A DNA stretch of 64,000 nt from Sutcliffiella horikoshii (GTDB lineage: Bacteria; Bacillota; Bacilli; Bacillales; Bacillaceae_I). The translations under genes were made by a program, and so were the position numbers. Below are positions 1 through 64,000 of this stretch, one piece after another (the stretch's first letter is position 1; every line of letters begins with the position of its first letter). Below the pieces are notes generated by a model. The model had not been told where the DNA came from. It worked only from the letters and a program-made list of their open reading frames with translations, and made no database searches. The stretch is taken from contig NZ_CP020880.1 in NCBI RefSeq assembly GCF_002157855.1, positions 2,356,001 through 2,420,000 of the forward strand, written 5' to 3'.

Positions 1-1308
1 GTTGCGCTTCTGACCGGAGCATTAGCTGAATCCATTCAGATGGGCATCATTCTCCTTAGTTCTCAACCATTCTCGAAGGCTCTCGCCCTTGTGGAAAGTA
101 TCGGACTTCCCATGATTTTTGCTAACGGGGTTGGGTCTGCCCTCTTTTTCCTCATCATCTTAACCGTCATTAACGAAGAGGAAAAAGTGGGAGCAGTACA
201 AGCTCAAAAAGCCTTGTCGCTAGCAGAGAATACATTGACACACCTCAGAAAAGGATTAACGCCGGAATCTGCTAAAGAGACGTGCAAGATAATTTATCGG
301 GAAGTAAATGCCAGTGCTGTAGCCATAACAGATATGGAGAAGATTCTGGCACATGTAGGATTGGGCAATAATCATCATAAAGCCCTCTCCCCCATCCAAA
401 CTCATAGCACGAAACAAGTACTGAGATACGGAAATTTGTTGGTAGCAGGTAAAAATGACATACAGTGTCAGGACCCGTCTTGTCCACTTGGTGCTGTGGT
501 TATTGCTCCGTTAAAGAAAAGGGATGAAACAGTGGGAACACTCAAATTTTACTTTTCTTCAGACAAAGAAATAGATAATGTGGTCATCCAGTTAATAACC
601 GGACTCAGTTCCCTTATGAGTCATCAGTTGGAAATTTCTGAAGCTGAAAATGCATCCAAACTAGTAAAGGAAGCTGAAATCAAAGCTCTTCAAGCTCAAA
701 TCAGCCCCCATTTTCTCTTCAATTCTTTGAATGTAATTGTTTCATTAATTCGCACCGATCCTAAGAAAGCAAGAAAACTACTGATTTCTCTTTCACATTT
801 CTTTCGTCAAAACCTGACGGCGACAACTGCAAAATGGACCACTGTCCAGGAAGAGTTAAAACATGTTCAGGCATATTTGTCTGTAGAGGAAGCCAGGTTT
901 TCCGATCGTCTTACCGTAACCTATCATGTTGATGAATCAGCGCTTTCCTATCTTGTTCCTCCCCTTTCCTTGCAGCCAATTGTTGAAAACGGGGTTAAAC
1001 ACGGACTTAAAGACAGGGAGGAAAATGCACATTTAATTATCGAAATAAAAGAGCGCGAATCTGATATTTACATCTCTATAAGCGACAATGGAATAGGCAT
1101 GACCAGGGAAAGAATAAGTGAACTTGGGCAAGATCAGGTCTCTTCCCCTACTGGTACTGGGGTTGGCCTTTACAATATTAATAAAAGACTTATAATGATG
1201 TTTGGCAATCAAGCAAAATTGCATTTTAATAGTGAAGCAAGCATTGGTACCACTGTTTCTTTTACCATTGCCAAAAAATTAAATAAGGATGATAAAACAA
1301 ATGGATAA
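1..1308 (+). CDS. lytS: LytS-family sensor histidine kinase (5' end outside window)
   Basis: The reading frame is open from base 1, so the gene starts upstream; the first 435 codons seen here are its C-terminal three quarters. The N-terminal part visible is the end of a multi-helix membrane sensor of the 5TM LYT type (LAESIQMGIILL, then two hydrophobic stretches). A GAF-like segment follows, then the His-kinase motif QISPHFLFNSLN with the phospho-acceptor His near base 709, and an HATPase domain (N-box VENGVKHG, DNGIGM, GTGVGLYNI). The LytS/BtsS/YpdA family signals to a LytTR response regulator and often senses pyruvate or envelope state. Its stop overlaps the regulator start. The downstream CstA transporter suggests the BtsSR type of role; that assignment is inference. 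Confidence 0.93.
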   Translation, partial: VALLTGALAESIQMGIILLSSQPFSKALALVESIGLPMIFANGVGSALFFLIILTVINEEEKVGAVQAQKALSLAENTLTHLRKGLTPESAKETCKIIYREVNASAVAITDMEKILAHVGLGNNHHKALSPIQTHSTKQVLRYGNLLVAGKNDIQCQDPSCPLGAVVIAPLKKRDETVGTLKFYFSSDKEIDNVVIQLITGLSSLMSHQLEISEAENASKLVKEAEIKALQAQISPHFLFNSLNVIVSLIRTDPKKARKLLISLSHFFRQNLTATTAKWTTVQEELKHVQAYLSVEEARFSDRLTVTYHVDESALSYLVPPLSLQPIVENGVKHGLKDREENAHLIIEIKERESDIYISISDNGIGMTRERISELGQDQVSSPTGTGVGLYNINKRLIMMFGNQAKLHFNSEASIGTTVSFTIAKKLNKDDKTNG

Positions 1309-2029
1309 CATAAAAACAATCATCGTGGACGATGAACCATACAGCCGTGATGAACTAAAGCATTTATTAGAAGAGCATGATTGTCTGCAAGTAATAGGAG
1401 AAGCAGCAACAGGTGAAGACGCTCTTTTACTCTGCATGCAACATCAACCCGATGTCGTCTTTTTAGATATAGAAATGCCAAAAATGAACGGCTTGGATGT
1501 CGCCAAGCATTTAAAAGAGTTAAAAAAGTCACCTCTTATTGTTTTTGCCACTGCCTTTCCTAATTTTGCAGTGGATGCTTTTCGACATGAAGCGGTTGAT
1601 TATCTATTAAAACCTTTCGATGAGGAGCAATTATCCCAAACCGTGTGCCGACTTATTAAACATTTAGCACCAGAAAAGGAAACTCAACAACAACCTGCTT
1701 CCTCTAAGCTGGCAGTGGAATATGAAAATGAAATTTATTACCTAGATCCTCTTGATATCCTTTATATCAGCAGAGACGATCGAATTTCACGAATACATAC
1801 AAACACCCGCAACTTTGAGTCAAAACTCGCTTTAAAGGACTTGGAGGAAAGATTGCAAGTCTACCCATTTTTCCGGATACATAAAAGCTATCTTGTTAAT
1901 CTAAATTATGTGACAAAATTGACACCTTGGTTCAATGGCGCATATATGCTGGAGCTTACTGGCAGCTCCGAAAAGCTCTCTGTAAGCCGTAATTACGTAA
2001 AAGCATTAAGAAAGAAACTCGAACTATAA
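1301..2029 (+). CDS. lytT: LytTR-family response regulator
   Basis: 242 residues. The receiver domain has acidic residues in IIVDDEP, the phospho-acceptor Asp in VVFLDIEMP, and Lys in LLKPFD. A LytTR DNA-binding domain fills the C-terminal 100 residues (ILYISRDD, FFRIHKSYLVNL, LSVSRNYV). I chose ATG 1301 over the in-frame ATG 1289 because AAGGATGAT lies at a good distance upstream of 1301, while 1289 has its purine run directly abutting. The start overlaps the end of the sensor gene, so the pair is translationally coupled. LytTR regulators bind paired direct repeats near target promoters; the likely target here is the transporter gene that follows. Confidence 0.92.
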   Translation: MDNIKTIIVDDEPYSRDELKHLLEEHDCLQVIGEAATGEDALLLCMQHQPDVVFLDIEMPKMNGLDVAKHLKELKKSPLIVFATAFPNFAVDAFRHEAVDYLLKPFDEEQLSQTVCRLIKHLAPEKETQQQPASSKLAVEYENEIYYLDPLDILYISRDDRISRIHTNTRNFESKLALKDLEERLQVYPFFRIHKSYLVNLNYVTKLTPWFNGAYMLELTGSSEKLSVSRNYVKALRKKLEL

Positions 2030-2056
2030 CATGTCAGTATTCGATACCGACATGTT
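2028..2056 (+). terminator. Hairpin after lytT
   Basis: AACATGTC and GACATGTT form the outer stem and GTAT/ATAC an inner stem with an A/C mismatch between them. The following T-tract is interrupted, so termination may be partial. Confidence 0.55.
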
Positions 2057-2095
2057 ATTTCTGTTTTTGCACATCTTGGCCACTCAAACAACAAA

Positions 2096-2117
2096 TGAAA
2101 GCCTTTTCATTTATAAT
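2096..2117 (+). promoter_or_regulatory. Candidate cre site and -10 box upstream of cstA
   Basis: TGAAAGCCTTTTCA (2096-2109) matches the CcpA cre consensus TGWNANCGNTNWCA at all fixed positions except the central G. It is followed immediately by a perfect TATAAT (2112-2117). No good -35 box lies at the right distance, which fits a promoter needing an activator such as the neighbouring LytT. A cre site over the -35/-10 spacer would allow carbon catabolite repression. The sites are read by eye and are not proven. Confidence 0.5.
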
Positions 2118-2152
2118 GAGGATACTCCATAAAAGAGAAAGGGGTCTTCATT

Positions 2153-3604
2153 TTGTATACATTCTTAACAGGTATTGCCTTATTAATAGTAGGTTATTTT
2201 ATTTATGGTAGATTTGTAGAAAAAGTTTTCGGTATTAAAGATACTAGAAAAACACCCGCTTATTCCAATCAAGACGGGGTTGATTATCTTCCGTTAGGTC
2301 AAAATAAAAATTCCTTGATTCAGTTATTAAATATAGCAGGGGTCGGACCAATATTCGGACCGATCTTGGGTGCACTATATGGTCCAGTGGCATTTTTATG
2401 GATTGTCTTAGGGTGTATTTTTGCCGGGGCGGTTCATGATTACCTGACTGGTATGATATCCATTCGAAACCGCGGTGCCCATTTGCCTGAACTTGCCGGT
2501 AAGTTCCTCGGAAAATTTATGAAGCATACAGTCAATGCATTTGCTATCTTACTTTTACTTTTAGTTGGAACCGTTTTCGTAACGGCGCCGGCGGGATTAA
2601 TTCATACGCTAGCAGAAGGAAAAGTTGCACTAGGTATAATTATTTTAGCTATTTTCATCTATTATATTTTCGCAACAATGCTACCGATTGATAAGGTCAT
2701 CGGTCGCTTATATCCTATTTTTGGAGCACTATTATTAATAAGTGCTTTAGGTGTGGGAATATCATTAGTTGTGACAGGAGCTCCAATTCCCGAATTAAGT
2801 TTCACCAATATGCACCCAGATAACGTGCCTATCTTCCCATTATTATTCTTAACTATTTCATGTGGGGCACTTTCTGGTTTCCATGCAACGCAAACACCTA
2901 TTATTTCCAGAACTACTCAGAATGAAAAGCAAGGCCGTCGAATTTTTTACGGCATGATGATTGCAGAAGGTATCATTGCCATGATCTGGGCAGCAGCAGG
3001 TATGAGTTTGTTCAATGGGTCGGCAGGATTGAGCGAAATCTTAGCCAATGGTGGACCTGGTGCAGTTGTAAGTGAAGTTTCTGTAACAATGCTTGGAGCT
3101 ATCGGTGGAACGATGGCGGTCATCGGGGTTATTATCCTTCCTATTACATCTGGTGATACTGCTTTCCGCAGTGCTCGCATGATTATTGCTGATTACTTCA
3201 ATATTTCACAAAAGAAAATTTTCAGCCGAATTTGGATTGCAGCTCCTTTGTTTGTCATTTCATTTGTACTGACGAAAATTGATTTTGAATTATTATGGAG
3301 ATACTTCTCTTGGGCAAATCAATCCACCGCTGTTATAGCATTATGGGTAGGCGCCATGTATCTATTCATTGCTAGGAAACAATATTATATTGCCATGATT
3401 CCAGCAATATTTATGACAATGGCAACAACGACATATATATTAAATGCTCCAATAGGCTTCCGTTTACCAATTGAAGCATCATATATCGGTGCTGCTATGT
3501 TTACAATCATTATTATTGGGTTGTTCTATGTAAAAGCTATTGCAGCTAGAAAGACAGATTTCGAACTTGATTCAAATGATATCTCAAACGAAAAAGCAGC
3601 ATGA
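2153..3604 (+). CDS. cstA: CstA-family carbon starvation / pyruvate-type transporter
   Basis: 483 residues, polytopic membrane protein with about 13 hydrophobic segments. It shows the CstA signature region near the N-terminus (NIAGVGPIFGPILGALYGP, AVHDYLTGMISIRNRG) and the conserved SGFHATQTP motif mid-protein. TTG start at 2153 is supported by AGAAAGGGG eight bases upstream. Members are peptide or pyruvate/H+ symporters (CstA, BtsT). This is the shorter Gram-positive type rather than the roughly 700-residue enterobacterial form. Position directly after a LytS/LytT pair parallels BtsSR-BtsT of E. coli, so pyruvate uptake is a reasonable inference; peptide uptake is the alternative. Confidence 0.9.
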   Translation: MYTFLTGIALLIVGYFIYGRFVEKVFGIKDTRKTPAYSNQDGVDYLPLGQNKNSLIQLLNIAGVGPIFGPILGALYGPVAFLWIVLGCIFAGAVHDYLTGMISIRNRGAHLPELAGKFLGKFMKHTVNAFAILLLLLVGTVFVTAPAGLIHTLAEGKVALGIIILAIFIYYIFATMLPIDKVIGRLYPIFGALLLISALGVGISLVVTGAPIPELSFTNMHPDNVPIFPLLFLTISCGALSGFHATQTPIISRTTQNEKQGRRIFYGMMIAEGIIAMIWAAAGMSLFNGSAGLSEILANGGPGAVVSEVSVTMLGAIGGTMAVIGVIILPITSGDTAFRSARMIIADYFNISQKKIFSRIWIAAPLFVISFVLTKIDFELLWRYFSWANQSTAVIALWVGAMYLFIARKQYYIAMIPAIFMTMATTTYILNAPIGFRLPIEASYIGAAMFTIIIIGLFYVKAIAARKTDFELDSNDISNEKAA

Positions 3605-3609
3605 TTTAC

Positions 3610-3643
3610 AAACGGTTCTACTTTAGTAGGACCGTTTGTTTTT
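3610..3643 (+). terminator. Intrinsic terminator after cstA
   Basis: Twelve-base stem AAACGGTTCTAC / GTAGGACCGTTT with a TTTA loop and a GTTTTTGG tail. Confidence 0.8.
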
Positions 3644-3702
3644 GGTTTCGCATAAAAATTACCTGGTTTGAAAAAGCTACTATTAAAGGAGGCGGATTTA
3701 AT

Positions 3703-3951
3703 ATGGCATCCCCATATCTATGCCCAAATTGTAAAACTAACCGTTCACGTTTTAACATCATCGAACAAGTGGCAAAATCCGTAAAGTTAAATCCTCAATC
3801 AGGTGAGGTTGTGGAGGAATATACATCCGGCACCATGGATCCTTTTCATATCCCTTATAAAGGGCCTTCACAAAAAATCCAATGTGCTACTTGTGGCAAT
3901 GTAGATGAGGAAATCACTTTCATCAAGCATGCAGAATACCAAAAAGGATAA
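3703..3951 (+). CDS. Small zinc-ribbon protein, function unknown
   Basis: 82 residues. ATG 3703 is preceded by AAAGGAGGCGG at ideal spacing; the longer in-frame reading from 3601 has no ribosome site and runs through the cstA terminator. Two CxxC pairs (CPNCKTN at the start, CATCGN near residue 65) should bind one zinc, as in zinc-ribbon folds. Between them is a polar linker with GEVVEEY. I do not recognise a named family. It forms a single-gene unit between two strong terminators. Confidence 0.75.
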   Translation: MASPYLCPNCKTNRSRFNIIEQVAKSVKLNPQSGEVVEEYTSGTMDPFHIPYKGPSQKIQCATCGNVDEEITFIKHAEYQKG

Positions 3952-3980
3952 AAGGCGCACCTCGCCTTTTATCCTTTTTT
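3941..3980 (+). terminator. Strong intrinsic terminator
   Basis: AAAAAGGATAAAAGGCG pairs with CGCCTTTTATCCTTTTTT over a five-base loop. The stop codon lies in the left arm. Confidence 0.9.
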
Positions 3981-4065
3981 CTTAGTAATGCGTAATATTG
4001 TTAATATTTCACTTTTCTTTGCATATCCATTTAGCATCAGGAATAAATGGAGGGTGTATGCAAAC

Positions 4066-4806
4066 ATGAACCATGATGAAAATTACTTCCTCGCAGGACA
4101 ATATCAATTACTGGCTGATTATTATAAATATATAGATCCACAACGTCATATTTATTTTTATCATATGCACTACTTTCATCTGCAGCAATGGGTGAATTCT
4201 ATTCAGGAACCACCCAAAAGAAACCCTGAAGCGAGTGTTAGCTCACGATTAAGAGTCCTCCATGCATCCCCAGGAACAGCGGCAGTGGATGTTCATGTAA
4301 ATAACAATCCAAGATGGACAGATCTCCGTTATACGAACAGCAGCAGTTATGTAGAAATAAAACCAACTAACATTAAAATAGAAATTTTCCAAAGTGGTGA
4401 AAAACTATCTGAAGGTACCCTTCAGGCAAGCACTGGTAAGTCTTTTACTGTTGCAATAGCTGGTACAAGGGATAGTCTTCAGCTAATACCTGTAGAAGAT
4501 GATCCGTCTATACCTCAAAGTGAATCTAAGCTGCGTTTTTGGCACTTGTCCCCTGATGCACCGTCTGTTGATATTGGGGTCAAGAAAGGCGATGTAGTTT
4601 TTTCTGATATTCCTTATACCGGCATATCAGACTATCTCGGACTTACGCCGATGACTGTCGATCTTGAAGTACGAATTGCAGGTACAAAAGATATCGTACT
4701 CCCCCTAAACAGGGTAAGCTTGAAACCGGATGTTTCTTATACCATCGTGGCTGTTGGACTTGTCAACAATCGTCCACCTTTGGAAGCAATTTTTTTAGCG
4801 CCATAA
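4066..4806 (+). CDS. DUF4397 domain protein (two domains)
   Basis: 246 residues from ATG 4066, which follows GGAGGG by 11 bases. A Tyr/His-rich N-terminal stretch (about residues 1-55, QYQLLADYYKYI, YFYHMHYFH) precedes two tandem DUF4397 beta-sandwich domains starting at LRVLHASPGTAAVDVHVN and LRFWHLSPDAPSVDIGV. The repeated R-x-x-H-x-SPxxxxVD motif is diagnostic of the family. No signal peptide is present on this start, unlike many secreted DUF4397 proteins. Bacillus homologues are often spore- or surface-associated, and the two YjcZ spore peptide genes lie just downstream on the other strand; a spore-coat role is a guess. Confidence 0.8.
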   Translation: MNHDENYFLAGQYQLLADYYKYIDPQRHIYFYHMHYFHLQQWVNSIQEPPKRNPEASVSSRLRVLHASPGTAAVDVHVNNNPRWTDLRYTNSSSYVEIKPTNIKIEIFQSGEKLSEGTLQASTGKSFTVAIAGTRDSLQLIPVEDDPSIPQSESKLRFWHLSPDAPSVDIGVKKGDVVFSDIPYTGISDYLGLTPMTVDLEVRIAGTKDIVLPLNRVSLKPDVSYTIVAVGLVNNRPPLEAIFLAP

Positions 4807-4810
4807 CATG

Positions 4811-4850
4811 GAAAATGCTCAATCAACTTGTGATTGAGCACCATTTTCTA
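4811..4850 (+). terminator. Convergent terminator after DUF4397 gene
   Basis: GCTCAATCA/TGATTGAGC stem extended by GAAAATG/CATTTTC with a small bulge; a modest T-rich tail follows. It abuts the 3' end of the small minus-strand gene at 4856. Confidence 0.7.
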
Positions 4851-4855
4851 TTTCA

Positions 4856-4984
4856 TTAGCACCAAGCAGCACCAACGATGATTAATAGAATAAACAATAC
4901 TACGATTAATACGAAAGAGCTTCCGTAACCACCGCCGTATCCTGCACCTGCTACTTGACCGTAACCGCAACCACACCAACTCAT
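4856..4984 (-). CDS. YjcZ-family sporulation peptide
   Basis: 42 residues: [10 protein letters not shown], a Gly/Tyr-rich middle, then one hydrophobic helix [20 protein letters not shown] ending in Cys. The pattern of a Gly-rich head plus the [15 protein letters not shown] helix is the YjcZ family signature, known from Bacillus spores. Ribosome site AGGAGGTGACAGCT stands directly before the ATG. The Cys-rich head (CGCG) and terminal Cys may allow disulfide cross-links. It is paired in tandem with the next small gene. Confidence 0.85.
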
Positions 4985-5028
4985 AGCTGTCACCTCCTCT
5001 ACAAAAGGAACTTATCGAACATTAGTAA

Positions 5029-5121
5029 TTAATAGTGGAGGACTCCCGCACCAACAATCACCAATAAAATAAACAGAACAACTATTAACGCGAAGCCTGA
5101 TCCATAACCAGAACCACCCAT
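5029..5121 (-). CDS. Second YjcZ-family sporulation peptide
   Basis: 30 residues: MGGSGYGSG head, then [15 protein letters not shown] helix and a short GVLHY tail. The gene is preceded by GGGGGAGGTGTAGAGC before the ATG. It is shorter than its neighbour and lacks the cysteines, so the two are divergent paralogues probably expressed together in sporulation. Confidence 0.82.
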   Translation of the reverse strand: MGGSGYGSGFALIVVLFILLVIVGAGVLHY

Positions 5122-5300
5122 GCTCTACACCTCCCCCTCTTTCCTAATACATAATGTATTCATGGGGAGCGTAATGGTAAAGGCATATGCCCAGTTCCAA
5201 AAAAATTGGGTGGATTATATTACTAAGCCCCTTGGCGCTGTAGCACCAAATAAATTTTATAAAATAAAAATGGTTTAAAAAGATAAATAAGAATATAGTA

Positions 5301-5429
5301 CCGTTGATTTCCGTTCCAGGCGCTTCGCTTGCCTGCGGGCGGTCCGGGAGCCTCCTCGTCTTCGCCTGCGGGGTCTCCCCTGTCCCTTCCTCCCGCGGGC
5401 GTCTACGCGCCTTCCACTTCAATCAACAA
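5301..5429 (-). repeat. Fold-back repeat, type B (half of a B/A pair)
   Basis: About 129 bp with complementary ends (CCGTTGATT / AATCAAC), and inner arms AGGCGC/GCGCCT and GTAGACGCCC/GGGCGGTCC-like. Same family as the copies at 42632 and 54683. Together with the type A copy at 5516 it forms a divergent pair with a spacer of about 86 bp. Apparent ORFs across it are products of the GC-rich repeat. The preceding 5122-5300 holds nothing recognisable. Confidence 0.85.
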
Positions 5430-5515
5430 GGTGACCTCATTTATCGAAGGGTATTTGAAAAGAAATCTGATCGAGTTACCGCAATAAGCATTAACGAATT
5501 GTTTAAGTAACTTTC

Positions 5516-5644
5516 AGCTGTGGATTGGAGCAAATGGCGTAGACTCCAGCGGGGGAGTAACGGTAGGTTGAGACCCCGCAACGAAGTGAGGAGGCTCAAG
5601 CACCGTCCCGCGGAAAGCGAAGCTATTTGCGGAAAGGAACAGCG
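5516..5644 (+). repeat. Fold-back repeat, type A (half of a B/A pair)
   Basis: About 129 bp. Arms AGCTGTGGATT / ACAGC, then GCAAATGGC / GCTATTTGC, CCAGCGGG / CCCGCGG, and ACGGT..TTGAG / CTCAA..ACCGT give a nearly continuous hairpin. Confidence 0.85.
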
Positions 5645-5687
5645 GCGATTAATCAACCAACCAAAATTTTTTAGCTTTTTTCAGCTT

Positions 5688-5722
5688 AAAAAGGACCGGG
5701 CAGTCTATGCCCGATCCTTTTT
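5688..5722 (-). terminator. Intrinsic terminator of ypmS
   Basis: AAAAAGGACCGGGCA / TGCCCGATCCTTTTT, symmetrical, with T-tract on the minus strand. Confidence 0.85.
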
Positions 5723-5726
5723 AGAG

Positions 5727-6314
5727 TTAGTCCTCAACAGGGACTAAGAGTTTGAATTCGATGTCGTCGCGTTCGACATCGAATTTTGTGAATTCCACTT
5801 TTGTATCACTTTGTAGCTCGAGTTCTTGCAAAGAAACATAGATGCTCTGTTCATTCGGTATAATCTTTACCCATGGTGGTAATGGATAATTATCACCGAC
5901 ATACTTTAAAACCATGGACACAGGTACTTGCAGCCTTCCAATCGACATGGAGTCCTGTTTTAATACAACATCGCCGTTTTCTTGCACTTCAGGAATAAAT
6001 GTCATGGTCAGGGGAATGTCTCTTTCAAACACAGTCATTTCACCCCTGAGCTCCACTCTGTCAGTCAGTACCACTTCATAATTCAAAGGGCGTCGCGTTT
6101 CTCTTTCCAAATAATAACGTATAAGTTCATTTAAGTCTTCTTTATCAGACTGGATGGTAAATGCGACCCTTTTCCGATCATCTTCCCTGCTGGATAGGTT
6201 GAATTTCGAGTGTTTAGGCAATAGCACCAAAAATATAGCGATTCCGGCAATCAAAATATTTATAACAAGCAAGCTTAGAAATGCCGTTTTCCAATTTATA
6301 ACTTTTTTCACCAT
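5727..6314 (-). CDS. ypmS: YpmS-like membrane-anchored protein (DUF2140)
   Basis: 195 residues with one N-terminal membrane helix (about residues 8-30, TAFLSLLVINILIAGIAIFL) and an extracytoplasmic beta-rich domain (FTIQSDKEDLNELIRYYL, VVLTDRVELRGEMTVF). This layout and the position directly after the SGNH lipoprotein gene match B. subtilis ypmR-ypmS. ATG 6314 is preceded by GGAGAGG; an in-frame GTG lies 12 bases further upstream. Function is unknown; it probably acts at the outer membrane face together with YpmR. Confidence 0.85.
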   Translation of the reverse strand: MVKKVINWKTAFLSLLVINILIAGIAIFLVLLPKHSKFNLSSREDDRKRVAFTIQSDKEDLNELIRYYLERETRRPLNYEVVLTDRVELRGEMTVFERDIPLTMTFIPEVQENGDVVLKQDSMSIGRLQVPVSMVLKYVGDNYPLPPWVKIIPNEQSIYVSLQELELQSDTKVEFTKFDVERDDIEFKLLVPVED

Positions 6315-6325
6315 AATCCTCTCCA

Positions 6326-7228
6326 CTACTCTTCTTCTAACATCTCTTCCAATGAGGTCTCCTCATTAAATCGTTTTATTTCATTAATAATGTTAATACC
6401 TATTAATTGATACCCTTTTTGGTTCGGATGAAACTGATCATCATCAAGTAAATTCTCTTCAGGGTCAATAAAGATGTCCTGTATAGGTACATAGGCTGTA
6501 TTAGGATATTCATCAAGAATTGAAATGGTTGTAGCATTCCAATTAGTCACTACCTCATTCATTTCTTCTATTTCTTGAAAAAAGTGATAAAAAGGATTGA
6601 ATAGTCCTACAAGGTAAATTCTGCTGGAGTCATTATGTTTTCTGACTTCCCCTAGGACGCTATCCAGTCTTTCGGCATAAAATCCTTGTTCTTTATCAAA
6701 AAGTGAAAAGGTTAAATCTAAGAAATTTTCACGGATAACCTTCATTAAATCATTTCCGCCAACTGTCATGAAGATCACATCGGCTTCTGCAAGAGCCTCT
6801 TGCACTTCTGGGTCTTCAAGTCTTTTTAAAAGATGATTTGTACGGTTTCCCCTGACACCAAGATTGGTGACACTTACGTTATCGATATATGGTTTAGCTT
6901 CATAATGTTGCTTGATAATGGAAGTGAATCCGCCTTTTTGAGACTCATCTCCAACCCCTTGCGTAAGGGAATCGCCGAAAAAGACCAACTTAAAGGACCT
7001 GTCAAAAAACTCTTCCGTAACTTCCTCTTTTTCTTCGATATTTATTATAGTATTCTGATTCTCCACAGACTCTTCTTTAAAAAAATCTTTAAAAAGTTTT
7101 CTCTCACTTTGGCTTTCTCTTCTTTCTTTCGCTTTTTCTAAAACGTAACTGGAAGAATTTTCTGCAGAACAACTAACCATACTAATTATTATAAGGCCCA
7201 GTAAGGCTATTTTCCAAAATTTAACCAT
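6326..7228 (-). CDS. ypmR: SGNH/GDSL-hydrolase lipoprotein YpmR
   Basis: 300 residues. The signal peptide ends in the lipobox SMVSC, so the protein is predicted to be lipid-anchored outside the membrane. The SGNH catalytic blocks are all present: block I FFGDSLTQG (Ser nucleophile), block II GVRGNR (Gly), block III VGGNDL (Asn), and block V DDDQFHPN (Asp/His). This is a family of esterases and acyl or peptidoglycan-sugar deacetylases; the substrate is not known. It overlaps the ypmS reading frame by a few bases and the two should be co-transcribed. Confidence 0.92.
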   Translation of the reverse strand: MVKFWKIALLGLIIISMVSCSAENSSSYVLEKAKERRESQSERKLFKDFFKEESVENQNTIINIEEKEEVTEEFFDRSFKLVFFGDSLTQGVGDESQKGGFTSIIKQHYEAKPYIDNVSVTNLGVRGNRTNHLLKRLEDPEVQEALAEADVIFMTVGGNDLMKVIRENFLDLTFSLFDKEQGFYAERLDSVLGEVRKHNDSSRIYLVGLFNPFYHFFQEIEEMNEVVTNWNATTISILDEYPNTAYVPIQDIFIDPEENLLDDDQFHPNQKGYQLIGINIINEIKRFNEETSLEEMLEEE

Positions 7229-7348
7229 CAGGCATTCTCCTTATTGTTTTTAAGGAATTAAATCGTTACTTACATTATACGACAGTACACTTTTTATAAC
7301 ATACTATAGTGTATTTTTCAAAAATGAAAAGGTTAGGAGGCTTTCAAA

Positions 7349-7492
7349 TTGAAGGAAAAAGAAATACTTGCTTGCAACGAAGAGGTTTCCAAAGAGCTCT
7401 TTTCAAAGGAATTACATGTAATAGTCACTGATGGATTGAGTGCCAGCAGAGAAGAAGAGCTTGATAAAAAACAAAAGGATCACTCGGAATAA
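7349..7492 (+). CDS. Small acidic protein, unknown
   Basis: 47 residues from TTG 7349, which has an excellent TAGGAGG site eight bases upstream. The sequence is charged (KEKEILACNEEVSKELF, SASREEELDKKQKD) with one Cys and no membrane segment. It is convergent with the sco gene and ends inside the shared terminator. I do not recognise it; the strong ribosome site is the main reason to call it. Confidence 0.6.
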   Translation: MKEKEILACNEEVSKELFSKELHVIVTDGLSASREEELDKKQKDHSE

Positions 7493-7505
7493 AAAAGAGT
7501 GATCC
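7477..7505 (-). terminator. Terminator of sco gene
   Basis: GGATCACTC / GAGTGATCC stem; the minus strand continues with TTTTGTTTTTT. Confidence 0.75.
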
Positions 7506-7516
7506 TAACTACTTCA

Positions 7517-8092
7517 TTATTGACTTAAGAGAATTTCTACATGTTCCAATATTTCCTCGTAAGGGACATCCAACCCGTCATAACTTTTTATGATTGTCCC
7601 TTCTTGGTCAATTAAATAAAAACTGGTTCCATGGACTACTTCTCCTCCGTTTTTGGGTTTAGCTACAATTGTTTTGAAGTTATCCATTCCAAACGCTTCT
7701 ATCTCTTCTTGAGTATAGCCTGTTAAAAAGTCCCAAGAAGTATAATCCGCTTCAAAGTTATCTCCAAACTCCTTAAGTACTTCAGGACTATCAACTTCAG
7801 GATCAACAGAGAAAGATAGAAATTGAACATCTAATTGTTCTTCATCGGCCATCCTTTGCAACCTGGCCATGTTGGCCGTCATGGGAGGACAAACAGTTGT
7901 ACAGTTGGTAAAGACCAAATTTGCGACTGTGACTTCACCTTTCAAATCCTCTAAACTAACCTGCTCGTTATCTTGATTTATGTACTTAAAATTTGCCAGT
8001 TTCCAATCTGTAGTATCTGGTATATTACCACCACAAGCAGCCAGAATGACAGCAGATAATCCAATTACCAGTATTTTACTATAATTTAACAC
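7517..8092 (-). CDS. ypmQ: SCO1/SenC-family copper lipoprotein (YpmQ/BsSco)
   Basis: 191 residues. Signal peptide with lipobox LAACGG, then a thioredoxin-like fold. The copper ligands of Sco proteins are present: CxxxC in FTNCTTVCPPM and the later His in VVHGTSF. Sco delivers copper or redox equivalents for assembly of the CuA site of cytochrome c oxidase on the outer membrane face. A GTG start at 8092 has AAAGGTG at good spacing; an in-frame GTG at 8101 is the alternative. The gene lies upstream of ypmR-ypmS, the same order as in B. subtilis. Confidence 0.93.
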   Translation of the reverse strand: MLNYSKILVIGLSAVILAACGGNIPDTTDWKLANFKYINQDNEQVSLEDLKGEVTVANLVFTNCTTVCPPMTANMARLQRMADEEQLDVQFLSFSVDPEVDSPEVLKEFGDNFEADYTSWDFLTGYTQEEIEAFGMDNFKTIVAKPKNGGEVVHGTSFYLIDQEGTIIKSYDGLDVPYEEILEHVEILLSQ

Positions 8093-8220
8093 GTGCTTCA
8101 CCTTTTTTCACTTGGTATTTTCCATTTTCATTCAAATCGTACCATTTATCACTGGGATATAAAAGGCACTGCTCATCAAATTCATAAAAAAATCACATTT
8201 ACTACGCTGGAGGTATATAG

Positions 8221-9489
8221 ATGCGAAGAGAATCGGAGAATATTAGTATTTTTTCCATCACGTCTACTTCCTTTATTCTTGTGCTTGGAAATTCTATGCT
8301 TATTCCAGTGCTGCCTGAAATCCGTCATGATCTTCACCTGACTCAAGTACAAGCCAGCCTTATCCTATCGATATTTTCCATCGCGGGAGCAGTCACCATC
8401 CCTTTCATCGGCTATTTGTCAGACAGGTTCTCCCGAAAGCATATTATCCTTGCATCTCTTTTGCTTTATGGTATTGGCGGATTGGTTTCAGGTACAGCTT
8501 CCATCCTACAAACATCTTTTTCATTTGAGGGAATCATTTTTGGCAGGGTTCTTCAAGGGATAGGCTCGGCTGGTACAGCTCCAATTGCAATGGCAATAGT
8601 GGCAGATTTGTTTTCAGGAAGTAAACAGTTGAAGGTATTGAGTTTAATGGAGACAACCAATAGTATGGGGAAAGTAGTATCACCTTTGATTGGAGCACTT
8701 ATAGCACTGTTCATGTGGTATTATATTTTCTTTGTCTTTCCTCTTGCTTGCAGTATTTTGTTTATATTGTTCTATTTTTATGTTAATGACGAGGCTTCAT
8801 CTTCTGAAAAATTGGTTTTCAAGAAATATGTAAGCCATTTAGCAGGGGTTATGAAAGAGAATAAGTTTTATTTACTTACTAGTTATAGTGCAGGTGCACT
8901 TTGTCTTTTCCTGCTTTTTGGCATTTTATTTTATTCTTCTGACCGTTTGGAGAGTCAGTTTGAGACGCATGGATTTATGAATGGGGTTATACTGTCTTTC
9001 CCGCTTTTGTTTTTGACGGTTGCTTCTTTTCTTACTGGAAATGTAATTGGAAAGTTCAGCAACTACATCAATCGAATTCTTATTGTGAATTTTTTGCTTC
9101 TGAGTCTTTTTCTACTAGTGATAATGCTTAATGAAAGCCTTTGGTGGACAATTTTGATCATTTCTTTTATTAGTACTTCCATTGGTATTGTTTTACCATG
9201 TATGAATGCCATCATCACTAATTCTGTAAGAAAAGAAGCGCGAGGATTTGTGACGGCTCTGTACGGTTCGGTCAGATTTGTCGGTATAGCGCTTGGACCT
9301 ATTGCGTTTGGCTATTTTATGGAAGTCTCTATTTCCACGAAATTTATGTTATCTTCATTACTCTGCCTAATACAAGCCGTCCTTTGCTTCTTTTATTTAA
9401 ACAAGAAAGATAAGAACATTTCGTTTCAGACCATCATCAACTGGTTTTCCATATTCCACATACCATCAAGAAAAAAGCAAAGAGGCTGA
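8221..9489 (+). CDS. MFS drug/solute exporter (DHA1 type)
   Basis: 422 residues with 12 predicted membrane helices. Motif A between helices 2 and 3 is clear (GYLSDRFSRKHI). Helix 5 carries the antiporter motif C-like GKVVSPLIGALIAL, typical of proton-driven exporters of the DHA1 family. GGAGG stands seven bases before ATG 8221. It stands alone and diverges from the sco gene. The closest types are bacillibactin, multidrug or tetracycline-like exporters; the substrate cannot be told from sequence. Confidence 0.88.
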   Translation: MRRESENISIFSITSTSFILVLGNSMLIPVLPEIRHDLHLTQVQASLILSIFSIAGAVTIPFIGYLSDRFSRKHIILASLLLYGIGGLVSGTASILQTSFSFEGIIFGRVLQGIGSAGTAPIAMAIVADLFSGSKQLKVLSLMETTNSMGKVVSPLIGALIALFMWYYIFFVFPLACSILFILFYFYVNDEASSSEKLVFKKYVSHLAGVMKENKFYLLTSYSAGALCLFLLFGILFYSSDRLESQFETHGFMNGVILSFPLLFLTVASFLTGNVIGKFSNYINRILIVNFLLLSLFLLVIMLNESLWWTILIISFISTSIGIVLPCMNAIITNSVRKEARGFVTALYGSVRFVGIALGPIAFGYFMEVSISTKFMLSSLLCLIQAVLCFFYLNKKDKNISFQTIINWFSIFHIPSRKKQRG

Positions 9490-9512
9490 CTTTACTGTCA
9501 ACCTCTTTGTTT
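9474..9512. terminator. Bidirectional terminator between MFS gene and VWA operon
   Basis: AAAGAGGCTGAC / GTCAACCTCTTTG with T-rich tails on both strands; the MFS stop codon lies in the left arm. Confidence 0.85.
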
Positions 9513-12277
9513 TATCTACGTTTTCTGTTCTTTGCTTTTAACAGTTGATTCATACGATCCTCTGTCGCTTTTGTTTCTTTTGGTTTTTCTTCTGTTTCTT
9601 TTCGTGGTTTAAATTCTTTCATTTGTTCCATTTTCGGCTCTTCTCTTTTTACAGGTTGACTTGATATTAGTGGCTCTTTCTTTCTTTTAATTACAGGCGT
9701 TTTCCATTTTCTCTCTGATTTGACCTTTTCCTCTTTCTGCTTCCCTTTTTTCCAGAAGGCAAGGGGCATCAATCCAAACCTCCTTACAAAGATTTCAATT
9801 ATCAACAGGAAAAAAGCAAGGATGATAAAAGGCAGCCAAACCGTCTGAGATTGATACACATTTTTATGAAAAGGACGGAAGGCATCTTTAGGATCTTGTA
9901 ATAGCATTCCATACTGATTAGAAGCAATACTTTCAAGCAACTCCACATTTACAGGCCTTTGTTCAAATTCCGTGGAAAAAGGGACAACCATGCCGCTTGT
10001 AAAGGTAGAGACTGTCTCCCCTTCCTCTTCTTGTGTAATGTTGAGGAAGTAAATATCGGGAATGGCTGTAAATTCTACTTCGTACTGGCCAGGTCCCACC
10101 ATTTTACTTTTAGCGTCTTCTATAATCTGCCCCTTATTGTTTGATATGGATATAGAAACCGGCATTAATAGATCCTCAGTTGCTTCCACCTTCACAGAAG
10201 CTTTACCTCCATCAACGGAGGTAGTGATGTCATAAGCACCTTGCTCATAGGATGGCAATGACCATGTCACCATTTCGTTCCAAAAAGAGGTCCATTCTTC
10301 CCACGATGGAAATCCACCACTCCAGGCTCCGGAAACATCGGAGGTCCAGGCGATCGTTCTCCCAAGGCCGTAATTCATACGAGCGAGGATCGGGTCTTCT
10401 TTTTCACTTGATATGATCTGTTCTGCCCTGGATTTCAAGGTGGTTGCAATATACGTATTTAAAAACGGTGTCCCACTTTCAAATCTTTTGGACCATTCAT
10501 ATCCTGCATAGACAGTCGGTACATGCGGATTGTCTTCAATATATGTTTTGGTAGTAAGGGCGGTTTCTCTTGAAAGAATACTTGGTACTGCGCTAGCCTC
10601 ATATACTTCGTAAAACCTACCTGTTCCTATTTCTGCAAGTTCCTCCAACAGGGACGTATCTGCATCTCCACCGATCGCTACAGTGGATAATGTTACATTG
10701 TTCGTTAACCCTTCTTCGATGATTTCTTCATAAGGCCCATCATTGGATTGTCCATCGGTTAATAGAATAATATGCTTGCGTTTTAGGTCCATCTCATTCA
10801 ATTGCTGATAAGCCTGGTTTAGGGCTGGAAAAATATCTGTTCCACCACCCAATGCTGTTGAACGAATGGTTTCAATAACCTCATCTTTATTTTTGATCGG
10901 TTCTGTCTCAACGACTGCCCAAGCCTCCGTGTCAAACGCAATAAATCCAAATGTGTCTTCCTCTTTTAACAGTTCCACTGAACGAGCTGCAGCTTCTTTC
11001 GCTAAATCAAATTTTTCTCCCATCATACTTCCTGAACGGTCCAGTACAATGATTAAACCAAGTGAAGGAATTTCCTTTTTCCCTTTTACATCCATTTCGA
11101 CCGGTAGAATTTTCTCTATCGGTGTCTGGAAATATCCACCGAGACCATAGGATTCATTGCCTCCTGTCATGGTAAAGCCTACACCAAAATCCTTTACTGC
11201 GGTTTCAATTAGATCCATTTGAGTAGCACTTAATAAATGACCGGAAACATTATGGAAAATAATACTTTCATAAGCCAAGAAACCACTTAGTGTCGTCGGC
11301 AACAGGCTTGGATGGATGCGATCAATTTTCCAGCCGCTTGCATCTAGTGCGCGAAACACATTATCCCCCTCACCCTCTTGGTCGACCATAAGTACTTTAG
11401 GCTCTCCCGATACTTGTGTTAAAGAATGAGAGATATTGTTTTCCACAATTTCATCTGCTTTAGGAAAAATTTCTGCTTTAAATGTGTACAATCCAGGATC
11501 TGTTAATGGAATGGAATAGGAATAGTTATTCGACCCTTTTGCCACATCAACTTCTTCTTTTATAATGGTTTCATTTTTATGAGTGATATGCAGGGTGGCT
11601 GTTGTGTCCACATTGGCCTCTAAACCAATTTGGAAGGGGACCACTTCCCCTTCAAAGCTTGATTGTGGCGTATGAAAGGATTGAAGCGACACATCTTCCA
11701 CATATGGTGACTGAAAAGCCATGGCATCCATCTCTATATTTCTCCCTGAATAGAAGGTGGATTGCCTTGCACTATTCCCATTTGTCTCTACTCCATCAGT
11801 CATCAAAACAATTCTTCCTTTACGATCCTCCGGGATATAATTTGCAGCAAATTCCAATCCCTCTTCTATGTTTGTGAATTGAGAACTGTCATTTATAGAA
11901 AGTTGTTGAATCGTCTCTTGTTGATTGGTAAAGGAACGTTCAAGTTTCGGTTTTTCCGAAAACGTAACAATGCTATAACTATCTTCTTCTTTTTTTTGCT
12001 TGATTGCTTGATTAATCGAGGAAAGGATATCCCCTTCCATCCTTTTTACACTGTCGGACTGATCAACAAGAAAAACGGTATGTGTCCCATTTACAGAGGA
12101 AAGAAAAGATGGCATACATAACCCAAGTATCAGTAACAAATAGATAATGCTTCGTAAGGAGATGATCACGTACTCCTTTTTCCGCTTTGTTTTCTTCTTA
12201 CGGCAAAACAGAACAAGACTGATTAGGACCGGAATAAGGAATAAAAGCATGAGAGGGTGTTCAATTTGAAATTCCAC
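9512..12277 (-). CDS. Large VWA-domain membrane protein, last gene of MoxR/DUF58/VWA operon
   Basis: 921 residues. Two N-terminal helices (about 8-25 and 40-60) are followed by a degenerate VWA-like domain (VFLVDQSDSVKRM) with TDGVETNG. Next come a beta-sandwich region and a glutamine-amidotransferase-like segment (GFTMTGGNESYGLGGY). A full VWA domain near residues 400-570 has intact MIDAS DRSGSMMG, a GGGTD loop and LLTDGQSN. A C-terminal helix (LPFIILAFFLLIIEIFV) leads to a very basic, Glu/Lys-rich cytoplasmic tail. GTG start with GGGAGG. It overlaps the upstream gene by 17 bases. The VWA domain probably binds a partner protein under control of the MoxR ATPase. Actual function unknown. Confidence 0.85.
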   Translation of the reverse strand: MEFQIEHPLMLLFLIPVLISLVLFCRKKKTKRKKEYVIISLRSIIYLLLILGLCMPSFLSSVNGTHTVFLVDQSDSVKRMEGDILSSINQAIKQKKEEDSYSIVTFSEKPKLERSFTNQQETIQQLSINDSSQFTNIEEGLEFAANYIPEDRKGRIVLMTDGVETNGNSARQSTFYSGRNIEMDAMAFQSPYVEDVSLQSFHTPQSSFEGEVVPFQIGLEANVDTTATLHITHKNETIIKEEVDVAKGSNNYSYSIPLTDPGLYTFKAEIFPKADEIVENNISHSLTQVSGEPKVLMVDQEGEGDNVFRALDASGWKIDRIHPSLLPTTLSGFLAYESIIFHNVSGHLLSATQMDLIETAVKDFGVGFTMTGGNESYGLGGYFQTPIEKILPVEMDVKGKKEIPSLGLIIVLDRSGSMMGEKFDLAKEAAARSVELLKEEDTFGFIAFDTEAWAVVETEPIKNKDEVIETIRSTALGGGTDIFPALNQAYQQLNEMDLKRKHIILLTDGQSNDGPYEEIIEEGLTNNVTLSTVAIGGDADTSLLEELAEIGTGRFYEVYEASAVPSILSRETALTTKTYIEDNPHVPTVYAGYEWSKRFESGTPFLNTYIATTLKSRAEQIISSEKEDPILARMNYGLGRTIAWTSDVSGAWSGGFPSWEEWTSFWNEMVTWSLPSYEQGAYDITTSVDGGKASVKVEATEDLLMPVSISISNNKGQIIEDAKSKMVGPGQYEVEFTAIPDIYFLNITQEEEGETVSTFTSGMVVPFSTEFEQRPVNVELLESIASNQYGMLLQDPKDAFRPFHKNVYQSQTVWLPFIILAFFLLIIEIFVRRFGLMPLAFWKKGKQKEEKVKSERKWKTPVIKRKKEPLISSQPVKREEPKMEQMKEFKPRKETEEKPKETKATEDRMNQLLKAKNRKRR

Positions 12278-14075
12278 GTCTGTAAACCTCCCATTCTACC
12301 AATAGTACGACAAGAGCAAGTATTAAAAACAAATAAGATATGTTTTTGCTTGTTGTTGTCTCCTTTTCTTGATCAACAGAGGATTCTGCCGATATGGTAA
12401 AGCTCTCTTCTGTCTGGATCGACTTTTCTGTATCCTCTAACATGATAGTAAAAGTCCTGGACTTCTCTTTTTGGTCCTTTGTTTCTCTTAGTGTATACAA
12501 ACCTGGGGTATGAGGAAGTTCAATTGGTTGTTCAAAGGTATTGTAAGCGAAGACCACCTCATTATCCTCATTGAGGATTTCCGCTTTTCTAACATCAGAT
12601 GCGGGAAAATAATCCATCGTCTGACCAGGATAAAAATATCCCAACATGCCCTTGTTCTGTGTTAATTCCTGAATAGAATGGAACATGAATAACGGGAAAC
12701 CCGCATGAAGCGGCCAATCACTCGAACCAAGTTCAAATGTAACCACTATTATAGGGTCACCTTCATAAATTCCTGAGAGAATCAGCGGCGTTTCTCCCCG
12801 GCTTGCAACTACATCTAATGAAGAAAGTTCTTTTGAAGTAAATGCCTTTTCCACATAAACATTCTCCATTTCCACTGATTGCGTTAATGGATCTGCCATA
12901 TTTGCCGATACGTCACCAGTAAGTTCTACCTCATCTTCACCATCTTCACCTGATAGGAACACTAACTTAGGACCAGAAGGCCAGTCGCTTCTCGCCACCC
13001 CTTTAATTAGATGGACACCATCGAAGTTATTTTCCTCTGTTGAATTTGAGGAAAGGTGAATGACATTGGTGCTTGCTATTTCAACAGCCTTTCTCGCAAA
13101 TGGGTGAATATCCTTATGAACGTAAACTGTAGGGTCTTGTTGCTGCCCCAGAAAAGCGAATTGCTCATTATCTAACTTATATTGCTTATCTCCACTCACG
13201 ACAGCTCTATACATTGTCGCAGGTGGCAGTTCTTCAAGATAAATAGTCTTTACTTTGTTGCCTTCCACCTTCTCTGTAACTTGTTGTAAGACTTCCTCCC
13301 CATCATTATAGATAGATAAGTCAAAGTCGGCGGAAACGTCCCCTTCATTTTTCACAGTAACTACACCAACTACTTTGTTTTCACGCATGGTTATCCCAAA
13401 TGTTTCTATTGCTAAGTTCAGGTGGGATTCACCTATGTTGTGTGCAAAAAAGGTCGTGTTCTTATGAAGCTCCAATGATGTTTTTTTGGAAAAATTATCG
13501 GTTAAAAGCTGTATGTTTCCGTTCTCTTCTCCTAGTAGACTCTTAGCCAAATTGATGGAATCCATCAAATTTGCTGAAGCGTAAGTAGGTCCAAGGTCTT
13601 CTACAAGTTTAACTATTTCTTTTTGTGACTGAGACCTTTCCAATAGTATCTCAGGGGTCTCTTTGGCAACTATAATGGTCATTTCTTGATCATCCCCTTT
13701 ATCAAGTGTTTGCACCATTTTCTCCTTGGCCAACTCCAGGCGCGACTTTTCTCCTTCGAGTGCGGTCATGGATGCGGATGTATCCACAATGAAAATAAGA
13801 TGGTCTCCTTCTATTCCTTCCTTCTCAAAGAAAGGCTGCGTCAAAGTGAAAATTAGAAATAAAAGAGCCAATAACTGAAGATATAACAGCAGATGGTGCT
13901 GTAGCTTCCTCCACCATGCCTGGGCTTCAAATTCGTTCATCCATTCCTGCCATAACAAAACAGAAGGAATCGCTTTTTTATCATACTGCTTCCGGAAAAA
14001 ATACATCAAGATAACTAAAAGTAAAAATGCACTGAACAAAAAATATATTGGTGCTGTAAAACCCATCCCCATCAC
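12261..14075 (-). CDS. BatA-like membrane protein with VWA domain
   Basis: 604 residues. The N-terminus is a BatA-type membrane segment (two helices, residues about 5-25 and 58-80), then a VWA domain with MIDAS-like DTSASM near residue 97. A long extracytoplasmic beta-rich region and a final helix (NISYLFLILALVVLLVEWEVY) complete it. Several starts are possible (GTG 14075, ATG 14072, ATG 14066); all sit over the DUF58 stop. The pairing of BatA-type and VWA proteins with MoxR and DUF58 recurs across bacteria and is linked to envelope stress or complex assembly, but no substrate is known. Confidence 0.85.
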   Translation of the reverse strand: MMGMGFTAPIYFLFSAFLLLVILMYFFRKQYDKKAIPSVLLWQEWMNEFEAQAWWRKLQHHLLLYLQLLALLFLIFTLTQPFFEKEGIEGDHLIFIVDTSASMTALEGEKSRLELAKEKMVQTLDKGDDQEMTIIVAKETPEILLERSQSQKEIVKLVEDLGPTYASANLMDSINLAKSLLGEENGNIQLLTDNFSKKTSLELHKNTTFFAHNIGESHLNLAIETFGITMRENKVVGVVTVKNEGDVSADFDLSIYNDGEEVLQQVTEKVEGNKVKTIYLEELPPATMYRAVVSGDKQYKLDNEQFAFLGQQQDPTVYVHKDIHPFARKAVEIASTNVIHLSSNSTEENNFDGVHLIKGVARSDWPSGPKLVFLSGEDGEDEVELTGDVSANMADPLTQSVEMENVYVEKAFTSKELSSLDVVASRGETPLILSGIYEGDPIIVVTFELGSSDWPLHAGFPLFMFHSIQELTQNKGMLGYFYPGQTMDYFPASDVRKAEILNEDNEVVFAYNTFEQPIELPHTPGLYTLRETKDQKEKSRTFTIMLEDTEKSIQTEESFTISAESSVDQEKETTTSKNISYLFLILALVVLLVEWEVYRRGISN

Positions 14076-14935
14076 CTAATCCAACCTTTAGAGGTCATCC
14101 TTTTGAATAAAATTTCTTCTACTTTCTCTCCTGTATGGCACACAAGGTATGAGATTCCCCTTTCAAAACAAAAGCTCTCAAGGAACTCCATCCTTTGTTG
14201 CATCTTTTCTTTATAACTCTTCCTTGTAAAATCTGAAACTGTCACATTTACTTCCTGATTGGTTTCGCTGTCAATCAGCATATAGTCGCCATCAAAACTT
14301 GGGTCTACTTCATCCTCTTCTAACACTTGCAACAAATATATTTGCTGTCGATTAGCTTGGATAATTTTCAAAGTGTGGATGACCGAGTCAAGAGGCTCCA
14401 ATAAGTCACTGATAACAATGGATACACTGCTTTTCCTTTGCACATGGTTTAAAGCAGCCTCAGAGAATAGTAGGGAGGACTCTTTCGCTTTTATCTCCTC
14501 TACATATTGAAGCATTTGATAGAGATGGCCTTTACCTTTACGATATAAATAAGGAGCCTGCTCTCCATGGACACTTATGATGGATATACGATCATCCTGA
14601 CTTAGCCCAATGTAGGCAAAGGAAGCTGTAAGTGTTTTGGCTAGCTGCCATTTGGCAGGGGAACTTGCCATAGAATTTGTACAATCTAGATAAATGGAAG
14701 CAGAGAGCTCTTGTTCATCTAGGTATCTCTTAATGTAGTGCTTTTGCGTACGTGCATAAATATTCCAATCCACTTGCCTAAGGTCGTCTCCCTGCTCATA
14801 CATGCGATAATCAGAGAAATCATGGGAGGCTCCGAACCTTGTCGACTTTCTTGTTCCTTTATGCCAGCTTCTCTTAAGCTTTCCTGCTTGAAGAGTATGG
14901 GCCTGTAGCTGCTTGGTTATCATTGAATTCAACAT
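14072..14935 (-). CDS. DUF58 protein
   Basis: 287 residues, soluble. It holds the DUF58 signature RMYEQGDDLRQVDWNIYARTQ near residues 44-63, followed by a degenerate VWA-like fold (SIYLDCTNSMASSP). B. subtilis YeaD is a relative. DUF58 proteins are almost always encoded beside MoxR ATPases and are thought to be adaptors between the ATPase and membrane VWA proteins. The end overlaps the next gene by four bases; only five bases separate it from the MoxR gene. Confidence 0.9.
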   Translation of the reverse strand: MLNSMITKQLQAHTLQAGKLKRSWHKGTRKSTRFGASHDFSDYRMYEQGDDLRQVDWNIYARTQKHYIKRYLDEQELSASIYLDCTNSMASSPAKWQLAKTLTASFAYIGLSQDDRISIISVHGEQAPYLYRKGKGHLYQMLQYVEEIKAKESSLLFSEAALNHVQRKSSVSIVISDLLEPLDSVIHTLKIIQANRQQIYLLQVLEEDEVDPSFDGDYMLIDSETNQEVNVTVSDFTRKSYKEKMQQRMEFLESFCFERGISYLVCHTGEKVEEILFKRMTSKGWIR

Positions 14936-14940
14936 AACAT

Positions 14941-15948
14941 TTACCTTACATTCATTACTTTATCAGTGTACTGAATGGCATCTTCAAGAATAAGATCTTC
15001 TTTCACCCCTGAAGCCTCCCCTTCAAAATTTAAGAATAAGCGGTGACGAAGGACTGGAATGGCAGCAAGCTTGATATCCCCTTTAGATACATGAAAGCGG
15101 CCAGAGCAAAAAGCTCTTGCTTTTGCTACCTTGATTAAACTTTGGACACCACGCGGGCCCACTCCATATCGGACATATTTTTTCACAAGCTCACTGGCAT
15201 ATTCTTCTTCAGGGTGTGTTGCCATGATGAGTTGTACAGTATAGTCTAACAATTCCTGTGAGACTAGTACTTCCTTTACAGCCAACTGGATTTTTTGCAT
15301 CTTCTCCGTAGTTAAGAGTTTTTGAACCTGATAGGATTCCGTACCTGTTGTTCTTTTGATAATCTCATATAGCTCTTCTTTCTTTGGATAGCCCATATTA
15401 ATTTTCAAAAGAAAACGGTCCATTTGCGCTTCGGGCAGCGGATACGTTCCTTCCATATCAATAGGGTTCTGAGTTGCGAGCACAAAGAATGGAGAGGAAA
15501 CCTTTCTCGTTTCACCCATGATGGTCACGGTCTTCTCCGCCATCGCTTCCAATAAGGAACTTTGTGTTTTAGGAGTGGCACGATTTATCTCATCGGCAAG
15601 AACAATATTTGAAAAAATAGGGCCTTCATGAAACACGAAGGATTGTTTTCCGTTTTCATGAATCTCAATCATTTTCGTACCGGTAATGTCAGATGGCATC
15701 AAGTCAGGAGTAAACTGGATTCTTGAAAAATCAAAGCTTAAAACTTCAGATATCGTACGAATAAGCATGGTTTTCCCCACACCAGGCATTCCTTCAAGCA
15801 AAGCATGGCCATCTGACAACATCGCCCAAATTAGTTGTTCAATCACTTCCTCCTGTCCAACAATCACCTTTCCGATTTCTTGTTTCACTTCATGCAATGT
15901 ATCTTGATAATATTGGAGTTCCTTTTCTTTCTCTTCCAAACTGATCAC
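14941..15948 (-). CDS. MoxR-family AAA+ ATPase
   Basis: 335 residues. Walker A is GMPGVGKTML, Walker B is ADEINRATP, sensor 1 is FFVLATQNPIDMEGTYPLPEAQ (split here only for description), and the arginine-finger and lid region follow (GPRGVQSLIKVAKARA). MoxR ATPases act as chaperone-like remodelers that insert cofactors or assemble membrane complexes with VWA partners. Such partners are encoded directly downstream. GTG start with AAGGGAG at correct spacing. It follows the upstream stop with no gap. Confidence 0.95.
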   Translation of the reverse strand: MISLEEKEKELQYYQDTLHEVKQEIGKVIVGQEEVIEQLIWAMLSDGHALLEGMPGVGKTMLIRTISEVLSFDFSRIQFTPDLMPSDITGTKMIEIHENGKQSFVFHEGPIFSNIVLADEINRATPKTQSSLLEAMAEKTVTIMGETRKVSSPFFVLATQNPIDMEGTYPLPEAQMDRFLLKINMGYPKKEELYEIIKRTTGTESYQVQKLLTTEKMQKIQLAVKEVLVSQELLDYTVQLIMATHPEEEYASELVKKYVRYGVGPRGVQSLIKVAKARAFCSGRFHVSKGDIKLAAIPVLRHRLFLNFEGEASGVKEDLILEDAIQYTDKVMNVR

Positions 15949-17538
15949 TTAATTTGCTCCCTTCGGATCCACTTCACTAAAGTATTGTTTGACGACATTT
16001 TCTAACTTTGCTGGCAATTGCATCCTATCAAGTGATTCCCTATAGGACTTTTCATAGGAAGAGAATACCTCTCCATACGGTCTAGCTTCCCCTCTTAAGG
16101 TCGGAGAATCAGGAGCATCTTCATATTCTGATTGTCCCTCTCCGGTTGGACCGCCATCTGTTTCATTTTGGATATCGCTTTGAACATTGGAGGGAACGGT
16201 AAAGGTTTGTTCACCTACACCAACACCAGCCCCAAGGCCTCCTCCTGCACCTTGACCTTGGCCTTGACCTAGGCTGCCTCCTCCTGCACCTTGACCTTGG
16301 CCCTGTCCTTGGCCATGACCCTGTCCTTGGCCTTGACCCTGTCCTTGGCCTTGACCTTGGCCTTGACCCTGTCCTTGTCCCTGACCTTGGCCTTGACCTT
16401 GGCCCTGACCTTGACCTTGATTTTGGTTTTGGGCAGTTTGATTTGCGGTAGGGTTGTTTGAATTAGATAAAGTTAGCTTTGAGGGGTTCAACCCAGCTTG
16501 CGACATCATCCCGTGTTGATTAGAAGCTGCTGCTTGGAGGGCATTTTGTAAAGCTTCCATATCTGAAAGAGCGGATATGTCCTGCAACATCTCCTCGAGT
16601 TGCTCTAATAATGCTTCCAGTTCCTCCTCAGATATTCCCTCCATATCCAAATTCGCTTGGTCTAAAAGGCTTTCCGAAAGTTCCGACAACTCTTTCTTCT
16701 CTTGGTCAGATAAGGAACCGATATTTTTTTTCATTTCATTAAGAAGTTTTTCTAGTTCCTCATTTTTTTTATTTAATGCAAGGTTCGCCAATGAATTATC
16801 TGGCTGATCTTTTGCAAGTTCTTTCAAGCTGTCTTCTTTTTCTTGAAGCTCTTTCATTTTTTCAGCTAAGTTATTTTCTTTTTCCATCAGCTCTTTCAAT
16901 AGCTCATCTGCATCTTTCTCATTTTTAAGATCTTTGAGCTCTTCTAACTCTTCGTTAATGCCTACGTTATCTTTTAACTCCTCGGCATTTTTTTTTACAT
17001 TTTCAAGCGTTTCCTCTACAATTTCACGTTCCGCCTCTACCGCCTCGGCCTCCTGCATTTTGGTGTTGGGAAACAAAATTAATAGGGTAATGGCGCAAAC
17101 GGTTAACAAGGTCATAAGTAATATTTTCGGTTGAAAATGTTTTAATTTTGCCTCTTTGATATCATTTTCTTTTCTCTTGAGATGGTGATAAGCCTCTTTA
17201 CGCTGTAGTTGTGCGACCAAGGAGGTATCCTTAACATAATCAAGGGCTGTGGCAAGTCTATCTTCTTCAAGAAATTCATCGGAATATTTTGCAGCATCCC
17301 ATGTTGAAGGTCTTTTTCTCCAGTAGAAGAGAAATACTGCTAAACAGACGCCTCCTGCTGACCAAAGGGCTTTTTCCAATAAGTACGGAGTTACGACAAC
17401 TCTAGCTACGATGAGCACACTTAAAAAGCTGACGCAAAATGCCAAGATGGCAAATTGCGTCTGTTTCGAAAGGCGTTGAAATCTGAGCTTTCTTCTGATG
17501 GAAATGAGAAACCTGATTATTTGATCGTTTTCCTTCAT
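15949..17538 (-). CDS. Membrane-anchored coiled-coil protein with Gly-Gln repeat tract
   Basis: 529 residues. Two or three membrane helices (about 28-50, 56-73, 138-158) are followed by a long Glu/Lys/Leu coiled coil (about 160-335). Then comes a low-complexity stretch of alternating Gly-Gln (about residues 371-432, encoded at about 16245-16430), and a short ordered C-terminus (FSSYEKSYRESLDRM, VKQYFSEVD). I know no named family. The coiled coil probably spans the cell wall region or links complex members. The repeat DNA is built of six-base CCTTGG/CCTTGA/CCCTGT units, so copy-number change would keep the reading frame. Confidence 0.8.
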   Translation of the reverse strand: MKENDQIIRFLISIRRKLRFQRLSKQTQFAILAFCVSFLSVLIVARVVVTPYLLEKALWSAGGVCLAVFLFYWRKRPSTWDAAKYSDEFLEEDRLATALDYVKDTSLVAQLQRKEAYHHLKRKENDIKEAKLKHFQPKILLMTLLTVCAITLLILFPNTKMQEAEAVEAEREIVEETLENVKKNAEELKDNVGINEELEELKDLKNEKDADELLKELMEKENNLAEKMKELQEKEDSLKELAKDQPDNSLANLALNKKNEELEKLLNEMKKNIGSLSDQEKKELSELSESLLDQANLDMEGISEEELEALLEQLEEMLQDISALSDMEALQNALQAAASNQHGMMSQAGLNPSKLTLSNSNNPTANQTAQNQNQGQGQGQGQGQGQGQGQGQGQGQGQGQGQGQGQGHGQGQGQGQGAGGGSLGQGQGQGAGGGLGAGVGVGEQTFTVPSNVQSDIQNETDGGPTGEGQSEYEDAPDSPTLRGEARPYGEVFSSYEKSYRESLDRMQLPAKLENVVKQYFSEVDPKGAN

Positions 17539-17545
17539 AGGTCAT

Positions 17546-18391
17546 CTACCCTTTTCGTGATCTCATATTTGGGCGTAACTTTTTAATACTAAGTAAAATC
17601 AAAACGATTGATATAGTGATATATGAAATGATCAACCCTATACCCAGGTGCATATCTATTCCAGTCACATTCTTCAATTCCATTGCTGCACCAGGCTCAA
17701 ACAGAGCTAGCATGACACCAAAGGGATTAAACATGGCGATAAAGTATGGAAGTGGGTTTGACTGTGCTCCAGTTGCTCCATATTGCGTAAAACTAATTGT
17801 GAACATGGTAATAATTGCTGTTCCCGCAGCAAGGAAAAATGCTACACCATACGTACATACCATCGCTACAATCGTTTTCCGTATTAGCGTGGAGAAGAAA
17901 ACGCCAATACTTCCCAAAGTAGCCATAGAGAGCAAATAAACACCGAAAGTCAATATCAGTAGCTTTGGTGAAATTCCACCAAATAAAAATACGATGCTAT
18001 ATAACGGCAAGCTCGAGATTACAATTAATAATAAAAATGATAGGGATGACACCAGCTTGCTGATAATGATACTTGTAGAAGATTGCTGTGTGGTCAAAAG
18101 AATGTTCAATGTCTGTTTTTCCCGCTCACTGCTTATGATTCCAGCTGTCAATCCAGGGGTCATAAAGAAGATTAAAGCCAACTGCACAAAAGCTAAGATC
18201 ATGAACATGTTTTTACTGTTTTCTGCCCGGAACATACCCATCGTGTTGAATCTAGTTTCCATGTAAATATAAAATAAGGCGATTAATCCTAGCACACCTA
18301 GGTAGAATAATATCCCCAAGAAGCTTTTGAAACTCCTGAAGCGTAACTTGAACTCTTTATTTAACATGGGGTTGATAAGTTGAGCTTTCAT
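17546..18391 (-). CDS. ABC-2 type transporter permease
   Basis: 281 residues with six membrane helices. It has the ABC-2/NatB-like amino-terminal layout (first helix at about 28, long loop, then five closely packed helices). The conserved SSEREKQTLNILLTT motif marks exporters of the ABC-2 group. Its start overlaps the ATPase stop as TAATG. The transporter lies between the secreted large protein and the coiled-coil protein in the same operon, so it probably exports or extracts the substrate handled by the MoxR/VWA set. Confidence 0.88.
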   Translation of the reverse strand: MKAQLINPMLNKEFKLRFRSFKSFLGILFYLGVLGLIALFYIYMETRFNTMGMFRAENSKNMFMILAFVQLALIFFMTPGLTAGIISSEREKQTLNILLTTQQSSTSIIISKLVSSLSFLLLIVISSLPLYSIVFLFGGISPKLLILTFGVYLLSMATLGSIGVFFSTLIRKTIVAMVCTYGVAFFLAAGTAIITMFTISFTQYGATGAQSNPLPYFIAMFNPFGVMLALFEPGAAMELKNVTGIDMHLGIGLIISYITISIVLILLSIKKLRPNMRSRKG

Positions 18392-19323
18392 TATTCCACA
18401 CCCTTTGTAATTTCTAAGAAGATATCTTCCAGGTTCGATTCTTCTTGACTTAAACTAAGAATCATCAAACCAGAATCTAATGCTTTCTTTAACAAATCAA
18501 CTTGTTCCTCGTCGGTCCCTTCAAATGAGAAGGAGAGGAGATTTTCTCGTTGTTCGCTTAGTTGAATGTTGGAAACACTAGGTATATCTTCAAAAAACCT
18601 GATGGCTTTATCAATATCTTTAAGAATGAGTACTTTCAGGACCTTATTGGCTTGAAGTTGTTGATGGATTTCTTCCACTCTTCCTGTAGCAACAAGCTTC
18701 CCGCCATTAATGACGCCAATTTCGTCACACATCTCCGCAAGTTCTGGCAGGATATGAGAAGAAATCATGATGGTTTTCCCCATGCTTTTCAATTCCCTCA
18801 ATATTTCCCTCATTTCAATCCTTGCCCTTGGATCCAGTCCTGATGCCGGTTCATCCAAAATTAATACTTCCGGGTCGTGAATCAATGCTCTTGCAAGACA
18901 AAGACGTTGCTTCATCCCCCTTGACAACACATCTACGTAAGCATCTTTCTTATCTGTCAGATTTACAAGCTCTAGAAGCTGAGGAATCAGCTTCTGTCTT
19001 TCTTCTAAAGGAATTCCATAACTTGCTCCATAAAAGTCCAAATATTCATCTGTTTTGAACTGGTCATAAACCCCAAAGAAATCAGGCATATACCCAATAT
19101 ACTTCCGAACCATTTTTGGATTTTTCGTCACATCATATCCGTTTACAAAAGCAGTCCCGGATGTAGGTGCAAGAAGGGTAGATAGGATGGAAAATGTGGT
19201 AGATTTTCCAGCTCCATTGTGTCCGACAAACCCAAATACTGTACCTTTATCAACCTTTAAATTTAACGAATCCAATGCTGTAAATTTACCATATTTTTTT
19301 GTAAGATTAATGGTCTCTATCAT
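18391..19323 (-). CDS. ABC transporter ATP-binding protein
   Basis: 310 residues. Walker A GHNGAGKST, signature LSRGMKQRL, Walker B VLILDEPASGLDP, H-loop ISSHIL. The C-terminal 90 residues form the accessory domain of the CcmA/NatA-type exporters. It partners with the ABC-2 permease encoded one base downstream. Overlaps the preceding gene by four bases (ATGA). Confidence 0.94.
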   Translation of the reverse strand: MIETINLTKKYGKFTALDSLNLKVDKGTVFGFVGHNGAGKSTTFSILSTLLAPTSGTAFVNGYDVTKNPKMVRKYIGYMPDFFGVYDQFKTDEYLDFYGASYGIPLEERQKLIPQLLELVNLTDKKDAYVDVLSRGMKQRLCLARALIHDPEVLILDEPASGLDPRARIEMREILRELKSMGKTIMISSHILPELAEMCDEIGVINGGKLVATGRVEEIHQQLQANKVLKVLILKDIDKAIRFFEDIPSVSNIQLSEQRENLLSFSFEGTDEEQVDLLKKALDSGLMILSLSQEESNLEDIFLEITKGVE

Positions 19324-21761
19324 TCTTTTAACGCTCCTTCTACCTGTACTCCCGGTACTTGTATATCTCTGTCATAATTATTTGGTATCGTTACACGAAC
19401 TGTTATACTCCCCTGTTCATCGAAATAATCAGCGAGGTTTCCTTCCAAAGTGACAGATCCTTTATTTTCAAGAAGTTCCGCTTCTCTCGTCTTTTGATTG
19501 AATATAAAGTATTCTACGTTACCGTCTCTTGTACGAAGTTTTAGTTTTACTTCCTTTAATTCATCTTTCGTCATATCCACCATATCAGGAAGGTTGTAGA
19601 TAAAGTCATACGTCCCGCCACCAAGGTATACATATGGCTCGCCGAAATCCAGTCCGTTATGATGGACCATGCCTGTTTCACCTTCTGTCACTGCAAGGTT
19701 AGGAGACAAATGTTCTTCTGTAAAACTAAAGCTTCCTCCACCTGAATTAGTGATTGTAACTGGTAAAACCACAAGATGAGAGGCGTTTGATTTTCCGGAT
19801 TTACCGTCCACCTTCGTCCCCATTACTCCTTCTGTTACATAACCAACCAATAAAGGTTGAGAGGCGATAGAGAAAATATCTTTTCTATTGACAAGTAAGT
19901 CCAGCATTTGGAACTTTTTGTAGTCTTCAAGTTCATCTTTTTCAATTTGATTAGCTCCAGGACCTTGATTATAATAACTTTGGAAATTCGGAAATGCCTT
20001 AGTAGCAGAAGTGCTGCTTGGAGCAGTCAAAGCATTGGCAATGTTCCCCCCAGACACCTCATATTCCAGTTTTACGGATTCACCTGCTTTAATATCTCCA
20101 AGTGCTTCAGAGTCGCGACCTGATAAAAGAAAAGCATCCTTTAACTCATACTGCATCTGATTGGATATGGTACCTTGTACTTTGCCGTCTTTTATAGAAA
20201 GGGCATGATCTATTTTCCCTAGTGACAAGGCATTAACGTTACCAATACTTGTACGCGTTGACCAATACTCCACATCATTGAAAGTGATTTCTGTCCCTTT
20301 AGATAAAGAACTGACGTATGCATAGTTCTTCATTAATTCGAAATTGTCATTATAACCGTATGTCATCGGGAAAAGCGTTGTATTTTCTCCCGTTTCCATT
20401 TTGTAATCGCCGCCACTATTAGTAAGAATGCTAGCTACTCCATAGCCACTGGCAGTTGCCGTCTCATTGTCCAAAAGAAGTATACTTGCTTCATTCACTT
20501 GTGTTCCTGAAATTCTGTCCTTCGCACCAATTCCGAAGACAGCAATACTTGTAAAGATAGCTACAGTTGGAATAATCCACCATGCCTGTTCACGTTTGTC
20601 TGTTCTTTTCAAAATAATATACAGAACCGGAATTACTAAGATTAAATATATTGCAAACGCTCCTATTAAAAGTGGTACCGAAACGATAGAACCTGGAAAC
20701 GCTTCGCCTATGGGACTTAATTGGTGACTTAGTTCTTCCATGACAGGCATTTTATGGTAGTTCGGACTCTTGGATGTAACCTTTTGAAGAACGCTCCCCC
20801 ACCAAGTATTTATTTCACTCCATTCTCCAAAAAGAGGAGAAGCCAAGTTACTTGCTATTTGGGTCACTGTTCCCGTCCCTGCGTTCATCATAAGAACAAG
20901 CGGCGTATTTCCATCCTTTGTCAATACAGTTGTATCTTCTATTAATAGATCACCAGTGAATACAGGAAGATCTGGAAAACTACTTTCTTTATTCAATTTT
21001 AAAAGGGATGTTTCATCTGTAGGATCTAAAAGCTGAAACTCCTGCAGTTCCCCTAAATCTTGACTAAGGCCTACCTTTGTATCAAACATCAAAGAACCAC
21101 CGTTATTTACCCAGTCTTTAATAGCTTGTTGCTGCTGAGCTGTAAGTGTGGCCAGTGGGAAATCGTGAACCAAAAGAATATCAAACATTTCCAGTCCATA
21201 TGATTCATTGGGAATGTTCTCACTGCCGATGTTTAGCAATTCCATACTTTCATTTTGATACTTTACTAGTTTCAAGAAGTTGACGGCATCATGTTTATTG
21301 CTGAGTACTCCTAGTACCACTCTGTTATCTCCGATATATCTTGGTTGAGCATTTGCATTACCTTTTATCTTTACTTCTTTTCCTTTTTCTACTCCGCCTT
21401 CATAAAAACTGACAAAGTTATTCCTTGTCCCTGAGTAGTTATAAGACATATGATCAGAGGTCCCTTTAACTGCTAGTTCCAACGTTTTGGATCCTCCTGC
21501 TTCTAACTCAACCGGAATGACATAACTTCCGGACATATTATATGTAGGGCTTGAGAATACGACGATATCACCTTTAATCGCATCCCCTTTATTCACCACT
21601 TCAATCCTGATCGGATGACCCTTGCCCATTTGAACTTTGTTATCTACACCGAATTCCACTTTCACTTCCAAGTTTGTTTCTGCGCTTGAAAATGACGGAT
21701 ATAAAAATAGACCGATCACCATCAATAACAAACATTTTTTAACTAACAACAATGCTTTCAC
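19320..21761 (-). CDS. Secreted/membrane large protein with glutamine-amidotransferase-like domain, first gene of operon
   Basis: About 813 residues from GTG 21761, which follows AGGGGGA; a TTG 24 bases upstream is in frame but worse placed. A signal peptide (KALLLVKKCLLLMVIGLFLYP..SSA) leads to a beta-sandwich. An amidotransferase-like fold follows (DNRVVLGVLSNKHDAVNFLK; LLVHDFPLATLTAQQQQAIKDWVNNGG without the typical Cys triad visible). Two helices near residues 375-425 then precede a C-terminal beta-rich domain. Similar GldG-like proteins accompany ABC exporters in gliding and envelope systems. It is predicted to be mostly outside the membrane. Function unknown. Confidence 0.83.
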   Translation of the reverse strand: MKALLLVKKCLLLMVIGLFLYPSFSSAETNLEVKVEFGVDNKVQMGKGHPIRIEVVNKGDAIKGDIVVFSSPTYNMSGSYVIPVELEAGGSKTLELAVKGTSDHMSYNYSGTRNNFVSFYEGGVEKGKEVKIKGNANAQPRYIGDNRVVLGVLSNKHDAVNFLKLVKYQNESMELLNIGSENIPNESYGLEMFDILLVHDFPLATLTAQQQQAIKDWVNNGGSLMFDTKVGLSQDLGELQEFQLLDPTDETSLLKLNKESSFPDLPVFTGDLLIEDTTVLTKDGNTPLVLMMNAGTGTVTQIASNLASPLFGEWSEINTWWGSVLQKVTSKSPNYHKMPVMEELSHQLSPIGEAFPGSIVSVPLLIGAFAIYLILVIPVLYIILKRTDKREQAWWIIPTVAIFTSIAVFGIGAKDRISGTQVNEASILLLDNETATASGYGVASILTNSGGDYKMETGENTTLFPMTYGYNDNFELMKNYAYVSSLSKGTEITFNDVEYWSTRTSIGNVNALSLGKIDHALSIKDGKVQGTISNQMQYELKDAFLLSGRDSEALGDIKAGESVKLEYEVSGGNIANALTAPSSTSATKAFPNFQSYYNQGPGANQIEKDELEDYKKFQMLDLLVNRKDIFSIASQPLLVGYVTEGVMGTKVDGKSGKSNASHLVVLPVTITNSGGGSFSFTEEHLSPNLAVTEGETGMVHHNGLDFGEPYVYLGGGTYDFIYNLPDMVDMTKDELKEVKLKLRTRDGNVEYFIFNQKTREAELLENKGSVTLEGNLADYFDEQGSITVRVTIPNNYDRDIQVPGVQVEGALKE

Positions 21762-21819
21762 ATTTTTTCCCCCTAAATGTAACAAACTCTCTTCTCTATA
21801 TTTAAATAACTATCTCTTA

Positions 21820-21846
21820 GACGTACCCTTATAGGAAAAAGTTTCA
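21820..21846 (-). promoter_or_regulatory. ECF-sigma-type promoter of the MoxR/VWA operon
   Basis: Read on the minus strand: TGAAAC (21841-21846), 17-base spacer, CGTC (21820-21823). This matches the B. subtilis SigW/SigM/SigX consensus (TGAAAC-N16/17-CGT[AC]), closest to SigM. It lies just after the gerC terminator and about 55 bases before the first start codon. It implies control by envelope stress. Confidence 0.75.
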
Positions 21847-21854
21847 AATTTAAT

Positions 21855-21883
21855 AAAAAAGAAGGGATTTTGTCCCTTCTTTT
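21855..21883 (-). terminator. Terminator of ger operon
   Basis: AAAAGAAGGGA / TCCCTTCTTTT with a five-base loop and T-tract on the minus strand. Confidence 0.9.
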
Positions 21884-23006
21884 AATCCATCACGCCGGTG
21901 CGTAAGATTTCGACATCAATTTTCACTTTAAACTCTGCGTTCTGATAATGTTCTCTCCATTCCTCTTTGCTGAATGAGTCATACCCTACTTCTGCTCGAT
22001 AATAATTACCAAATCCAATAGGATCTGCGCCCATCTCTTTGCTTTTATTGAGTACCTCTATTAATTGCCCTTCCATGTCTTTTCCTATAGTCTCTTCCAT
22101 TCTCTTTATGGCTTCGGGATTACCTAAATCATAGTTTTCTGATATCTCTTGCATTCGGGTTTTTATTTTAATGGTTATTGAAAATGATGGGGTTTGTTTA
22201 TCTTGCAACTTTATGTCAGTATCGCTCCTAAGATGATCAAGTGATAGATATACACTTTCCTCTTGTTTATTGTTACTTGAAAGAATAAACTCCTTAACCT
22301 TTTCTTTAGGAAGAATTACTTCCGTACTCCCCGCCTCAAAAGGATCCAACAACAGCTTCAAATAAAAAGAATCACTGCTATCTATTTGACCTACTACCTT
22401 ATCTTCTTGAAATAGTGAAATACCTTCGATAATAATTGTTCCGTCTTTGAAATTTAATAAAGGAAGAACTGGATCACGTCCTTCACTGTAATAACACTGC
22501 ATAAACTCATGCAAAGTTGGAGAAAGCAGCGAATCCGCTTCTACGTTTTGAGTAATCATGTCATATAAAAAAGTACCAGCATTAGTTACATCTTCTGATT
22601 CTTGAGAGAGTTGAAGAAGGTCATATGCCTGTGGTTTACTTACCGCAAGATAAGACATCGTTCCAACTTCCGAATCTCGAGATAAGGTATCAATAATTGA
22701 TATTATTCCACCTTTCGCTAACTCCTCTCCATAAATCGCCACCCTCAATTGCCCAGATACTAGTCTCCTACTTGAAGCCAAGTTTTCTTTTTGGCGCACT
22801 CCTTTACTCGTGTGTGCTAGGGATGTGACCATTTTCGTATTATTTGGATGCAAGGGGTCGAATTCATAATAGATGATGGAACCTTTTAACATCCCATCCT
22901 CATTATCATAACCGACAGCTGTCACTAACCCGAGTTCCTCTAGTTGTTTTGGGGTGACACAACCACTTAAGATGAAAAATAAACAAATCCAAATAACTTT
23001 TATCAT
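21882..23006 (-). CDS. gerC: Spore germination lipoprotein, Ger(x)C family
   Basis: 374 residues. Signal peptide with lipobox FILSGC, so the protein is lipid-anchored on the outer face of the spore inner membrane. GerC hallmarks are the N-terminal ELGLVTAVGYD segment and C-terminal domain with RAEVGYDSFSKEEW. Third gene of an A-B-C germinant receptor operon; it overlaps gerB by four bases. A forespore (SigG) promoter is expected but I could not identify one securely. Confidence 0.93.
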   Translation of the reverse strand: MIKVIWICLFFILSGCVTPKQLEELGLVTAVGYDNEDGMLKGSIIYYEFDPLHPNNTKMVTSLAHTSKGVRQKENLASSRRLVSGQLRVAIYGEELAKGGIISIIDTLSRDSEVGTMSYLAVSKPQAYDLLQLSQESEDVTNAGTFLYDMITQNVEADSLLSPTLHEFMQCYYSEGRDPVLPLLNFKDGTIIIEGISLFQEDKVVGQIDSSDSFYLKLLLDPFEAGSTEVILPKEKVKEFILSSNNKQEESVYLSLDHLRSDTDIKLQDKQTPSFSITIKIKTRMQEISENYDLGNPEAIKRMEETIGKDMEGQLIEVLNKSKEMGADPIGFGNYYRAEVGYDSFSKEEWREHYQNAEFKVKIDVEILRTGVMD

Positions 23007-24112
23007 CTAGACTTGTCCCCACCTTTCGTTTTTTTCCAGATCCATACAATCACAGCTAGGGGAATGGGATAGACGAAAATCGAATAAAACCCAAACAATC
23101 CTACAAAATCAACAAATTCATTGATGTTGGCGCGTTTTTGAAAAAAACTGGAACATATCAAGACAAATACACTAGTGATGATGACAAAGCTTTTCTGCCT
23201 TCGGTTAAAAATTCTCTTTAAACCTTTTGAAGCAGCCCAAAGCATAAACAGTGTATTAGGCAGAATGATGACAAGCCATAAAGACACTGCCAGAAATTCA
23301 AATCTTTCCAGGTTTGGAAACTGAACTATTTTAAACATCGACAGTGTTGCCCATATAGTTTTTTCGAGTTGCTCGCCGCTATAATATCCCACTGCAACAA
23401 CGGTAACGGCAAAAATTAGAGCGAATGTGAAAAAAACTCCGAGTTGAGCGTATTTATGCACTCTCTGTTTGTCACGAATATATGGGTAAACGAATAACAA
23501 CATCTCCAACCCTAAAACTGTGAAAGAAGTCTTATATGCACCTAACAGCAATTCCTTTGGAGAAGCTTCCAAGATTGGGAAAAAATTAGTCCAATCCATG
23601 TATCGCACAGGTACTACTAACATGAAGATGAGCCAAATAGTTAAAAAAAATCCTAAAAAACTTACTCCAACGATGGTCTTAATTCCTCCATATACTCCAT
23701 AAATGGAAATCAAGAGTAATATTAAGACAATCGCCCATGTTTCTAAATCTGGAAAAATCCAAGCCTGTACAATTTCCGTATAGCCTAAAAGAATCGCCAT
23801 CAGACCAGCTAAAAGATAGAGAACTATAATAAAATTAACTATGTTCCCTATCCACTTTCCAAATAGTAACTTATGTATTTGAAACAAGTCTTTCGTTTCA
23901 AAAGTTTTGAGTATATAACACATAGCATAAACAACTACTGCCATCCCTATATAGCTGATGATGATGGATATCCACGCATCCTGGCCAGCTTCAAGGAAGA
24001 TGATACGTTGTATACCAGCGATTCCAACACCTGTTTGGTTTGTGTGGACAATAAAGAACACCAAATATGCAGATAGTACGACAGAATTCTTCTTATTAGC
24101 AGTATTCATCAT
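23003..24112 (-). CDS. gerB: Germinant receptor B subunit (GerAB/APC-like permease)
   Basis: 369 residues, about ten membrane helices. It belongs to the spore germination permease family related to amino-acid/polyamine transporters, the subunit that binds the small-molecule germinant. Motifs include HTNQTGVGIAGIQR at the first helix. ATG 24112 is preceded by AAGGTG; a second ATG follows directly. Located between gerA and gerC. Confidence 0.93.
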   Translation of the reverse strand: MMNTANKKNSVVLSAYLVFFIVHTNQTGVGIAGIQRIIFLEAGQDAWISIIISYIGMAVVVYAMCYILKTFETKDLFQIHKLLFGKWIGNIVNFIIVLYLLAGLMAILLGYTEIVQAWIFPDLETWAIVLILLLISIYGVYGGIKTIVGVSFLGFFLTIWLIFMLVVPVRYMDWTNFFPILEASPKELLLGAYKTSFTVLGLEMLLFVYPYIRDKQRVHKYAQLGVFFTFALIFAVTVVAVGYYSGEQLEKTIWATLSMFKIVQFPNLERFEFLAVSLWLVIILPNTLFMLWAASKGLKRIFNRRQKSFVIITSVFVLICSSFFQKRANINEFVDFVGLFGFYSIFVYPIPLAVIVWIWKKTKGGDKSR

Positions 24113-24121
24113 TACTTCACC

Positions 24122-25594
24122 TTATTCATCTATGTCCTGGGATCTTTGATGACGAAAAGAAAAAAATCCTTTCTTATCCGGATTGGTCCTTAATAGATGG
24201 ATTGGCATCCGAAAAATGGTATTTAATGCATGCTCTTTATCGAATGGATAAATAGGTTTAAGATATGGCACGCCAATGCTTGTCAAGCGAATTAAGTGAA
24301 TGAGTAAAAAACATAGCCCAAGACTTATCCCAATTCCTCCCCATATACCTGCTAGAATTAAAATTGGAAATCTTATCACCCTCACTGCAGTACCCATTAA
24401 ATAACTTGGTGCAGTAAAGGAACCAAGAGCGCTTAGAGCTACAACGATAATGAGAATATTACTAGTAAATCCTGCTTCCACCGCTGCTTGTCCTAGTACA
24501 ATACCTCCAACTATACCCATTGTTTGCCCCACTTTAGTAGGTAGCCGGGCTCCTGCTTCTCTAAGCAATTCAATCATTATTTCTAATAATAATGCTTCAA
24601 AAATAGGAGTAAACGGTACTTTTGATCTTGATTCCCCAAGGGAAACCAACAATGTAGACGGGATCATTTCATAATGGTATGTAATGATGGCAACATATGC
24701 TGGAGTAAGAATAACAGAAAGAAACATGGTCAAATATCGTAAGAACCTGATAAAACTTCCCATGTTCCAACGCATATAAACATCTTCTGTCGATTCAAAG
24801 AAATTAAAAAGTGAAGCAGGTCCAAGCAGTACCATCGGACTCCTGTCCACAAATACTGCAACCATTCCTCTTTCTACGCTGTATGTCACCCTATCAGGCA
24901 GCTCTGTTTGAACATACTGCGGAAAGATGGAATAGCTGTTGTCCTCAATTAATTGAGCCAACACAGAAGTATCAAGAATATCATTTACTTGTAACGAGTT
25001 AATTTGACTCCGAATTGATTGGATTATTTCCTCGTCTGCCATCCCTTTTAAGTAAACGATTCTTATTTCCGCCTCATTCTTTTTGCCTACAGTCAATTTT
25101 TCTGTACAAAGGTCTTCAGAGATTATATTTTGTCTAATAATACTAATATTTGTACTTAATGATTCAGTAAAGGAAATTTTCGGACCAAAAACAAGCGATT
25201 CAGTTTCTGCTTTTTCTAAACCTCTCTCAACTTTTTTTTCTAAGTTGATTAATAATCCTTTCTCAGCATTTGGGGAAAATAAAAAGATATTTCCCTCCAA
25301 TAACTTATAGGTTATTTCTTCCATATCATCTGTCAATTTGGCCAAAGTGGTTGGCAATTGATAAATTAACTTTTTAAAGTCTACAGAACTCTCTTTAGTA
25401 TTGTTTATAATAGAAGGTAATATGGTTTGATTTAGCACAGTAAGATCAACAAGATTTTTCAGATAAATGAAAAGGATAGAGGAATCACCTCTTTTCATTT
25501 CATAGAAAAACAAATCAGGACTATTATGAAAGGTCTTTTTAAAATGTTCCTGAAGATCGCCTATATCGTATGTAGTGAGATTCCTTTTCTTCAT
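24122..25594 (-). CDS. gerA: Germinant receptor A subunit (GerAA/GerKA family)
   Basis: 490 residues from ATG 25594, which has GGAAGGGTGG upstream; an in-frame upstream extension of 29 codons has no ribosome site. N-terminal soluble domain (residues 1-270) and C-terminal five-helix membrane domain with conserved PDRVTYSVERGMVAVFVD and LREAGARLPTKVGQTMGIVGG. GerA subunits form the channel through which spores release ions on germination. First gene of the operon; the germinant of this receptor cannot be told from sequence. Confidence 0.95.
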   Translation of the reverse strand: MKKRNLTTYDIGDLQEHFKKTFHNSPDLFFYEMKRGDSSILFIYLKNLVDLTVLNQTILPSIINNTKESSVDFKKLIYQLPTTLAKLTDDMEEITYKLLEGNIFLFSPNAEKGLLINLEKKVERGLEKAETESLVFGPKISFTESLSTNISIIRQNIISEDLCTEKLTVGKKNEAEIRIVYLKGMADEEIIQSIRSQINSLQVNDILDTSVLAQLIEDNSYSIFPQYVQTELPDRVTYSVERGMVAVFVDRSPMVLLGPASLFNFFESTEDVYMRWNMGSFIRFLRYLTMFLSVILTPAYVAIITYHYEMIPSTLLVSLGESRSKVPFTPIFEALLLEIMIELLREAGARLPTKVGQTMGIVGGIVLGQAAVEAGFTSNILIIVVALSALGSFTAPSYLMGTAVRVIRFPILILAGIWGGIGISLGLCFLLIHLIRLTSIGVPYLKPIYPFDKEHALNTIFRMPIHLLRTNPDKKGFFSFRHQRSQDIDE

Positions 25595-25698
25595 ATGGAC
25601 CACCCTTCCAATTCCCCCATATATAAGTAGGCTTACCAACATATGATATTTTATGAAAATCTCTTGTATAAACTTGTTCATTTTTCTTCTTATAGAAA

Positions 25699-25730
25699 AA
25701 AACCGTACGCTTCTTTTAAGGTACGGTTTA
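25699..25730 (-). terminator. Terminator of nucleoside hydrolase gene
   Basis: AAACCGTAC / GTACGGTTT with a 12-base loop; the minus strand continues with TTTTTTTC. The stem begins in the stop codon. Confidence 0.85.
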
Positions 25731-26708
25731 TTGATTATTAAAATTATTTAATTCTAAGGTTAATACATCTATTACTCGATTTATAAATGAGGGGTAGTTG
25801 AATCCCATTGCTATTCGATGAACCGGATATTCAGCCAGTTGAACAAAATCACGAAAATCTCCAATTGTTTGCCCAAATGCTGAACCAGGAGATGTTACAA
25901 CCTTTACAGGTTTAATTTCATACACTATTTCACTTTCATTAAACACTCCCCATAAAGTGACTACATCATGTAATGGAGCACCTGGAATGGTTGGAATCTG
26001 TGATTTGTAGAATTGCCAATAGTAATCCATCATAGGTTTGATAATGGATCCTAATTGATTGTTTTTCTCCTTGTTTATTTCATCAATATCATTTACCATA
26101 TCCGCAGTCAAAATCGCTCTCTGTGTTACATTTAATGGGAAGATGGTTAAATTCTTTGCGAAATTTATAACAATATTGGCAGCGTATGGATCTCCAAATA
26201 TATTAGCCTCTGCAACTGGAGTAACGTTACCTGGAAAATTAAATGTACCTCCCATCACATATACTTCCCTTACCTTTGCTACCGTTTCCGGATAAAGAAT
26301 AAAAGAAGTAGCTAACGAGGTTAACCTTCCAACACAGACAATGGTTAAGTCGCCATCATATTTTTCTATAATGTCATAAATCTGATGAAAGTTTTCAAAG
26401 ACATCATCTCCCGGCTGAAAATCTTGAGACAGCACATATCCTCCAAAACCCTCAGGACCATGGACTTCAGGGTAATAGATAGGGGGTTCACCGATCATGG
26501 ACCTCTCCGCCCCTCCAATAAGCGGGACATCATATCTTCCAGTATTTCTTTGCAGATATCTTGCATTGCGGATAGCTGTTCTTTTATCAACGTTTCCGTA
26601 TTCCGCAACTATTCCAACAATCTCTATATTTTTCTCATAATAAGCATAAATGATTGCCATTATATCATCTATCCCAAAGTCAGCAAATAATAAGATTTTT
26701 TTCGTCAT
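25728..26708 (-). CDS. Inosine/uridine-preferring nucleoside hydrolase family protein
   Basis: 326 residues, IU-nucleoside hydrolase fold. The calcium/catalytic motif normally DxDPGxDD reads LFADFGIDD: the second Asp (general base, D10 in Crithidia enzyme) and the DD pair are kept, but the first Asp is Phe. The later VMGGTFN and C-terminal PLHDVVTLW (His/Asp) blocks are present. The enzyme cleaves the N-glycosidic bond of nucleosides to base and ribose. GGAGGG precedes the ATG. It lies directly upstream of gerA/B/C on the same strand with a terminator between. Confidence 0.88.
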   Translation of the reverse strand: MTKKILLFADFGIDDIMAIIYAYYEKNIEIVGIVAEYGNVDKRTAIRNARYLQRNTGRYDVPLIGGAERSMIGEPPIYYPEVHGPEGFGGYVLSQDFQPGDDVFENFHQIYDIIEKYDGDLTIVCVGRLTSLATSFILYPETVAKVREVYVMGGTFNFPGNVTPVAEANIFGDPYAANIVINFAKNLTIFPLNVTQRAILTADMVNDIDEINKEKNNQLGSIIKPMMDYYWQFYKSQIPTIPGAPLHDVVTLWGVFNESEIVYEIKPVKVVTSPGSAFGQTIGDFRDFVQLAEYPVHRIAMGFNYPSFINRVIDVLTLELNNFNNQ

Positions 26709-26842
26709 ATATATCCCTCCTCAAAGTAAGGGAGTCTTAATTATATTTATTTAGATTAAGACAAACCAAGACAAACATACAGGCACAAGGGACAAAGGGA
26801 GAATAGTCTACTAGTGATAAATTATGATAGGAGGAAGGAATC

Positions 26843-27103
26843 ATGTCTCAATTTTACAACCAGTGTCGTCGTTACCAAGGACAAAATGTCACGGTTAGAT
26901 GTCGTGACGGATCATCCCACCACGGAAGAATCGTCAGAGTATCTCCAAGCCACGTTTACATTCAACCAACAGGAAGAAATAGATTTGGTGGCTATGGCAT
27001 GGGCTTATGGGGTGGATATTATGGAGGATATGGATACAATCCTGTAGCAGTCCCTCTTGCATTCGTGACTGGTGTCGTTTTAGGCGGTTTATTATTCTGG
27101 TAA
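26843..27103 (+). CDS. Small protein with Sm-like N-terminus and hydrophobic C-terminus
   Basis: 86 residues. The first 45 (NVTVRCRDGSSHHGRIVRVSPSHVYI) have the beta-strand pattern of an LSm/SH3-like barrel. They are followed by a Gly/Tyr-rich stretch (FGGYGMGLWGGYYGGYGY) and a C-terminal hydrophobic helix (PLAFVTGVVLGGLLFW). GATAGGAGG lies upstream of the ATG. The composition resembles spore or surface proteins. No named family recognised. Confidence 0.75.
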   Translation: MSQFYNQCRRYQGQNVTVRCRDGSSHHGRIVRVSPSHVYIQPTGRNRFGGYGMGLWGGYYGGYGYNPVAVPLAFVTGVVLGGLLFW

Positions 27104-27226
27104 AAATATTATCATAACGGAATCTAATGTAAGTCCGTTTGCCCTCGTTCACAATTGTGTTAGATTTTTCTGTACTCCTCTATGGTATAGTATATTTGTA
27201 CAGTTTATGTGAACGAGGTGTGTTTT

Positions 27227-27742
27227 ATGAAAAAATTGGCATTAGTTGCTTCTTGTATGTTGGTTCTTACCGTAGGTTGTTCCAATACGGAAACACAAAA
27301 TAACGCTACACAACATAGTGAAGAACAACACCATCATAATGAGAAGCCATCCTTTTTCCAAGGAGACCTTAGGGAAGAAACAGCTTCTGTTAAAGAACTT
27401 CCTGCTTTTTTGAAGGACAAGCCTGAAGATATGCAACTTATCTATTCCGCAGCAGCACAGCATAAGGAAGTACTTGAATATATTCCATGTTATTGCGGAT
27501 GTGGCACTTCTGCTGGACACAAAAGCAGTTATAATTGCTTTGTCTACGAAAACAAAGAAGATGGTTCACTTGTGTGGGACGACCATGGTACCAGATGTGG
27601 AGTCTGTTTAGAGATTGCTGCTACTTCCGTGATGGAATATAGCAAAGGGAAAAGTGTAAAAGAAATTAGGCATATGATTGACGAAGCTTATAAAGAAGGT
27701 TATTCAACACCCACTCCAACACCAGAACCTGAGAACGGATAA
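27227..27742 (+). CDS. PCYCGC-motif lipoprotein
   Basis: 171 residues from ATG 27227, with GAGGTG upstream; an in-frame GTG 18 bases earlier is weaker. Signal peptide with lipobox VLTVGC. After a His-rich linker (EEQHHHNEKP) come the family signature PCYCGCG, GHKSSYNCF, and GTRCGVCLEIA, giving two CxC/CxxC metal-binding candidates. The C-terminal tail is a Thr/Pro repeat. The PCYCGC family is found in Firmicutes and some archaea with unproven function; thiol or metal (copper, haem) binding is likely from the residues. Confidence 0.88.
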   Translation: MKKLALVASCMLVLTVGCSNTETQNNATQHSEEQHHHNEKPSFFQGDLREETASVKELPAFLKDKPEDMQLIYSAAAQHKEVLEYIPCYCGCGTSAGHKSSYNCFVYENKEDGSLVWDDHGTRCGVCLEIAATSVMEYSKGKSVKEIRHMIDEAYKEGYSTPTPTPEPENG

Positions 27743-27767
27743 ACAAAATCGCTAACGCGAGCTAAAA

Positions 27768-27803
27768 CTACGTCCCAAGATCATAATCTCTTGGGACGTT
27801 TTC
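27768..27803 (+). terminator. Terminator after PCYCGC gene
   Basis: ACGTCCCAAGA / TCTTGGGACGT stem with an eight-base loop, then TTTCTCGGTTTT. Confidence 0.8.
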
Positions 27804-27879
27804 TCGGTTTTCGCATAGTTTTGAAGTATTGACCTTGGTCGGATCATCCCTTTGCGCTCATATTTGACTTTTTCAAAAA

Positions 27880-27990
27880 AATCCCTTGTCACCAAGGGCT
27901 TCATATTGGCGATGAGGACTTCTCTCCTCCTGATTTCTCGTCACTGATGTCTTCATAACGCCGTTGAGGACTTCTCTTCTCCTGATTTCT
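27880..27990. repeat. 52-bp tandem array 1, left fragment
   Basis: A degenerate unit, then one full 52-bp unit (27932-27983) and the first seven bases of the next. The array is cut by the IS256-family element and resumes at 29489 in the same register. Confidence 0.9.
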
Positions 27991-28100
27991 AGTCAAGTCC
28001 ATATTAATGTGTAAAAATAGTTACAATGAGATCTAATGCTAAATGTGTTATGGGGTTATGTTTTCAGGTCTTGTTCTTCTTAAAGGTTTAGGGTGTATTC

Positions 28101-28120
28101 TTTACCCCCTAGGGGGTAAA
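28101..28120. promoter_or_regulatory. Perfect 20-bp palindrome inside the IS tail, CsoR/CstR-operator-like
   Basis: TTTACCCCCTAGGGGGTAAA is a perfect dyad with C5/G5 arms flanked by TA, the layout of operators of the CsoR/CstR copper or persulfide repressors. No gene stands directly downstream on either strand. Binding is a guess from shape only. Confidence 0.4.
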
Positions 28121-28224
28121 ATTTTCCCTTTTTATGGCCCAGTCACTGTAAGCGCTTTTTTATTAACAAACATTAATGTGACAGTTCACATAATTCCGTT
28201 TAGGGAATTAAAAAACTATTTTAC

Positions 28225-29391
28225 TTAGATATGGTGTATATACTTTGACTTACTCCATTCTTCCTCCATTTTCATCAGTACAGATCCAATTATACGTATT
28301 GCAGATTGATCGTTCGGGAAAATTTGAATTACCCTTTCTCTTCTCCTTATTTCCCTATTTACTCTTTCTAGCATATTGGTTGTACGTAAGTGTTTGTGAA
28401 GCTCAGCTTTTTGAGAATGAAACTGCATTGCATCTTCAAAGCCAGCATCCAACGTTTCAATTACCTTAGTAAACCCTTTTACTTCGTAATACTTCTCAAT
28501 AAAGTCGCGCTTCAGTTCTCGGCTCAATTTAATGTTGGATGTTCTAAAGATTTCCTTGAGTTCTGTTTTTGCTTCTGAAGAGTTTTTCTTAGGAAAGGAG
28601 TCCATTATATTCCTAAGAAAATGAACACAACACCTTTGCCAAGAGGTTCCTAAAAAGGATTCTTTTATAGCAGCCACTAACCCTGCATGTGCATCAGAAA
28701 TCACCATCTTAGGTGATTGTATCCCTCTTGATTTTAGGTGATCAAAGAAATTAGACCAACTTTCTTCTGATTCCCCATGGGTAACCCTTAACCCAATAAT
28801 CTCTCTATGTCCTTCTTCGTTTACACCGCAAGCTATAAGTACTCCTTTTGAAACAACCCTATCGTTCTCACGAACTTTAATATACATGGCATCAACATAT
28901 ATGTATGGATAATAAAGGGTGTTTAGTGGGCGGTTTCTCCACTCATTAACTATTGGATCCAATGATTTAGTGAGGTTAGATACTAGTGATTTAGATACAC
29001 CTTTTCCACACAGTTCTTCTACAATCTTGGTAACTTTACGAGTTGAGACTCCATTTACAACCATCTCAATCATAGAAAGAATTAGAGCTTGTTCGCATCG
29101 CTCATACTTTTGGAATACAGAAGTTGAAAATTCACCATCACGAGTTCGGGGAACCTTTAATGTGAGTGAGCCAGTGCCGGTAATTAATTCTCGTTCATAG
29201 TAGCCATTCCGATATCCTCTGCGGTCATCCGTTCTCTCGTGAGAGAGAGCATTAATATATTCGTCCCTTTCTTTCTCCATAAGCGAATTCAATACAAGGG
29301 CTAAAGATGCTTTTACCGGGGATCCTAAAGAGCTTTTTTCTACCTCGGCTTTAAGTTGTTCCAAATTTATAGTAATATTAATGTTGGTCAT
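28225..29391 (-). CDS. IS256-family transposase
   Basis: 388 residues from ATG 29391, with GGAGG eight bases upstream; an in-frame extension of 27 codons reaches back to the IS end and is not expected to be translated. MULE-type/Transposase_mut family. DDE residues are seen in YVDAMYIK (D), VISDAHAGL (D) and MLERVNREIRRRERVI (E). C/H pair in WQRCCVHFLRN. Size matches intact members. The gene fills most of the element whose termini and target duplication are visible. Confidence 0.96.
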   Translation of the reverse strand: MTNINITINLEQLKAEVEKSSLGSPVKASLALVLNSLMEKERDEYINALSHERTDDRRGYRNGYYERELITGTGSLTLKVPRTRDGEFSTSVFQKYERCEQALILSMIEMVVNGVSTRKVTKIVEELCGKGVSKSLVSNLTKSLDPIVNEWRNRPLNTLYYPYIYVDAMYIKVRENDRVVSKGVLIACGVNEEGHREIIGLRVTHGESEESWSNFFDHLKSRGIQSPKMVISDAHAGLVAAIKESFLGTSWQRCCVHFLRNIMDSFPKKNSSEAKTELKEIFRTSNIKLSRELKRDFIEKYYEVKGFTKVIETLDAGFEDAMQFHSQKAELHKHLRTTNMLERVNREIRRRERVIQIFPNDQSAIRIIGSVLMKMEEEWSKSKYIHHI

Positions 29392-29488
29392 TATCATTGC
29401 CTCCGTGTGTGATTGTTTTTCGTCGAACACATTGTAACACGGACATTGATAATGGCCTTTCTTTTTACACAATTATATAGACTTAATC

Positions 29489-29957
29489 TGATTTCTCGTC
29501 ACTGATGTCTTCATAACGCCAATGAGGACTTCTCTCCTCCTGATTTCTCGTCACTGATGTCTTCAGAACGCCGATGAGGACTTCTCTTCTCCTGATTTCT
29601 CGTCACTGATGTCTTCAGAACGCCGTTGAGGACTTCTCTTTTCTTGAATTCTCGTCATTGATGTCTTCATAACGCCGTTGAGGACTTCTCTCCTCCTGAA
29701 TTCTCGTCATTGATGTCTTCAGAACGCCGATGAGGACTTCTCTTCTCCTGATTTCTCGTAACTGATGTCTTCATAACGCCGATGAGGACTTCTCTTCTCC
29801 TGATTTCTCGTCACTGATGTCTTCATAACGCCGATGAGGACTTCTCTTCTCCTGATTTCTCGTAACTGATGTCTTCATAATGACGATGAGGACTTCTCTT
29901 CTCCTGATTTCTCGTCACTGGTGTCTTCAGAACGCCGATGAGTATCTTTTCTTTTTC
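29489..29957. repeat. 52-bp tandem array 1, right part (nine units)
   Basis: Nine consecutive units start at 29490 with exact 52-bp spacing. They have the core GATTTCTCGTCACTGATGTC..TTCATAACGCC and then GATGAGGACTTCTCTTCTCCT. Each unit can form GTCTTCAT-N7-ATGAGGAC. The last unit decays. The units differ by a few bases each. The array is non-coding: 52 is not divisible by 3 and no long frame spans it. Confidence 0.95.
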
Positions 29958-30016
29958 CAATTTCTTGTCACCACCGAGGTGTTCATTCTTTTGATAATTT
30001 CCTAAAGAAAAAATAA

Positions 30017-30058
30017 AAGGTTACGGAAATGTCGACATTTCCGTAACCTTTTATTTTT
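30017..30058. terminator. Bidirectional terminator before degV
   Basis: AAAAGGTTACGGAAATG / CATTTCCGTAACCTTTT perfect stem with a TCGA loop and T-tracts on both sides. Confidence 0.92.
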
Positions 30059-30901
30059 CTATTCAGCATAATACATTAATGCCACTGCACCTGGTCCTGT
30101 GTGTGTAGAGATTACAGGAGTAGTATAAGCAATTTGAATATCTTCAAACCCTGAAGCCTCATAAAGAGCATCTTTTAACACTTGTGCTTGTTTTAATGAT
30201 CCGGCATGGGCAATTCCCACACCTTTAACCACTTTACCTGCAATATCTTCCTTGAATTGTTTGGTAAAAAACTTAATTACTTGTGACTGGCTTCTTACTT
30301 TTGTAACCGGCGTATAAACCCCATCTGCTAAAGAGGCAATCGGCTTGATGTTCAACAATGACCCAATCAGAGCCTTTCCTCTTCCGATTCGGCCGCCCTT
30401 CACTAGATTGTCCAATGTGTCTACCATAATGAATAAATCCGTATTGGAACGCACATCATTCAACTTGTTCAAAATTTCTTGCAGATCCTTACCTTCTTTG
30501 GCCATTTTTGCTGCAGCCACTACCTGAAAAGATAAAGCAAAAGAAATGAACCTTGAATCTATTACTGTTACATCACTGTCGCTAATACCAGCGGCGCTTT
30601 CAGCAGAACCTACCGTCCCGCTCATGCCTCCGGTCATATGTATGGAAAGAATTTTGCTACCATCTTCACCTAAACGGTTGTATACATCTACGAAAGTACC
30701 CACAGCAGGTTGGGAACTTTTTGGCAGTTCAGTAGAATGTTTCATTTTATCCATAAATTCATCAGGTTTAATTCCAAATCGGTCTATGTATGATTCCCCG
30801 TCAATCGTAATGGATAACGGAACAATTTCTATGTTTAATTCTTCAATAATGGACTGATCAATGTCAACAGTTGAATCTGTCACTATCTTTACATTTGTCA
30901 T
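30059..30901 (-). CDS. DegV family fatty-acid-binding protein
   Basis: 280 residues from ATG 30901 (GGGGAAG upstream). DegV fold with NVKIVTDSTVDID start, the fatty-acid-binding Ser/Thr pockets KSSQPAVGTF and SIHMTGGMSGTVGSA, and C-terminal VISTHTGPGAVALMYY. FakB-like proteins of this family present exogenous fatty acids to the kinase FakA. A second paralogue lies at 43101. No fakA is present in the window. Confidence 0.92.
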   Translation of the reverse strand: MTNVKIVTDSTVDIDQSIIEELNIEIVPLSITIDGESYIDRFGIKPDEFMDKMKHSTELPKSSQPAVGTFVDVYNRLGEDGSKILSIHMTGGMSGTVGSAESAAGISDSDVTVIDSRFISFALSFQVVAAAKMAKEGKDLQEILNKLNDVRSNTDLFIMVDTLDNLVKGGRIGRGKALIGSLLNIKPIASLADGVYTPVTKVRSQSQVIKFFTKQFKEDIAGKVVKGVGIAHAGSLKQAQVLKDALYEASGFEDIQIAYTTPVISTHTGPGAVALMYYAE

Positions 30902-31024
30902 TAAATTCACTTCCCCAATTATATCCTTTTTACTATTATACCTTTGAAGCGGGCTTGTTCAAACTTAAAACAAAAAAAATACAGGGTATCGGCCCTGTAT
31001 TAATATTATCACATTAACATAAGT

Positions 31025-31276
31025 TTAAGCATTATTTTTTAATATATCTGTTTTGACAACTTTACAATAATCCGGCCATTTCAAAACTGTTCGCAAGTAT
31101 TCCTTGAAAGAATAAATTTGCTTTGGCTCCTTCTCAGACAGGATTGTTTTTATAAACCTCTCCAATCTTACTCGAACCATAAAATGATATGTGCTATCGT
31201 CCTCCAATACTGGAATTTCAATGACTTTTACCTTCTGTCCCTCATTAATCGTGAACTCTAGGCTTTTCCATAGCAA
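31025..31276 (-). CDS. ypmP: DUF2535 protein, YpmP-like
   Basis: 83 residues from TTG 31276. The sequence opens LWKSLEFTINEGQKVKVIEIPV, typical for DUF2535, with a C-terminal LKWPDYCKVV. In B. subtilis ypmP lies beside ypmQ/sco; here it is 23 kb away from that gene, which suggests local rearrangement. Function unknown. Confidence 0.72.
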   Translation of the reverse strand: MLWKSLEFTINEGQKVKVIEIPVLEDDSTYHFMVRVRLERFIKTILSEKEPKQIYSFKEYLRTVLKWPDYCKVVKTDILKNNA

Positions 31277-31367
31277 AATATCAATCCTCTTTTTTCACCC
31301 GTTTATTATGATTATACCCCAAAAATTAAAATAAGTGTCAACTTTCATTAGACAAAATAAAACAAAT

Positions 31368-32033
31368 TTATAAAGACTCTATACATTCAGGACCATTGTT
31401 TCTTGGAGAGTTAACGACAGCGGAAACTTCATAAGCTTGCATATGATCAGCCTCAAAGGGTTGCAACATATCGCTTATCTCACTCCTTGTGAGCTCTTGC
31501 CTAGAAAGCCAAATTTTTTCATGTTCTTCTTTTAATATCACAGGCATTCTGTCATGGACACCTTCTACAAGTTTATTTGGTCTTGTGGTTACTAATGTAC
31601 AGCTCACCATTTCTTCATCCTTTGTAACCCATCGGTCCCATAGTCCAGCAAATGCGAAAGGCTGTTCATTAGTTTGTGTGAACCTTATGGGTTTCTTTTC
31701 ACCGTTTTGCTTTTTCCATTCATAGAACCCATCTGCTGGAATGATACATCTTTTTCTTTCCAACAGCTTTCGAAAACTTACTTTTTCATGTAGTGTTTCT
31801 GCACGGGCATTAATCATTTTGTACCCGATTTTTTTGTCTTTAGCAAAACTCGGCACCAAACCCCAATGAAGATAGCCTGCTCTGTTTTTGAATTCTCCTT
31901 GTACTATAGCCAATATGGGCTGACCTGGAGCAATATTGTAGCTTATTTGATATTCAAGGTTTTTGGCATTTTCAAGAAAAAAGCGTTCTTCTAACTTATG
32001 TAGTTCTGTTGTTAAGGAAAATCTGCCACACAT
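31368..32033 (-). CDS. SRAP (YedK/HMCES) abasic-site DNA-protein crosslink protein
   Basis: 221 residues. The catalytic Cys2 follows the initiator Met (MCGRFSLT). The conserved Asn-Ala-Arg-Ala-Glu motif is present (MINARAETL), as is the later His in VHDRMPVIL. SRAP proteins form a covalent bond with abasic sites in single-stranded DNA and shield them. ATG follows AGGAAG. It is a single gene; nearby upstream there is a plsC terminator. Confidence 0.95.
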   Translation of the reverse strand: MCGRFSLTTELHKLEERFFLENAKNLEYQISYNIAPGQPILAIVQGEFKNRAGYLHWGLVPSFAKDKKIGYKMINARAETLHEKVSFRKLLERKRCIIPADGFYEWKKQNGEKKPIRFTQTNEQPFAFAGLWDRWVTKDEEMVSCTLVTTRPNKLVEGVHDRMPVILKEEHEKIWLSRQELTRSEISDMLQPFEADHMQAYEVSAVVNSPRNNGPECIESL

Positions 32034-32078
32034 TATTTGAACACTTCCTTTTAATTGGTATTTTCATTTTAAAGGAAA

Positions 32079-32104
32079 AGCCACTACTTTTGTAGTGGCT
32101 GCAG
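32079..32104 (-). terminator. Terminator of plsC
   Basis: AGCCACTAC / GTAGTGGCT with a TTTT loop, minus-strand T-rich tail. Confidence 0.8.
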
Positions 32105-32110
32105 GTGATA

Positions 32111-32824
32111 TCATCCTATTTCCTGTTTGATTTTTTCTTGGATTTGTATGCCTAGTTGATTGCCGTCGACTTTTTCGTCTTGTGGCAGGAAGATAGAGTC
32201 GTGTACCGTCACTTTGACTTGAGCAGGTTGGAAACCGAATTTGCTTTCTTCCATTATTTTATAGGATCCTGAAATCGTGATAGGAACAACGGGTACTTTG
32301 CTGTCTGTTGCCAGACGTAAGCCACCTTTTTTGAATTCTCCCATTTCATCCCCTTTGCTTCTCGTTCCTTCAGGAAAAATGACCAATGAATGTCCCATTT
32401 TCAAAGTCGCAATTCCATCTTTTATAGACTGCACCGCTTTTCTTCTATCCTTGCGATCGATGAACACACAGTTCATTGCTTCCATCCATCTTGGTATGAG
32501 CGGAATTTTTTTTACTTCAACCTTGGAAATGAAACCAAGTGGCTTTTCTAAAAAGCCAATTAAAATGGGAACATCGAAGTTGCCTTGATGATTACTAACA
32601 AAAAGTACAGGACCCTGAGGAATTTTCTCTTGGCCAATTACCTCTACTTTTGAACCGGTAAGTTTCACCAATGTCTTGGCCCAGTGTTTGGGCTTTTGGT
32701 GCATTAGAGCATCTTTTTCTTCCACTGTCATTGGAGTGTCTATTTTTTGGACTTTTTTAATTGTCGGCAAACTGTAAATTAAATAGCCGAAAAAATAAGC
32801 AAACCACCATATCGTACGTAACAT
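32111..32824 (-). CDS. plsC: 1-acylglycerol-3-phosphate acyltransferase (PlsC family)
   Basis: 237 residues with one N-terminal helix (about 1-20). Catalytic HX4D motif is NHQGNFD, and the substrate-binding FPEGTRSKGD block is intact. It transfers an acyl chain to lysophosphatidic acid at the inner membrane face. It lies 24 bases after dfrA on the same strand, matching thyB-dfrA-ypkP of B. subtilis, so it is probably the YpkP orthologue. Confidence 0.93.
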   Translation of the reverse strand: MLRTIWWFAYFFGYLIYSLPTIKKVQKIDTPMTVEEKDALMHQKPKHWAKTLVKLTGSKVEVIGQEKIPQGPVLFVSNHQGNFDVPILIGFLEKPLGFISKVEVKKIPLIPRWMEAMNCVFIDRKDRRKAVQSIKDGIATLKMGHSLVIFPEGTRSKGDEMGEFKKGGLRLATDSKVPVVPITISGSYKIMEESKFGFQPAQVKVTVHDSIFLPQDEKVDGNQLGIQIQEKIKQEIG

Positions 32825-32848
32825 TTCCTTCTCTCCCTAAAACCACAT

Positions 32849-33343
32849 CTATTTGTCTGATAAACCTATTCTCTTATACTTTTTAAAATAATAATCATAA
32901 GGATTTTTTTCATCCCTTATACCTTTTTCACTATAGATCAATTCCCAATCTTGTTCATTTATTTCAGGAAAATACGTATCCCCTTCAAATTCTTCCTCAA
33001 TATAAGTTAAATATAGAAAGTCTGCGATAGGGAGTGTTTCCATGAAAATGTGAGCCCCGCCTATAATAAAAAGCTCTTCTCCGTCCACATTCAAACTTTC
33101 AACTTCTTCAATAGAATGAAGCGTTTCACAACCATCAGCATGAAAATCTTGTCTGGATAAAATGATATTCCTTCTTTTAGGCAGAGGTTTTCCGATGGAC
33201 TCGTACGTCTTCCTACCCATTACGATGGTGCTGTTAAGAGTAACCTTTTTAAAGTAGGCTAAATCTGCAGGAATTCTCCATGGGAGATCATTGTCCTTAC
33301 CTATTAAGTTATTTTTATCTGTAGCTACAATAATGGAAATCAT
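32849..33343 (-). CDS. dfrA: Dihydrofolate reductase
   Basis: 164 residues. Opening [20 protein letters not shown], then [25 protein letters not shown], and the C-terminal [15 protein letters not shown]. All are canonical for bacterial DHFR, which regenerates tetrahydrofolate using NADPH. Its start codon overlaps the thyA stop (ATGA), so the two are coupled. Confidence 0.98.
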
Positions 33344-34134
33344 ACACTGACGACCCCTTTAATATGAGGGTGTGCGTCGTAATCAACAAGTGTAAAATCT
33401 TCATATTTGAAATCAAAGATAGATGTTACTTCTTTGTTTAATTTCATTTTCGGTAGTTTTTTTGGTTCACGGTCTAATTGTAAATTAACTTGTTCAATAT
33501 GGTTGGAATAAATATGTGCATCACCTAGAGTATGAATGAATTCACCTGGCTCTAAGTCACATACTTGCGCGACCATCATGGTGAGCAACGCATAGGAAGC
33601 AATATTAAAAGGGACGCCTAGGAATACATCCGCCGATCTTTGATATAGTTGACAAGATAATTTTCCATTAGCTACGTAAAATTGGAACATTGTATGACAA
33701 GGCGGTAATGCCATAGAGTCGACATTCGCAACATTCCATGCAGAGACGATCAGTCTTCTTGAATCTGGGTTATGTTTAATTTGTTCAATCAGGTTTGCAA
33801 TTTGATCAATGCTTTCTCCATCTGGTGTTGGCCATGATCTCCATTGATATCCATATACAGGGCCTAGATCTCCGTTTTCATCTGCCCATTCATTCCAGAT
33901 TCTTACGCCATTATCTTGTAAGTATTTTATATTTGTATCTCCATTTAAGAACCATAGTAGTTCATGAATGATTGATTTCACGTGTAGCTTTTTGGTTGTT
34001 ACTAATGGGAACCCTTCTTGCAGGTCAAATCTCATTTGATAACCAAAAGTGCTAATTGTTCCGGTGCCTGTCCGGTCTTCTTTTTCGGTACCGTTATGTA
34101 ATATGTGTTTGCATAAATCCAGATATTGTTTCAT
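33340..34134 (-). CDS. thyA: Thymidylate synthase
   Basis: 264 residues, the classic length. ATG 34134 has AGAGGTG at correct distance; a longer frame upstream is not supported. Catalytic Cys in [12 protein letters not shown], folate-binding RRLIVSAWN, and dUMP-binding [16 protein letters not shown]. It methylates dUMP to dTMP and oxidises the folate that dfrA then reduces. Confidence 0.98.
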
Positions 34135-34215
34135 TCTTTCTTCACCTCTTGTACTGTCTTTATTCTTAGTACATTCTATCATAAAAGACATACAATTTTA
34201 CGACTAAGACAAAAA

Positions 34216-34240
34216 GAAAAAACATTCCTAGGAATGCTTT
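34216..34240 (-). terminator. Terminator of metalloprotease gene
   Basis: Perfect palindrome CATTCCTAGGAATG followed on the minus strand by TTTTTTC. Confidence 0.75.
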
Positions 34241-34241
34241 T

Positions 34242-34991
34242 CTAATAAGTGTTCGATATTAGGTTTCTGGTTACTGGTAGTTTTTCCATGTTCTGAAAAA
34301 ATAGGAATGTGTGCGGAGCGCGTTTTGCTAATTCAAGTCTTGACACATCATTTAAGTAGTACATGGCAAACGTCTCTGCAAAATATTCTTCTGGGAAAGT
34401 GTAAAAATAGCTTCTGTTTGGAAACAAGGAAGCAACTTCAGTTTTCCATGCTTTAATAAAAGTATGGTTAAAGCGAACATTCCCTAAGACATAACGGTCA
34501 ATGGAATGTGCAAGTTCATGAAGTTCTAAATTCATGGAACCATGCCCATATCCTTTATTGCTATGTCCAATTTTAGCTAATACAAGTTTGGAACCCCCAA
34601 TGCCGGGAACATCTTCCCAGTTTGAGCCCTGATCCGAATACCCTCTCGGCTTTACCCCATGTAAATGTTCAAACCCTTCCACATCTGTAAGATTTCCATT
34701 AAATAAATACAAATGAACATTTTGCTGAACTAACACGGACAAAATGTGGGCTGGTATGTTGGAAACATGGCGAATCATGTTTGCTGCATCTTCTTCTGGA
34801 AAATTTCCTGGAGGAAGGTATATTAGTTGATTTAAAGTAGCTCGATTAGGTATATCTATAAGGTGGGAATCAAGTTCCGTGGACTTATACTCTGTAAGTG
34901 GAATGGCGTCCAAACTAGCATATGCTTTCCAATATATCGGTATAATAGTAAATGTAATCAATAACACTATGGCAAATAATCGTCGTTTCAT
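34242..34991 (-). CDS. Secreted anthrax-lethal-factor-like (ATLF) zinc metallopeptidase
   Basis: 249 residues. Signal peptide or anchor at residues 5-25. The zinc site is H158-E-x-x-H162 (HELAHSID). The third ligand and catalytic Tyr are inferred by alignment to lethal factor: E202 in EEYFAETF, and Y195 seven residues before. The downstream KRAPHTFLFF also matches the lethal factor end. The family (M34-like) also contains Pro-Pro endopeptidases that cut surface proteins. GAGGTGAGGAAAG precedes the ATG. It lies upstream of thyA with a terminator between. Confidence 0.88.
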   Translation of the reverse strand: MKRRLFAIVLLITFTIIPIYWKAYASLDAIPLTEYKSTELDSHLIDIPNRATLNQLIYLPPGNFPEEDAANMIRHVSNIPAHILSVLVQQNVHLYLFNGNLTDVEGFEHLHGVKPRGYSDQGSNWEDVPGIGGSKLVLAKIGHSNKGYGHGSMNLELHELAHSIDRYVLGNVRFNHTFIKAWKTEVASLFPNRSYFYTFPEEYFAETFAMYYLNDVSRLELAKRAPHTFLFFQNMEKLPVTRNLISNTY

Positions 34992-35251
34992 CTTTCCTCA
35001 CCTTCTCTAGCTGTTTTGATCTTGTTGAGTAAGTAATTATCAGAAGATTCAATTCTATTATAATAGTATTATATCATCTTGTGCTTTAATTTGAATGACA
35101 TTTTTGTAATCTCTTCTTAATAAGAGTGATTAAATTTTTCCAGTCTACTTAACAAAAAAGCACTCATCCTCGAGTAACTGCCAAGATTAAGTCATTGTTC
35201 CAGATTCTTTGAGATATTGGCAGAACCTTACTTTTACAATTCGCCCTCTAA
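34992..35251. other. AT-rich region upstream of metalloprotease gene, no gene
   Basis: No reading frame with a ribosome site. Two TATAAT-like boxes near 35055-35075 on the minus strand could promote the metalloprotease gene but lack clear -35 boxes. Confidence 0.4.
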
Positions 35252-35490
35252 CGTTGTCACCAGGGGTCTTCTTGACGGCGATGAGAACTGCTCTTTGGCT
35301 TTTTTCTTGTCACTCAGGTCTTCATCACGGCGATGAAGACTTCTCTCCTCCTTTTTCCTTGTCACTCAGGTCTTCATCACGGCGATGAAGACTTCTCTCC
35401 TCCTTTTTCCTTGGCACTCAGGTCTTCATAATGGCGATGAAAACTTCTCTCCTCCTTTTTCCTTGTCACTCAGGTCTTCATGACGATGAT
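35252..35490. repeat. 52-bp tandem array 2 (about 4.5 units)
   Basis: Units CTTGTCACTCAGGTCTTCAT..CACGGCGATGAAGACTTCTC and so on, repeated with exact 52-bp spacing. Related to array 1 in core TCACTnnnGTCTTCAT and GATGARGACTTCTC. The unit hairpin GTCTTCAT-N7-ATGAAGAC is fully paired here. It lies between ypjQ and the metalloprotease gene. Confidence 0.93.
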
Positions 35491-35549
35491 ATAGAAGTAG
35501 CATGGAGACTATCTACCATTCAATTATTTAATAATTTCCTAAACAACAA

Positions 35550-35586
35550 AAAAAGAGTAATTCTATAACAGAACAACTCTTTTAAC
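35550..35586 (-). terminator. Terminator of ypjQ
   Basis: AAAAGAGTAATTC / GAACAACTCTTTT stem with one mismatch and minus-strand T-run. Confidence 0.8.
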
Positions 35587-35594
35587 AAGTTCAC

Positions 35595-36125
35595 TTATAC
35601 AATTACTTCCTCTTCGCTTAATTCAGCCTCTTCTATGTCTCTCGATCTGTGTGCAATTCGACTTGCTGCCGCTGCTGCAAGAGCACATACTATATCATCC
35701 ATAAAGGTATGAACTTCTTCCCCTTCGTGTTCGTCCAACCTCTTTATGATGCCAAATTTCTCTTTATCGAGAAATCCAAAGTTCGTCAATCCAATCGATC
35801 CATACACGTTTACAATAGATAATGGGATAATTTCATCAATCCCATATAGCGGTTCGTCTGTCTCCACCAAATATTGAAGGGGATCTGGGAGCAACTTTTT
35901 TTCTGCTAAAATATCAAGCGACAATCCCGTTAACACTGCATGAACAATTTCTCTTTTTTCCAAGACCTTCTCGACGTTATGTATACAATCTTCGAGGGTC
36001 ACATTACTAATATATTTCTTTTGAAGTAGAAGAACGATTTCTGCGATATCCTGTATGGTGACACCTCTGTCATCTAACATCTTTTTTGTTGTTTCTCTCA
36101 TCTCTTTTAACGTATATTTTCTCAT
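35595..36125 (-). CDS. ypjQ: YpjQ, phosphatidylglycerophosphatase A family
   Basis: 176 residues, soluble, helical. Sequence features of the PgpA-like YutG/YpjQ group: EIVLLLQKKYI, IVHAVLTGLSLDILAEKKLLP, YGSIGLTNFGFLDKEK, DDIVCALAAAAASRIAHR. The family dephosphorylates phosphatidylglycerophosphate or is related to such enzymes; activity of YpjQ itself is less certain. It follows ypjP by 19 bases. Confidence 0.85.
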   Translation of the reverse strand: MRKYTLKEMRETTKKMLDDRGVTIQDIAEIVLLLQKKYISNVTLEDCIHNVEKVLEKREIVHAVLTGLSLDILAEKKLLPDPLQYLVETDEPLYGIDEIIPLSIVNVYGSIGLTNFGFLDKEKFGIIKRLDEHEGEEVHTFMDDIVCALAAAAASRIAHRSRDIEEAELSEEEVIV

Positions 36126-36144
36126 ATGGCCCCCCTCTTTCTCT

Positions 36145-36726
36145 CTAGCTCAACCATTTAGGTGGTGTGTTCTTCGCCCAGTAAATAGAGCCTAGTGCAT
36201 GATGGCCGTGGAATTCATCGTGATAAGTATGGTAGTGAAAGTTAAAATAATATCCATCTAACGGAGGATGATCTTTTCTTACATGAAAGCGAATAAGATC
36301 CTTTCCTGTGACTGCATGATAAATATGAAAAATCTTTTCGCTGTCTCCACCTGTCGGATTTTCAGAAATAGTTAAATTACTTAGATCCTCTTCAGGATGT
36401 TCTTCTGCTAAATCTTGCAACACCTGTTCCATTTTAGGAAAAATAACATCTTTAAATTCATCTTGTATTTTCGGACCGATTCTTGAGCCGAACTTTTCAA
36501 AACTTTGTAGTTCAGCCTGTTCGGTAGCTAATGACAAGAAAGAATCTTTGGACACTCTTTGCTCAAAGGGTTCAATAAATTCATTTGAATAATTTTTGTT
36601 TGTTACATCGCCAAACGACGAATCATCCTTTTGATCGTCTATTGTCAAATAGGCAGGTGGCGATACTGTACCGAACGTAAGCGCTGTAATTAGGACCACT
36701 AACGATTTCTTGAGCCATTTCGGCAT
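36145..36726 (-). CDS. ypjP: YpjP-like protein
   Basis: 193 residues from ATG 36726 (AAAGGAAG upstream); an ATG 18 bases earlier is an alternative. A signal-like hydrophobic N-terminus (LVVLITALTFGTVSPPAYL) leads to a polar, acidic region, then a domain with FHIYHAVTGKDLIRFHVRKDH and a His-rich FHYHTYHDEFHGHHALG end. It matches B. subtilis YpjP, found beside thyB-dfrA. Function unknown; the His cluster could bind metal. Confidence 0.83.
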   Translation of the reverse strand: MPKWLKKSLVVLITALTFGTVSPPAYLTIDDQKDDSSFGDVTNKNYSNEFIEPFEQRVSKDSFLSLATEQAELQSFEKFGSRIGPKIQDEFKDVIFPKMEQVLQDLAEEHPEEDLSNLTISENPTGGDSEKIFHIYHAVTGKDLIRFHVRKDHPPLDGYYFNFHYHTYHDEFHGHHALGSIYWAKNTPPKWLS

Positions 36727-36989
36727 GACAGTCTTCCTTTCCATCTGTATATCCCCATTCTATTAATTTCTCTAGTATTATGTAAAACTAGTATATCACA
36801 AAAGTAAGAAAATTTTATCAATTTTGCGTTAACTTTTCATTTCTAAGCTTGCATGTCTTACATCTAGTTAATTTTTGTTACGGAATCAGCAAAAATCTTT
36901 TGAAATTAGTAAAAATGATGTAATTATTATTCATTTATTTGTGTTTATTTGTTAATATTAATGAATAGTACATATTGGAGGTTAATATC

Positions 36990-37064
36990 ATGGCAGATAT
37001 TGCGATTTTGGTATCAAGCTTTGTTACTTTAGGTGCATTAATTTATTTATGTTTTGCTGACTGA
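36990..37064 (+). CDS. 24-residue membrane micro-protein
   Basis: MADIAILVSSFVTLGALIYL followed by CFAD and stop. It is a single hydrophobic helix. A consensus TTGGAGG lies eight bases before the ATG and a strong terminator directly after the stop. The layout is that of a deliberate gene. Size and hydrophobicity resemble KdpF-like or other small membrane regulators, but I do not recognise it. Confidence 0.65.
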   Translation: MADIAILVSSFVTLGALIYLCFAD

Positions 37065-37075
37065 TGTGATAAAAT

Positions 37076-37114
37076 AAAAACTCGTGTTGAGATATTCTCA
37101 ACACGAGTTTTTTT
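37076..37114. terminator. Bidirectional terminator
   Basis: AAAAACTCGTGTTGAG / CTCAACACGAGTTTTTTT around an ATATT loop; serves the micro-protein gene and ypiP. Confidence 0.93.
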
Positions 37115-37123
37115 ATTTCCAAG

Positions 37124-37897
37124 CTAACACTCTAGAAAGCCAAAGTGGAATTTAGCAGTTTTTCTTTTTAAGACGGTAAATCCATATTGTGCAAACTTTT
37201 CGCTTTGCCAGTGGTCTTTCAATACTACTCTCTTTTTGGCAACCCTTAATGCTTCATGCAGCGTTTGTTTGTTTAAAGTCTCTTTTACTGCAATGTTTCT
37301 TAAGGGTGCTATTCCATTAGATTCCTGGATCTCGATATCAAACATGGGGTCAAAATATACAACATCGAAGCTGTTATCTTGCAGTGTTGATAAAAGGTCT
37401 TGATGTTTACCTTGTAAGACTTTAATGCGTCTCATTGCCTCATCTATCGTACTATTTTCTGATTCCCAAGCAGCGAGCCCTCTATCTACTAGATAAGCAA
37501 GAACCTTACTCCCTTCTATCCCCCACACTTTTCCTTGTTCACCTGTTGCCAAGCTTGCCATGATACTGTCTGATGCGAGGCCAAGTGTGCAATCAAGAAA
37601 ACTCATTCCGTCCTGTAACTCTGTTGCTTCTAAAAACGGCTCTATTTCTCCTTGAAGCCACCTTTTAACTCGAAAGCCAGCTGTATTTGGATGAAAAAAT
37701 ATAGGTTCTGTTATATTCAAGGGATACCATTCATAACGATTTTTCCCTATAACTAAGACATCTTGATTATATTCCTTGAATAAGGTAGGGATTGATTTTT
37801 TATTTCTACCTATGTAGAAACATCGTAGGTCTTGTGAAATATGCTTTGCAGTTTGAATCATTTCTTCACTGGTTCTCCCCGCAGTGGTTACGATCAT
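37124..37897 (-). CDS. ypiP: YpiP-like SAM-dependent methyltransferase
   Basis: 257 residues. Rossmann fold with FLDCTLGLASDSIMASLA as motif I, VYFDPMFD as motif IV, related to the RsmJ/YhiQ type of rRNA methyltransferases. AAAGGAG precedes the ATG. The target (probably RNA) is unknown. Confidence 0.82.
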   Translation of the reverse strand: MIVTTAGRTSEEMIQTAKHISQDLRCFYIGRNKKSIPTLFKEYNQDVLVIGKNRYEWYPLNITEPIFFHPNTAGFRVKRWLQGEIEPFLEATELQDGMSFLDCTLGLASDSIMASLATGEQGKVWGIEGSKVLAYLVDRGLAAWESENSTIDEAMRRIKVLQGKHQDLLSTLQDNSFDVVYFDPMFDIEIQESNGIAPLRNIAVKETLNKQTLHEALRVAKKRVVLKDHWQSEKFAQYGFTVLKRKTAKFHFGFLEC

Positions 37898-37912
37898 AAG
37901 TTTCTCCTTTAT

Positions 37913-37951
37913 AAAAGGATGTGCGCAGTATAAAACCTACACACATCCTTG
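37913..37951 (-). terminator. Terminator of brxA
   Basis: AAGGATGTGTGTAG / CTGCGCACATCCTT (minus strand), short T-tail. Confidence 0.75.
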
Positions 37952-37955
37952 CGAA

Positions 37956-38390
37956 TTAACAATATTGATGAAAAGCTCCTTGAAGGTTGGTCATGATATT
38001 TTCCATCGTGTTTGATTCAATATCATGACGATGGATGAAATGTACGACTTCATTCCCTTTTAACAATGCCATGGACGGTGAAGAAGGTGGAATGTCACCA
38101 AATATCTCCCTCATTTTGGAAGTAGCTTCTTTATCTTGGCCAGCGAAAACCGTTATTAGGTGATCTGGTGTTTTGTCGGCTTGGATAATGGATTGTGTTG
38201 CTGCCGGGCGAGCTAATCCTGCTGCACATCCGCAAACGGAGTTTACCACTACAAGTGTTGTTCCTTCTGCTTTATTGAAGTATTCTTCAACTTCATCGCT
38301 TGTAGTCAGTTCTTGGAATCCTGCTCTTGTTAGTTCATCTCTCATAGGTTTAACTATTTGTTTCATATATTCTTCATATGCCATAGACAT
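37956..38390 (-). CDS. brxA: Bacilliredoxin BrxA (YphP)
   Basis: 144 residues. Active site CGC in VNSVCGCAAGLARPAATQ, characteristic of the DUF1094 bacilliredoxins. The opening MSMAYEEYMKQIVKPMRDEL is close to B. subtilis YphP. It removes bacillithiol from S-bacillithiolated proteins. AGGAGG precedes the ATG. Confidence 0.97.
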   Translation of the reverse strand: MSMAYEEYMKQIVKPMRDELTRAGFQELTTSDEVEEYFNKAEGTTLVVVNSVCGCAAGLARPAATQSIIQADKTPDHLITVFAGQDKEATSKMREIFGDIPPSSPSMALLKGNEVVHFIHRHDIESNTMENIMTNLQGAFHQYC

Positions 38391-38421
38391 GTTAATTTCC
38401 TCCTTTTATCACTTGTATACT

Positions 38422-38549
38422 GCAGTTGATTTCCGCAAATGGCGTTGCTTTCCCAGGGGCGCTGCTGGACCCTCCTCGGCTTCGCCTGTGGGGTCTCCAC
38501 CTAGCGCTATCTCCCTCAGGAGTCTTTGCCTTTTACTCCAATCAACTGC
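38422..38549 (-). repeat. Fold-back repeat, type C, single copy
   Basis: 128 bp with ends GCAGTTGATT / AATCAACTGC. Inner pairs AGCGC/GCGCT and CTCCTGAGGG-like/CCCTGGG keep pairing with different bases from type A. It lies between brxA and the cvfC-like gene. Confidence 0.85.
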
Positions 38550-38566
38550 TATGGAACTTAAAGCAC

Positions 38567-39688
38567 CTAGTTGTTTCTTTCGGTCATTTGTTTCCAGACG
38601 GAGCCTTTTGCTTCTTCTCCGCCTTCTATCCGTTGGATGGCCATTTTCACTTGCATGCTCACTTCAAATTCTGGGTCGTTTTCTGCTTCTCGTAGTGCAG
38701 GAAGCGCAGATTCGTCTCCAACTTCGTAAAGAAACATGGCCGCTCTCCAACGAACTAATTTGTTTTTATCTTTCAAGGCTTCTATCATGGCTGGCATGGC
38801 TGCTTTATCACCAAGGTCTGACATACAGTCTCCAGCTGTTCTTCTAACTGTTACCGACTTGTCTTTCAACGCTTTTGACAAGTAAAGTAGTATATCAGAT
38901 TCTTCAAGCATTCCAAAATATACAGTTGCCAACCTGCGTATAGAGCCCTTTTCGTCTTCTAGTGCTTTTGCCAGTACCGGGATGTCGTCTGGTTTTGGAT
39001 CCATTTGATCAAGTGCAGCAAAGCGTTTAGACCAATCAGGTTCATCTAGCATTTCCAATGTAACTTTATAACGCTCTTTCGATTTTATTGTATTCAATTT
39101 ATCCGTATTGTCTTCTTGTTTTAACATTTTTTCCAAACGTTCGTCCGTGAATGTGGCAGAAAGCTCTTCCACTATCTCTATTCCAACCGCCTCAAGATCC
39201 CCATAGCGGACACCATGTTCTTTCCATTCTCGTTCAAGCACCACATTATCTTGCTTTTCTTGTGCGGAAAGAATAGCTTTCATGAACCTTTCGGGTAAAC
39301 CGACACGTTTTTCCTGATCCCCGTCCGTAAGTTTTACTTGCATTGGAATTCCTTGAAACATTTGAACAAAAACTTTCACTTCGCCAAAACCTTCTAGTGA
39401 TCTTTGATCTTCTGTGTCTTGATTGTCATCTGTTTCTCCAAAAGCAGCCCTTACTTCTGAAAGTATCGCTTTCCAATCAAAGCGGGCATTTCTTTCTACA
39501 GCAAGAAAATCCGCTACATGATAAACACCTTTAACACCTTCTATTCCCAGTATATCCTGGATAATTTCGGGCGCTTGGTCACTATTGTCTTTAGTATAAT
39601 TGTTTCTTGAACCGGCCGGAAGTTCCTCACTAAGTATAACTTTCATTGTGTTAGGACTTGGAGTTGGTTCAATGGATTGTATATTCAA
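38567..39688 (-). CDS. CvfC/YpgR-like protein: NifU-N-like domain plus HEAT repeats
   Basis: 373 residues from TTG 39688 (AAGGGG upstream). The N-terminus (MNIQSIEPTPSPNTMKVILS, GVKGVYHVADFLAVERN) is the scaffold NifU/Nfu-type domain without the CxxC. The C-terminal half is four HEAT/PBS-lyase repeats (DKSVTVRRTAGDCMSDLGD, LVRWRAAMFLYEVGD). It is related to conserved virulence factor C of Staphylococcus and to B. subtilis YpgR. Biochemical role unknown. Confidence 0.85.
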   Translation of the reverse strand: MNIQSIEPTPSPNTMKVILSEELPAGSRNNYTKDNSDQAPEIIQDILGIEGVKGVYHVADFLAVERNARFDWKAILSEVRAAFGETDDNQDTEDQRSLEGFGEVKVFVQMFQGIPMQVKLTDGDQEKRVGLPERFMKAILSAQEKQDNVVLEREWKEHGVRYGDLEAVGIEIVEELSATFTDERLEKMLKQEDNTDKLNTIKSKERYKVTLEMLDEPDWSKRFAALDQMDPKPDDIPVLAKALEDEKGSIRRLATVYFGMLEESDILLYLSKALKDKSVTVRRTAGDCMSDLGDKAAMPAMIEALKDKNKLVRWRAAMFLYEVGDESALPALREAENDPEFEVSMQVKMAIQRIEGGEEAKGSVWKQMTERNN

Positions 39689-39709
39689 GAAAAAACACCC
39701 CTTCTTTAC

Positions 39710-41632
39710 TTATGATTGCTCTTTAATTTTTTCGACTTTTTCAGATAGCTCTTCCCATCTGTTCATGGCCGCTTCCAACAGTTGGTTGGTTTGGTCTTGC
39801 TCTGCAAGCCACTTGCTGACCTTTTCATAATCGCTTCCTGCGGATGCAATTTCTGTCTCAATGGTTTCAAGTTTTTCCTCAAGCTCCATAATACGTTCTT
39901 CAATAGTCTCCCAGTCTTTTTGTTCTTGGTAGGACAATTTCAAGTTTTTTTGTTTTTGACGCGTTACAGTTTGTGTTTCTTTTCTTGCTTGCTCTAACTG
40001 TTTTTGTTCTTTACGTTTTAGTTGTTGCTCATGAACATAGTCAGAGTACTCACCGAAAATTCTTTTAACGTTACCGTCACCTTCAAGAATAAACAGTTCT
40101 TCAACGACTTTATCTAAGAAATAGCGATCATGGGAAACTGTTATCACAACACCAGGGAATTCTTCTAAATAACCCTCTAAAATGGTTAATGTCTCTGTAT
40201 CCAAATCATTGGTCGGTTCATCAAGCAACAATACATTAGGCTGAGACATGAGTATTCTCAATAAGTATAACCTTTTTCTTTCGCCGCCTGAAAGTTTCCG
40301 AATCGGAGTCCCATGGGAGTGCGGAGCAAAAAGAAAACGCTCCAGTAACTGTGAAGCACTGATGTGCTGCCCGTCTTCGCCTTTAATGACTTCCGCTTCT
40401 TCTTTTATATATTCTATCATTCTTTGTTCAAGATTCATTTCTTGTTGCTCTTGGGTGTAGTAACCGAGTTTAACCGTCAATCCAACATCCACTTTCCCTT
40501 GGTCAGGTGCGATTTTTTGAGCAAAGATATTTAAAAGGGTAGATTTCCCCACCCCATTTGGCCCAACAATTCCCACTCTGTCTTTCTGCTTTATCAGTAA
40601 GTCAACATTTTTAAGGATAACCTTGCTACCAAATTGAAGGGAAACATCTTCTATTTCCATTACTTTTTTTCCGAGTCTTGCAGAGCCTGTCAGAAGTTCT
40701 AATTCACCTGTTGAAGAAGAAGAGGATACTTTCTCATCCAGGTCCTCAAAACGCTTGATTCTTGCTTTTTGTTTCGTCGTTCTGGCTTTTGCTCCTTTAC
40801 GCATCCATTCCAACTCTTGACGATAAAGGCTCTTCTGTTTCGCTTCCACTTTAAGCTCCTCTTCCTGCCTAATCGCTTTTGCTTCCAGGTAATCTCCATA
40901 GTTTCCGGTATATGTGTAAATGGTTCCATTATGCAGCTCAAATATTTTGTTTGTTACCTTATCAAGAAAATAACGATCATGCGTTACAAGAAGTACCGCT
41001 CCTTGGTATTTACTCAAGTAATCTTCCAGCCACTCGATCGCCTCAAAGTCCAGGTGGTTGGTAGGCTCATCCAAAATTAATAGATCAGCAGCTTCCACCA
41101 ATGTCTGAGATAGGGCTACACGTTTTTTTTGCCCGCCTGAAAGGTTGGAAATTTGTTGGTTAGTATCCGTAATACCGAGTTTATTGAGAATGGCCTTGGC
41201 ATTTGAGCTTGCATCCCATGCTTGGAGCTGGTCCATTTGTGACTGTAGCTTAGCAAGTTGATCCTGAAGTTTTTCATTCAAAGGGTCTGCTTGAATTTGC
41301 ATTAAACACTTCTCATATTGTCTAATAACATTGTTTGTGTTCGAGTCTTTGCTAAAGATTTGTTCCATCACAGAAAAAGAATCATTCAATTCAGGCTGTT
41401 GTGACAGAAACCCAATTGTATAGTCATTGGAAGTGGTGATGGTACCAGCATCAGGAGTTTCTTGTCCGGCGATGATCTTTAATAAGGTGGATTTCCCTGT
41501 ACCATTTACACCTATGAGACCGACTCTTTCTTTTTCTTGGATACTGAAAGAAGTGTTGCCAAGCAGTACTTTTTCCACATATGTTTTTGATAAATCTTCC
41601 CCAATCAACATTTTCATCTTGTTATATCTCAT
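39710..41632 (-). CDS. yfmR: ABC-F ATPase (YfmR/Uup type)
   Basis: 640 residues, two ABC domains with Walker A GVNGTGKST and GPNGVGKST, signatures LSGGQKKRV and LSGGERKRL, and an interdomain P-site linker (about 250-310, basic). A C-terminal coiled coil (about 560-640) is of the Uup type. No transmembrane segments. ABC-F proteins act on the ribosome; YfmR-like ones relieve stalling. The chosen ATG overlaps the HD gene stop; ATG 41617 is an equal alternative. Confidence 0.9.
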   Translation of the reverse strand: MRYNKMKMLIGEDLSKTYVEKVLLGNTSFSIQEKERVGLIGVNGTGKSTLLKIIAGQETPDAGTITTSNDYTIGFLSQQPELNDSFSVMEQIFSKDSNTNNVIRQYEKCLMQIQADPLNEKLQDQLAKLQSQMDQLQAWDASSNAKAILNKLGITDTNQQISNLSGGQKKRVALSQTLVEAADLLILDEPTNHLDFEAIEWLEDYLSKYQGAVLLVTHDRYFLDKVTNKIFELHNGTIYTYTGNYGDYLEAKAIRQEEELKVEAKQKSLYRQELEWMRKGAKARTTKQKARIKRFEDLDEKVSSSSSTGELELLTGSARLGKKVMEIEDVSLQFGSKVILKNVDLLIKQKDRVGIVGPNGVGKSTLLNIFAQKIAPDQGKVDVGLTVKLGYYTQEQQEMNLEQRMIEYIKEEAEVIKGEDGQHISASQLLERFLFAPHSHGTPIRKLSGGERKRLYLLRILMSQPNVLLLDEPTNDLDTETLTILEGYLEEFPGVVITVSHDRYFLDKVVEELFILEGDGNVKRIFGEYSDYVHEQQLKRKEQKQLEQARKETQTVTRQKQKNLKLSYQEQKDWETIEERIMELEEKLETIETEIASAGSDYEKVSKWLAEQDQTNQLLEAAMNRWEELSEKVEKIKEQS

Positions 41633-42251
41633 TCCATTCTTTCATAAATTGATCTACAAATTTCTGCATAAACTCATAACGTTCCGAGGCTATCTTTTTC
41701 GCTTCTTCCGTTTGAAGTGTGTCTTGTAATAGAAATAACTTTTCATAGAAGTGATTAATAGCCGTGGACTTTTCCCCTCGGTACTGTTCATATGTCATAG
41801 AAGATCTGGCCTCTATTTGAGGATCGTACATCGCTTGCCCTTTTGCACCGGAGTACATAAATGTCCTGGCCGCCCCGATGGCACCTAATGCATCAAGTCT
41901 GTCGGCATCTTGTACAATTTTCCCCTCGAGTGAGTCCAGGACTACTCCATTTCCCCCTTTGAAGCCAATGTTTTCTATTGTATAAAGAATTTCATCTATA
42001 TGTAATTTTGTTAATGGCAGTTCAGTCAAGAGTGCAGCTATTTCTTCTTTTGCTTTGTCTATATTTGCTGTTATTTTGTCATCTAGTACATCATGCAATA
42101 GTGCAATGATCTCTACCATTAGAAGATTTGCTTTCTCTTTTTCGCCGATATGTAAGGCAAGTCTTCGGACTCTTTGGATATGAAACCAGTCATGACCTGT
42201 ACTGTCGTTGTTGAATATCGATTCTACGTATTCTTCTACTTTATGTATCAC
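41622..42251 (-). CDS. ypgQ: HD-domain (pyro)phosphohydrolase, YpgQ-like
   Basis: 209 residues. The metal-binding HD residues are seen as HDWFHIQRV and ALLHDVLDD, and the later QDADRLDALGAIG. B. subtilis YpgQ hydrolyses (d)NTPs to pyrophosphate and NMP. GTG start with AGGGAG. It overlaps the ABC-F start, so the two are coupled, and in B. subtilis ypgQ lies beside ypgR, as here across one gene. Confidence 0.88.
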   Translation of the reverse strand: MIHKVEEYVESIFNNDSTGHDWFHIQRVRRLALHIGEKEKANLLMVEIIALLHDVLDDKITANIDKAKEEIAALLTELPLTKLHIDEILYTIENIGFKGGNGVVLDSLEGKIVQDADRLDALGAIGAARTFMYSGAKGQAMYDPQIEARSSMTYEQYRGEKSTAINHFYEKLFLLQDTLQTEEAKKIASERYEFMQKFVDQFMKEWNEI

Positions 42252-42418
42252 TAAATGTAACTCCCTTATTCGTTTGATTCCTTTTCATTTTAACATGTAA
42301 AAGTCATTATCTATACCATTTCGCAATGAATGTCATTTTATAAGTGTAACATATGGGGCATCACTTTCATAAAATGGGCTGAGTGTGCTTTATTACTTTT
42401 AGTTGTTGGTTATACACC

Positions 42419-42546
42419 GCTGTTTATTTCCGCAAGTGGCTTCGCTTTCCGCGGGACGGTGCTTGAGCCTCTTCACAACGCTTCAGGGGTCTCAATCTAC
42501 CGTTACTCCCCCGCTGGAGTCTTTGCCATTTGCTCCAATCCACAGC
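42419..42546 (-). repeat. Fold-back repeat, type A (half of an A/B pair)
   Basis: 128 bp, same type as 5516. Central loop reads ACCCCTGAAGCGTTGTGAGG in complement. Pairs with the type B copy at 42632 across a spacer of about 85 bp. The bases 42252-42418 before it hold no gene. Confidence 0.85.
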
Positions 42547-42631
42547 TAGGTTAAGAAACGTTAATTCTTTTCCAAACATCAAGATTAGATGATTTTCCAT
42601 TTTTGATAAACTACGTTGAATGAAGCCATCT

Positions 42632-42760
42632 TGTTGATTGCAGTGGAAGGCGCGTAGACGGCCGCGGGAGGAAGGGACAGGTGAGACGCCGCAGGCGAAG
42701 GCCGAGGAGGCTCACGGACCGCCCGTAGGCAAGCGAAGCGCCTGGAACGGAAATCAGCTG
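42632..42760 (+). repeat. Fold-back repeat, type B (half of an A/B pair)
   Basis: 129 bp; inner arms AGGCGC/GCGCCT and GTGAG/CTCAC. Preceded by CCATCTTGTTGATTG, conserved in all B copies. Confidence 0.85.
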
Positions 42761-42845
42761 GATTATCACGTATATTACACCAAAAAAGCTAACGGCTACG
42801 CCCGCTGGTTGCGGACGTTGCACATTAGCTAGAAAGGAGTAAGAA

Positions 42846-43097
42846 ATGAATTATCCTCGGATTATGAACGGTTCTCAAATTGGAACGGCCTGGTTTGGCA
42901 CTCATATTGTCCTAATTAAATGCAATTATATGACCAATCAAGTGGTAGCTGTTTTCAAAAGTGACCACGCACCCTTCGAACCAACTGCTAACAGCTGCGC
43001 TGAAACGTTGTCCAGGTACCTTAGTATTGGATATGCCTTAATTGGAGCCTACCCTCTTGATAATGAGCAAATTCAATATGTCCTTCAATATCGCTGA
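42846..43097 (+). CDS. Small hypothetical protein
   Basis: 83 residues with AAAGGAG upstream of ATG 42846. Sequence is ordered-looking (IGTAWFGTHIVLIKCNYMTNQVVAVF, AETLSRYLSIGYALIG) with no membrane helix and two cysteines. I do not recognise the family. It is convergent with the degV paralogue, only three bases apart. Confidence 0.65.
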   Translation: MNYPRIMNGSQIGTAWFGTHIVLIKCNYMTNQVVAVFKSDHAPFEPTANSCAETLSRYLSIGYALIGAYPLDNEQIQYVLQYR

Positions 43098-43100
43098 TTT

Positions 43101-43943
43101 TTATTCGTTATACCAGGAAATTCCGATTGTATTAACCCCAGCGTGTACAGCGATGGCCGTAGATAACGGAAAACGATTGATTGGAATATCAGGATATTTT
43201 CCTCTCAGGTTGTCCACTAGTGCATCCGCTTCCTCAGTATTTGTTCCATGAAGGACAAACAGTTCTGTGATAGTTGATCTGCCATGTGCTTCGTCTAAAA
43301 AATCCACTATTTTTGACAGCGCTTTTTTCTGTGTGCGGACTTTTTCCGCAACATCTAATTTTCCATCTTTAATTTGGATGATCGGTTTTATTTGAAGCAG
43401 GCTTCCTAATAGTTTTTGAACACCTGACATTCGGCCGCTTCGATGCAATTGTTCTAAACTGCCTATCAAAACGTATATATCACATTTAGTGGCTAAGTCA
43501 TTTAAATACTCTACAATCTCTTCATGTGTTTTCCCTGTTTCTTGCGCCTCAATTCCCTTCTTTACCATTGCAGATAATGGAAAGGAGATGACTCTTGAAT
43601 CTATGGTATGAACGGGAATATCCACAAGCTCCCCTGCCTGTGTACTAGATGACACGGTTCCGCTCAGATGACTGGATAAATGCACGGAAATGATACGGTC
43701 GTATGATTCTGCCAATTTATTGTACAACTCAACAAATGCACCTACAGAAGGTTGTGATGTCTTGGGTGGAGTGTTACTCGCCTCAAGTTTTGTATAAAAG
43801 TCCTCTAAAGATAGAGTCACACCATCAAGAAATTCCTCTTCTTCAAAGTAGACCACCATCGGAATGCTGTAAACATCGGGATGATTCGTCAACATCCCGT
43901 CCAAATAAGCCGTGCTATCTGTAACCCATGCTATTTTCTCCAT
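43101..43943 (-). CDS. DegV family protein, second paralogue
   Basis: 280 residues. Opening KIAWVTDSTAYLD; fatty-acid pocket residues TSQPSVGAFVELYN, SVHLSSHLSGTVSS, and the end VHAGVNTIGISW. Paralogue of the protein at 30059 with moderate similarity; probably a lipid carrier for a fatty-acid kinase. GGGGGAG precedes the ATG. Confidence 0.92.
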   Translation of the reverse strand: MEKIAWVTDSTAYLDGMLTNHPDVYSIPMVVYFEEEEFLDGVTLSLEDFYTKLEASNTPPKTSQPSVGAFVELYNKLAESYDRIISVHLSSHLSGTVSSSTQAGELVDIPVHTIDSRVISFPLSAMVKKGIEAQETGKTHEEIVEYLNDLATKCDIYVLIGSLEQLHRSGRMSGVQKLLGSLLQIKPIIQIKDGKLDVAEKVRTQKKALSKIVDFLDEAHGRSTITELFVLHGTNTEEADALVDNLRGKYPDIPINRFPLSTAIAVHAGVNTIGISWYNE

Positions 43944-43986
43944 TAATAACTCCCCCTGTCCTCTATCTTTTCCCTATTTTATTCTA

Positions 43987-44844
43987 CTATTCTGATAATA
44001 ATTCTTGCAACCGCGGGAATACCTTTAGGGCAGTGTCATGGAAAACCGCTTGATGGTACTCCTTTGGGATGATTTCCTTTATAAAAGAGATATAGGCTTC
44101 TACAGAAATAAGTGGCCAATCAGTACCGAACATCAACTTTTCAAAATGGTCGCAATAATCTAGTGCGTGTAAGAGATGTTGTAGAAATCTCGTTTTCTTG
44201 TGGCGGTTAATTTCCTGATTTGTTCCAACTATTAAGCCGGAAAGATCGGCATACATATTTTTATTTTTATAGACGACTTCAGCCCCATCCAACACCCATG
44301 GATCCCCGAAATGTGCCATCACAAACGTCACATCCCTGTTAAACACTGCTACCTCGTCTAAAGTTAAAGGATGAGAATATTTTAAAAGTCCTTTTTCTGA
44401 ATAGGTATCTCCTGTGTGGAAAACAACCGGTAAATTATATTTGGCAGCCAATCGATATACCGGGGAATAAACTTTATCATATGCGTAGAAGGGGTAGTAA
44501 CCCAGGTATATTTTCATCCCTACTACATTTGGCTTCTGAATTTCCCTTTCTAAGCTTTGTAAATTTTCCTCCTCCAACTTATAGGGGTTTATCCCGGGAC
44601 AATAACCCATGGTTGAAGGAATGGAGTTTGCCAAGTTTAATCCCATAGGTGTGTTACTTTTATAATCAGGGAATGCATTTGGTTCTGTCTCTGTGACCCC
44701 CATTGCCACAGCTCCTACCACATTATTTTCTTTCCATTCCTTAAGAAGTCCATCGTATGTATAGGAGAGTCGGGATATGTTATCCGCGGTGTGCTGAAAG
44801 CTATTTATTTTAGAAAAATGGACATGGGCATCTATAATCTTCAA
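43987..44844 (-). CDS. Amidohydrolase family protein (Amidohydro_2)
   Basis: 285 residues from TTG 44844 with AAAGGAG. TIM-barrel metal-dependent hydrolase: HxH in IIDAHVHFS, His in VVFHTGDTY, His in VMAHFGDP, Asp in FGTDWPLI. This subgroup includes decarboxylases and lactonases of aromatic or sugar breakdown; the substrate is not inferable. No pathway genes nearby. Confidence 0.88.
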   Translation of the reverse strand: MKIIDAHVHFSKINSFQHTADNISRLSYTYDGLLKEWKENNVVGAVAMGVTETEPNAFPDYKSNTPMGLNLANSIPSTMGYCPGINPYKLEEENLQSLEREIQKPNVVGMKIYLGYYPFYAYDKVYSPVYRLAAKYNLPVVFHTGDTYSEKGLLKYSHPLTLDEVAVFNRDVTFVMAHFGDPWVLDGAEVVYKNKNMYADLSGLIVGTNQEINRHKKTRFLQHLLHALDYCDHFEKLMFGTDWPLISVEAYISFIKEIIPKEYHQAVFHDTALKVFPRLQELLSE

Positions 44845-44900
44845 TAGGTTACTCCTTTCTTTGAATAGTGATATTATTATTTATTCTATAACAATAAAGA

Positions 44901-44932
44901 AAAACCCTTCTCTGTTTGTAGAAAAGGGTTTG
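44901..44932 (-). terminator. Terminator of bsaA
   Basis: AAACCCTTTTCT / AGAGAAGGGTTT read on the minus strand, followed by TTCTTT. Confidence 0.75.
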
Positions 44933-44995
44933 CTTTAATAGTAGCTTTCTTACTGTAAACTTATTCTTTATCCTGCAAAAATAGAAGTGAATTTA

Positions 44996-45475
44996 TTATA
45001 GTAATTTTTCAATATCATTTTTCATTTTTGATGGAGAAGTTGCCGATGCAAAGCGCTCCACTACATTTCCGTCTCTGTCTACCAAGAATTTTGTGAAATT
45101 CCATTTTACTGCTTTTGATCCTAATAATCCCTTTGCATTTTCTTTTAAATAATCAAATAGCGGGTGAGCATCGTCCCCATTCACATCCACCTTAGAAAAC
45201 ATTGGGAATGAGACACCATAATTCAACTGACAAAATTCGTTTATGTCTGCTTCTTTTCCAGGCTCTTGGTTACCAAACTGGTTACACGGAAAGCCCAGTA
45301 CCATAAACTTTTTGTCCTTGTATTCTTTATACAGCTCTTCTAATTCTTCAAATTGTGGTGTGAAACCACATTTGCTCGCTGTATTAACAATCAAAAGAAC
45401 ATAATCCTTATAATCTGAGAGTGGTACTTCATTTCCTTTAATATCTGGTGCAGAAAAATCATAGATTGTTGTCAA
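44996..45475 (-). CDS. bsaA: Glutathione-peroxidase-fold thiol peroxidase BsaA
   Basis: 159 residues from TTG 45475, supported by GAGGTG six bases upstream; an in-frame ATG extension to 45544 is not part of the fold. Peroxidatic residue is Cys ([10 protein letters not shown]), not selenocysteine; Gln in [12 protein letters not shown] and Trp in [10 protein letters not shown] complete the triad. It reduces peroxides with thioredoxin or bacillithiol. It lies 73 bases after fhs on the same strand. Confidence 0.94.
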
Positions 45476-45548
45476 TGCATTCACCTCATTTTTCTTTTCA
45501 TTATGGCTCAAGGTGTTTGCTCTGTCCATTATTTGTGTGTTCATTCAC

Positions 45549-47240
45549 TTAGAACAAACCTACCGCTTTACCTTGTTCATCAACATCCATCTTCAATGCT
45601 GCCGGTTCTTTCGGAAGTCCAGGCATCGTCATGATGTTCCCTGTTAAAGCAACAATGAAACCTGCCCCAACAGAAGGCTTCAGCTCTCTAATAGTAACGG
45701 TGAAGTTCTCTGGTCTTCCTAATTTTTTGGCGTCATCAGTTAGAGAGTATTGAGTTTTTGCCATACAAACCGGCAAGTGACCCCATCCTTCTCCAACTAT
45801 TTGCTGAAGTTGTTTTTGGGCCGCTGGCAACAACTCCACACCTGTCCCGCCGTATACATTTGTGACAATTGCCTCAAGCTTTTTTTCAAGTGTATCCTCT
45901 GATAGATAGAGCGGGGTAAAGGCAGGCTTTTTAGTCTCCATTTGTGCGAGGACTGTTTGCGCTAACTCTAGCCCTCCATCTCCACCCTGTTCCCATACTT
46001 GGGTAAGAGCCATAGGAATATCATTTTTTTGACACCAGTTTTTCACAAAATCTATTTCAGCAGCAGTATCTGTAATAAATTCATTAAGGGCTATCACATA
46101 TGGCAGGCCGAACTTTTCTACCGTTTCCACATGTTTTTTTACATTCTCAATCCCTATACTCAGTGCTTCAAGATTCTCTTCTTTTAATTGATCTTTTGAC
46201 ATGCCGCCATGCATCTTAATTGCACGGATTGTAGCTACAATCACTACTGCCTCGGGATTGAAGCCAAGTGCAGGCGTTTTAATATGCAGGAATTTTTCCG
46301 CGCCAAGATCTGCTCCGAACCCTGCTTCTGTGACTACGTAATCCCCAAGTTTTGCTGCCATTTGTGTTGCAATTACACTGTTACATCCATGAGCTACGTT
46401 GGCAAAAGGACCTCCATGAATGATGGCGGGCGTATGTTCCATCGTTTGGACAAGGTTTGGCATGCAAGCGTCTTTAAGAAGTAACGTTAAGGCACCTTCT
46501 ACTTTTAAATCTTTTACCGTCACTGGCTTCTTTTCCAAGTCGTATCCGATGACAATTCTAGCAAGTCTTTCTTTTAAATCAGCCACATCTTTAGCCAAAC
46601 AGAATACGGCCATAATTTCAGAAGCAACTGTAATATCAAAGCCATCTTCTCTAGGAACCCCTTGTGTTGGCCCTCCCATACCGATGACTACTTTTCTCAG
46701 CGCACGGTCATTAAGATCAAGGACCCTTTTCCAAGTAATTCTTCTTGTATCAATTTTCAGGTCATTTCCTTGATGTATGTGGTTATCAATCATCGCAGCT
46801 AGCGCATTATTTGCCGTCGTAATCGCATGAATATCCCCTGTGAAGTGAAGATTGATATCTTCCATCGGTAACACCTGGGAGTATCCTCCCCCAGTTGCTC
46901 CCCCCTTCATTCCCATCGTCGGTCCAAGAGAAGGTTCGCGCATTGCGATTATTGTCTTCTTTCCTAGCTTGTTAAGTGCCTGTCCAAGTCCCACTGTTAC
47001 TGTAGATTTTCCTTCTCCAGCCGGGGTGGGATTTATGGCCGTAACTAAAATTACCTTACCATTTTGTTTATTATGTAAACGCTTTGTAATGTCCAGGGAG
47101 AGCTTTGCTTTGTACTTACCATAAAGCTCTATTTCATCTTCTTCAATATCAAGCAGACTCGCAATGTCCATAATCTTTTTCATAGAAGCCTGCTGGGCGA
47201 TTTCAATATCGCTTTGCACTGCTGTCTTGGTATGCTTCAT
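45549..47240 (-). CDS. fhs: Formate-tetrahydrofolate ligase
   Basis: 563 residues. ATP-binding [16 protein letters not shown], folate-binding [22 protein letters not shown], and conserved [14 protein letters not shown] and [13 protein letters not shown] are diagnostic. It makes 10-formyl-THF from formate, ATP and THF. GGGGGAATG precedes the ATG. Transcribed apart from ugtP, which diverges from it. Confidence 0.98.
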
Positions 47241-47442
47241 TTTTCATTCCCCCGATAAATGATAGACTTTTTTGTTTTTTTGCAATGCTATTATTGTACC
47301 ACTATTCCTGAAAATTATGGATTGGTTCTGCTCTTATAATTTTGTCCAAAAAAATTTACATAAAATTTGAAAAACTTTAATTTCACCCTAATAAAAGATT
47401 GCTAGAATTTTTTTGTAGGTATTATGGTTAGGAGGCTTAAAG

Positions 47443-48618
47443 ATGAGGAAAAAAGGGGTAAAAGTCATTATATTAACTGCTTCTTATGGAAACGGCCATC
47501 TACAGGTAGCTAATTCTCTCTATCAAGAATGTGTAAACAGTGGCCTAACGAATGTCAAAATATGCAATCTTTATGCAGAGTCACATCCGTTCATCTCAGA
47601 AGTTACGGAAAAGCTATATACAAAAAGTTTTACGTATGGGAAGCAATTCTATAAGCTTTTTTATTACGGAACAGATATCATTCAAAATAAAAAGATGCTT
47701 CGTTGGTATTACCAGTACGGATTTAAACGACTCACTTCCCTAATCCAAGCAGAACAACCGGATATATTAATAAATACCTTTCCCATTAACGCCGTACCTG
47801 AGTTCCGTCGTCGGACAGGAATAGTCATCCCCACCTTTAATATCATTACTGATTATTGCCTACACAGTCTTTGGCTCCATGACGATATTGATAAATATTA
47901 TGTTGCCAGCGATGAATTGAAAGCAAAGATTCACTCACGAGGGGTCCCTTTATCCAAAGTTATGGTGAGCGGCATCCCCATCCGTCCCGCCTTTTCTGAA
48001 TCATATGATAAAAGTGCTCTTTATGAAAAGTATAAAATAAGCCCTGAGAAAGACTTAATCCTCCTTTTTGCAGGAGCACATGGTGTGCTGAAGAATATGA
48101 AGGAAATTTGTGAAACACTTTTGCTAACCACCGACCATCAATTGGCGGTAGTATGTGGCAAGAACTTTTCATTAAGAAACGAGTTGGCACATTTAAATAA
48201 TAGGTACGATGATAGGTTCCATTGCTTCGGATATATAGAGAGAATTGATGAGTTGTACAGGCTTGCAAATGTTATGGTTACGAAACCTGGAGGCATTACC
48301 CTCACTGAGGCTACCGCCACCGGAACCCCTCTCATTCTTTATAAGCCTGTTCCCGGTCAGGAAAAGGAAAATGCACTATTTTTCTCACAAAAAGGAGCAG
48401 CCCTGATAGCTAAAAATCAAGATGATTTGTTTCTTAGCATTGAATCTTTACTTGAAGACAAACAGAAACAGTCCTCTCTCCAGTCATCAATAGAAAAACT
48501 GAATCTACCAGCATCTCAAGAGGTGATTATGAACGATATTCTCAATGAGAGCGATAAAATATCGAGGATTAATTCTTCCCATACTATTAGTTCACAGAAA
48601 AAAAAGCTTGGAAGCTGA
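47443..48618 (+). CDS. ugtP: Diacylglycerol glucosyltransferase UgtP (YpfP)
   Basis: 391 residues. MGDG-synthase-like N-domain (ILTASYGNGHLQVANSLYQE) and glycosyltransferase C-domain with VTKPGGITLTEATATGTPLILYKPVPGQE, the UDP-sugar site of the GT28 group. It makes mono- and diglucosyl-diacylglycerol, the lipoteichoic acid anchor. AGGAGG precedes the ATG. In B. subtilis the gene neighbours cspD; here cspD is 12 kb downstream. Confidence 0.93.
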   Translation: MRKKGVKVIILTASYGNGHLQVANSLYQECVNSGLTNVKICNLYAESHPFISEVTEKLYTKSFTYGKQFYKLFYYGTDIIQNKKMLRWYYQYGFKRLTSLIQAEQPDILINTFPINAVPEFRRRTGIVIPTFNIITDYCLHSLWLHDDIDKYYVASDELKAKIHSRGVPLSKVMVSGIPIRPAFSESYDKSALYEKYKISPEKDLILLFAGAHGVLKNMKEICETLLLTTDHQLAVVCGKNFSLRNELAHLNNRYDDRFHCFGYIERIDELYRLANVMVTKPGGITLTEATATGTPLILYKPVPGQEKENALFFSQKGAALIAKNQDDLFLSIESLLEDKQKQSSLQSSIEKLNLPASQEVIMNDILNESDKISRINSSHTISSQKKKLGS

Positions 48619-48642
48619 TATTTATCGCTTCTAAGCTTTTCA
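48602..48642. terminator. Terminator after ugtP
   Basis: AAAGCTTGGAAGC / GCTTCTAAGCTTTT, long loop, A/T-rich on both sides. Confidence 0.75.
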
Positions 48643-48648
48643 TTTATT

Positions 48649-48801
48649 TTATTCCGATTCACTATTTCCTTTTGATTTTGAACCTTTACTCTTGTAAGGT
48701 TTGTTGCTTTTGGCTTTGTTAGCTGCTTTTTGCCAGCGGCTCCAGCCCTTCTTGCCTGTTCCGCGGCCAGTTCCTCCGCCCTTGCTCTTACTACTACTCA
48801 T
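48649..48801 (-). CDS. DUF3934-type small basic protein
   Basis: 50 residues from ATG 48801 with AGGAGTG upstream. The sequence MSSSKSKGGGTGRGTGKKGW is the signature of this Bacillus small basic family. Likely nucleic-acid or polyanion binding from its charge; no experimental role known to me. A longer frame upstream lacks a ribosome site. Confidence 0.82.
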   Translation of the reverse strand: MSSSKSKGGGTGRGTGKKGWSRWQKAANKAKSNKPYKSKGSKSKGNSESE

Positions 48802-48904
48802 TTGTTTCACTCCTATATAAATAACAACTAAGATTATAATTTCGTTAAACATCTAGCTTACTACATTAGAGTGATTAAGCAAAGGGTTTTTATGTGGAGG
48901 AGTG

Positions 48905-49594
48905 CTATTCGCCTGTTGTATACACTTCTTCAAACGGTTGGACTACCACAAAGCCGTCTCCGGCGAATTTCATTTGGATGGATTCGCCACTTCCTCTTCC
49001 AAGGAAAGTTTTCAATTGCACATCTGTTACAAACTCCGGCTGGAGATTACCTGACCATGCTACCGTTGCGTTTGGATCTGTATAAACAGGCTGTCCTGGA
49101 TGTACCATCAAAGTAAGAGGCTCGTAGTGTGAGGTAAACGCTACCATACCCTGTCCTTCCAATCTTACATTGAAAAGTCCGCCTGCCATCATGCCTGCCA
49201 CTCTTCTCATAAGCTTGATATCCCAGTCCAATCCTTTCTCAAAAGCAAGCAGATCGTTACCATTGATATAGATGCTGTCACCTTCGAGATCAAGGATTGT
49301 AATTTTTTTACCTTGATCAGCAATATACAGTTTCCCGTTGCCTGACGCCTTCATCAGTTGTGAACCTTCCCCGGTAAGGGCTTTTTTCATCAGTTTCCCT
49401 AAGCCGTGTTCCAACATTCCTTCACGTTGAAACTTGATAGAACCTTCATAAGAAATCATCGAACCCATTTTGGCCCATATATCTCCGTTAAGGTTGACCT
49501 CAAGTATCCTTTCCGTCTCTAACTCAAATAGTCCTTGCCCTTTATCCTCTTGCCTACTTTTTTGTATGAATTGCTGAATGGAGTATTTAGACAT
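48905..49594 (-). CDS. AIM24 family protein
   Basis: 229 residues, beta-rich TRAP-like fold of the AIM24 family. Characteristic pieces are FELETERILEVNLNGDIWAK, GSMISYEGSIKF, and GLFNVRLEGQGMVAFTSHYEP. The bacterial role is unknown; the mitochondrial namesake supports cristae structure. It sits 15 bases downstream of the methyltransferase gene on the same strand. Confidence 0.88.
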   Translation of the reverse strand: MSKYSIQQFIQKSRQEDKGQGLFELETERILEVNLNGDIWAKMGSMISYEGSIKFQREGMLEHGLGKLMKKALTGEGSQLMKASGNGKLYIADQGKKITILDLEGDSIYINGNDLLAFEKGLDWDIKLMRRVAGMMAGGLFNVRLEGQGMVAFTSHYEPLTLMVHPGQPVYTDPNATVAWSGNLQPEFVTDVQLKTFLGRGSGESIQMKFAGDGFVVVQPFEEVYTTGE

Positions 49595-49609
49595 AACCGA
49601 ATCGCCCCT

Positions 49610-50290
49610 TTATTTTTTCTCAAACTCAAAAACCCACATGAACGTTAACGCTTGCTTTAAAAAGCGAGGTAGATTAGTGGTATCAAGTTTTTTAGCTTCC
49701 TCCTTATATACGGGCATCCCGTCCAAAAGTTCCCAACCATTTTCTAAAGCCAGCCGTTCAAACTCCCAGGGCATCATGGTGTTGCAGATTGCTTCTTTTC
49801 CATACAGCCTTTGGTAGCTATGTGCCCTTGGTCCGGCAGTTGGCCCCAATAACCCCAGAAACAATTTTCCTCCTGGCTTTAACACTTTATGAAATTCATT
49901 TAACACTTGAAGAGGCTGTTCTACCCATTCAATAGAATTAATGGCCATCACCGCATCCATGGAACGGTTCTCTAGTGGCAGCTCCGTCAAACTCCCTTTT
50001 TGAAACTTGATATTTGTATGTACCCTTTTTTGCATAGCTCTTTCTATCATGGCTTCTGCAATATCCACTCCTGTGACACGGTAGCCGTTCTCAGCCAGCA
50101 AGAAGGAACCAAAACCATCTCCACACCCTGCATCCAAAACATGAGCTTCCTGAGTTAACCTCTCTTTTATAAAAGGAATGATTGTTTTCCTGCTACCGTT
50201 TAACCACATATTTTCACTGTTTTCATGCCAAAAATCTGCACGCTCATTCCAAACCTTCTCTGTTTCTTCATTCCAATTGAAATTCTTCAT
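49610..50290 (-). CDS. Class I SAM-dependent methyltransferase
   Basis: 226 residues. Motif I VLDAGCGDGFGSFLL, motif II acidic residue in VTGVDIAEAMIERA, post-motif LPLENRSMDAVMAINSIEWV and LKPGGKLFLGLLG. Small-molecule (UbiE/COQ5-like Methyltransf_11) type; substrate unknown. Probably co-transcribed with the AIM24 gene. Confidence 0.9.
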   Translation of the reverse strand: MKNFNWNEETEKVWNERADFWHENSENMWLNGSRKTIIPFIKERLTQEAHVLDAGCGDGFGSFLLAENGYRVTGVDIAEAMIERAMQKRVHTNIKFQKGSLTELPLENRSMDAVMAINSIEWVEQPLQVLNEFHKVLKPGGKLFLGLLGPTAGPRAHSYQRLYGKEAICNTMMPWEFERLALENGWELLDGMPVYKEEAKKLDTTNLPRFLKQALTFMWVFEFEKK

Positions 50291-50395
50291 ATGACCGAAC
50301 CCCCCCCATTTGAAATTGCGTCTAACTTCTCAGCAACCGAATAATTTTATTCTACAAGGAAACGCTACAATCGTATAGAGAAAGGAGGATCTACT

Positions 50396-50620
50396 TTGAG
50401 CGAAACATTTGTAGCAGTTCAGAAAAATGGCGATGGTGATATCACAGGGTTCAAAACATCCAGCGGCAGAGTTCTCTCCTATCAAGAAGCTATAAGCGAT
50501 GTAAATCAAGGCACTGTCCTTGGAGCAAATGTGTTTAAAGGTAAGGACGGCGAGATGTATATAAGAGGAAACGCCGACGGGGATCCAACAAACAACTTGG
50601 ATAACTTACCGTTATTCTAA
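50396..50620 (+). CDS. DUF3892 protein
   Basis: 74 residues from TTG 50396, with AGAAAGGAGG upstream. The FVAVQKNGDGDITGFKTSSG and YQEAISDVNQG pattern is that of DUF3892. Small beta-rich protein of unknown function, common in Bacillus. Followed 23 bases later by another small gene. Confidence 0.82.
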   Translation: MSETFVAVQKNGDGDITGFKTSSGRVLSYQEAISDVNQGTVLGANVFKGKDGEMYIRGNADGDPTNNLDNLPLF

Positions 50621-50643
50621 AAGATCAGAAGGAGCCAATAACC

Positions 50644-50787
50644 ATGACAAAAAAATATAACAAAGGCGGCAGCCAAAATCAGAACAGCCCTACAAGCAGC
50701 TTTACGTCCGGAAGCGAAAAAGTTGCCGGGGATAACAGCAAAGGCAATAAGCGTAATAAAGATCAAAAAGATAAGACGGAACTATAA
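50644..50787 (+). CDS. Small hydrophilic Gly/Ser/Lys-rich protein
   Basis: 47 residues: MTKKYNKGGSQNQNSPTSSF, then a Lys/Asn/Asp-rich tail ending DKTEL. AAGGAG precedes ATG 50644. No fold is evident; composition resembles small acid-soluble or disordered spore proteins. Forms an operon with the DUF3892 gene and ends before a terminator. Confidence 0.62.
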   Translation: MTKKYNKGGSQNQNSPTSSFTSGSEKVAGDNSKGNKRNKDQKDKTEL

Positions 50788-50793
50788 CACTCG

Positions 50794-50828
50794 GGAGCTG
50801 TCATTTAGGCAGCTCTCTTATTTTTTCT
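50794..50828 (+). terminator. Terminator after small genes
   Basis: GGGAGCTG / CAGCTCTC stem with nine-base loop and TTATTTTTT tail. Confidence 0.85.
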
Positions 50829-50899
50829 CCACATACCCAGAAAATCCTATATACTTTCATTAAGAGTAATTCTATTGAAACTGTAAAGGAGCTTGCAAC

Positions 50900-51538
50900 A
50901 TGTATATACCTAAGCAATTTAGAAAGGAAGAAACAACCGATATTGTCCAATTTATCAGAGCAAACAGCTTTGGAGTACTATTCTCTCAGCATGACTTATT
51001 ACCAACGGCTACACATTTACCTTTCATCCTATCTGCTGAAGAAGACGGCAGCATTACACTACTTTCGCATATGGCAAAGGCAAACCCTCAGTGGAAAACG
51101 CTGGACTCAAAAGATGCACTAGTTGTATTTAACGGACCTCATGCCTATATTTCTGCTTCCTGGTATGAAGAAGAGAATACTGTTTCCACCTGGAATTATT
51201 TAAGCGCACATGCAAGTGGTAAAGTAGAAATTCTCCAAGACGATCAGTCGCTCTTACATATTTTGAAAGAAGCAACAGATTTCTATGAAAAAGGGATGAA
51301 AAACCCATGGAGATTGGAAGATAACTTAGAAACTGTCGAAAGTATGTTAGGTGGAATTGTAGGATTGAGAATCAGAGTGCAAAACCTTCAAGGTAAATGG
51401 AAATTGAACCAACATCATTCAACAGAAAGAAAAGAACGGGTTGTTCAACAATTGAAAAAACAACCACACTATGACTCAATAGAAATTGCTAGATTAATGG
51501 AATTAGAATTGGACCTTCAACTCAACAAGAAAGAATGA
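50900..51538 (+). CDS. paiB: PaiB-like FMN-binding transcription regulator
   Basis: 212 residues. PaiB signature MYIPKQFRKEE and LPFILSAEEDGSITLLSHMAKANPQW, then the FMN-type fold with GPHAYISASWYEE and VSTWNYLSAHASG. In B. subtilis PaiB is a negative regulator of sporulation and degradative enzymes, acting with PaiA; no paiA is present here. CTGTAAAGGAGC precedes the ATG. Confidence 0.92.
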   Translation: MYIPKQFRKEETTDIVQFIRANSFGVLFSQHDLLPTATHLPFILSAEEDGSITLLSHMAKANPQWKTLDSKDALVVFNGPHAYISASWYEEENTVSTWNYLSAHASGKVEILQDDQSLLHILKEATDFYEKGMKNPWRLEDNLETVESMLGGIVGLRIRVQNLQGKWKLNQHHSTERKERVVQQLKKQPHYDSIEIARLMELELDLQLNKKE

Positions 51539-51562
51539 TCTACATTCAGATCATTCTTTTTT
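51528..51562 (+). terminator. Terminator after paiB
   Basis: AAGAATGATC / GATCATTCTTTTTTG with an eight-base loop. Confidence 0.85.
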
Positions 51563-51594
51563 GTTGAGAATTTTCCCCAATAAAGTGAACCCTA

Positions 51595-51722
51595 GCTGTT
51601 GATTGGAGCAATAGGCTTAGACTCCTGAGGGAGATAGAGTTAGGTGGAGACCCCGCAGGCATAGCCGAGGAGGCTCCAGCAACTCCCCTAGGAAAGCGAA
51701 GCCATTTGCCGAAATCAACAGC
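51595..51722 (+). repeat. Fold-back repeat, type C, single copy
   Basis: 128 bp. Ends GCTGTTGATT / AATCAACAGC; inner GAGTT..TGGAG / CTCCA..AACTC; TCCTGAGGGAG / CTCCCCTAGGA. It lies between paiB and the ABC exporter promoter region. Confidence 0.87.
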
Positions 51723-51845
51723 GGTGTTTATATGAATTTTTTCTAAATCACATAAAAGAAATATCTTCCATATCCCCCTTAAAGTGTTTATAATAGTCTC
51801 TTGTTAGTGCTTTCATTTGGAAAGGATCAGGAGGTTGAAATCAAC

Positions 51846-52874
51846 ATGATTGAAGTGAAAAATATCAGTAAGCATTACCGGTTGTTCGAAAGAGATCCAG
51901 GATTATCTGGTGCGGTAAAAGCTTTATTTAAAAGAAAATATATAAATAAGACCGCAGTAAACGATATTAGCTTCACCATCCCAAAAGGTGAGATTGTAGG
52001 GTACATCGGGTCCAATGGAGCCGGTAAATCTACCACCATCAAAATGATAAGCGGGATTCTTACACCAGACGAAGGGTCTGTAATAGTAAATGGGATTACC
52101 CCTTATTCAGACAGAACCAAAAATGCTAAAAATATCGGGGCTGTATTCGGACAACGGACACAGTTATTTTGGGACATTCCCGTCCAAGAATCTCTTGAAC
52201 TATTAAAACATATTTACGAAGTTCCACAGGATGTGTATGAAAGAAATCTTGCAAAATTTAAGGAAGTATTAGATTTGGAAGCGCTTTTGCCGATTCCTGT
52301 CAGACAGCTTTCATTAGGCCAAAAAATGCGTTGCGAGCTTGCAGCTGCCTTTTTACACAACCCATCTGTTGTATATCTTGATGAACCGACCATTGGCTTG
52401 GATGCTTCTGTAAAAATTAAGATTCGTCAATTCATTAAACAAATGAACAAGGAACATCAAACCACAGTTATTTTAACCACCCACGATATGCAGGATATTG
52501 AGGAGCTTTGTCACCGCATTATCATTATCGATAAAGGTAGTGTCATTTATGATGGAAGCCTTCTATCTCTTAAGCAACAGACAAGATTTAACCGGACAAT
52601 CAAGCTTGAAATTGATTCCAATGACGGTTTCACCCTTCCAGCGACCTTGAAAACTTCTGTTCATTTAGAAATACCGGAGGAAGAACATCACTTTTTGCTC
52701 CATTTTAACAATACTGTTATTTCTGGCAGCGAAATTATGAAAGAGATAATGAGAGACTATCTTGTTCAAGATTTTACGATAACAGAGCTTGGCATCGAGA
52801 AAGTGGTACAGGAAATTTACGAACGGGGGCCAGAACATGCGGAAGTACTTGGAGCTGTTAAAGTCTCAAATTAA
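51846..52874 (+). CDS. ABC-2 exporter ATPase
   Basis: 342 residues from ATG 51846; AGGAGG lies 11 bases upstream. The start IEVKNISKHYRLF has the long insert before Walker A (GSNGAGKST) seen in exporters paired with ABC2_membrane_6 permeases. Signature LSLGQKMRC, Walker B VVYLDEPTIGLD, H-loop TTHDM. Accessory C-terminal domain of about 100 residues. Followed by two permease genes, the first overlapping. Confidence 0.93.
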   Translation: MIEVKNISKHYRLFERDPGLSGAVKALFKRKYINKTAVNDISFTIPKGEIVGYIGSNGAGKSTTIKMISGILTPDEGSVIVNGITPYSDRTKNAKNIGAVFGQRTQLFWDIPVQESLELLKHIYEVPQDVYERNLAKFKEVLDLEALLPIPVRQLSLGQKMRCELAAAFLHNPSVVYLDEPTIGLDASVKIKIRQFIKQMNKEHQTTVILTTHDMQDIEELCHRIIIIDKGSVIYDGSLLSLKQQTRFNRTIKLEIDSNDGFTLPATLKTSVHLEIPEEEHHFLLHFNNTVISGSEIMKEIMRDYLVQDFTITELGIEKVVQEIYERGPEHAEVLGAVKVSN

Positions 52875-53628
52875 AGTTGAGACAGCCTATCTCGCTTGGT
52901 ACTGGGCGGATGTTGTCTCTACTTTGCTCCGATTGGTCATTATGTACTTTTTCTGGGTGGCTGTCTTCCAAAACCGAACAGAAATTTCCTCCATTTCCTT
53001 TGAATCGATGATTACATATGTAGTAATCGCGATGATGCTAGAAAACTATGTATCAGGTGCAGGTAATGAGATGGCAAGAAATATTAAAAATGGCGATATT
53101 GCGTTGGAGTTATTAAAGCCTTATGATTACCTGACTAAGTTAATATTTATGGACCTCGGCTCTAAGGCAAACAGCTTTGTTCGTACGACCATCCCTATTT
53201 TTCTTGTTGCCAACATTTTCATTGGAATACAAGCTCCTGTTTCCTTCGAAGTTGCCATTTTGTTTTTGGCTAGCATGCTTGTTGGGATATTAATCGGTAC
53301 ACAAATTGACCTTATCATTGGCGTGTTAGCTTTTTGGACAGTCAATGTGTGGGGAGTGAGAGTATTACGTGAAGCTATCGTTAAGTTCTTTTCAGGAGCC
53401 CTCATACCACTAACCCTTTTTCCGGGTTGGTTTCAGGAAGTGAGCAGCTTCCTTCCTTTTCAGTCCATGATCTTCGTACCTGTAGCAATTTACACAGGTC
53501 AAATAAACATGGGTCCTGATGCCTTGATTGCCTTTGCAACCCAATTGTTTTGGCTAGCCGTCTTATTTGTCGTTGTTCGAGTTGTTTGGACTCAAGCAGT
53601 AAAAAAAGTAACCGTGTTTGGAGGATAG
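52837..53628 (+). CDS. ABC-2 permease subunit 1 (DUF990/ABC2_membrane_6 type)
   Basis: 263 residues from ATG 52837, after GGGGG; the start overlaps the ATPase end. Six helices; motif ENYVSGAGNEMARNIKNGDI followed by LLKPYDYLTKLI is typical of this permease type. It forms a heterodimer with the next gene product. The substrate is unknown. Confidence 0.9.
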   Translation: MRKYLELLKSQIKVETAYLAWYWADVVSTLLRLVIMYFFWVAVFQNRTEISSISFESMITYVVIAMMLENYVSGAGNEMARNIKNGDIALELLKPYDYLTKLIFMDLGSKANSFVRTTIPIFLVANIFIGIQAPVSFEVAILFLASMLVGILIGTQIDLIIGVLAFWTVNVWGVRVLREAIVKFFSGALIPLTLFPGWFQEVSSFLPFQSMIFVPVAIYTGQINMGPDALIAFATQLFWLAVLFVVVRVVWTQAVKKVTVFGG

Positions 53629-53631
53629 TCT

Positions 53632-54435
53632 ATGTGGAAAAAGTGTAAACGATATACATTCTTATACGGAAAATATTTTAGCAATCACTTAAAGGTGATG
53701 ATGGAGTATAAAGCAGACTTTTTCATCGGATTGTTCTCGGTCATGGTCCAACAATTCACTGCACTCTTTTTCTTGAAGATTGTGTTTGATCACATAGAAG
53801 TCCTAAAAGGCTGGACTTTTTATGAAATTCTTTTCATCTATGCCATTGCCTTTTTAGGTCGCTCCATCCATCATATTTTCTTCGACAATTTATGGACGCT
53901 TGGATGGCAGTATATAAGATCGGGTAACTTTGACAGACTCCTGCTGAGACCTGTGAACCCGCTTTTTCAAATTGTAGCAGAAAGAGTGCAGCAGGATGGG
54001 TTTGGACAATTAATTATTGGTGGGATTGTTCTAACGATTGCGAGTGTCAATTTGGAGATTGAATGGACTGTTCAGAGTCTGCTATTATTATTTGTTTTCA
54101 TTATTTCTAGTGGAGTCTTATTTGTAGCCATTAATCTGTTTTTCATAACATTTTCATTTTGGATGGTAGACAGTCTTCCTATTGTCGTTTCTGTGTTCCA
54201 GTTAAGCGAGTTTGCTAAATACCCTTTGACCATCTATCCAAAGGCTGTCACGTTGATCATTACTTGGCTCATTCCATATGGATTTACGGCATACTACCCG
54301 GCAACCTACTTTTTCGAAAGAGAATCCATGGTTGCAATGGCCCTCATCACCCCCGCTATTGCTGTGCTTTCCTTTGTCATTGCCTACTGGTTCTGGAACA
54401 AAGGAATTCGGGCATTTACTAGTACAGGGAGTTAA
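53632..54435 (+). CDS. ABC-2 permease subunit 2
   Basis: 267 residues, six helices. Similar family, with LWTLGWQYIRSGNFDRLLLRPVNPLFQIVAERVQ. GGAGG seven bases before ATG 53632. The two unlike permeases suggest a heterodimeric exporter of a lipid or peptide. A fold-back repeat follows directly. Confidence 0.9.
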   Translation: MWKKCKRYTFLYGKYFSNHLKVMMEYKADFFIGLFSVMVQQFTALFFLKIVFDHIEVLKGWTFYEILFIYAIAFLGRSIHHIFFDNLWTLGWQYIRSGNFDRLLLRPVNPLFQIVAERVQQDGFGQLIIGGIVLTIASVNLEIEWTVQSLLLLFVFIISSGVLFVAINLFFITFSFWMVDSLPIVVSVFQLSEFAKYPLTIYPKAVTLIITWLIPYGFTAYYPATYFFERESMVAMALITPAIAVLSFVIAYWFWNKGIRAFTSTGS

Positions 54436-54472
54436 AGACAAAAGCCAAGAAATTAGTTATTTGTGTATCACC

Positions 54473-54598
54473 GCTGTTCTTTTCCGCAAATGGCTTCGCT
54501 TTCCGCGGGACGGTGCTTGAGCCTCCTCACAACGCTTCAGGGGTCTCAACCTACTGTTAATCCCGCTGGAGTCTTTGCCATTTGCTCCAATCCACAGC
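54473..54598 (-). repeat. Fold-back repeat, type A (half of an A/B pair)
   Basis: 126 bp, close to the copy at 42419 including the ACCCCTGAAGCG centre. Its partner B at 54683 is split by an IS1182-family element. Confidence 0.85.
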
Positions 54599-54682
54599 TA
54601 GAAATAACTAGAACAAAAAATTTATGGTGTTCCGTTAACTCATTTAGAGTTTTTTTAAAAACCTTGGTCAATGGAGTAACCT

Positions 54683-54726
54683 CGTTGATTGTAGTGGAAG
54701 GCGCGTAGACGCCCGCGCAACGAAGG
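54683..54726 (+). repeat. Fold-back repeat, type B, left fragment
   Basis: CGTTGATTGTAGTGGAAGGC, then GCGTAGACGCCCGCG and the target repeat CAACGAAG. Interrupted here by the IS1182-family element. About 25 bp that other B copies have before CAACGAAG are missing. Confidence 0.8.
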
Positions 54727-54792
54727 AGGCCACTGAAAAACTATAATTATTTTTGAATGAAAAACATTCAGAAATGAGATTCACAAAAAAAG

Positions 54793-54831
54793 GGGCAACT
54801 TTTTCTCCGAAAAGGATAAAAAGTTGCCCTA
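54793..54831 (-). terminator. Terminator of IS1182 transposase
   Basis: AGGGCAACTTTTT / AAAAAGTTGCCCC read on minus strand, then CTTTTTTTG. Confidence 0.85.
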
Positions 54832-54847
54832 TAAACGTTGTACTTTA

Positions 54848-56302
54848 CTATTTTTCATTTATTAGTTTTAGTATTCTCTTTAGGTTGACAGCGAATATCG
54901 CTGTGGCACCTTGTACCTCCATACCTAATAGACCCGCGGAGGAGGCTGTATCATACCCGTGTCTATGCTTTAGTTCACTGTTTTTCGCTTCAATCTTATA
55001 TCTGGATTTCGCCTTTTCTTTAAAACCTTCGGTATTTTGAAATTCCTCCTGCTCTTTATGTTCTGTTGATTTTATAGTAATAGAGTATGTTCTACTTTTT
55101 GCACCTTCTGTATAACAACCTTCTTTGAAAGGACAGACCTTACACTTTTCGATATCAAAGTAATAGGTTTCACGTCGGTTTTTCGCCACATTTTTCTTGC
55201 CTTGTCGTCTTAACTTAAATGCCAGGTGTCCCGCCCTACATACATACATGCCTGCATCCTTATTAAACTCAAATTCATCCTCTTTTGTACGAGTCCCTTG
55301 AATAACAGGATTTAATTTAGAGATGAGTGCTATATTATTCTCTTTTGTGTAGGAGATATTATTTTTTTCTGAGTAAGCGGTATCTCCAATGGCTGTATCA
55401 ACTTCCATCCCAGCTTTTACGGTTTTCTCAATTAATTCAGGAAGGTATTTCCCATCACTTTTTTCACCTGTTGTAATAACTGCAGCTGTAATAATACGTT
55501 CTTCACTTATTGCGATATGAGTTTTAAATCCGAAAAAAGAGGAGTCAGCAGTTTTATGTCCCTTGCGAGCATCTGGATCATTGGAATAACTTATTTGTTC
55601 TGTGTAATCTTCCACAACTTCTTTCAGTATATTTAACTTCTCCCTAACTGCTGGTATAGAAGCAACTTGCGGGATTTCATCTACCGTATCAATCACTTTA
55701 CGGCAATAAGCTAATTCCTCTTCGACATCATTAGATGTCGTCTTCTGTGGTAACTTTGATTTTAACGATTCGTCTATCTGGTAAATAGCTCTTCTCACAT
55801 TTTTTGATTTTTCTTGTAGAAATTCAGTCGCGGACTTTTGATTGTATCGAGCTTTTGAATGGGTGGCATCTATTATTATGGTATTGGTTTTTATGATTCC
55901 TTTTTCTAATGCAATCTCAACTGTCTTCTCTATAAGCATATCTAATAATCCCACGTCTTTAAGACGGAGCTTTCGAAATTTCGTTAATGAACTTGAATCA
56001 ATGACACGATCTTCTGGAGCCATCTCGAGAAAATACTTAAATGACATATCGTATTGGGATCGATCAACAACATCAACATCTGACAAATCATAAATAGATT
56101 TTAACAACAAGTATTTGAACATACGAATAGGCGGGATAGCGTTACGACCATTATCCAAACAGTATTTTGTTTTTAGTTCATCAAGAATAAAAGAGAAATC
56201 TACTAGTTCATTTATTTGACGAAGCATATTATTTTTGGGGACTACGATATCATATATCGCTGAGAATGGGCTAAGGTTAAAGGACTCTTGATTAGAAATC
56301 AT
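54848..56302 (-). CDS. IS1182-family transposase
   Basis: 484 residues, complete. DDE-type: IIIDATHSKA (D), DTAIGDTAYSEKNN (D), and late E in the YKIEAKNSELKHRHG block. The CxxC zinc-like motif CKVCPFKEGC is typical of the family. AGGTGG stands before the ATG. No frameshift or stop, so the element may be active or only recently silenced. Confidence 0.95.
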   Translation of the reverse strand: MISNQESFNLSPFSAIYDIVVPKNNMLRQINELVDFSFILDELKTKYCLDNGRNAIPPIRMFKYLLLKSIYDLSDVDVVDRSQYDMSFKYFLEMAPEDRVIDSSSLTKFRKLRLKDVGLLDMLIEKTVEIALEKGIIKTNTIIIDATHSKARYNQKSATEFLQEKSKNVRRAIYQIDESLKSKLPQKTTSNDVEEELAYCRKVIDTVDEIPQVASIPAVREKLNILKEVVEDYTEQISYSNDPDARKGHKTADSSFFGFKTHIAISEERIITAAVITTGEKSDGKYLPELIEKTVKAGMEVDTAIGDTAYSEKNNISYTKENNIALISKLNPVIQGTRTKEDEFEFNKDAGMYVCRAGHLAFKLRRQGKKNVAKNRRETYYFDIEKCKVCPFKEGCYTEGAKSRTYSITIKSTEHKEQEEFQNTEGFKEKAKSRYKIEAKNSELKHRHGYDTASSAGLLGMEVQGATAIFAVNLKRILKLINEK

Positions 56303-56417
56303 TTGGATACCACCTAAAACTTTTTATAAAAATATTATAAAACAAAAAAGCAGAAGAAAGTTGTAATTTAAACATTCTTCTGCTTAATTAAGTACGAATT
56401 GTACATTCAATTTTTAT

Positions 56418-56544
56418 CTTTTGAATGGAGCAAATGGCGTAGACTCCAGCGGGGGAAGAAGCGACATTGTTGAGACCCCGCAACGAAGTGAGAAGGCTCA
56501 AGGTCGCCCCGCGGAAAGCGAAGCCATTTGCGGAAATCAAAAGC
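56418..56544 (+). repeat. Fold-back repeat, type A, nested in IS1182 element
   Basis: 127 bp. Ends CTTTTGA / TCAAAAG, inner GCAAATGGC / GCCATTTGC, CAGCGGG / CCCGCGG, GCGAC..TTGAG / CTCAA..GTCGC. Paired bases differ from other A copies but stay complementary. Confidence 0.87.
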
Positions 56545-56590
56545 GGTGTCTTAACAATATCTAAAATTAAGAACTTTTTCAGTGGCCTCC

Positions 56591-56656
56591 AACGAAGTGA
56601 GGAGGCTCTCGGACCGCCCCGCAGGCAAGCGAAGCGCCTAAAACGGAAATCAACTG
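56591..56656 (+). repeat. Fold-back repeat, type B, right fragment
   Basis: Continues the B copy interrupted at 54726: CAACGAAGTGAGGAGGCTC, then ACCGCCCCGCAGGC, AAGCGAAGCGCC, and ends AAATCAACTG. Confidence 0.8.
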
Positions 56657-56723
56657 TTTCTAATACTTTTATATCCTTAAAAAAGCCACTCCGGATGAAG
56701 TGGCTTCTTTTTTGACGGTTATT

Positions 56724-57476
56724 TTACCTCAACCTCATAAGTTGCTTTCTATTGTTAAATAGTGTCGGGTATGACAATAATCCAAGCATGATGCTTGTGA
56801 CAGATGCTGTTGTAAGTAATAAAAATACAATAAGCAGTTGAAATTGAACGGCCTGAATGGGGCTTGCTCCAGCGATAATCTGACCACTCATCATTCCAGG
56901 AAGCTGAACTAGTCCAATCGTTTTCTGACTTTCAATCGTTGGAATCATGCTGGCTTTAACTGCCTGTATCAATTGGGTATGTATGGCCTGTTTGGTTGTC
57001 CCACCAAGGGAAAGAATCAGGTCAATTTCATCTTCTCTTGCTTCTATCTCAGAAAAAAATCTATTGAGAAAAAGAATGCCAAGCACCATAGAGTTACCGA
57101 TAATCATGCCGCTTATCGGAATGATATACTGTGCAGTTGCCGGAATAATATTGAATCCAATTAATATACCTTGTGTCAGTACTTCAATAAAAATAAATGT
57201 GATGGCTACCTTCCAAGCAATCCCTTTAATCGGAGTCTTTTTTCTAGCAACGTTTTGAACGGCAGCCCCAATTATAATCAGTACCATTAAAATAATAAAG
57301 AAATATCCTTCTGATTCAAAAACAAACGTCAGTAGATAACCGACGATAAAAAGCTGTACAACAGACCTAATGACAGCGATAATCGTATCTTTTTCTAGAT
57401 CAAGTCTGAATGTTTTAGAAAGGACGATAGGTATAAGAACAAAAATAAGGGTTATTGCGAGCGTAAAGGCGTTCAT
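56724..57476 (-). CDS. fetB: FetB-like ABC exporter permease (UPF0014)
   Basis: 250 residues, about seven helices. UPF0014 motifs LKTFRLDL-like (LSKTFRLDLEK), VQNVARKKTP, GMIIGNSM and SQKTIGLVQLPGMMSGQIIAGASP. In E. coli FetAB exports iron under oxidative stress. Its start overlaps the ATPase stop by four bases. Confidence 0.9.
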   Translation of the reverse strand: MNAFTLAITLIFVLIPIVLSKTFRLDLEKDTIIAVIRSVVQLFIVGYLLTFVFESEGYFFIILMVLIIIGAAVQNVARKKTPIKGIAWKVAITFIFIEVLTQGILIGFNIIPATAQYIIPISGMIIGNSMVLGILFLNRFFSEIEAREDEIDLILSLGGTTKQAIHTQLIQAVKASMIPTIESQKTIGLVQLPGMMSGQIIAGASPIQAVQFQLLIVFLLLTTASVTSIMLGLLSYPTLFNNRKQLMRLR

Positions 57477-58192
57477 TTCAACTCCCCTTTAAGAAATGCT
57501 TGTACACGATCGTTCGTTGAGTTTTGGATATCCTGACTTTTCCCGGCTTCTATTAGTTCTCCATCCATTAAGATCCATGTATAGGTTCCGACTGTTAAAG
57601 CCTGATTTAAATTATGGGTTATCCATATAATAGTAGTGCCGTACTTTTTACTTACTCTTTGAATTAATTCATCAATTTCCCTTTGTGAAGTTTGATCTAA
57701 AGAAGAAGTTATTTCATCCAATAGTAACACTTTCGGTCGATTTACAAGTGTCCTTGCAATGGATAACTTTTGTCTTTGTCCGCCTGATAGATCTTTCACA
57801 TTCTGATGTAATTGGCTTTCTTCCAGTCCTACTACATTTAATATGCTGACCGCCTCTTCCTTCTCAAGAGAGCGCTCTTGCAGCCGCAAAGGTAAAGAAA
57901 GGTTATCAAAGACATCTCCGTCAACCATTGGAGCACTTTGAAGGGCGATTCCAACCTGCTTGCGTAGCTCAGTGGGTTCGTATTTATCGAGGTCTTTGCC
58001 ATTTATTATGATCTCCCCTGATGTAGGAGTCAAAAGACCGTTAAGCATTTTCAACAAAGTGGTTTTACCAGCCCCAGAGGGTCCGACAAAGGTAGTGATT
58101 TCCCCTTCAGTAATGTTACCAGAAATGCCTTTAAGAATAAGTTTTTCCTCAGTTCTGTACTGCACGTCCTTTAACCGTATAGAACCCTTCAA
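57473..58192 (-). CDS. fetA: FetA-like ABC exporter ATPase
   Basis: 239 residues from TTG 58192 (GGGAGGGG upstream); an in-frame ATG 15 bases earlier is possible. Walker A GPSGAGKTT, signature LSGGQRQKL, Walker B VLLLDEITSSLD (Glu kept), H-loop ITHNL. Partner of the UPF0014 permease. Confidence 0.9.
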   Translation of the reverse strand: MKGSIRLKDVQYRTEEKLILKGISGNITEGEITTFVGPSGAGKTTLLKMLNGLLTPTSGEIIINGKDLDKYEPTELRKQVGIALQSAPMVDGDVFDNLSLPLRLQERSLEKEEAVSILNVVGLEESQLHQNVKDLSGGQRQKLSIARTLVNRPKVLLLDEITSSLDQTSQREIDELIQRVSKKYGTTIIWITHNLNQALTVGTYTWILMDGELIEAGKSQDIQNSTNDRVQAFLKGELK

Positions 58193-58294
58193 CGGTACCC
58201 CTCCCATCCTTTTGATACACATACTATACCCTTGTTTCTAAAAATAAATATGGCCGAGCATCTAACAACTCGACCTTCCATGTAAATTGTAAAA

Positions 58295-60466
58295 TTAAAA
58301 TACAAATTGCAATTTATCTTCTTTCCATTCCAATGAAGCATTAAATACCTTTTCACCTTTTTTAAATCCCTTAATTTCAGCGGTTCTTCCTTCTGATAGA
58401 AGTTTTTTTGCATTTGTTGCAGAAACGGTTTTTCCGAGTATGGTTTTTGAAATGGTGAAATTGCACTTATTTGAATTGTAGTTTGAACATCCGTAGAATG
58501 ACCCCTTGTCCACTACATCTCCGTCGCACTTTTTACACGTACCCACCTTTGTTCCCACGCCGGCAGAACCACGTCCTTTGCGCTTTCCTTTTGAATATTT
58601 AAATTCACTAACATCCATTCCTTCAAAAGACCATTGGCCGCTCTCGTTTTTTGCATCCTCTATCAATTTTATGGACAGTTTTTTTGCCTGTTCCATAAAT
58701 TCTTCTGGAGATGCTGTACCTTGGCCTATTTCATGCAGTCGTTGCTCCCATTTTGCCGTCATTTCGGGACTTGCTAAAATGCTTGATCCAATTGACTTAA
58801 TCAGAAGCTTCCCTTTATTTGTAGCAAAAACTTGATTTCGTTTAACATCAATATATTTTCTGTCTTTTAGTACGCCGATTATCCCCGCTCGTGTCGCTTC
58901 TGTACCGAGGCCCTCTGTTTTATTTAGAACCTTTGTGAGCTCTCCATCTTCTAGATGTTTGCCGGCTGTTTTCATCACTGTGATGAGTTGTCCCTCCGTA
59001 TAACGTTTAGGAGGCTGGGTCTTCCCTTCTTTCACTTTCACGTCATGTACACTTCCTGTTTCACCTTGTTCTAACGAAGGAAGATCTTGTTCATCTTCAT
59101 CTGTTTCTTTTTCTTTCTTGTTGCCATATATGACCGTTCGCCATCCTGACTGAACCTCTTCTTTCCCTTTTGAAAGGAATGTGGCGCGACCGTCTACTAG
59201 TGTATGTATCGTCGTGTAGTCAAAAATTGCTTTATCATAGTGTGCAGCGATGAGACGCTTAACGATAAGGGAATAAATTTTCTCTTCATCCGGTGACATT
59301 TTAGATGGATCTGTCACTTGCTCTGTTGGGATAATTGCATAGTGATCTGTCACTTTTTTCTCATTTACTACTCGTTTATTATTCATGACGGATGAGTATG
59401 GAACAGGAAAGTAATCCTTAAATGCGTTAAAAGCACTCAATTTCTGCAAGGTTTCAGGAAACATACCAGCCTCTTCTTTGGTCACAAAGCTTGAATCAGA
59501 ACGAGGATAGGAAATGATACCTTTCACATAAAGTTTTTGAGCTACCTCTAATGTTTTTTGCGGAGAAAATTTATAAAGACTATTGGCAGTAGCTTGCAAG
59601 GACGAAAGGTTAAAGAGAAATGGTGGCTGAAATTCTTTCCGTTCTTTCTCTATGTTTTCAATTTCCGCCTCTTTTCCTTTACAGAACTGCACTATCTTTT
59701 CTGCTAAGGTCGCATCATCGAGCCTTGACTCTTCTTCCTTATGCCATTTACCTTTATACTTCTTTCCATTCATATTGAAGGTCGCGAGCACTTCCCAAAA
59801 CGGCTTTGAGACAAAGTTTTCGATTTCGAGTTCCCTTTTTACAATCAACGCAAGGGTTGGGGTCTGTACTCTTCCGGTTGAGAAAACATCGGATATGCCT
59901 TTTTGTTGTAGGAGCAACGTATACGCTCGTGAAGCATTCATCCCGACCAGCCAATCCGCACAGGATCTACTCAAGGCTTCATAGTATACATTTCTTGTTT
60001 CATGCTCTTCTAAAAGGTTATCAAACCCTTTTTGGACGGCCTTTGGAGTCAAAGAGGATATCCACAAACGTTTTAAAGGTTTATGGCAATTGCTCACAAG
60101 AAGAATGATACGTATAATCGCCTCTCCTTCCCGTTCTGCATCACCTGCCATAATTACTTCTGTCACCTCAGGATGATGAACTAACTTTTTTACGGTTTGA
60201 AATTGCTTCCATTTGGATTTGGTTACTTTGTGTTGGAATTTTTCGGGTATGATTGGGAGAGTTTGCAGGGACCAGCGCTTCCACGCCTTATCGTATTCTT
60301 CCGGAGATAACAGTTCACAAAGATGACCAACAGCCCATGTAAGCAAGGCACCTTTAGGGAACATCTGTTGTGGGGGAATCTCCACATAGCCATCCTTTTT
60401 CTTGTAGGAAAATGGAGCAGCAAGCTTTAATCCTTGATCTGGCTTTTCAGCAATTATTAATTTCAC
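58295..60466 (-). CDS. topB: DNA topoisomerase III
   Basis: 723 residues from GTG 60466 (KLIIAEKPDQG follows, the canonical start); upstream in-frame codons to 60487 are an alternative. TOPRIM domain with AGDAEREGE. Catalytic Tyr in ISYPRSDSSF. C-terminal zinc ribbon CKKCDGDVVDKGSFYGCSNY. It is a type IA enzyme acting on single-stranded regions and recombination intermediates. Slightly truncated ribosome site is the only oddity. Confidence 0.95.
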   Translation of the reverse strand: MKLIIAEKPDQGLKLAAPFSYKKKDGYVEIPPQQMFPKGALLTWAVGHLCELLSPEEYDKAWKRWSLQTLPIIPEKFQHKVTKSKWKQFQTVKKLVHHPEVTEVIMAGDAEREGEAIIRIILLVSNCHKPLKRLWISSLTPKAVQKGFDNLLEEHETRNVYYEALSRSCADWLVGMNASRAYTLLLQQKGISDVFSTGRVQTPTLALIVKRELEIENFVSKPFWEVLATFNMNGKKYKGKWHKEEESRLDDATLAEKIVQFCKGKEAEIENIEKERKEFQPPFLFNLSSLQATANSLYKFSPQKTLEVAQKLYVKGIISYPRSDSSFVTKEEAGMFPETLQKLSAFNAFKDYFPVPYSSVMNNKRVVNEKKVTDHYAIIPTEQVTDPSKMSPDEEKIYSLIVKRLIAAHYDKAIFDYTTIHTLVDGRATFLSKGKEEVQSGWRTVIYGNKKEKETDEDEQDLPSLEQGETGSVHDVKVKEGKTQPPKRYTEGQLITVMKTAGKHLEDGELTKVLNKTEGLGTEATRAGIIGVLKDRKYIDVKRNQVFATNKGKLLIKSIGSSILASPEMTAKWEQRLHEIGQGTASPEEFMEQAKKLSIKLIEDAKNESGQWSFEGMDVSEFKYSKGKRKGRGSAGVGTKVGTCKKCDGDVVDKGSFYGCSNYNSNKCNFTISKTILGKTVSATNAKKLLSEGRTAEIKGFKKGEKVFNASLEWKEDKLQFVF

Positions 60467-60494
60467 TACCTCTTCCACTCCACTCAATTAAAAT

Positions 60495-60539
60495 AAATGT
60501 AGGAAAAGAGTGTGGCTTCCCTTCTCTTTTCCTACATTT
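60495..60539 (-). terminator. Terminator of the 60570 gene
   Basis: AAATGTAGGAAAAGAG / CTCTTTTCCTACATTT perfect 16-base stem. Confidence 0.85.
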
Positions 60540-60569
60540 ATTATAAAAGCAAAACATTTGTTTGTATAG

Positions 60570-60815
60570 TTACACGGTCACAATATTTTTTCTGGGCACT
60601 ATGTTCTGGACAGTGATTAACGGATAGGCACTTTGTTGGGTTTCTCCAACTACGAGGTATTCACCAATTTGCAGTGCGAAGGAATCCATAAAATAGATGA
60701 TTTGTAAAGACTCGCGCAAGCTATTGTAAATCGTATCTTCGTCTAATGAGTACAAACATAAATTCGTTTTAATCCGCAATATCATTTCCCTACCTTCAAA
60801 TTTTGTCCGCAGCAT
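60570..60815 (-). CDS. Small hypothetical protein
   Basis: 81 residues from ATG 60815 with AAAGGAGG upstream. Sequence is alternating hydrophobic/polar (FALQIGEYLVVGETQQSAYP) and beta-like. I do not recognise it. It stands as a single gene between topB and cspD. Confidence 0.65.
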   Translation of the reverse strand: MLRTKFEGREMILRIKTNLCLYSLDEDTIYNSLRESLQIIYFMDSFALQIGEYLVVGETQQSAYPLITVQNIVPRKNIVTV

Positions 60816-60884
60816 AGCTTATCCCTCCTTTACCTATATATATGATAAGAAAAAGAAAATAAAACAGGTACAAAGTTTGAAACC

Positions 60885-60914
60885 TTGACTATAATAGAGG
60901 AAATATTGTATATT
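60885..60914 (+). promoter_or_regulatory. SigA-type promoter of cspD
   Basis: TTGACT, 18-base spacer, TATATT. A start near 60921 would give a leader of about 92 bases, typical of cold-shock genes whose 5' UTR folds with temperature. Confidence 0.6.
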
Positions 60915-61012
60915 GAAATTGTCATTTAACCGCTTTCTTTTTTAATGGAAATTGGTGATGATAATACAATTTCACGGCACTTTGTGCGCTATTTTTAGGA
61001 GGAAAAAGAACA

Positions 61013-61213
61013 ATGCAAAACGGTAAAGTAAAATGGTTCAACAACGAAAAAGGTTTTGGCTTTATTGAAGTAGAAGGTGGAGATGACGTATTTGTACATT
61101 TCTCTGCAATCACTGGTGATGGTTTCAAATCTTTAGAAGAAGGCCAAGAAGTTTCTTTTGAAATCGTTGAAGGAAACCGCGGACCACAAGCTGCTAACGT
61201 TACAAAACTTTAA
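61013..61213 (+). CDS. cspD: Cold shock protein CspD
   Basis: 66 residues. RNP1 KGFGFIEV and RNP2 VFVHFSAI, canonical OB-fold cold shock domain that binds single-stranded RNA/DNA and keeps mRNA unfolded. AGGAGG before ATG. Confidence 0.97.
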
Positions 61214-61234
61214 TCTAAAGTTGTAAAAACATAT

Positions 61235-61280
61235 ATAAAAAAGGGAGAGACCATCAGTTGTTTGATGGTCTCTCTCGTTT
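61235..61280 (+). terminator. Terminator after cspD
   Basis: GAGAGACCATCA / TGATGGTCTCTC with GTTGTT loop and TTTT tail. Confidence 0.9.
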
Positions 61281-61337
61281 TATGTGAATATCTTTTGCCT
61301 CTTTTACTCATTCTAAAATAAGAAGGAGGCTGTAAAA

Positions 61338-61619
61338 ATGGACAACCAACAATATAACAACAACACAGAATTACACACAGGATATAATGATTTGTCTCAA
61401 GTTCAGGTGTCGATTCAATCTGCAGAAAAAATGGTGGGGTCGGTAACGATGAGCCTTGATCCAGAAGCTATGGATCATGCAGAAAGAGCCATTTCTAACG
61501 CTAGATCTCTACTTAACGAAGCTAAAAGCGCTGGCACAGGGTTAGATACGGATTTTCTACAAAATTGCGAATTATCTCTTACCCAATGTGAACATCAGCT
61601 TTCTGAAGCACGAAAATAA
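61338..61619 (+). CDS. Small DUF2564-like protein
   Basis: 93 residues; AAGGAGG precedes ATG 61338. Amphipathic helices (AERAISNARSLLNEAKSAG, LTQCEHQLSEARK) after a polar N-terminus. Looks like the DUF2564 family of Bacillus; assignment not certain. Function unknown. Confidence 0.68.
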   Translation: MDNQQYNNNTELHTGYNDLSQVQVSIQSAEKMVGSVTMSLDPEAMDHAERAISNARSLLNEAKSAGTGLDTDFLQNCELSLTQCEHQLSEARK

Positions 61620-61643
61620 CCGCCTGGATGGGCGGTTTTTTTG
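61619..61643 (+). terminator. Terminator
   Basis: ACCGCC / GGCGGT with six T residues following. Confidence 0.85.
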
Positions 61644-61655
61644 TGCTTGTTCAGT

Positions 61656-61706
61656 AAAAAACCAGCGGGTAAAGCGCTACATTATTTGCGCTCTACTAGC
61701 TGGTCT
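61656..61706 (-). terminator. Terminator overlapping the end of ypeQ
   Basis: ACCAGC / GCTGGT outer and GCGC/GCGC inner stem, then TTTTTT on the minus strand. Confidence 0.6.
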
Positions 61707-61870
61707 CCTAATTTCTTGATTTCAGCACCTACTGTACATTCACTGATGCAAAATGATTGAGCATGCGTCTTGCCATAGTCTTTACGTAACGTTTGCTTAA
61801 CCAGGCATTCAGTACAGTACGTATCTAAAATTTCACCAACTTCCAAAAGTATCTTTTTTCGATTAATCAT
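61682..61870 (-). CDS. ypeQ: YpeQ-like zinc-finger protein
   Basis: 62 residues with four cysteines (YCTECLV, FCISECTV) spaced for one zinc. GGAGTG lies 11 bases before ATG. Similar to B. subtilis YpeQ, encoded beside ypeP, as here. The hairpin at its end carries the stop codon in the stem. Confidence 0.8.
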   Translation of the reverse strand: MINRKKILLEVGEILDTYCTECLVKQTLRKDYGKTHAQSFCISECTVGAEIKKLGDQLVERK

Positions 61871-61893
61871 TATTTAGTGTCACTCCTATATGT

Positions 61894-62547
61894 TCACAAT
61901 TGCAATTTACTTTCAATTGGTGTTCCTTCTAATGCTTGTTTGGCCAGCTGATGTGCCTCTGTATTATCTTTTCTGTTGACAGGCTCATATATTGGCCTGA
62001 TTTTAAGTTCTTTCAACTTCTCTTCTATCTTATCAAGCCAACGGTTGAATAGTTCATCATAACACGGCCATTCTCCCGAAAGTTGATTTAAAACGACAAG
62101 GGAGTCGCCCTTAAAGGTAACTTCCATCGCACGGATTTCAAGTTGTTCCAATTGTTGGACCAGAAAATAGAACGCTGCATACTCCGCTTCATTGTTCGAT
62201 TCCAATTCTTCAAGCCTTGCATTAATTCTGTATCTGTAGTCTTTTCTATTTTGATTATAATAAACCACATTTCCGATTCCCGCCAGTTTGGTATCAACGT
62301 CGTATCCTCCATCAAAAAAGGCGACAACATCCGAAATACCTATTTCACTCTGCTTAATCCATTTGTTTATTTCTTTTTTAGTCCACTCTGACCCATCCTG
62401 ATCAAAAAAAGAAAGACGTTTTACTCTTCCCGTCTTTTCTATATCTTCAGCAAGCCTAAGAGCGAGCCTAATATCCAGTTCTTCACTTCTAAAAGTGGTT
62501 TCAATATGTTTTGGAGTGTGGTAGTGCCATTCTAAAGTTAATTTCAT
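61894..62547 (-). CDS. ypeP: RNase H-like protein YpeP
   Basis: 217 residues. An N-terminal 70-residue extension precedes an RVT_3/RNase H fold: acidic residues in VAFFDGG, NNEAEYAAF and FKGDSLVVL. The fourth acid is His (DNTEAHQLA) as in plant-type RVT_3 proteins. AAAGGGG before ATG. Nuclease activity not certain. Divergent from ypdQ. Confidence 0.85.
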   Translation of the reverse strand: MKLTLEWHYHTPKHIETTFRSEELDIRLALRLAEDIEKTGRVKRLSFFDQDGSEWTKKEINKWIKQSEIGISDVVAFFDGGYDVDTKLAGIGNVVYYNQNRKDYRYRINARLEELESNNEAEYAAFYFLVQQLEQLEIRAMEVTFKGDSLVVLNQLSGEWPCYDELFNRWLDKIEEKLKELKIRPIYEPVNRKDNTEAHQLAKQALEGTPIESKLQL

Positions 62548-62716
62548 TTTTTGGGTATCCCCTTTACTACTAAGTAATTCTTACTTATACCCCTTAGACG
62601 TAAAAAGTATGGGTATTATGGCTTTAATACTTTGTTATTATTGTGTATTCTTATCTTATCACAGGACATATCGAAATATGTTCGTGTAACACTTATTTAA
62701 TAGGTAGGCGAATGCA

Positions 62717-63109
62717 ATGATTGAAGTATATATTGACGGGGCAAGCGCAGGGGATCCCGGTCCTTCTGGAGCTGGTATATTTATTAAAGGGCATGGACGG
62801 GCTGAACAATACAGTATTCCGCTTGGAATGATGTCGAATCATGAAGCAGAATTTCATGCGTTGATTGAAGCGTTGAAAATTTGCACAAAACAAGGCTATC
62901 AAATTGTTTCTTTTCGAACAGACTCTCAGGCGGTGGAGAGTGCAATGGAAAAGCGCTTTGCTAAAAAACAGCAATACAGCGTGCTGTTGGAGGAAGCTTT
63001 GCGTCTGTCCGATCAGCTTGATTTATTCTTCATAAAATGGGTGCCGAGCAAAGAGAATAAAGTGGCGGATGAGTTGTCGAGGAAGGCGATTCAGCTTAAT
63101 AATAAGTGA
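62717..63109 (+). CDS. ypdQ: RNase HI-like protein YpdQ
   Basis: 130 residues. All four DEDD metal-binding acids are present: YIDGAS, NHEAEFH, RTDSQAV, KVADELSR. Compact RNase HI without the basic protrusion. AGGTAGG precedes ATG. Likely cuts RNA in RNA/DNA hybrids; activity varies in this subgroup. Confidence 0.88.
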   Translation: MIEVYIDGASAGDPGPSGAGIFIKGHGRAEQYSIPLGMMSNHEAEFHALIEALKICTKQGYQIVSFRTDSQAVESAMEKRFAKKQQYSVLLEEALRLSDQLDLFFIKWVPSKENKVADELSRKAIQLNNK

Positions 63110-63138
63110 TAGTATGGTGGAATTTGGATTCTCCCTTA

Positions 63139-63606
63139 CCGTTTGGGCTTTTGGTGAGTTGCTTCGGGCGTTGAGACGGCTTCTCTCTTACCGTTTTGGG
63201 TTTTGGCGAGCTGCTTCGGGCGTTGAGACGGCTTCTCTGTTACCGTTTTAGGTTCTGGCGAGCTACTTCGGGCGTTGAGACGGCTTCTCTCTTACCGTTT
63301 TAGGTTCTGGCGAGCTACTTGGGGCGTATAGAATGCCTCTATCTTACCAAACAGCCCTTCCCCGAGTTGCTTCGGGCATATAGAACGCCCCTATATTACC
63401 AAACAGCCTTTTTAATAGCTGCTTCGGGCATATAGAACGCAACTATCTTACCAAACAGCCCTTCCCCGAGTTGCTTCGGGCATATAGAACGCCCCTATAT
63501 TACCAAACAGCCTTTTTAATAGCTGCTTCGGGCATATAGAACACCCCTATATTACCAAACAGCCCTTCCCCGAGTTGTTTTGGGCATATAGAAGCAGCCA
63601 TTTAAT
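63139..63606. repeat. 52-bp tandem array 3 (nine units, two types)
   Basis: Units 1-4 begin CCGTTTT..GGCGAG and carry GCTTCGGGCGTTGAGACGGC; units 5-9 begin CCAAACAGCC and carry GGGCATATAGAACGC. Every unit is 52 bp. Units 5 and 7 match each other (CTTCCCCGAG), as do 6 and 8 (TTTTTAATAG), giving a 104-bp superperiod. Unit 4 has the first half of type one and the second half of type two. Confidence 0.95.
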
Positions 63607-63626
63607 ATCTACCCCCACAATCAAAA

Positions 63627-63652
63627 AACTTTCCCGACAAAATCAGGAAAGT
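63627..63652 (-). terminator. Terminator of the 63656 gene
   Basis: ACTTTCC / GGAAAGT with minus-strand TTTTTTG. Confidence 0.75.
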
Positions 63653-63655
63653 CCT

Positions 63656-63928
63656 CTAAATAATCTTTTTTTCCTTGGCCAATTCAAAAGCAGCATGCTT
63701 AGTATGGACTTGTTCCTGTTTGATCATTTCCAAGAATGATACAAAGAAACTTCCATCAAATTGCTTTTGAGCTTTTAGTGTAATCTCAATGGCTATGTTG
63801 ACTAAGTAGTCTGAGCTATCTGTATAGTGCTTTCCAAATTCTATAAAACCAAGAGAATCTTCTCCGAATTTAAAGCCTCTTGCGGTAAGTTGCTGAAGGT
63901 ATTCTTCTGTACTCCATGATTTGTTCAT
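63656..63928 (-). CDS. Small hypothetical protein, possibly DUF6123
   Basis: 90 residues; GGATGGG before ATG 63928. Helical, with WSTEEYLQQLTARGFKFGED and QVHTKHAAFELAKE. The family guess is from memory and weak. Confidence 0.6.
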   Translation of the reverse strand: MNKSWSTEEYLQQLTARGFKFGEDSLGFIEFGKHYTDSSDYLVNIAIEITLKAQKQFDGSFFVSFLEMIKQEQVHTKHAAFELAKEKKII

Positions 63929-64000
63929 GTTTACCCATCCTTTTGTTCGTCCCCTTCCTCAATTTTACCGCAAAATTTGTCGTTTGCCCATCAAAGTTTG

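Follow-up and report, generated by a model that had tools for sequence, protein, structure and literature searches.

The hairpin repeats found in the window, a 64,000-nucleotide stretch of the Sutcliffiella horikoshii chromosome, are probably non-autonomous mobile DNA hairpins of a MITE- or REP-like kind that act as landing pads for other elements. The hairpin would travel in at least three vehicles: as a solitary type A hairpin, as a MITE of ∼210–215 bp whose A hairpin is enclosed by end repeats of an IS1182-family insertion sequence (IS), and as a ∼350–450 bp unit in which a type B and a type A hairpin stand head to head (B-A unit). The IS uses hairpin tips as targets and, as it carries an A hairpin itself, brings a new target along. 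The arms may stay complementary because recombination enzymes act on the folded DNA, and the tip may offer the IS a landing place without gene breakage. A fuller reading, which we put forward tentatively, is that of an unnamed, order-wide DNA-hairpin system with two parts. In it, B-A units would be a distinct mobile class that inserts right after intrinsic terminators, along both transcription and replication, ends in a terminator of its own and leaves no target duplication. The IS would use the tips as structure-defined landing pads, taking one hairpin along and so generating nested arrays.

Hairpin copies and their pairing

The sequence-only reading had listed ten starts of a fold-back repeat, and each of these places was matched in a profile search. 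They are not ten separate copies, as the starts at 54683 and 56591 belong to halves of one copy split by the IS. The matches at 54680 and 56597 thus represent a single B hairpin with the IS in its tip, and the window holds nine hairpins, six of type A and three of type B. The distinction between two types by middle stem proved real. The features are as follows.

5303..5431, minus strand: type B hairpin, left part of a head-to-head B-A unit (profile match 131 bits; among the 40 best B matches)
5512..5651, plus strand: type A hairpin (A2 subfamily), right part of the B-A unit with the B at 5303 (94 bits; DNA fold z −3.5)
5688..5722, plus strand: terminator-like hairpin AAAAAGGACCGGGC..GCCCGATCCTTTTT, recognised from its sequence and like the 3' tail of other B-A units
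38417..38553, minus strand: solitary type A hairpin (134 bits)
42411..42550, minus strand: type A hairpin of the B-A unit with the B at 42629 (91 bits)
42629..42759, plus strand: type B hairpin of the B-A unit with the A at 42411 (133 bits); a near-identical span was the query of the B copy search
51591..51730, plus strand: solitary type A hairpin (152 bits; DNA fold z −6.7)
54467..54603, minus strand: type A hairpin of the B-A unit with the split B (95 bits)
54680..54725, plus strand: left half of the split type B hairpin (profile match 54680–54726), ending in the target duplication CAACGAAG (54718–54725)
54726..56589, minus strand: IS1182-family IS of 1,864 bp in the tip of the B hairpin, with ends GAGGCCACTGAAAAA and its inverse; five full-length copies in the genome
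54848..56302, minus strand: transposase gene, 484 aa (NF033551 IS1182 transposase, E 4.5e-107; Pfam DDE_Tnp_1 and DUF772)
56412..56552, plus strand: type A hairpin inside the IS, upstream of the transposase gene (78 bits; in all five IS copies)
56590..56655, plus strand: right half of the split type B hairpin (profile match 56597–56655), starting with the target duplication CAACGAAG (56590–56597)

The earlier view of a multicopy family in which pairing is kept by matched changes was borne out. Paired cells make up 97.7% of the type A alignment (69 copies) and 97.9% of the type B alignment (50 copies), and double changes lie far above shuffled controls, their level in A and in B being reached in none of 500 shuffles. 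Within A, eight pairs show at least three standard pair types. When single copies were folded as DNA, four A copies gave z values of −6.7, −3.5, −4.3 and −3.6. The B copy at 42629 gave a z of −0.87, with 39 of 200 shuffles folding equally well, so that this one B copy is unremarkable by energy alone.

Abundance and gene context

A sample of 29% of the chromosome contained 129 non-fragment copies, which extrapolates to ∼440 per chromosome, and of 199 genomes from the order, 148 contained relatives by profile search. With a single B copy as query, six plasmid records were matched and no phage record. Rfam gave no match across the window at the gathering score and none in 42300–42900 at E values up to 1. 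The first reading offered no published name, and none was found either in Rfam or in the literature searched.

The elements are intergenic and in most cases come after a stop codon or a terminator. Of 93 elements classified, not one falls within a gene, a count based on crude gene calls from open reading frames and codon usage, from which frames more than 30% covered by an element had been dropped. Solitary A hairpins start a median of 43 bp past a same-strand stop codon, and the element shares its strand with the upstream gene in 34 of 42 cases for solitary A and in 22 of 25 for B-A units.

About half of the B hairpins in the 29% sample (26/56) stand head to head with an A. Among neighbours less than 200 bp apart, in DNA partly chosen by B matches, 75 of 82 are head-to-head B-A pairs; nine head-to-head pairs with spacings of 262–3906 bp, considered as candidates for a longer autonomous unit with a gene between B and A, are listed in 3.36 Mb. 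By script count, 40 of 59 B-A units follow an intrinsic terminator, against a mean of 0.15 in the shuffled control. The insertion sits directly after the terminator T run, in the direction of transcription, with A sense and B antisense to the gene. Clean insertion sites were found for four B-A units, and no target duplication beyond the T runs was seen at these sites.

Orientation is also strongly biased with respect to replication. Among 260 B candidates, 39 of the best 40 point the same way, and in an even sample the A of 23 of 25 B-A units shares the replication orientation. A pure replication bias, suggested by those 40 best B matches, was abandoned, as solitary B hairpins in the even sample lack it (15/30) and orientation also tracks the upstream gene. 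Discordant cases, in which the element agrees with the gene strand and runs against replication (2 B-A, 4 A) or opposes the gene strand and runs with replication (3 B-A, 1 A), do not favour either replication or transcription as the cause.

Movement and the IS1182-family element

Close genomes differ in the presence or absence of the elements. Of 37 G000 loci whose two flanks both occur in G007, 14 are shorter there by more than 90 bp, and 7 of 30 G007 loci are shorter in G000; some of these length differences are partial or nested rather than empty sites. The solitary A at 38417..38553 is missing from the equivalent, shorter site in G007. In most of the solitary A copies examined no end repeats could be recognised, and their movement can therefore not be credited to the IS; ends shared with the IS were likewise not recognised for B-A units.

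Assignment of the IS to the IS1182 family rests on a transposase score of 358.9 bits against NF033551, above the cut-off of 270, on terminal inverted repeats at the conserved ends of five copies, and on insertion at inverted repeats, a habit reported for some family members. All five full-length copies in this genome lie in A or B tips, are flanked by 8–9 bp duplications and carry an A hairpin. A sixth copy, in genome G008 (protein 84% identical), is the same in all three respects. A relative in G009 (77% identical) is without the A hairpin; judged by eye, it occupies the loop of an inverted repeat that resembles a terminator, and a duplication of 9 bp is present. What is sought thus seems to be a shape and not one sequence. 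Twelve spans with GCCACTG ends occur in 3.36 Mb, among them three complete IS copies and two spans that overlap within one nested array; broken halves of A or B flank 11 of the 12. The GCCACTG units of 210–215 bp are non-coding, share their end repeats with the IS and have target duplications beside them. Both the IS and these derivatives enter hairpin tips despite differing tip sequences. The proposal that the repeats are more than simple junk is upheld; of the two roles offered for them, a DNA hairpin substrate is strengthened by these insertions, while structured RNA gains little, the excess of G-U over A-C being mild and Rfam without a match.

Discussion

Matched changes by themselves are no proof of selection, since part of the signal divides subfamilies and palindrome correction, in which template switching can carry a change across to the opposite arm, could also yield matched arms. 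Correction within the hairpin combined with subfamily history, with no selection on structure, would account for some large double-change columns that split subfamilies A1 and A2 and for tip sequences that are whole cassettes common to A and B. We consider this unlikely, given the eight A pairs noted above and given that insertions follow the tip, which implies that the fold or the tip is used by something. About equally improbable is that the hairpins work as RNA, serving the upstream mRNA as terminator, 3' stabiliser or processing site, and that selection preserved them after insertion. The position of solitary A shortly after same-strand stop codons, the strand of the upstream genes and the covariation in both A and B agree with such a role, as does a mild G-U excess on the strand of the hairpin itself. 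With two alternative choices of pairs, departures from pairing run G-U to A-C 35:20 and 19:11 in A and 23:17 and 12:5 in B, counts less tied to strand than earlier ones of 30:13 and 16:6, which favour the strand used for prediction. The excess is small, however, and present in B as well as A although B is antisense in B-A units; many of these units, moreover, already lie downstream of a terminator, and Rfam lacks a match. Tip insertion itself may be opportunistic and uninformative about the hairpin's own role.

Which enzyme moves the B-A unit is a testable question raised by its link to terminators. A RAYT-type single-strand-DNA transposase would be the first candidate, and it is conceivable, though somewhat doubtful, that the unit, perhaps with solitary A, is REPIN-like and moved by a chromosomal RAYT through one-strand insertion near terminators without target duplication. 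The repeats are abundant extragenic palindromes, often in inverted pairs, and the B-A unit consists of two related palindromes in inverted orientation on either side of a conserved spacer; its replication orientation and the four clean sites fit as well. Of 16 genus genomes, 11 have strong B matches, and it is precisely these 11 that possess a RAYT at least 87% identical (that of G014 has an internal stop); in the other five, where B is only weak, the RAYT match falls to 63%, 61%, 39%, 38% or none. Across the order the association of RAYT with the hairpin is positive (98/148 against 21/51, p 0.003). The genus pattern, however, tracks phylogeny, orientation follows genes as well as replication with indecisive discordant cases, and solitary B is unbiased. 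Classic RAYT loci are typically flanked by their repeat, an arrangement not seen here: 12 RAYT loci, including 1.5 kb on each side, contain no A or B match. In ten genomes rich in the repeat, no Y1 transposase was matched. IS1182 matches are rarer in genomes with the hairpin (90/148) than in those without (41/51), and eleven genomes with at least 13 hairpin matches have neither a RAYT nor an IS1182 match; dependence on either is therefore not obligatory across the order. Movement of B-A units, and perhaps of solitary A, by a RAYT could hold alongside the mobile landing-pad hairpins that we favour. Some group II intron reverse transcriptases also favour terminators, and spread of B-A units as retroelement derivatives of such an enzyme would suit insertion directly after T runs in the transcription direction. 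This is highly improbable and was rejected, as an RVT_1 match is absent from 6 of the 16 genus genomes, four of which (G006, G008, G010 and G014) have strong B matches.

If mobile DNA hairpins are the correct explanation, intergenic palindromes that number in the hundreds per genome across many Bacillales would receive a structural name, and an IS that lands in DNA hairpins and takes one along would have solved the problem of inserting harmlessly. Hairpin extrusion in living cells would also gain a natural read-out. In PMC5678879 and PMC4923244, hairpins are reported as targets of IS1272, a member of the IS1182 family, and IS1272 and TnSha1 resemble the present IS in having a DDE transposase of that family and in choosing inverted-repeat or terminator-hairpin targets with little sequence preference. 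IS1272 is described there as leaving no target duplication and as losing the target hairpin, whereas the IS here duplicates 8–9 bp of the tip and carries a copy of its main target; a route to tip duplication is drawn as a possibility (pathway c) in PMC5678879. MITEs such as Bcr1, RUP and NEMIS, which PMC3733652 lists, are similarly short, non-coding, palindromic and intergenic, and one subset here shares ends with an IS; unlike them, the same hairpin core occurs here with several different end repeats, or none recognised. REP/REPIN systems with RAYT, as outlined in PMC3116915 and PMC2817692, share abundant extragenic palindromes, an inverted pair with a spacer and a RAYT in the genome. They differ in that the hairpin here is 130–140 nt, compared with 20–40 bp for REP (PMC3733652), that no repeat lies beside the RAYT gene, and that repeat-rich genomes without a Y1 transposase match exist. 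In a related organism, Bacillus halodurans, PMC2267715 gives the Bhal-1 stem-loop family a size of 74 and 36(32) copies; by description, not by sequence, it too is an intergenic structured repeat.

Hairpin copies in the window and across the chromosome

The sequence-only reading had counted ten copies or fragments of one hairpin repeat, and the repeat is indeed present at all ten positions, but the two type B halves belong to one copy split by an insertion sequence (IS). The features below come from a profile search of the window with two models, A and B; the gene of that IS is listed with them.

Type A hairpins, starting at 5512, 38417, 42411, 51591, 54467 and 56412
Type B hairpins, starting at 5303 and 42629
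B halves of one copy, at 54680 and 56597, with the IS in between
Transposase of 484 aa, IS1182 family, 54848-56302

The window occupies positions 2,356,001-2,420,000 of a 4.28-Mb chromosome. A sample of spaced stretches plus the window (1,247,585 bases) contained 150 elements, type A as 67 full, 6 split and 11 fragmentary copies and type B as 47, 9 and 10, respectively; extrapolation from the 129 non-fragments gives ∼440 per chromosome. Not one of the 93 elements that were classified falls within a gene, according to crude gene calls with a coding share of 78.6%. A same-strand gene is located upstream of 22 of 25 B-A units (B and A head to head), 34 of 42 solitary A and, among solitary B, 12 of 14 strong and 10 of 12 weak copies, with a median distance from the stop codon of 68 bp for B-A units and 43 bp for A.

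The first ORF of the chromosome, by sight of its sequence, is presumably DnaA-like, and GC skew switches sign between stretches at 2.00 and 2.13 Mb. In the sampled B-A units, 23 of 25 A copies are co-oriented with fork movement, as are 33 of 44 solitary A and 15 of 30 solitary B. Replication and transcription direction are inseparable here, since the genes themselves are mostly co-directional with replication (840/1,062). Of the 40 best-scoring B hits, 39 have the opposite orientation to the A of B-A units, as would be expected from a head-to-head arrangement.

Pairing and folding

That pairing is kept despite base changes, as had been claimed, was borne out in both types by double changes unmatched in 500 shuffles each. 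Counted on structures predicted from the same alignments, a bias in their favour, 97.7% of type A cells are standard pairs and 11 of 26 pairs show double changes (69 copies; 70 passed the length filter and one short copy was omitted), no shuffle reaching any of five measures; the corresponding type B values are 97.9% and 13 of 31 (50 copies; 51 passed, one short copy omitted), with no comparable shuffle. Sliding the partners, by 1-3 columns in type A, reduced pairing to 40-50% in A and 32-43% in B. When five single copies were folded as DNA, four A copies were far stabler than shuffles, while the one B copy was not.

Whole tip cassettes, e.g. GCAACGAAGTG, TGAAGCGTTGTG and GCAGGGCGTAGCCC, are common to A and B in the alignments, which suggests that tips may have been exchanged between types. 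Ten B hits, some perhaps the same locus in relatives, lack the tip owing to one common internal deletion (about 40 to 93 of the model), as though this short B had itself spread.

The IS1182-family insertion sequence

The source genome contains five full-length IS copies encoding 100% identical protein. All five have GAGGCCACTGAAAAA ends and are located in an A or B tip, with target duplications of CAACGAAG (three times), CAACGGAG and GCTTGCGCC; each also contains an A hairpin of its own, upstream of the transposase gene. A copy in G008, another genus genome (84% identical protein), is also in a tip and also carries an A hairpin; that in G009 (77% identical) is without A hairpin and, by eye, occupies the loop of a terminator-like inverted repeat, 9 bp of which are duplicated. 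Matches to this transposase are confined to 7 of 16 genus genomes. Derivatives of 210-215 bp with the IS ends occupy the tips of further type A or B hairpins, nested two insertions deep in G010, and 11 of 12 spans with IS ends have a disrupted A or B hairpin on either side; the remaining one (L207, the copy of L003) shows, by eye, a 9-bp duplication within a different short inverted repeat. Shared ends, duplications and nesting support the view that the subset with GCCACTG ends was moved by IS1182.

Hairpin targeting by IS1182-family members is already described (PMC5678879, PMC4923244), in passages that do not mention an IS equipped with its own target. At three loci of other genera (L385, L386, L389), IS1182-family copies have, by eye, a terminator-like hairpin on each side, as though insertion had duplicated the entire stem-loop.

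B-A units and other vehicles

Full or split B copies in the sample (n=56) comprise 26 head to head with A and 30 solitary. Within a 3.36-Mb set selected in part by B matches, 75 of 82 neighbours <200 bp apart are B-A pairs in head-to-head arrangement, with a spacing of 60-100 bp in 63. A strict hairpin-plus-T-run is observed ≤75 nt upstream of 40 of 59 distinct B-A units (at most 1 in shuffled controls, mean 0.15); by eye, several of the remaining 19 seem to be preceded by longer or weaker terminators, and a few lack any. About a third (19/59) retain a 3' tail resembling GGACCGGGC..GCCCGG and then T's, a pattern fitted after inspection of the units. Filled and empty alleles at four sites (L006, L173:10263, L190 and G007 24399) place the B-A insertion directly 3' of the T run, with no target duplication beyond the T's. 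At L056 the shorter allele retains a remnant and is therefore a deletion. The unit at window 5303-5651, near the terminus, has the order B-A in the source genome and A-B at the same locus in G010 (L078; a G007 stretch, L074, was also compared), reflecting either in-place inversion or a second insertion.

By eye, six Neobacillus B copies lie within variants of AGGCTGTGTTAA ends, GGCTCTGTTAA-like ends occur at at least three loci of other genera, and a weak B copy of the source genome is in a unit with GGCTGTTTTC ends that is absent in G007. The ends vary among these loci, and thus one hairpin core is common to several end-repeat types; the core is also present in forms without recognised end repeats.

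Distribution, movers and mode of action

Of 199 genomes of the order, 148 matched a profile built from 41 A and B copies at E ≤0.001, representing 77 of 97 genera; no more than 16 matches were counted for any one genome. An exact 28-base B pattern occurs, among the matches listed, in Sutcliffiella, Mesobacillus, Neobacillus, Peribacillus and Bacillus. A search with a single B copy matched six plasmid records, from Priestia, Peribacillus and Bacillus badius, and no phage record.

The evidence on RAYT (a single-strand-DNA transposase of the Y1 kind), IS1182 and reverse transcriptase leads us to read the repeats as mobile DNA hairpins. RAYT is the first candidate mover of B-A units and solitary A, albeit a tentative one. 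It matches in 15 of 16 genus genomes, reaches ≥87% identity in exactly those 11 with strong B matches, and across the order this type (E <1e-20) is found in 98 of 148 hairpin genomes versus 21 of 51 others, the IS1182 values (E up to 0.001) being 90 of 148 and 41 of 51. However, phylogeny alone could account for the co-occurrence within the genus, at least 10 genomes with ≥13 hairpin matches lack a Y1 match (among 20 listed of 40 Y1-negative), and 12 RAYT loci showed no neighbouring repeat. The G014 gene has an internal stop; that of the source genome is single-copy (G000:C1:4005830-4006423, L375), near a GGGGTCTGACCCC inverted repeat. A reverse transcriptase was rejected as mover, being absent from 6 of 16 genus genomes, four of these with strong B.

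Between the structured RNA and the DNA hairpin substrate originally proposed, action as DNA is favoured, because landing in tips requires that the fold, or the tip at least, exist in DNA; a secondary RNA effect on the upstream message may be present as well. The G-U excess over A-C among departures from pairing is mild in both types (A, 35:20, or 19:11 for pairs predicted on both strands; B, 23:17 and 12:5), even though A is sense and B antisense to the gene in B-A units. Rfam gave no match for the window or in a separate search of 42300-42900.

Other repeats in the window

Arrays of a 52-bp repeat are present at 29436-30007, 35247-35506 and 63126-63645. A dense short-repeat block at 16213-16443, within ORF 15949-17538, is probably a repetitive protein stretch.
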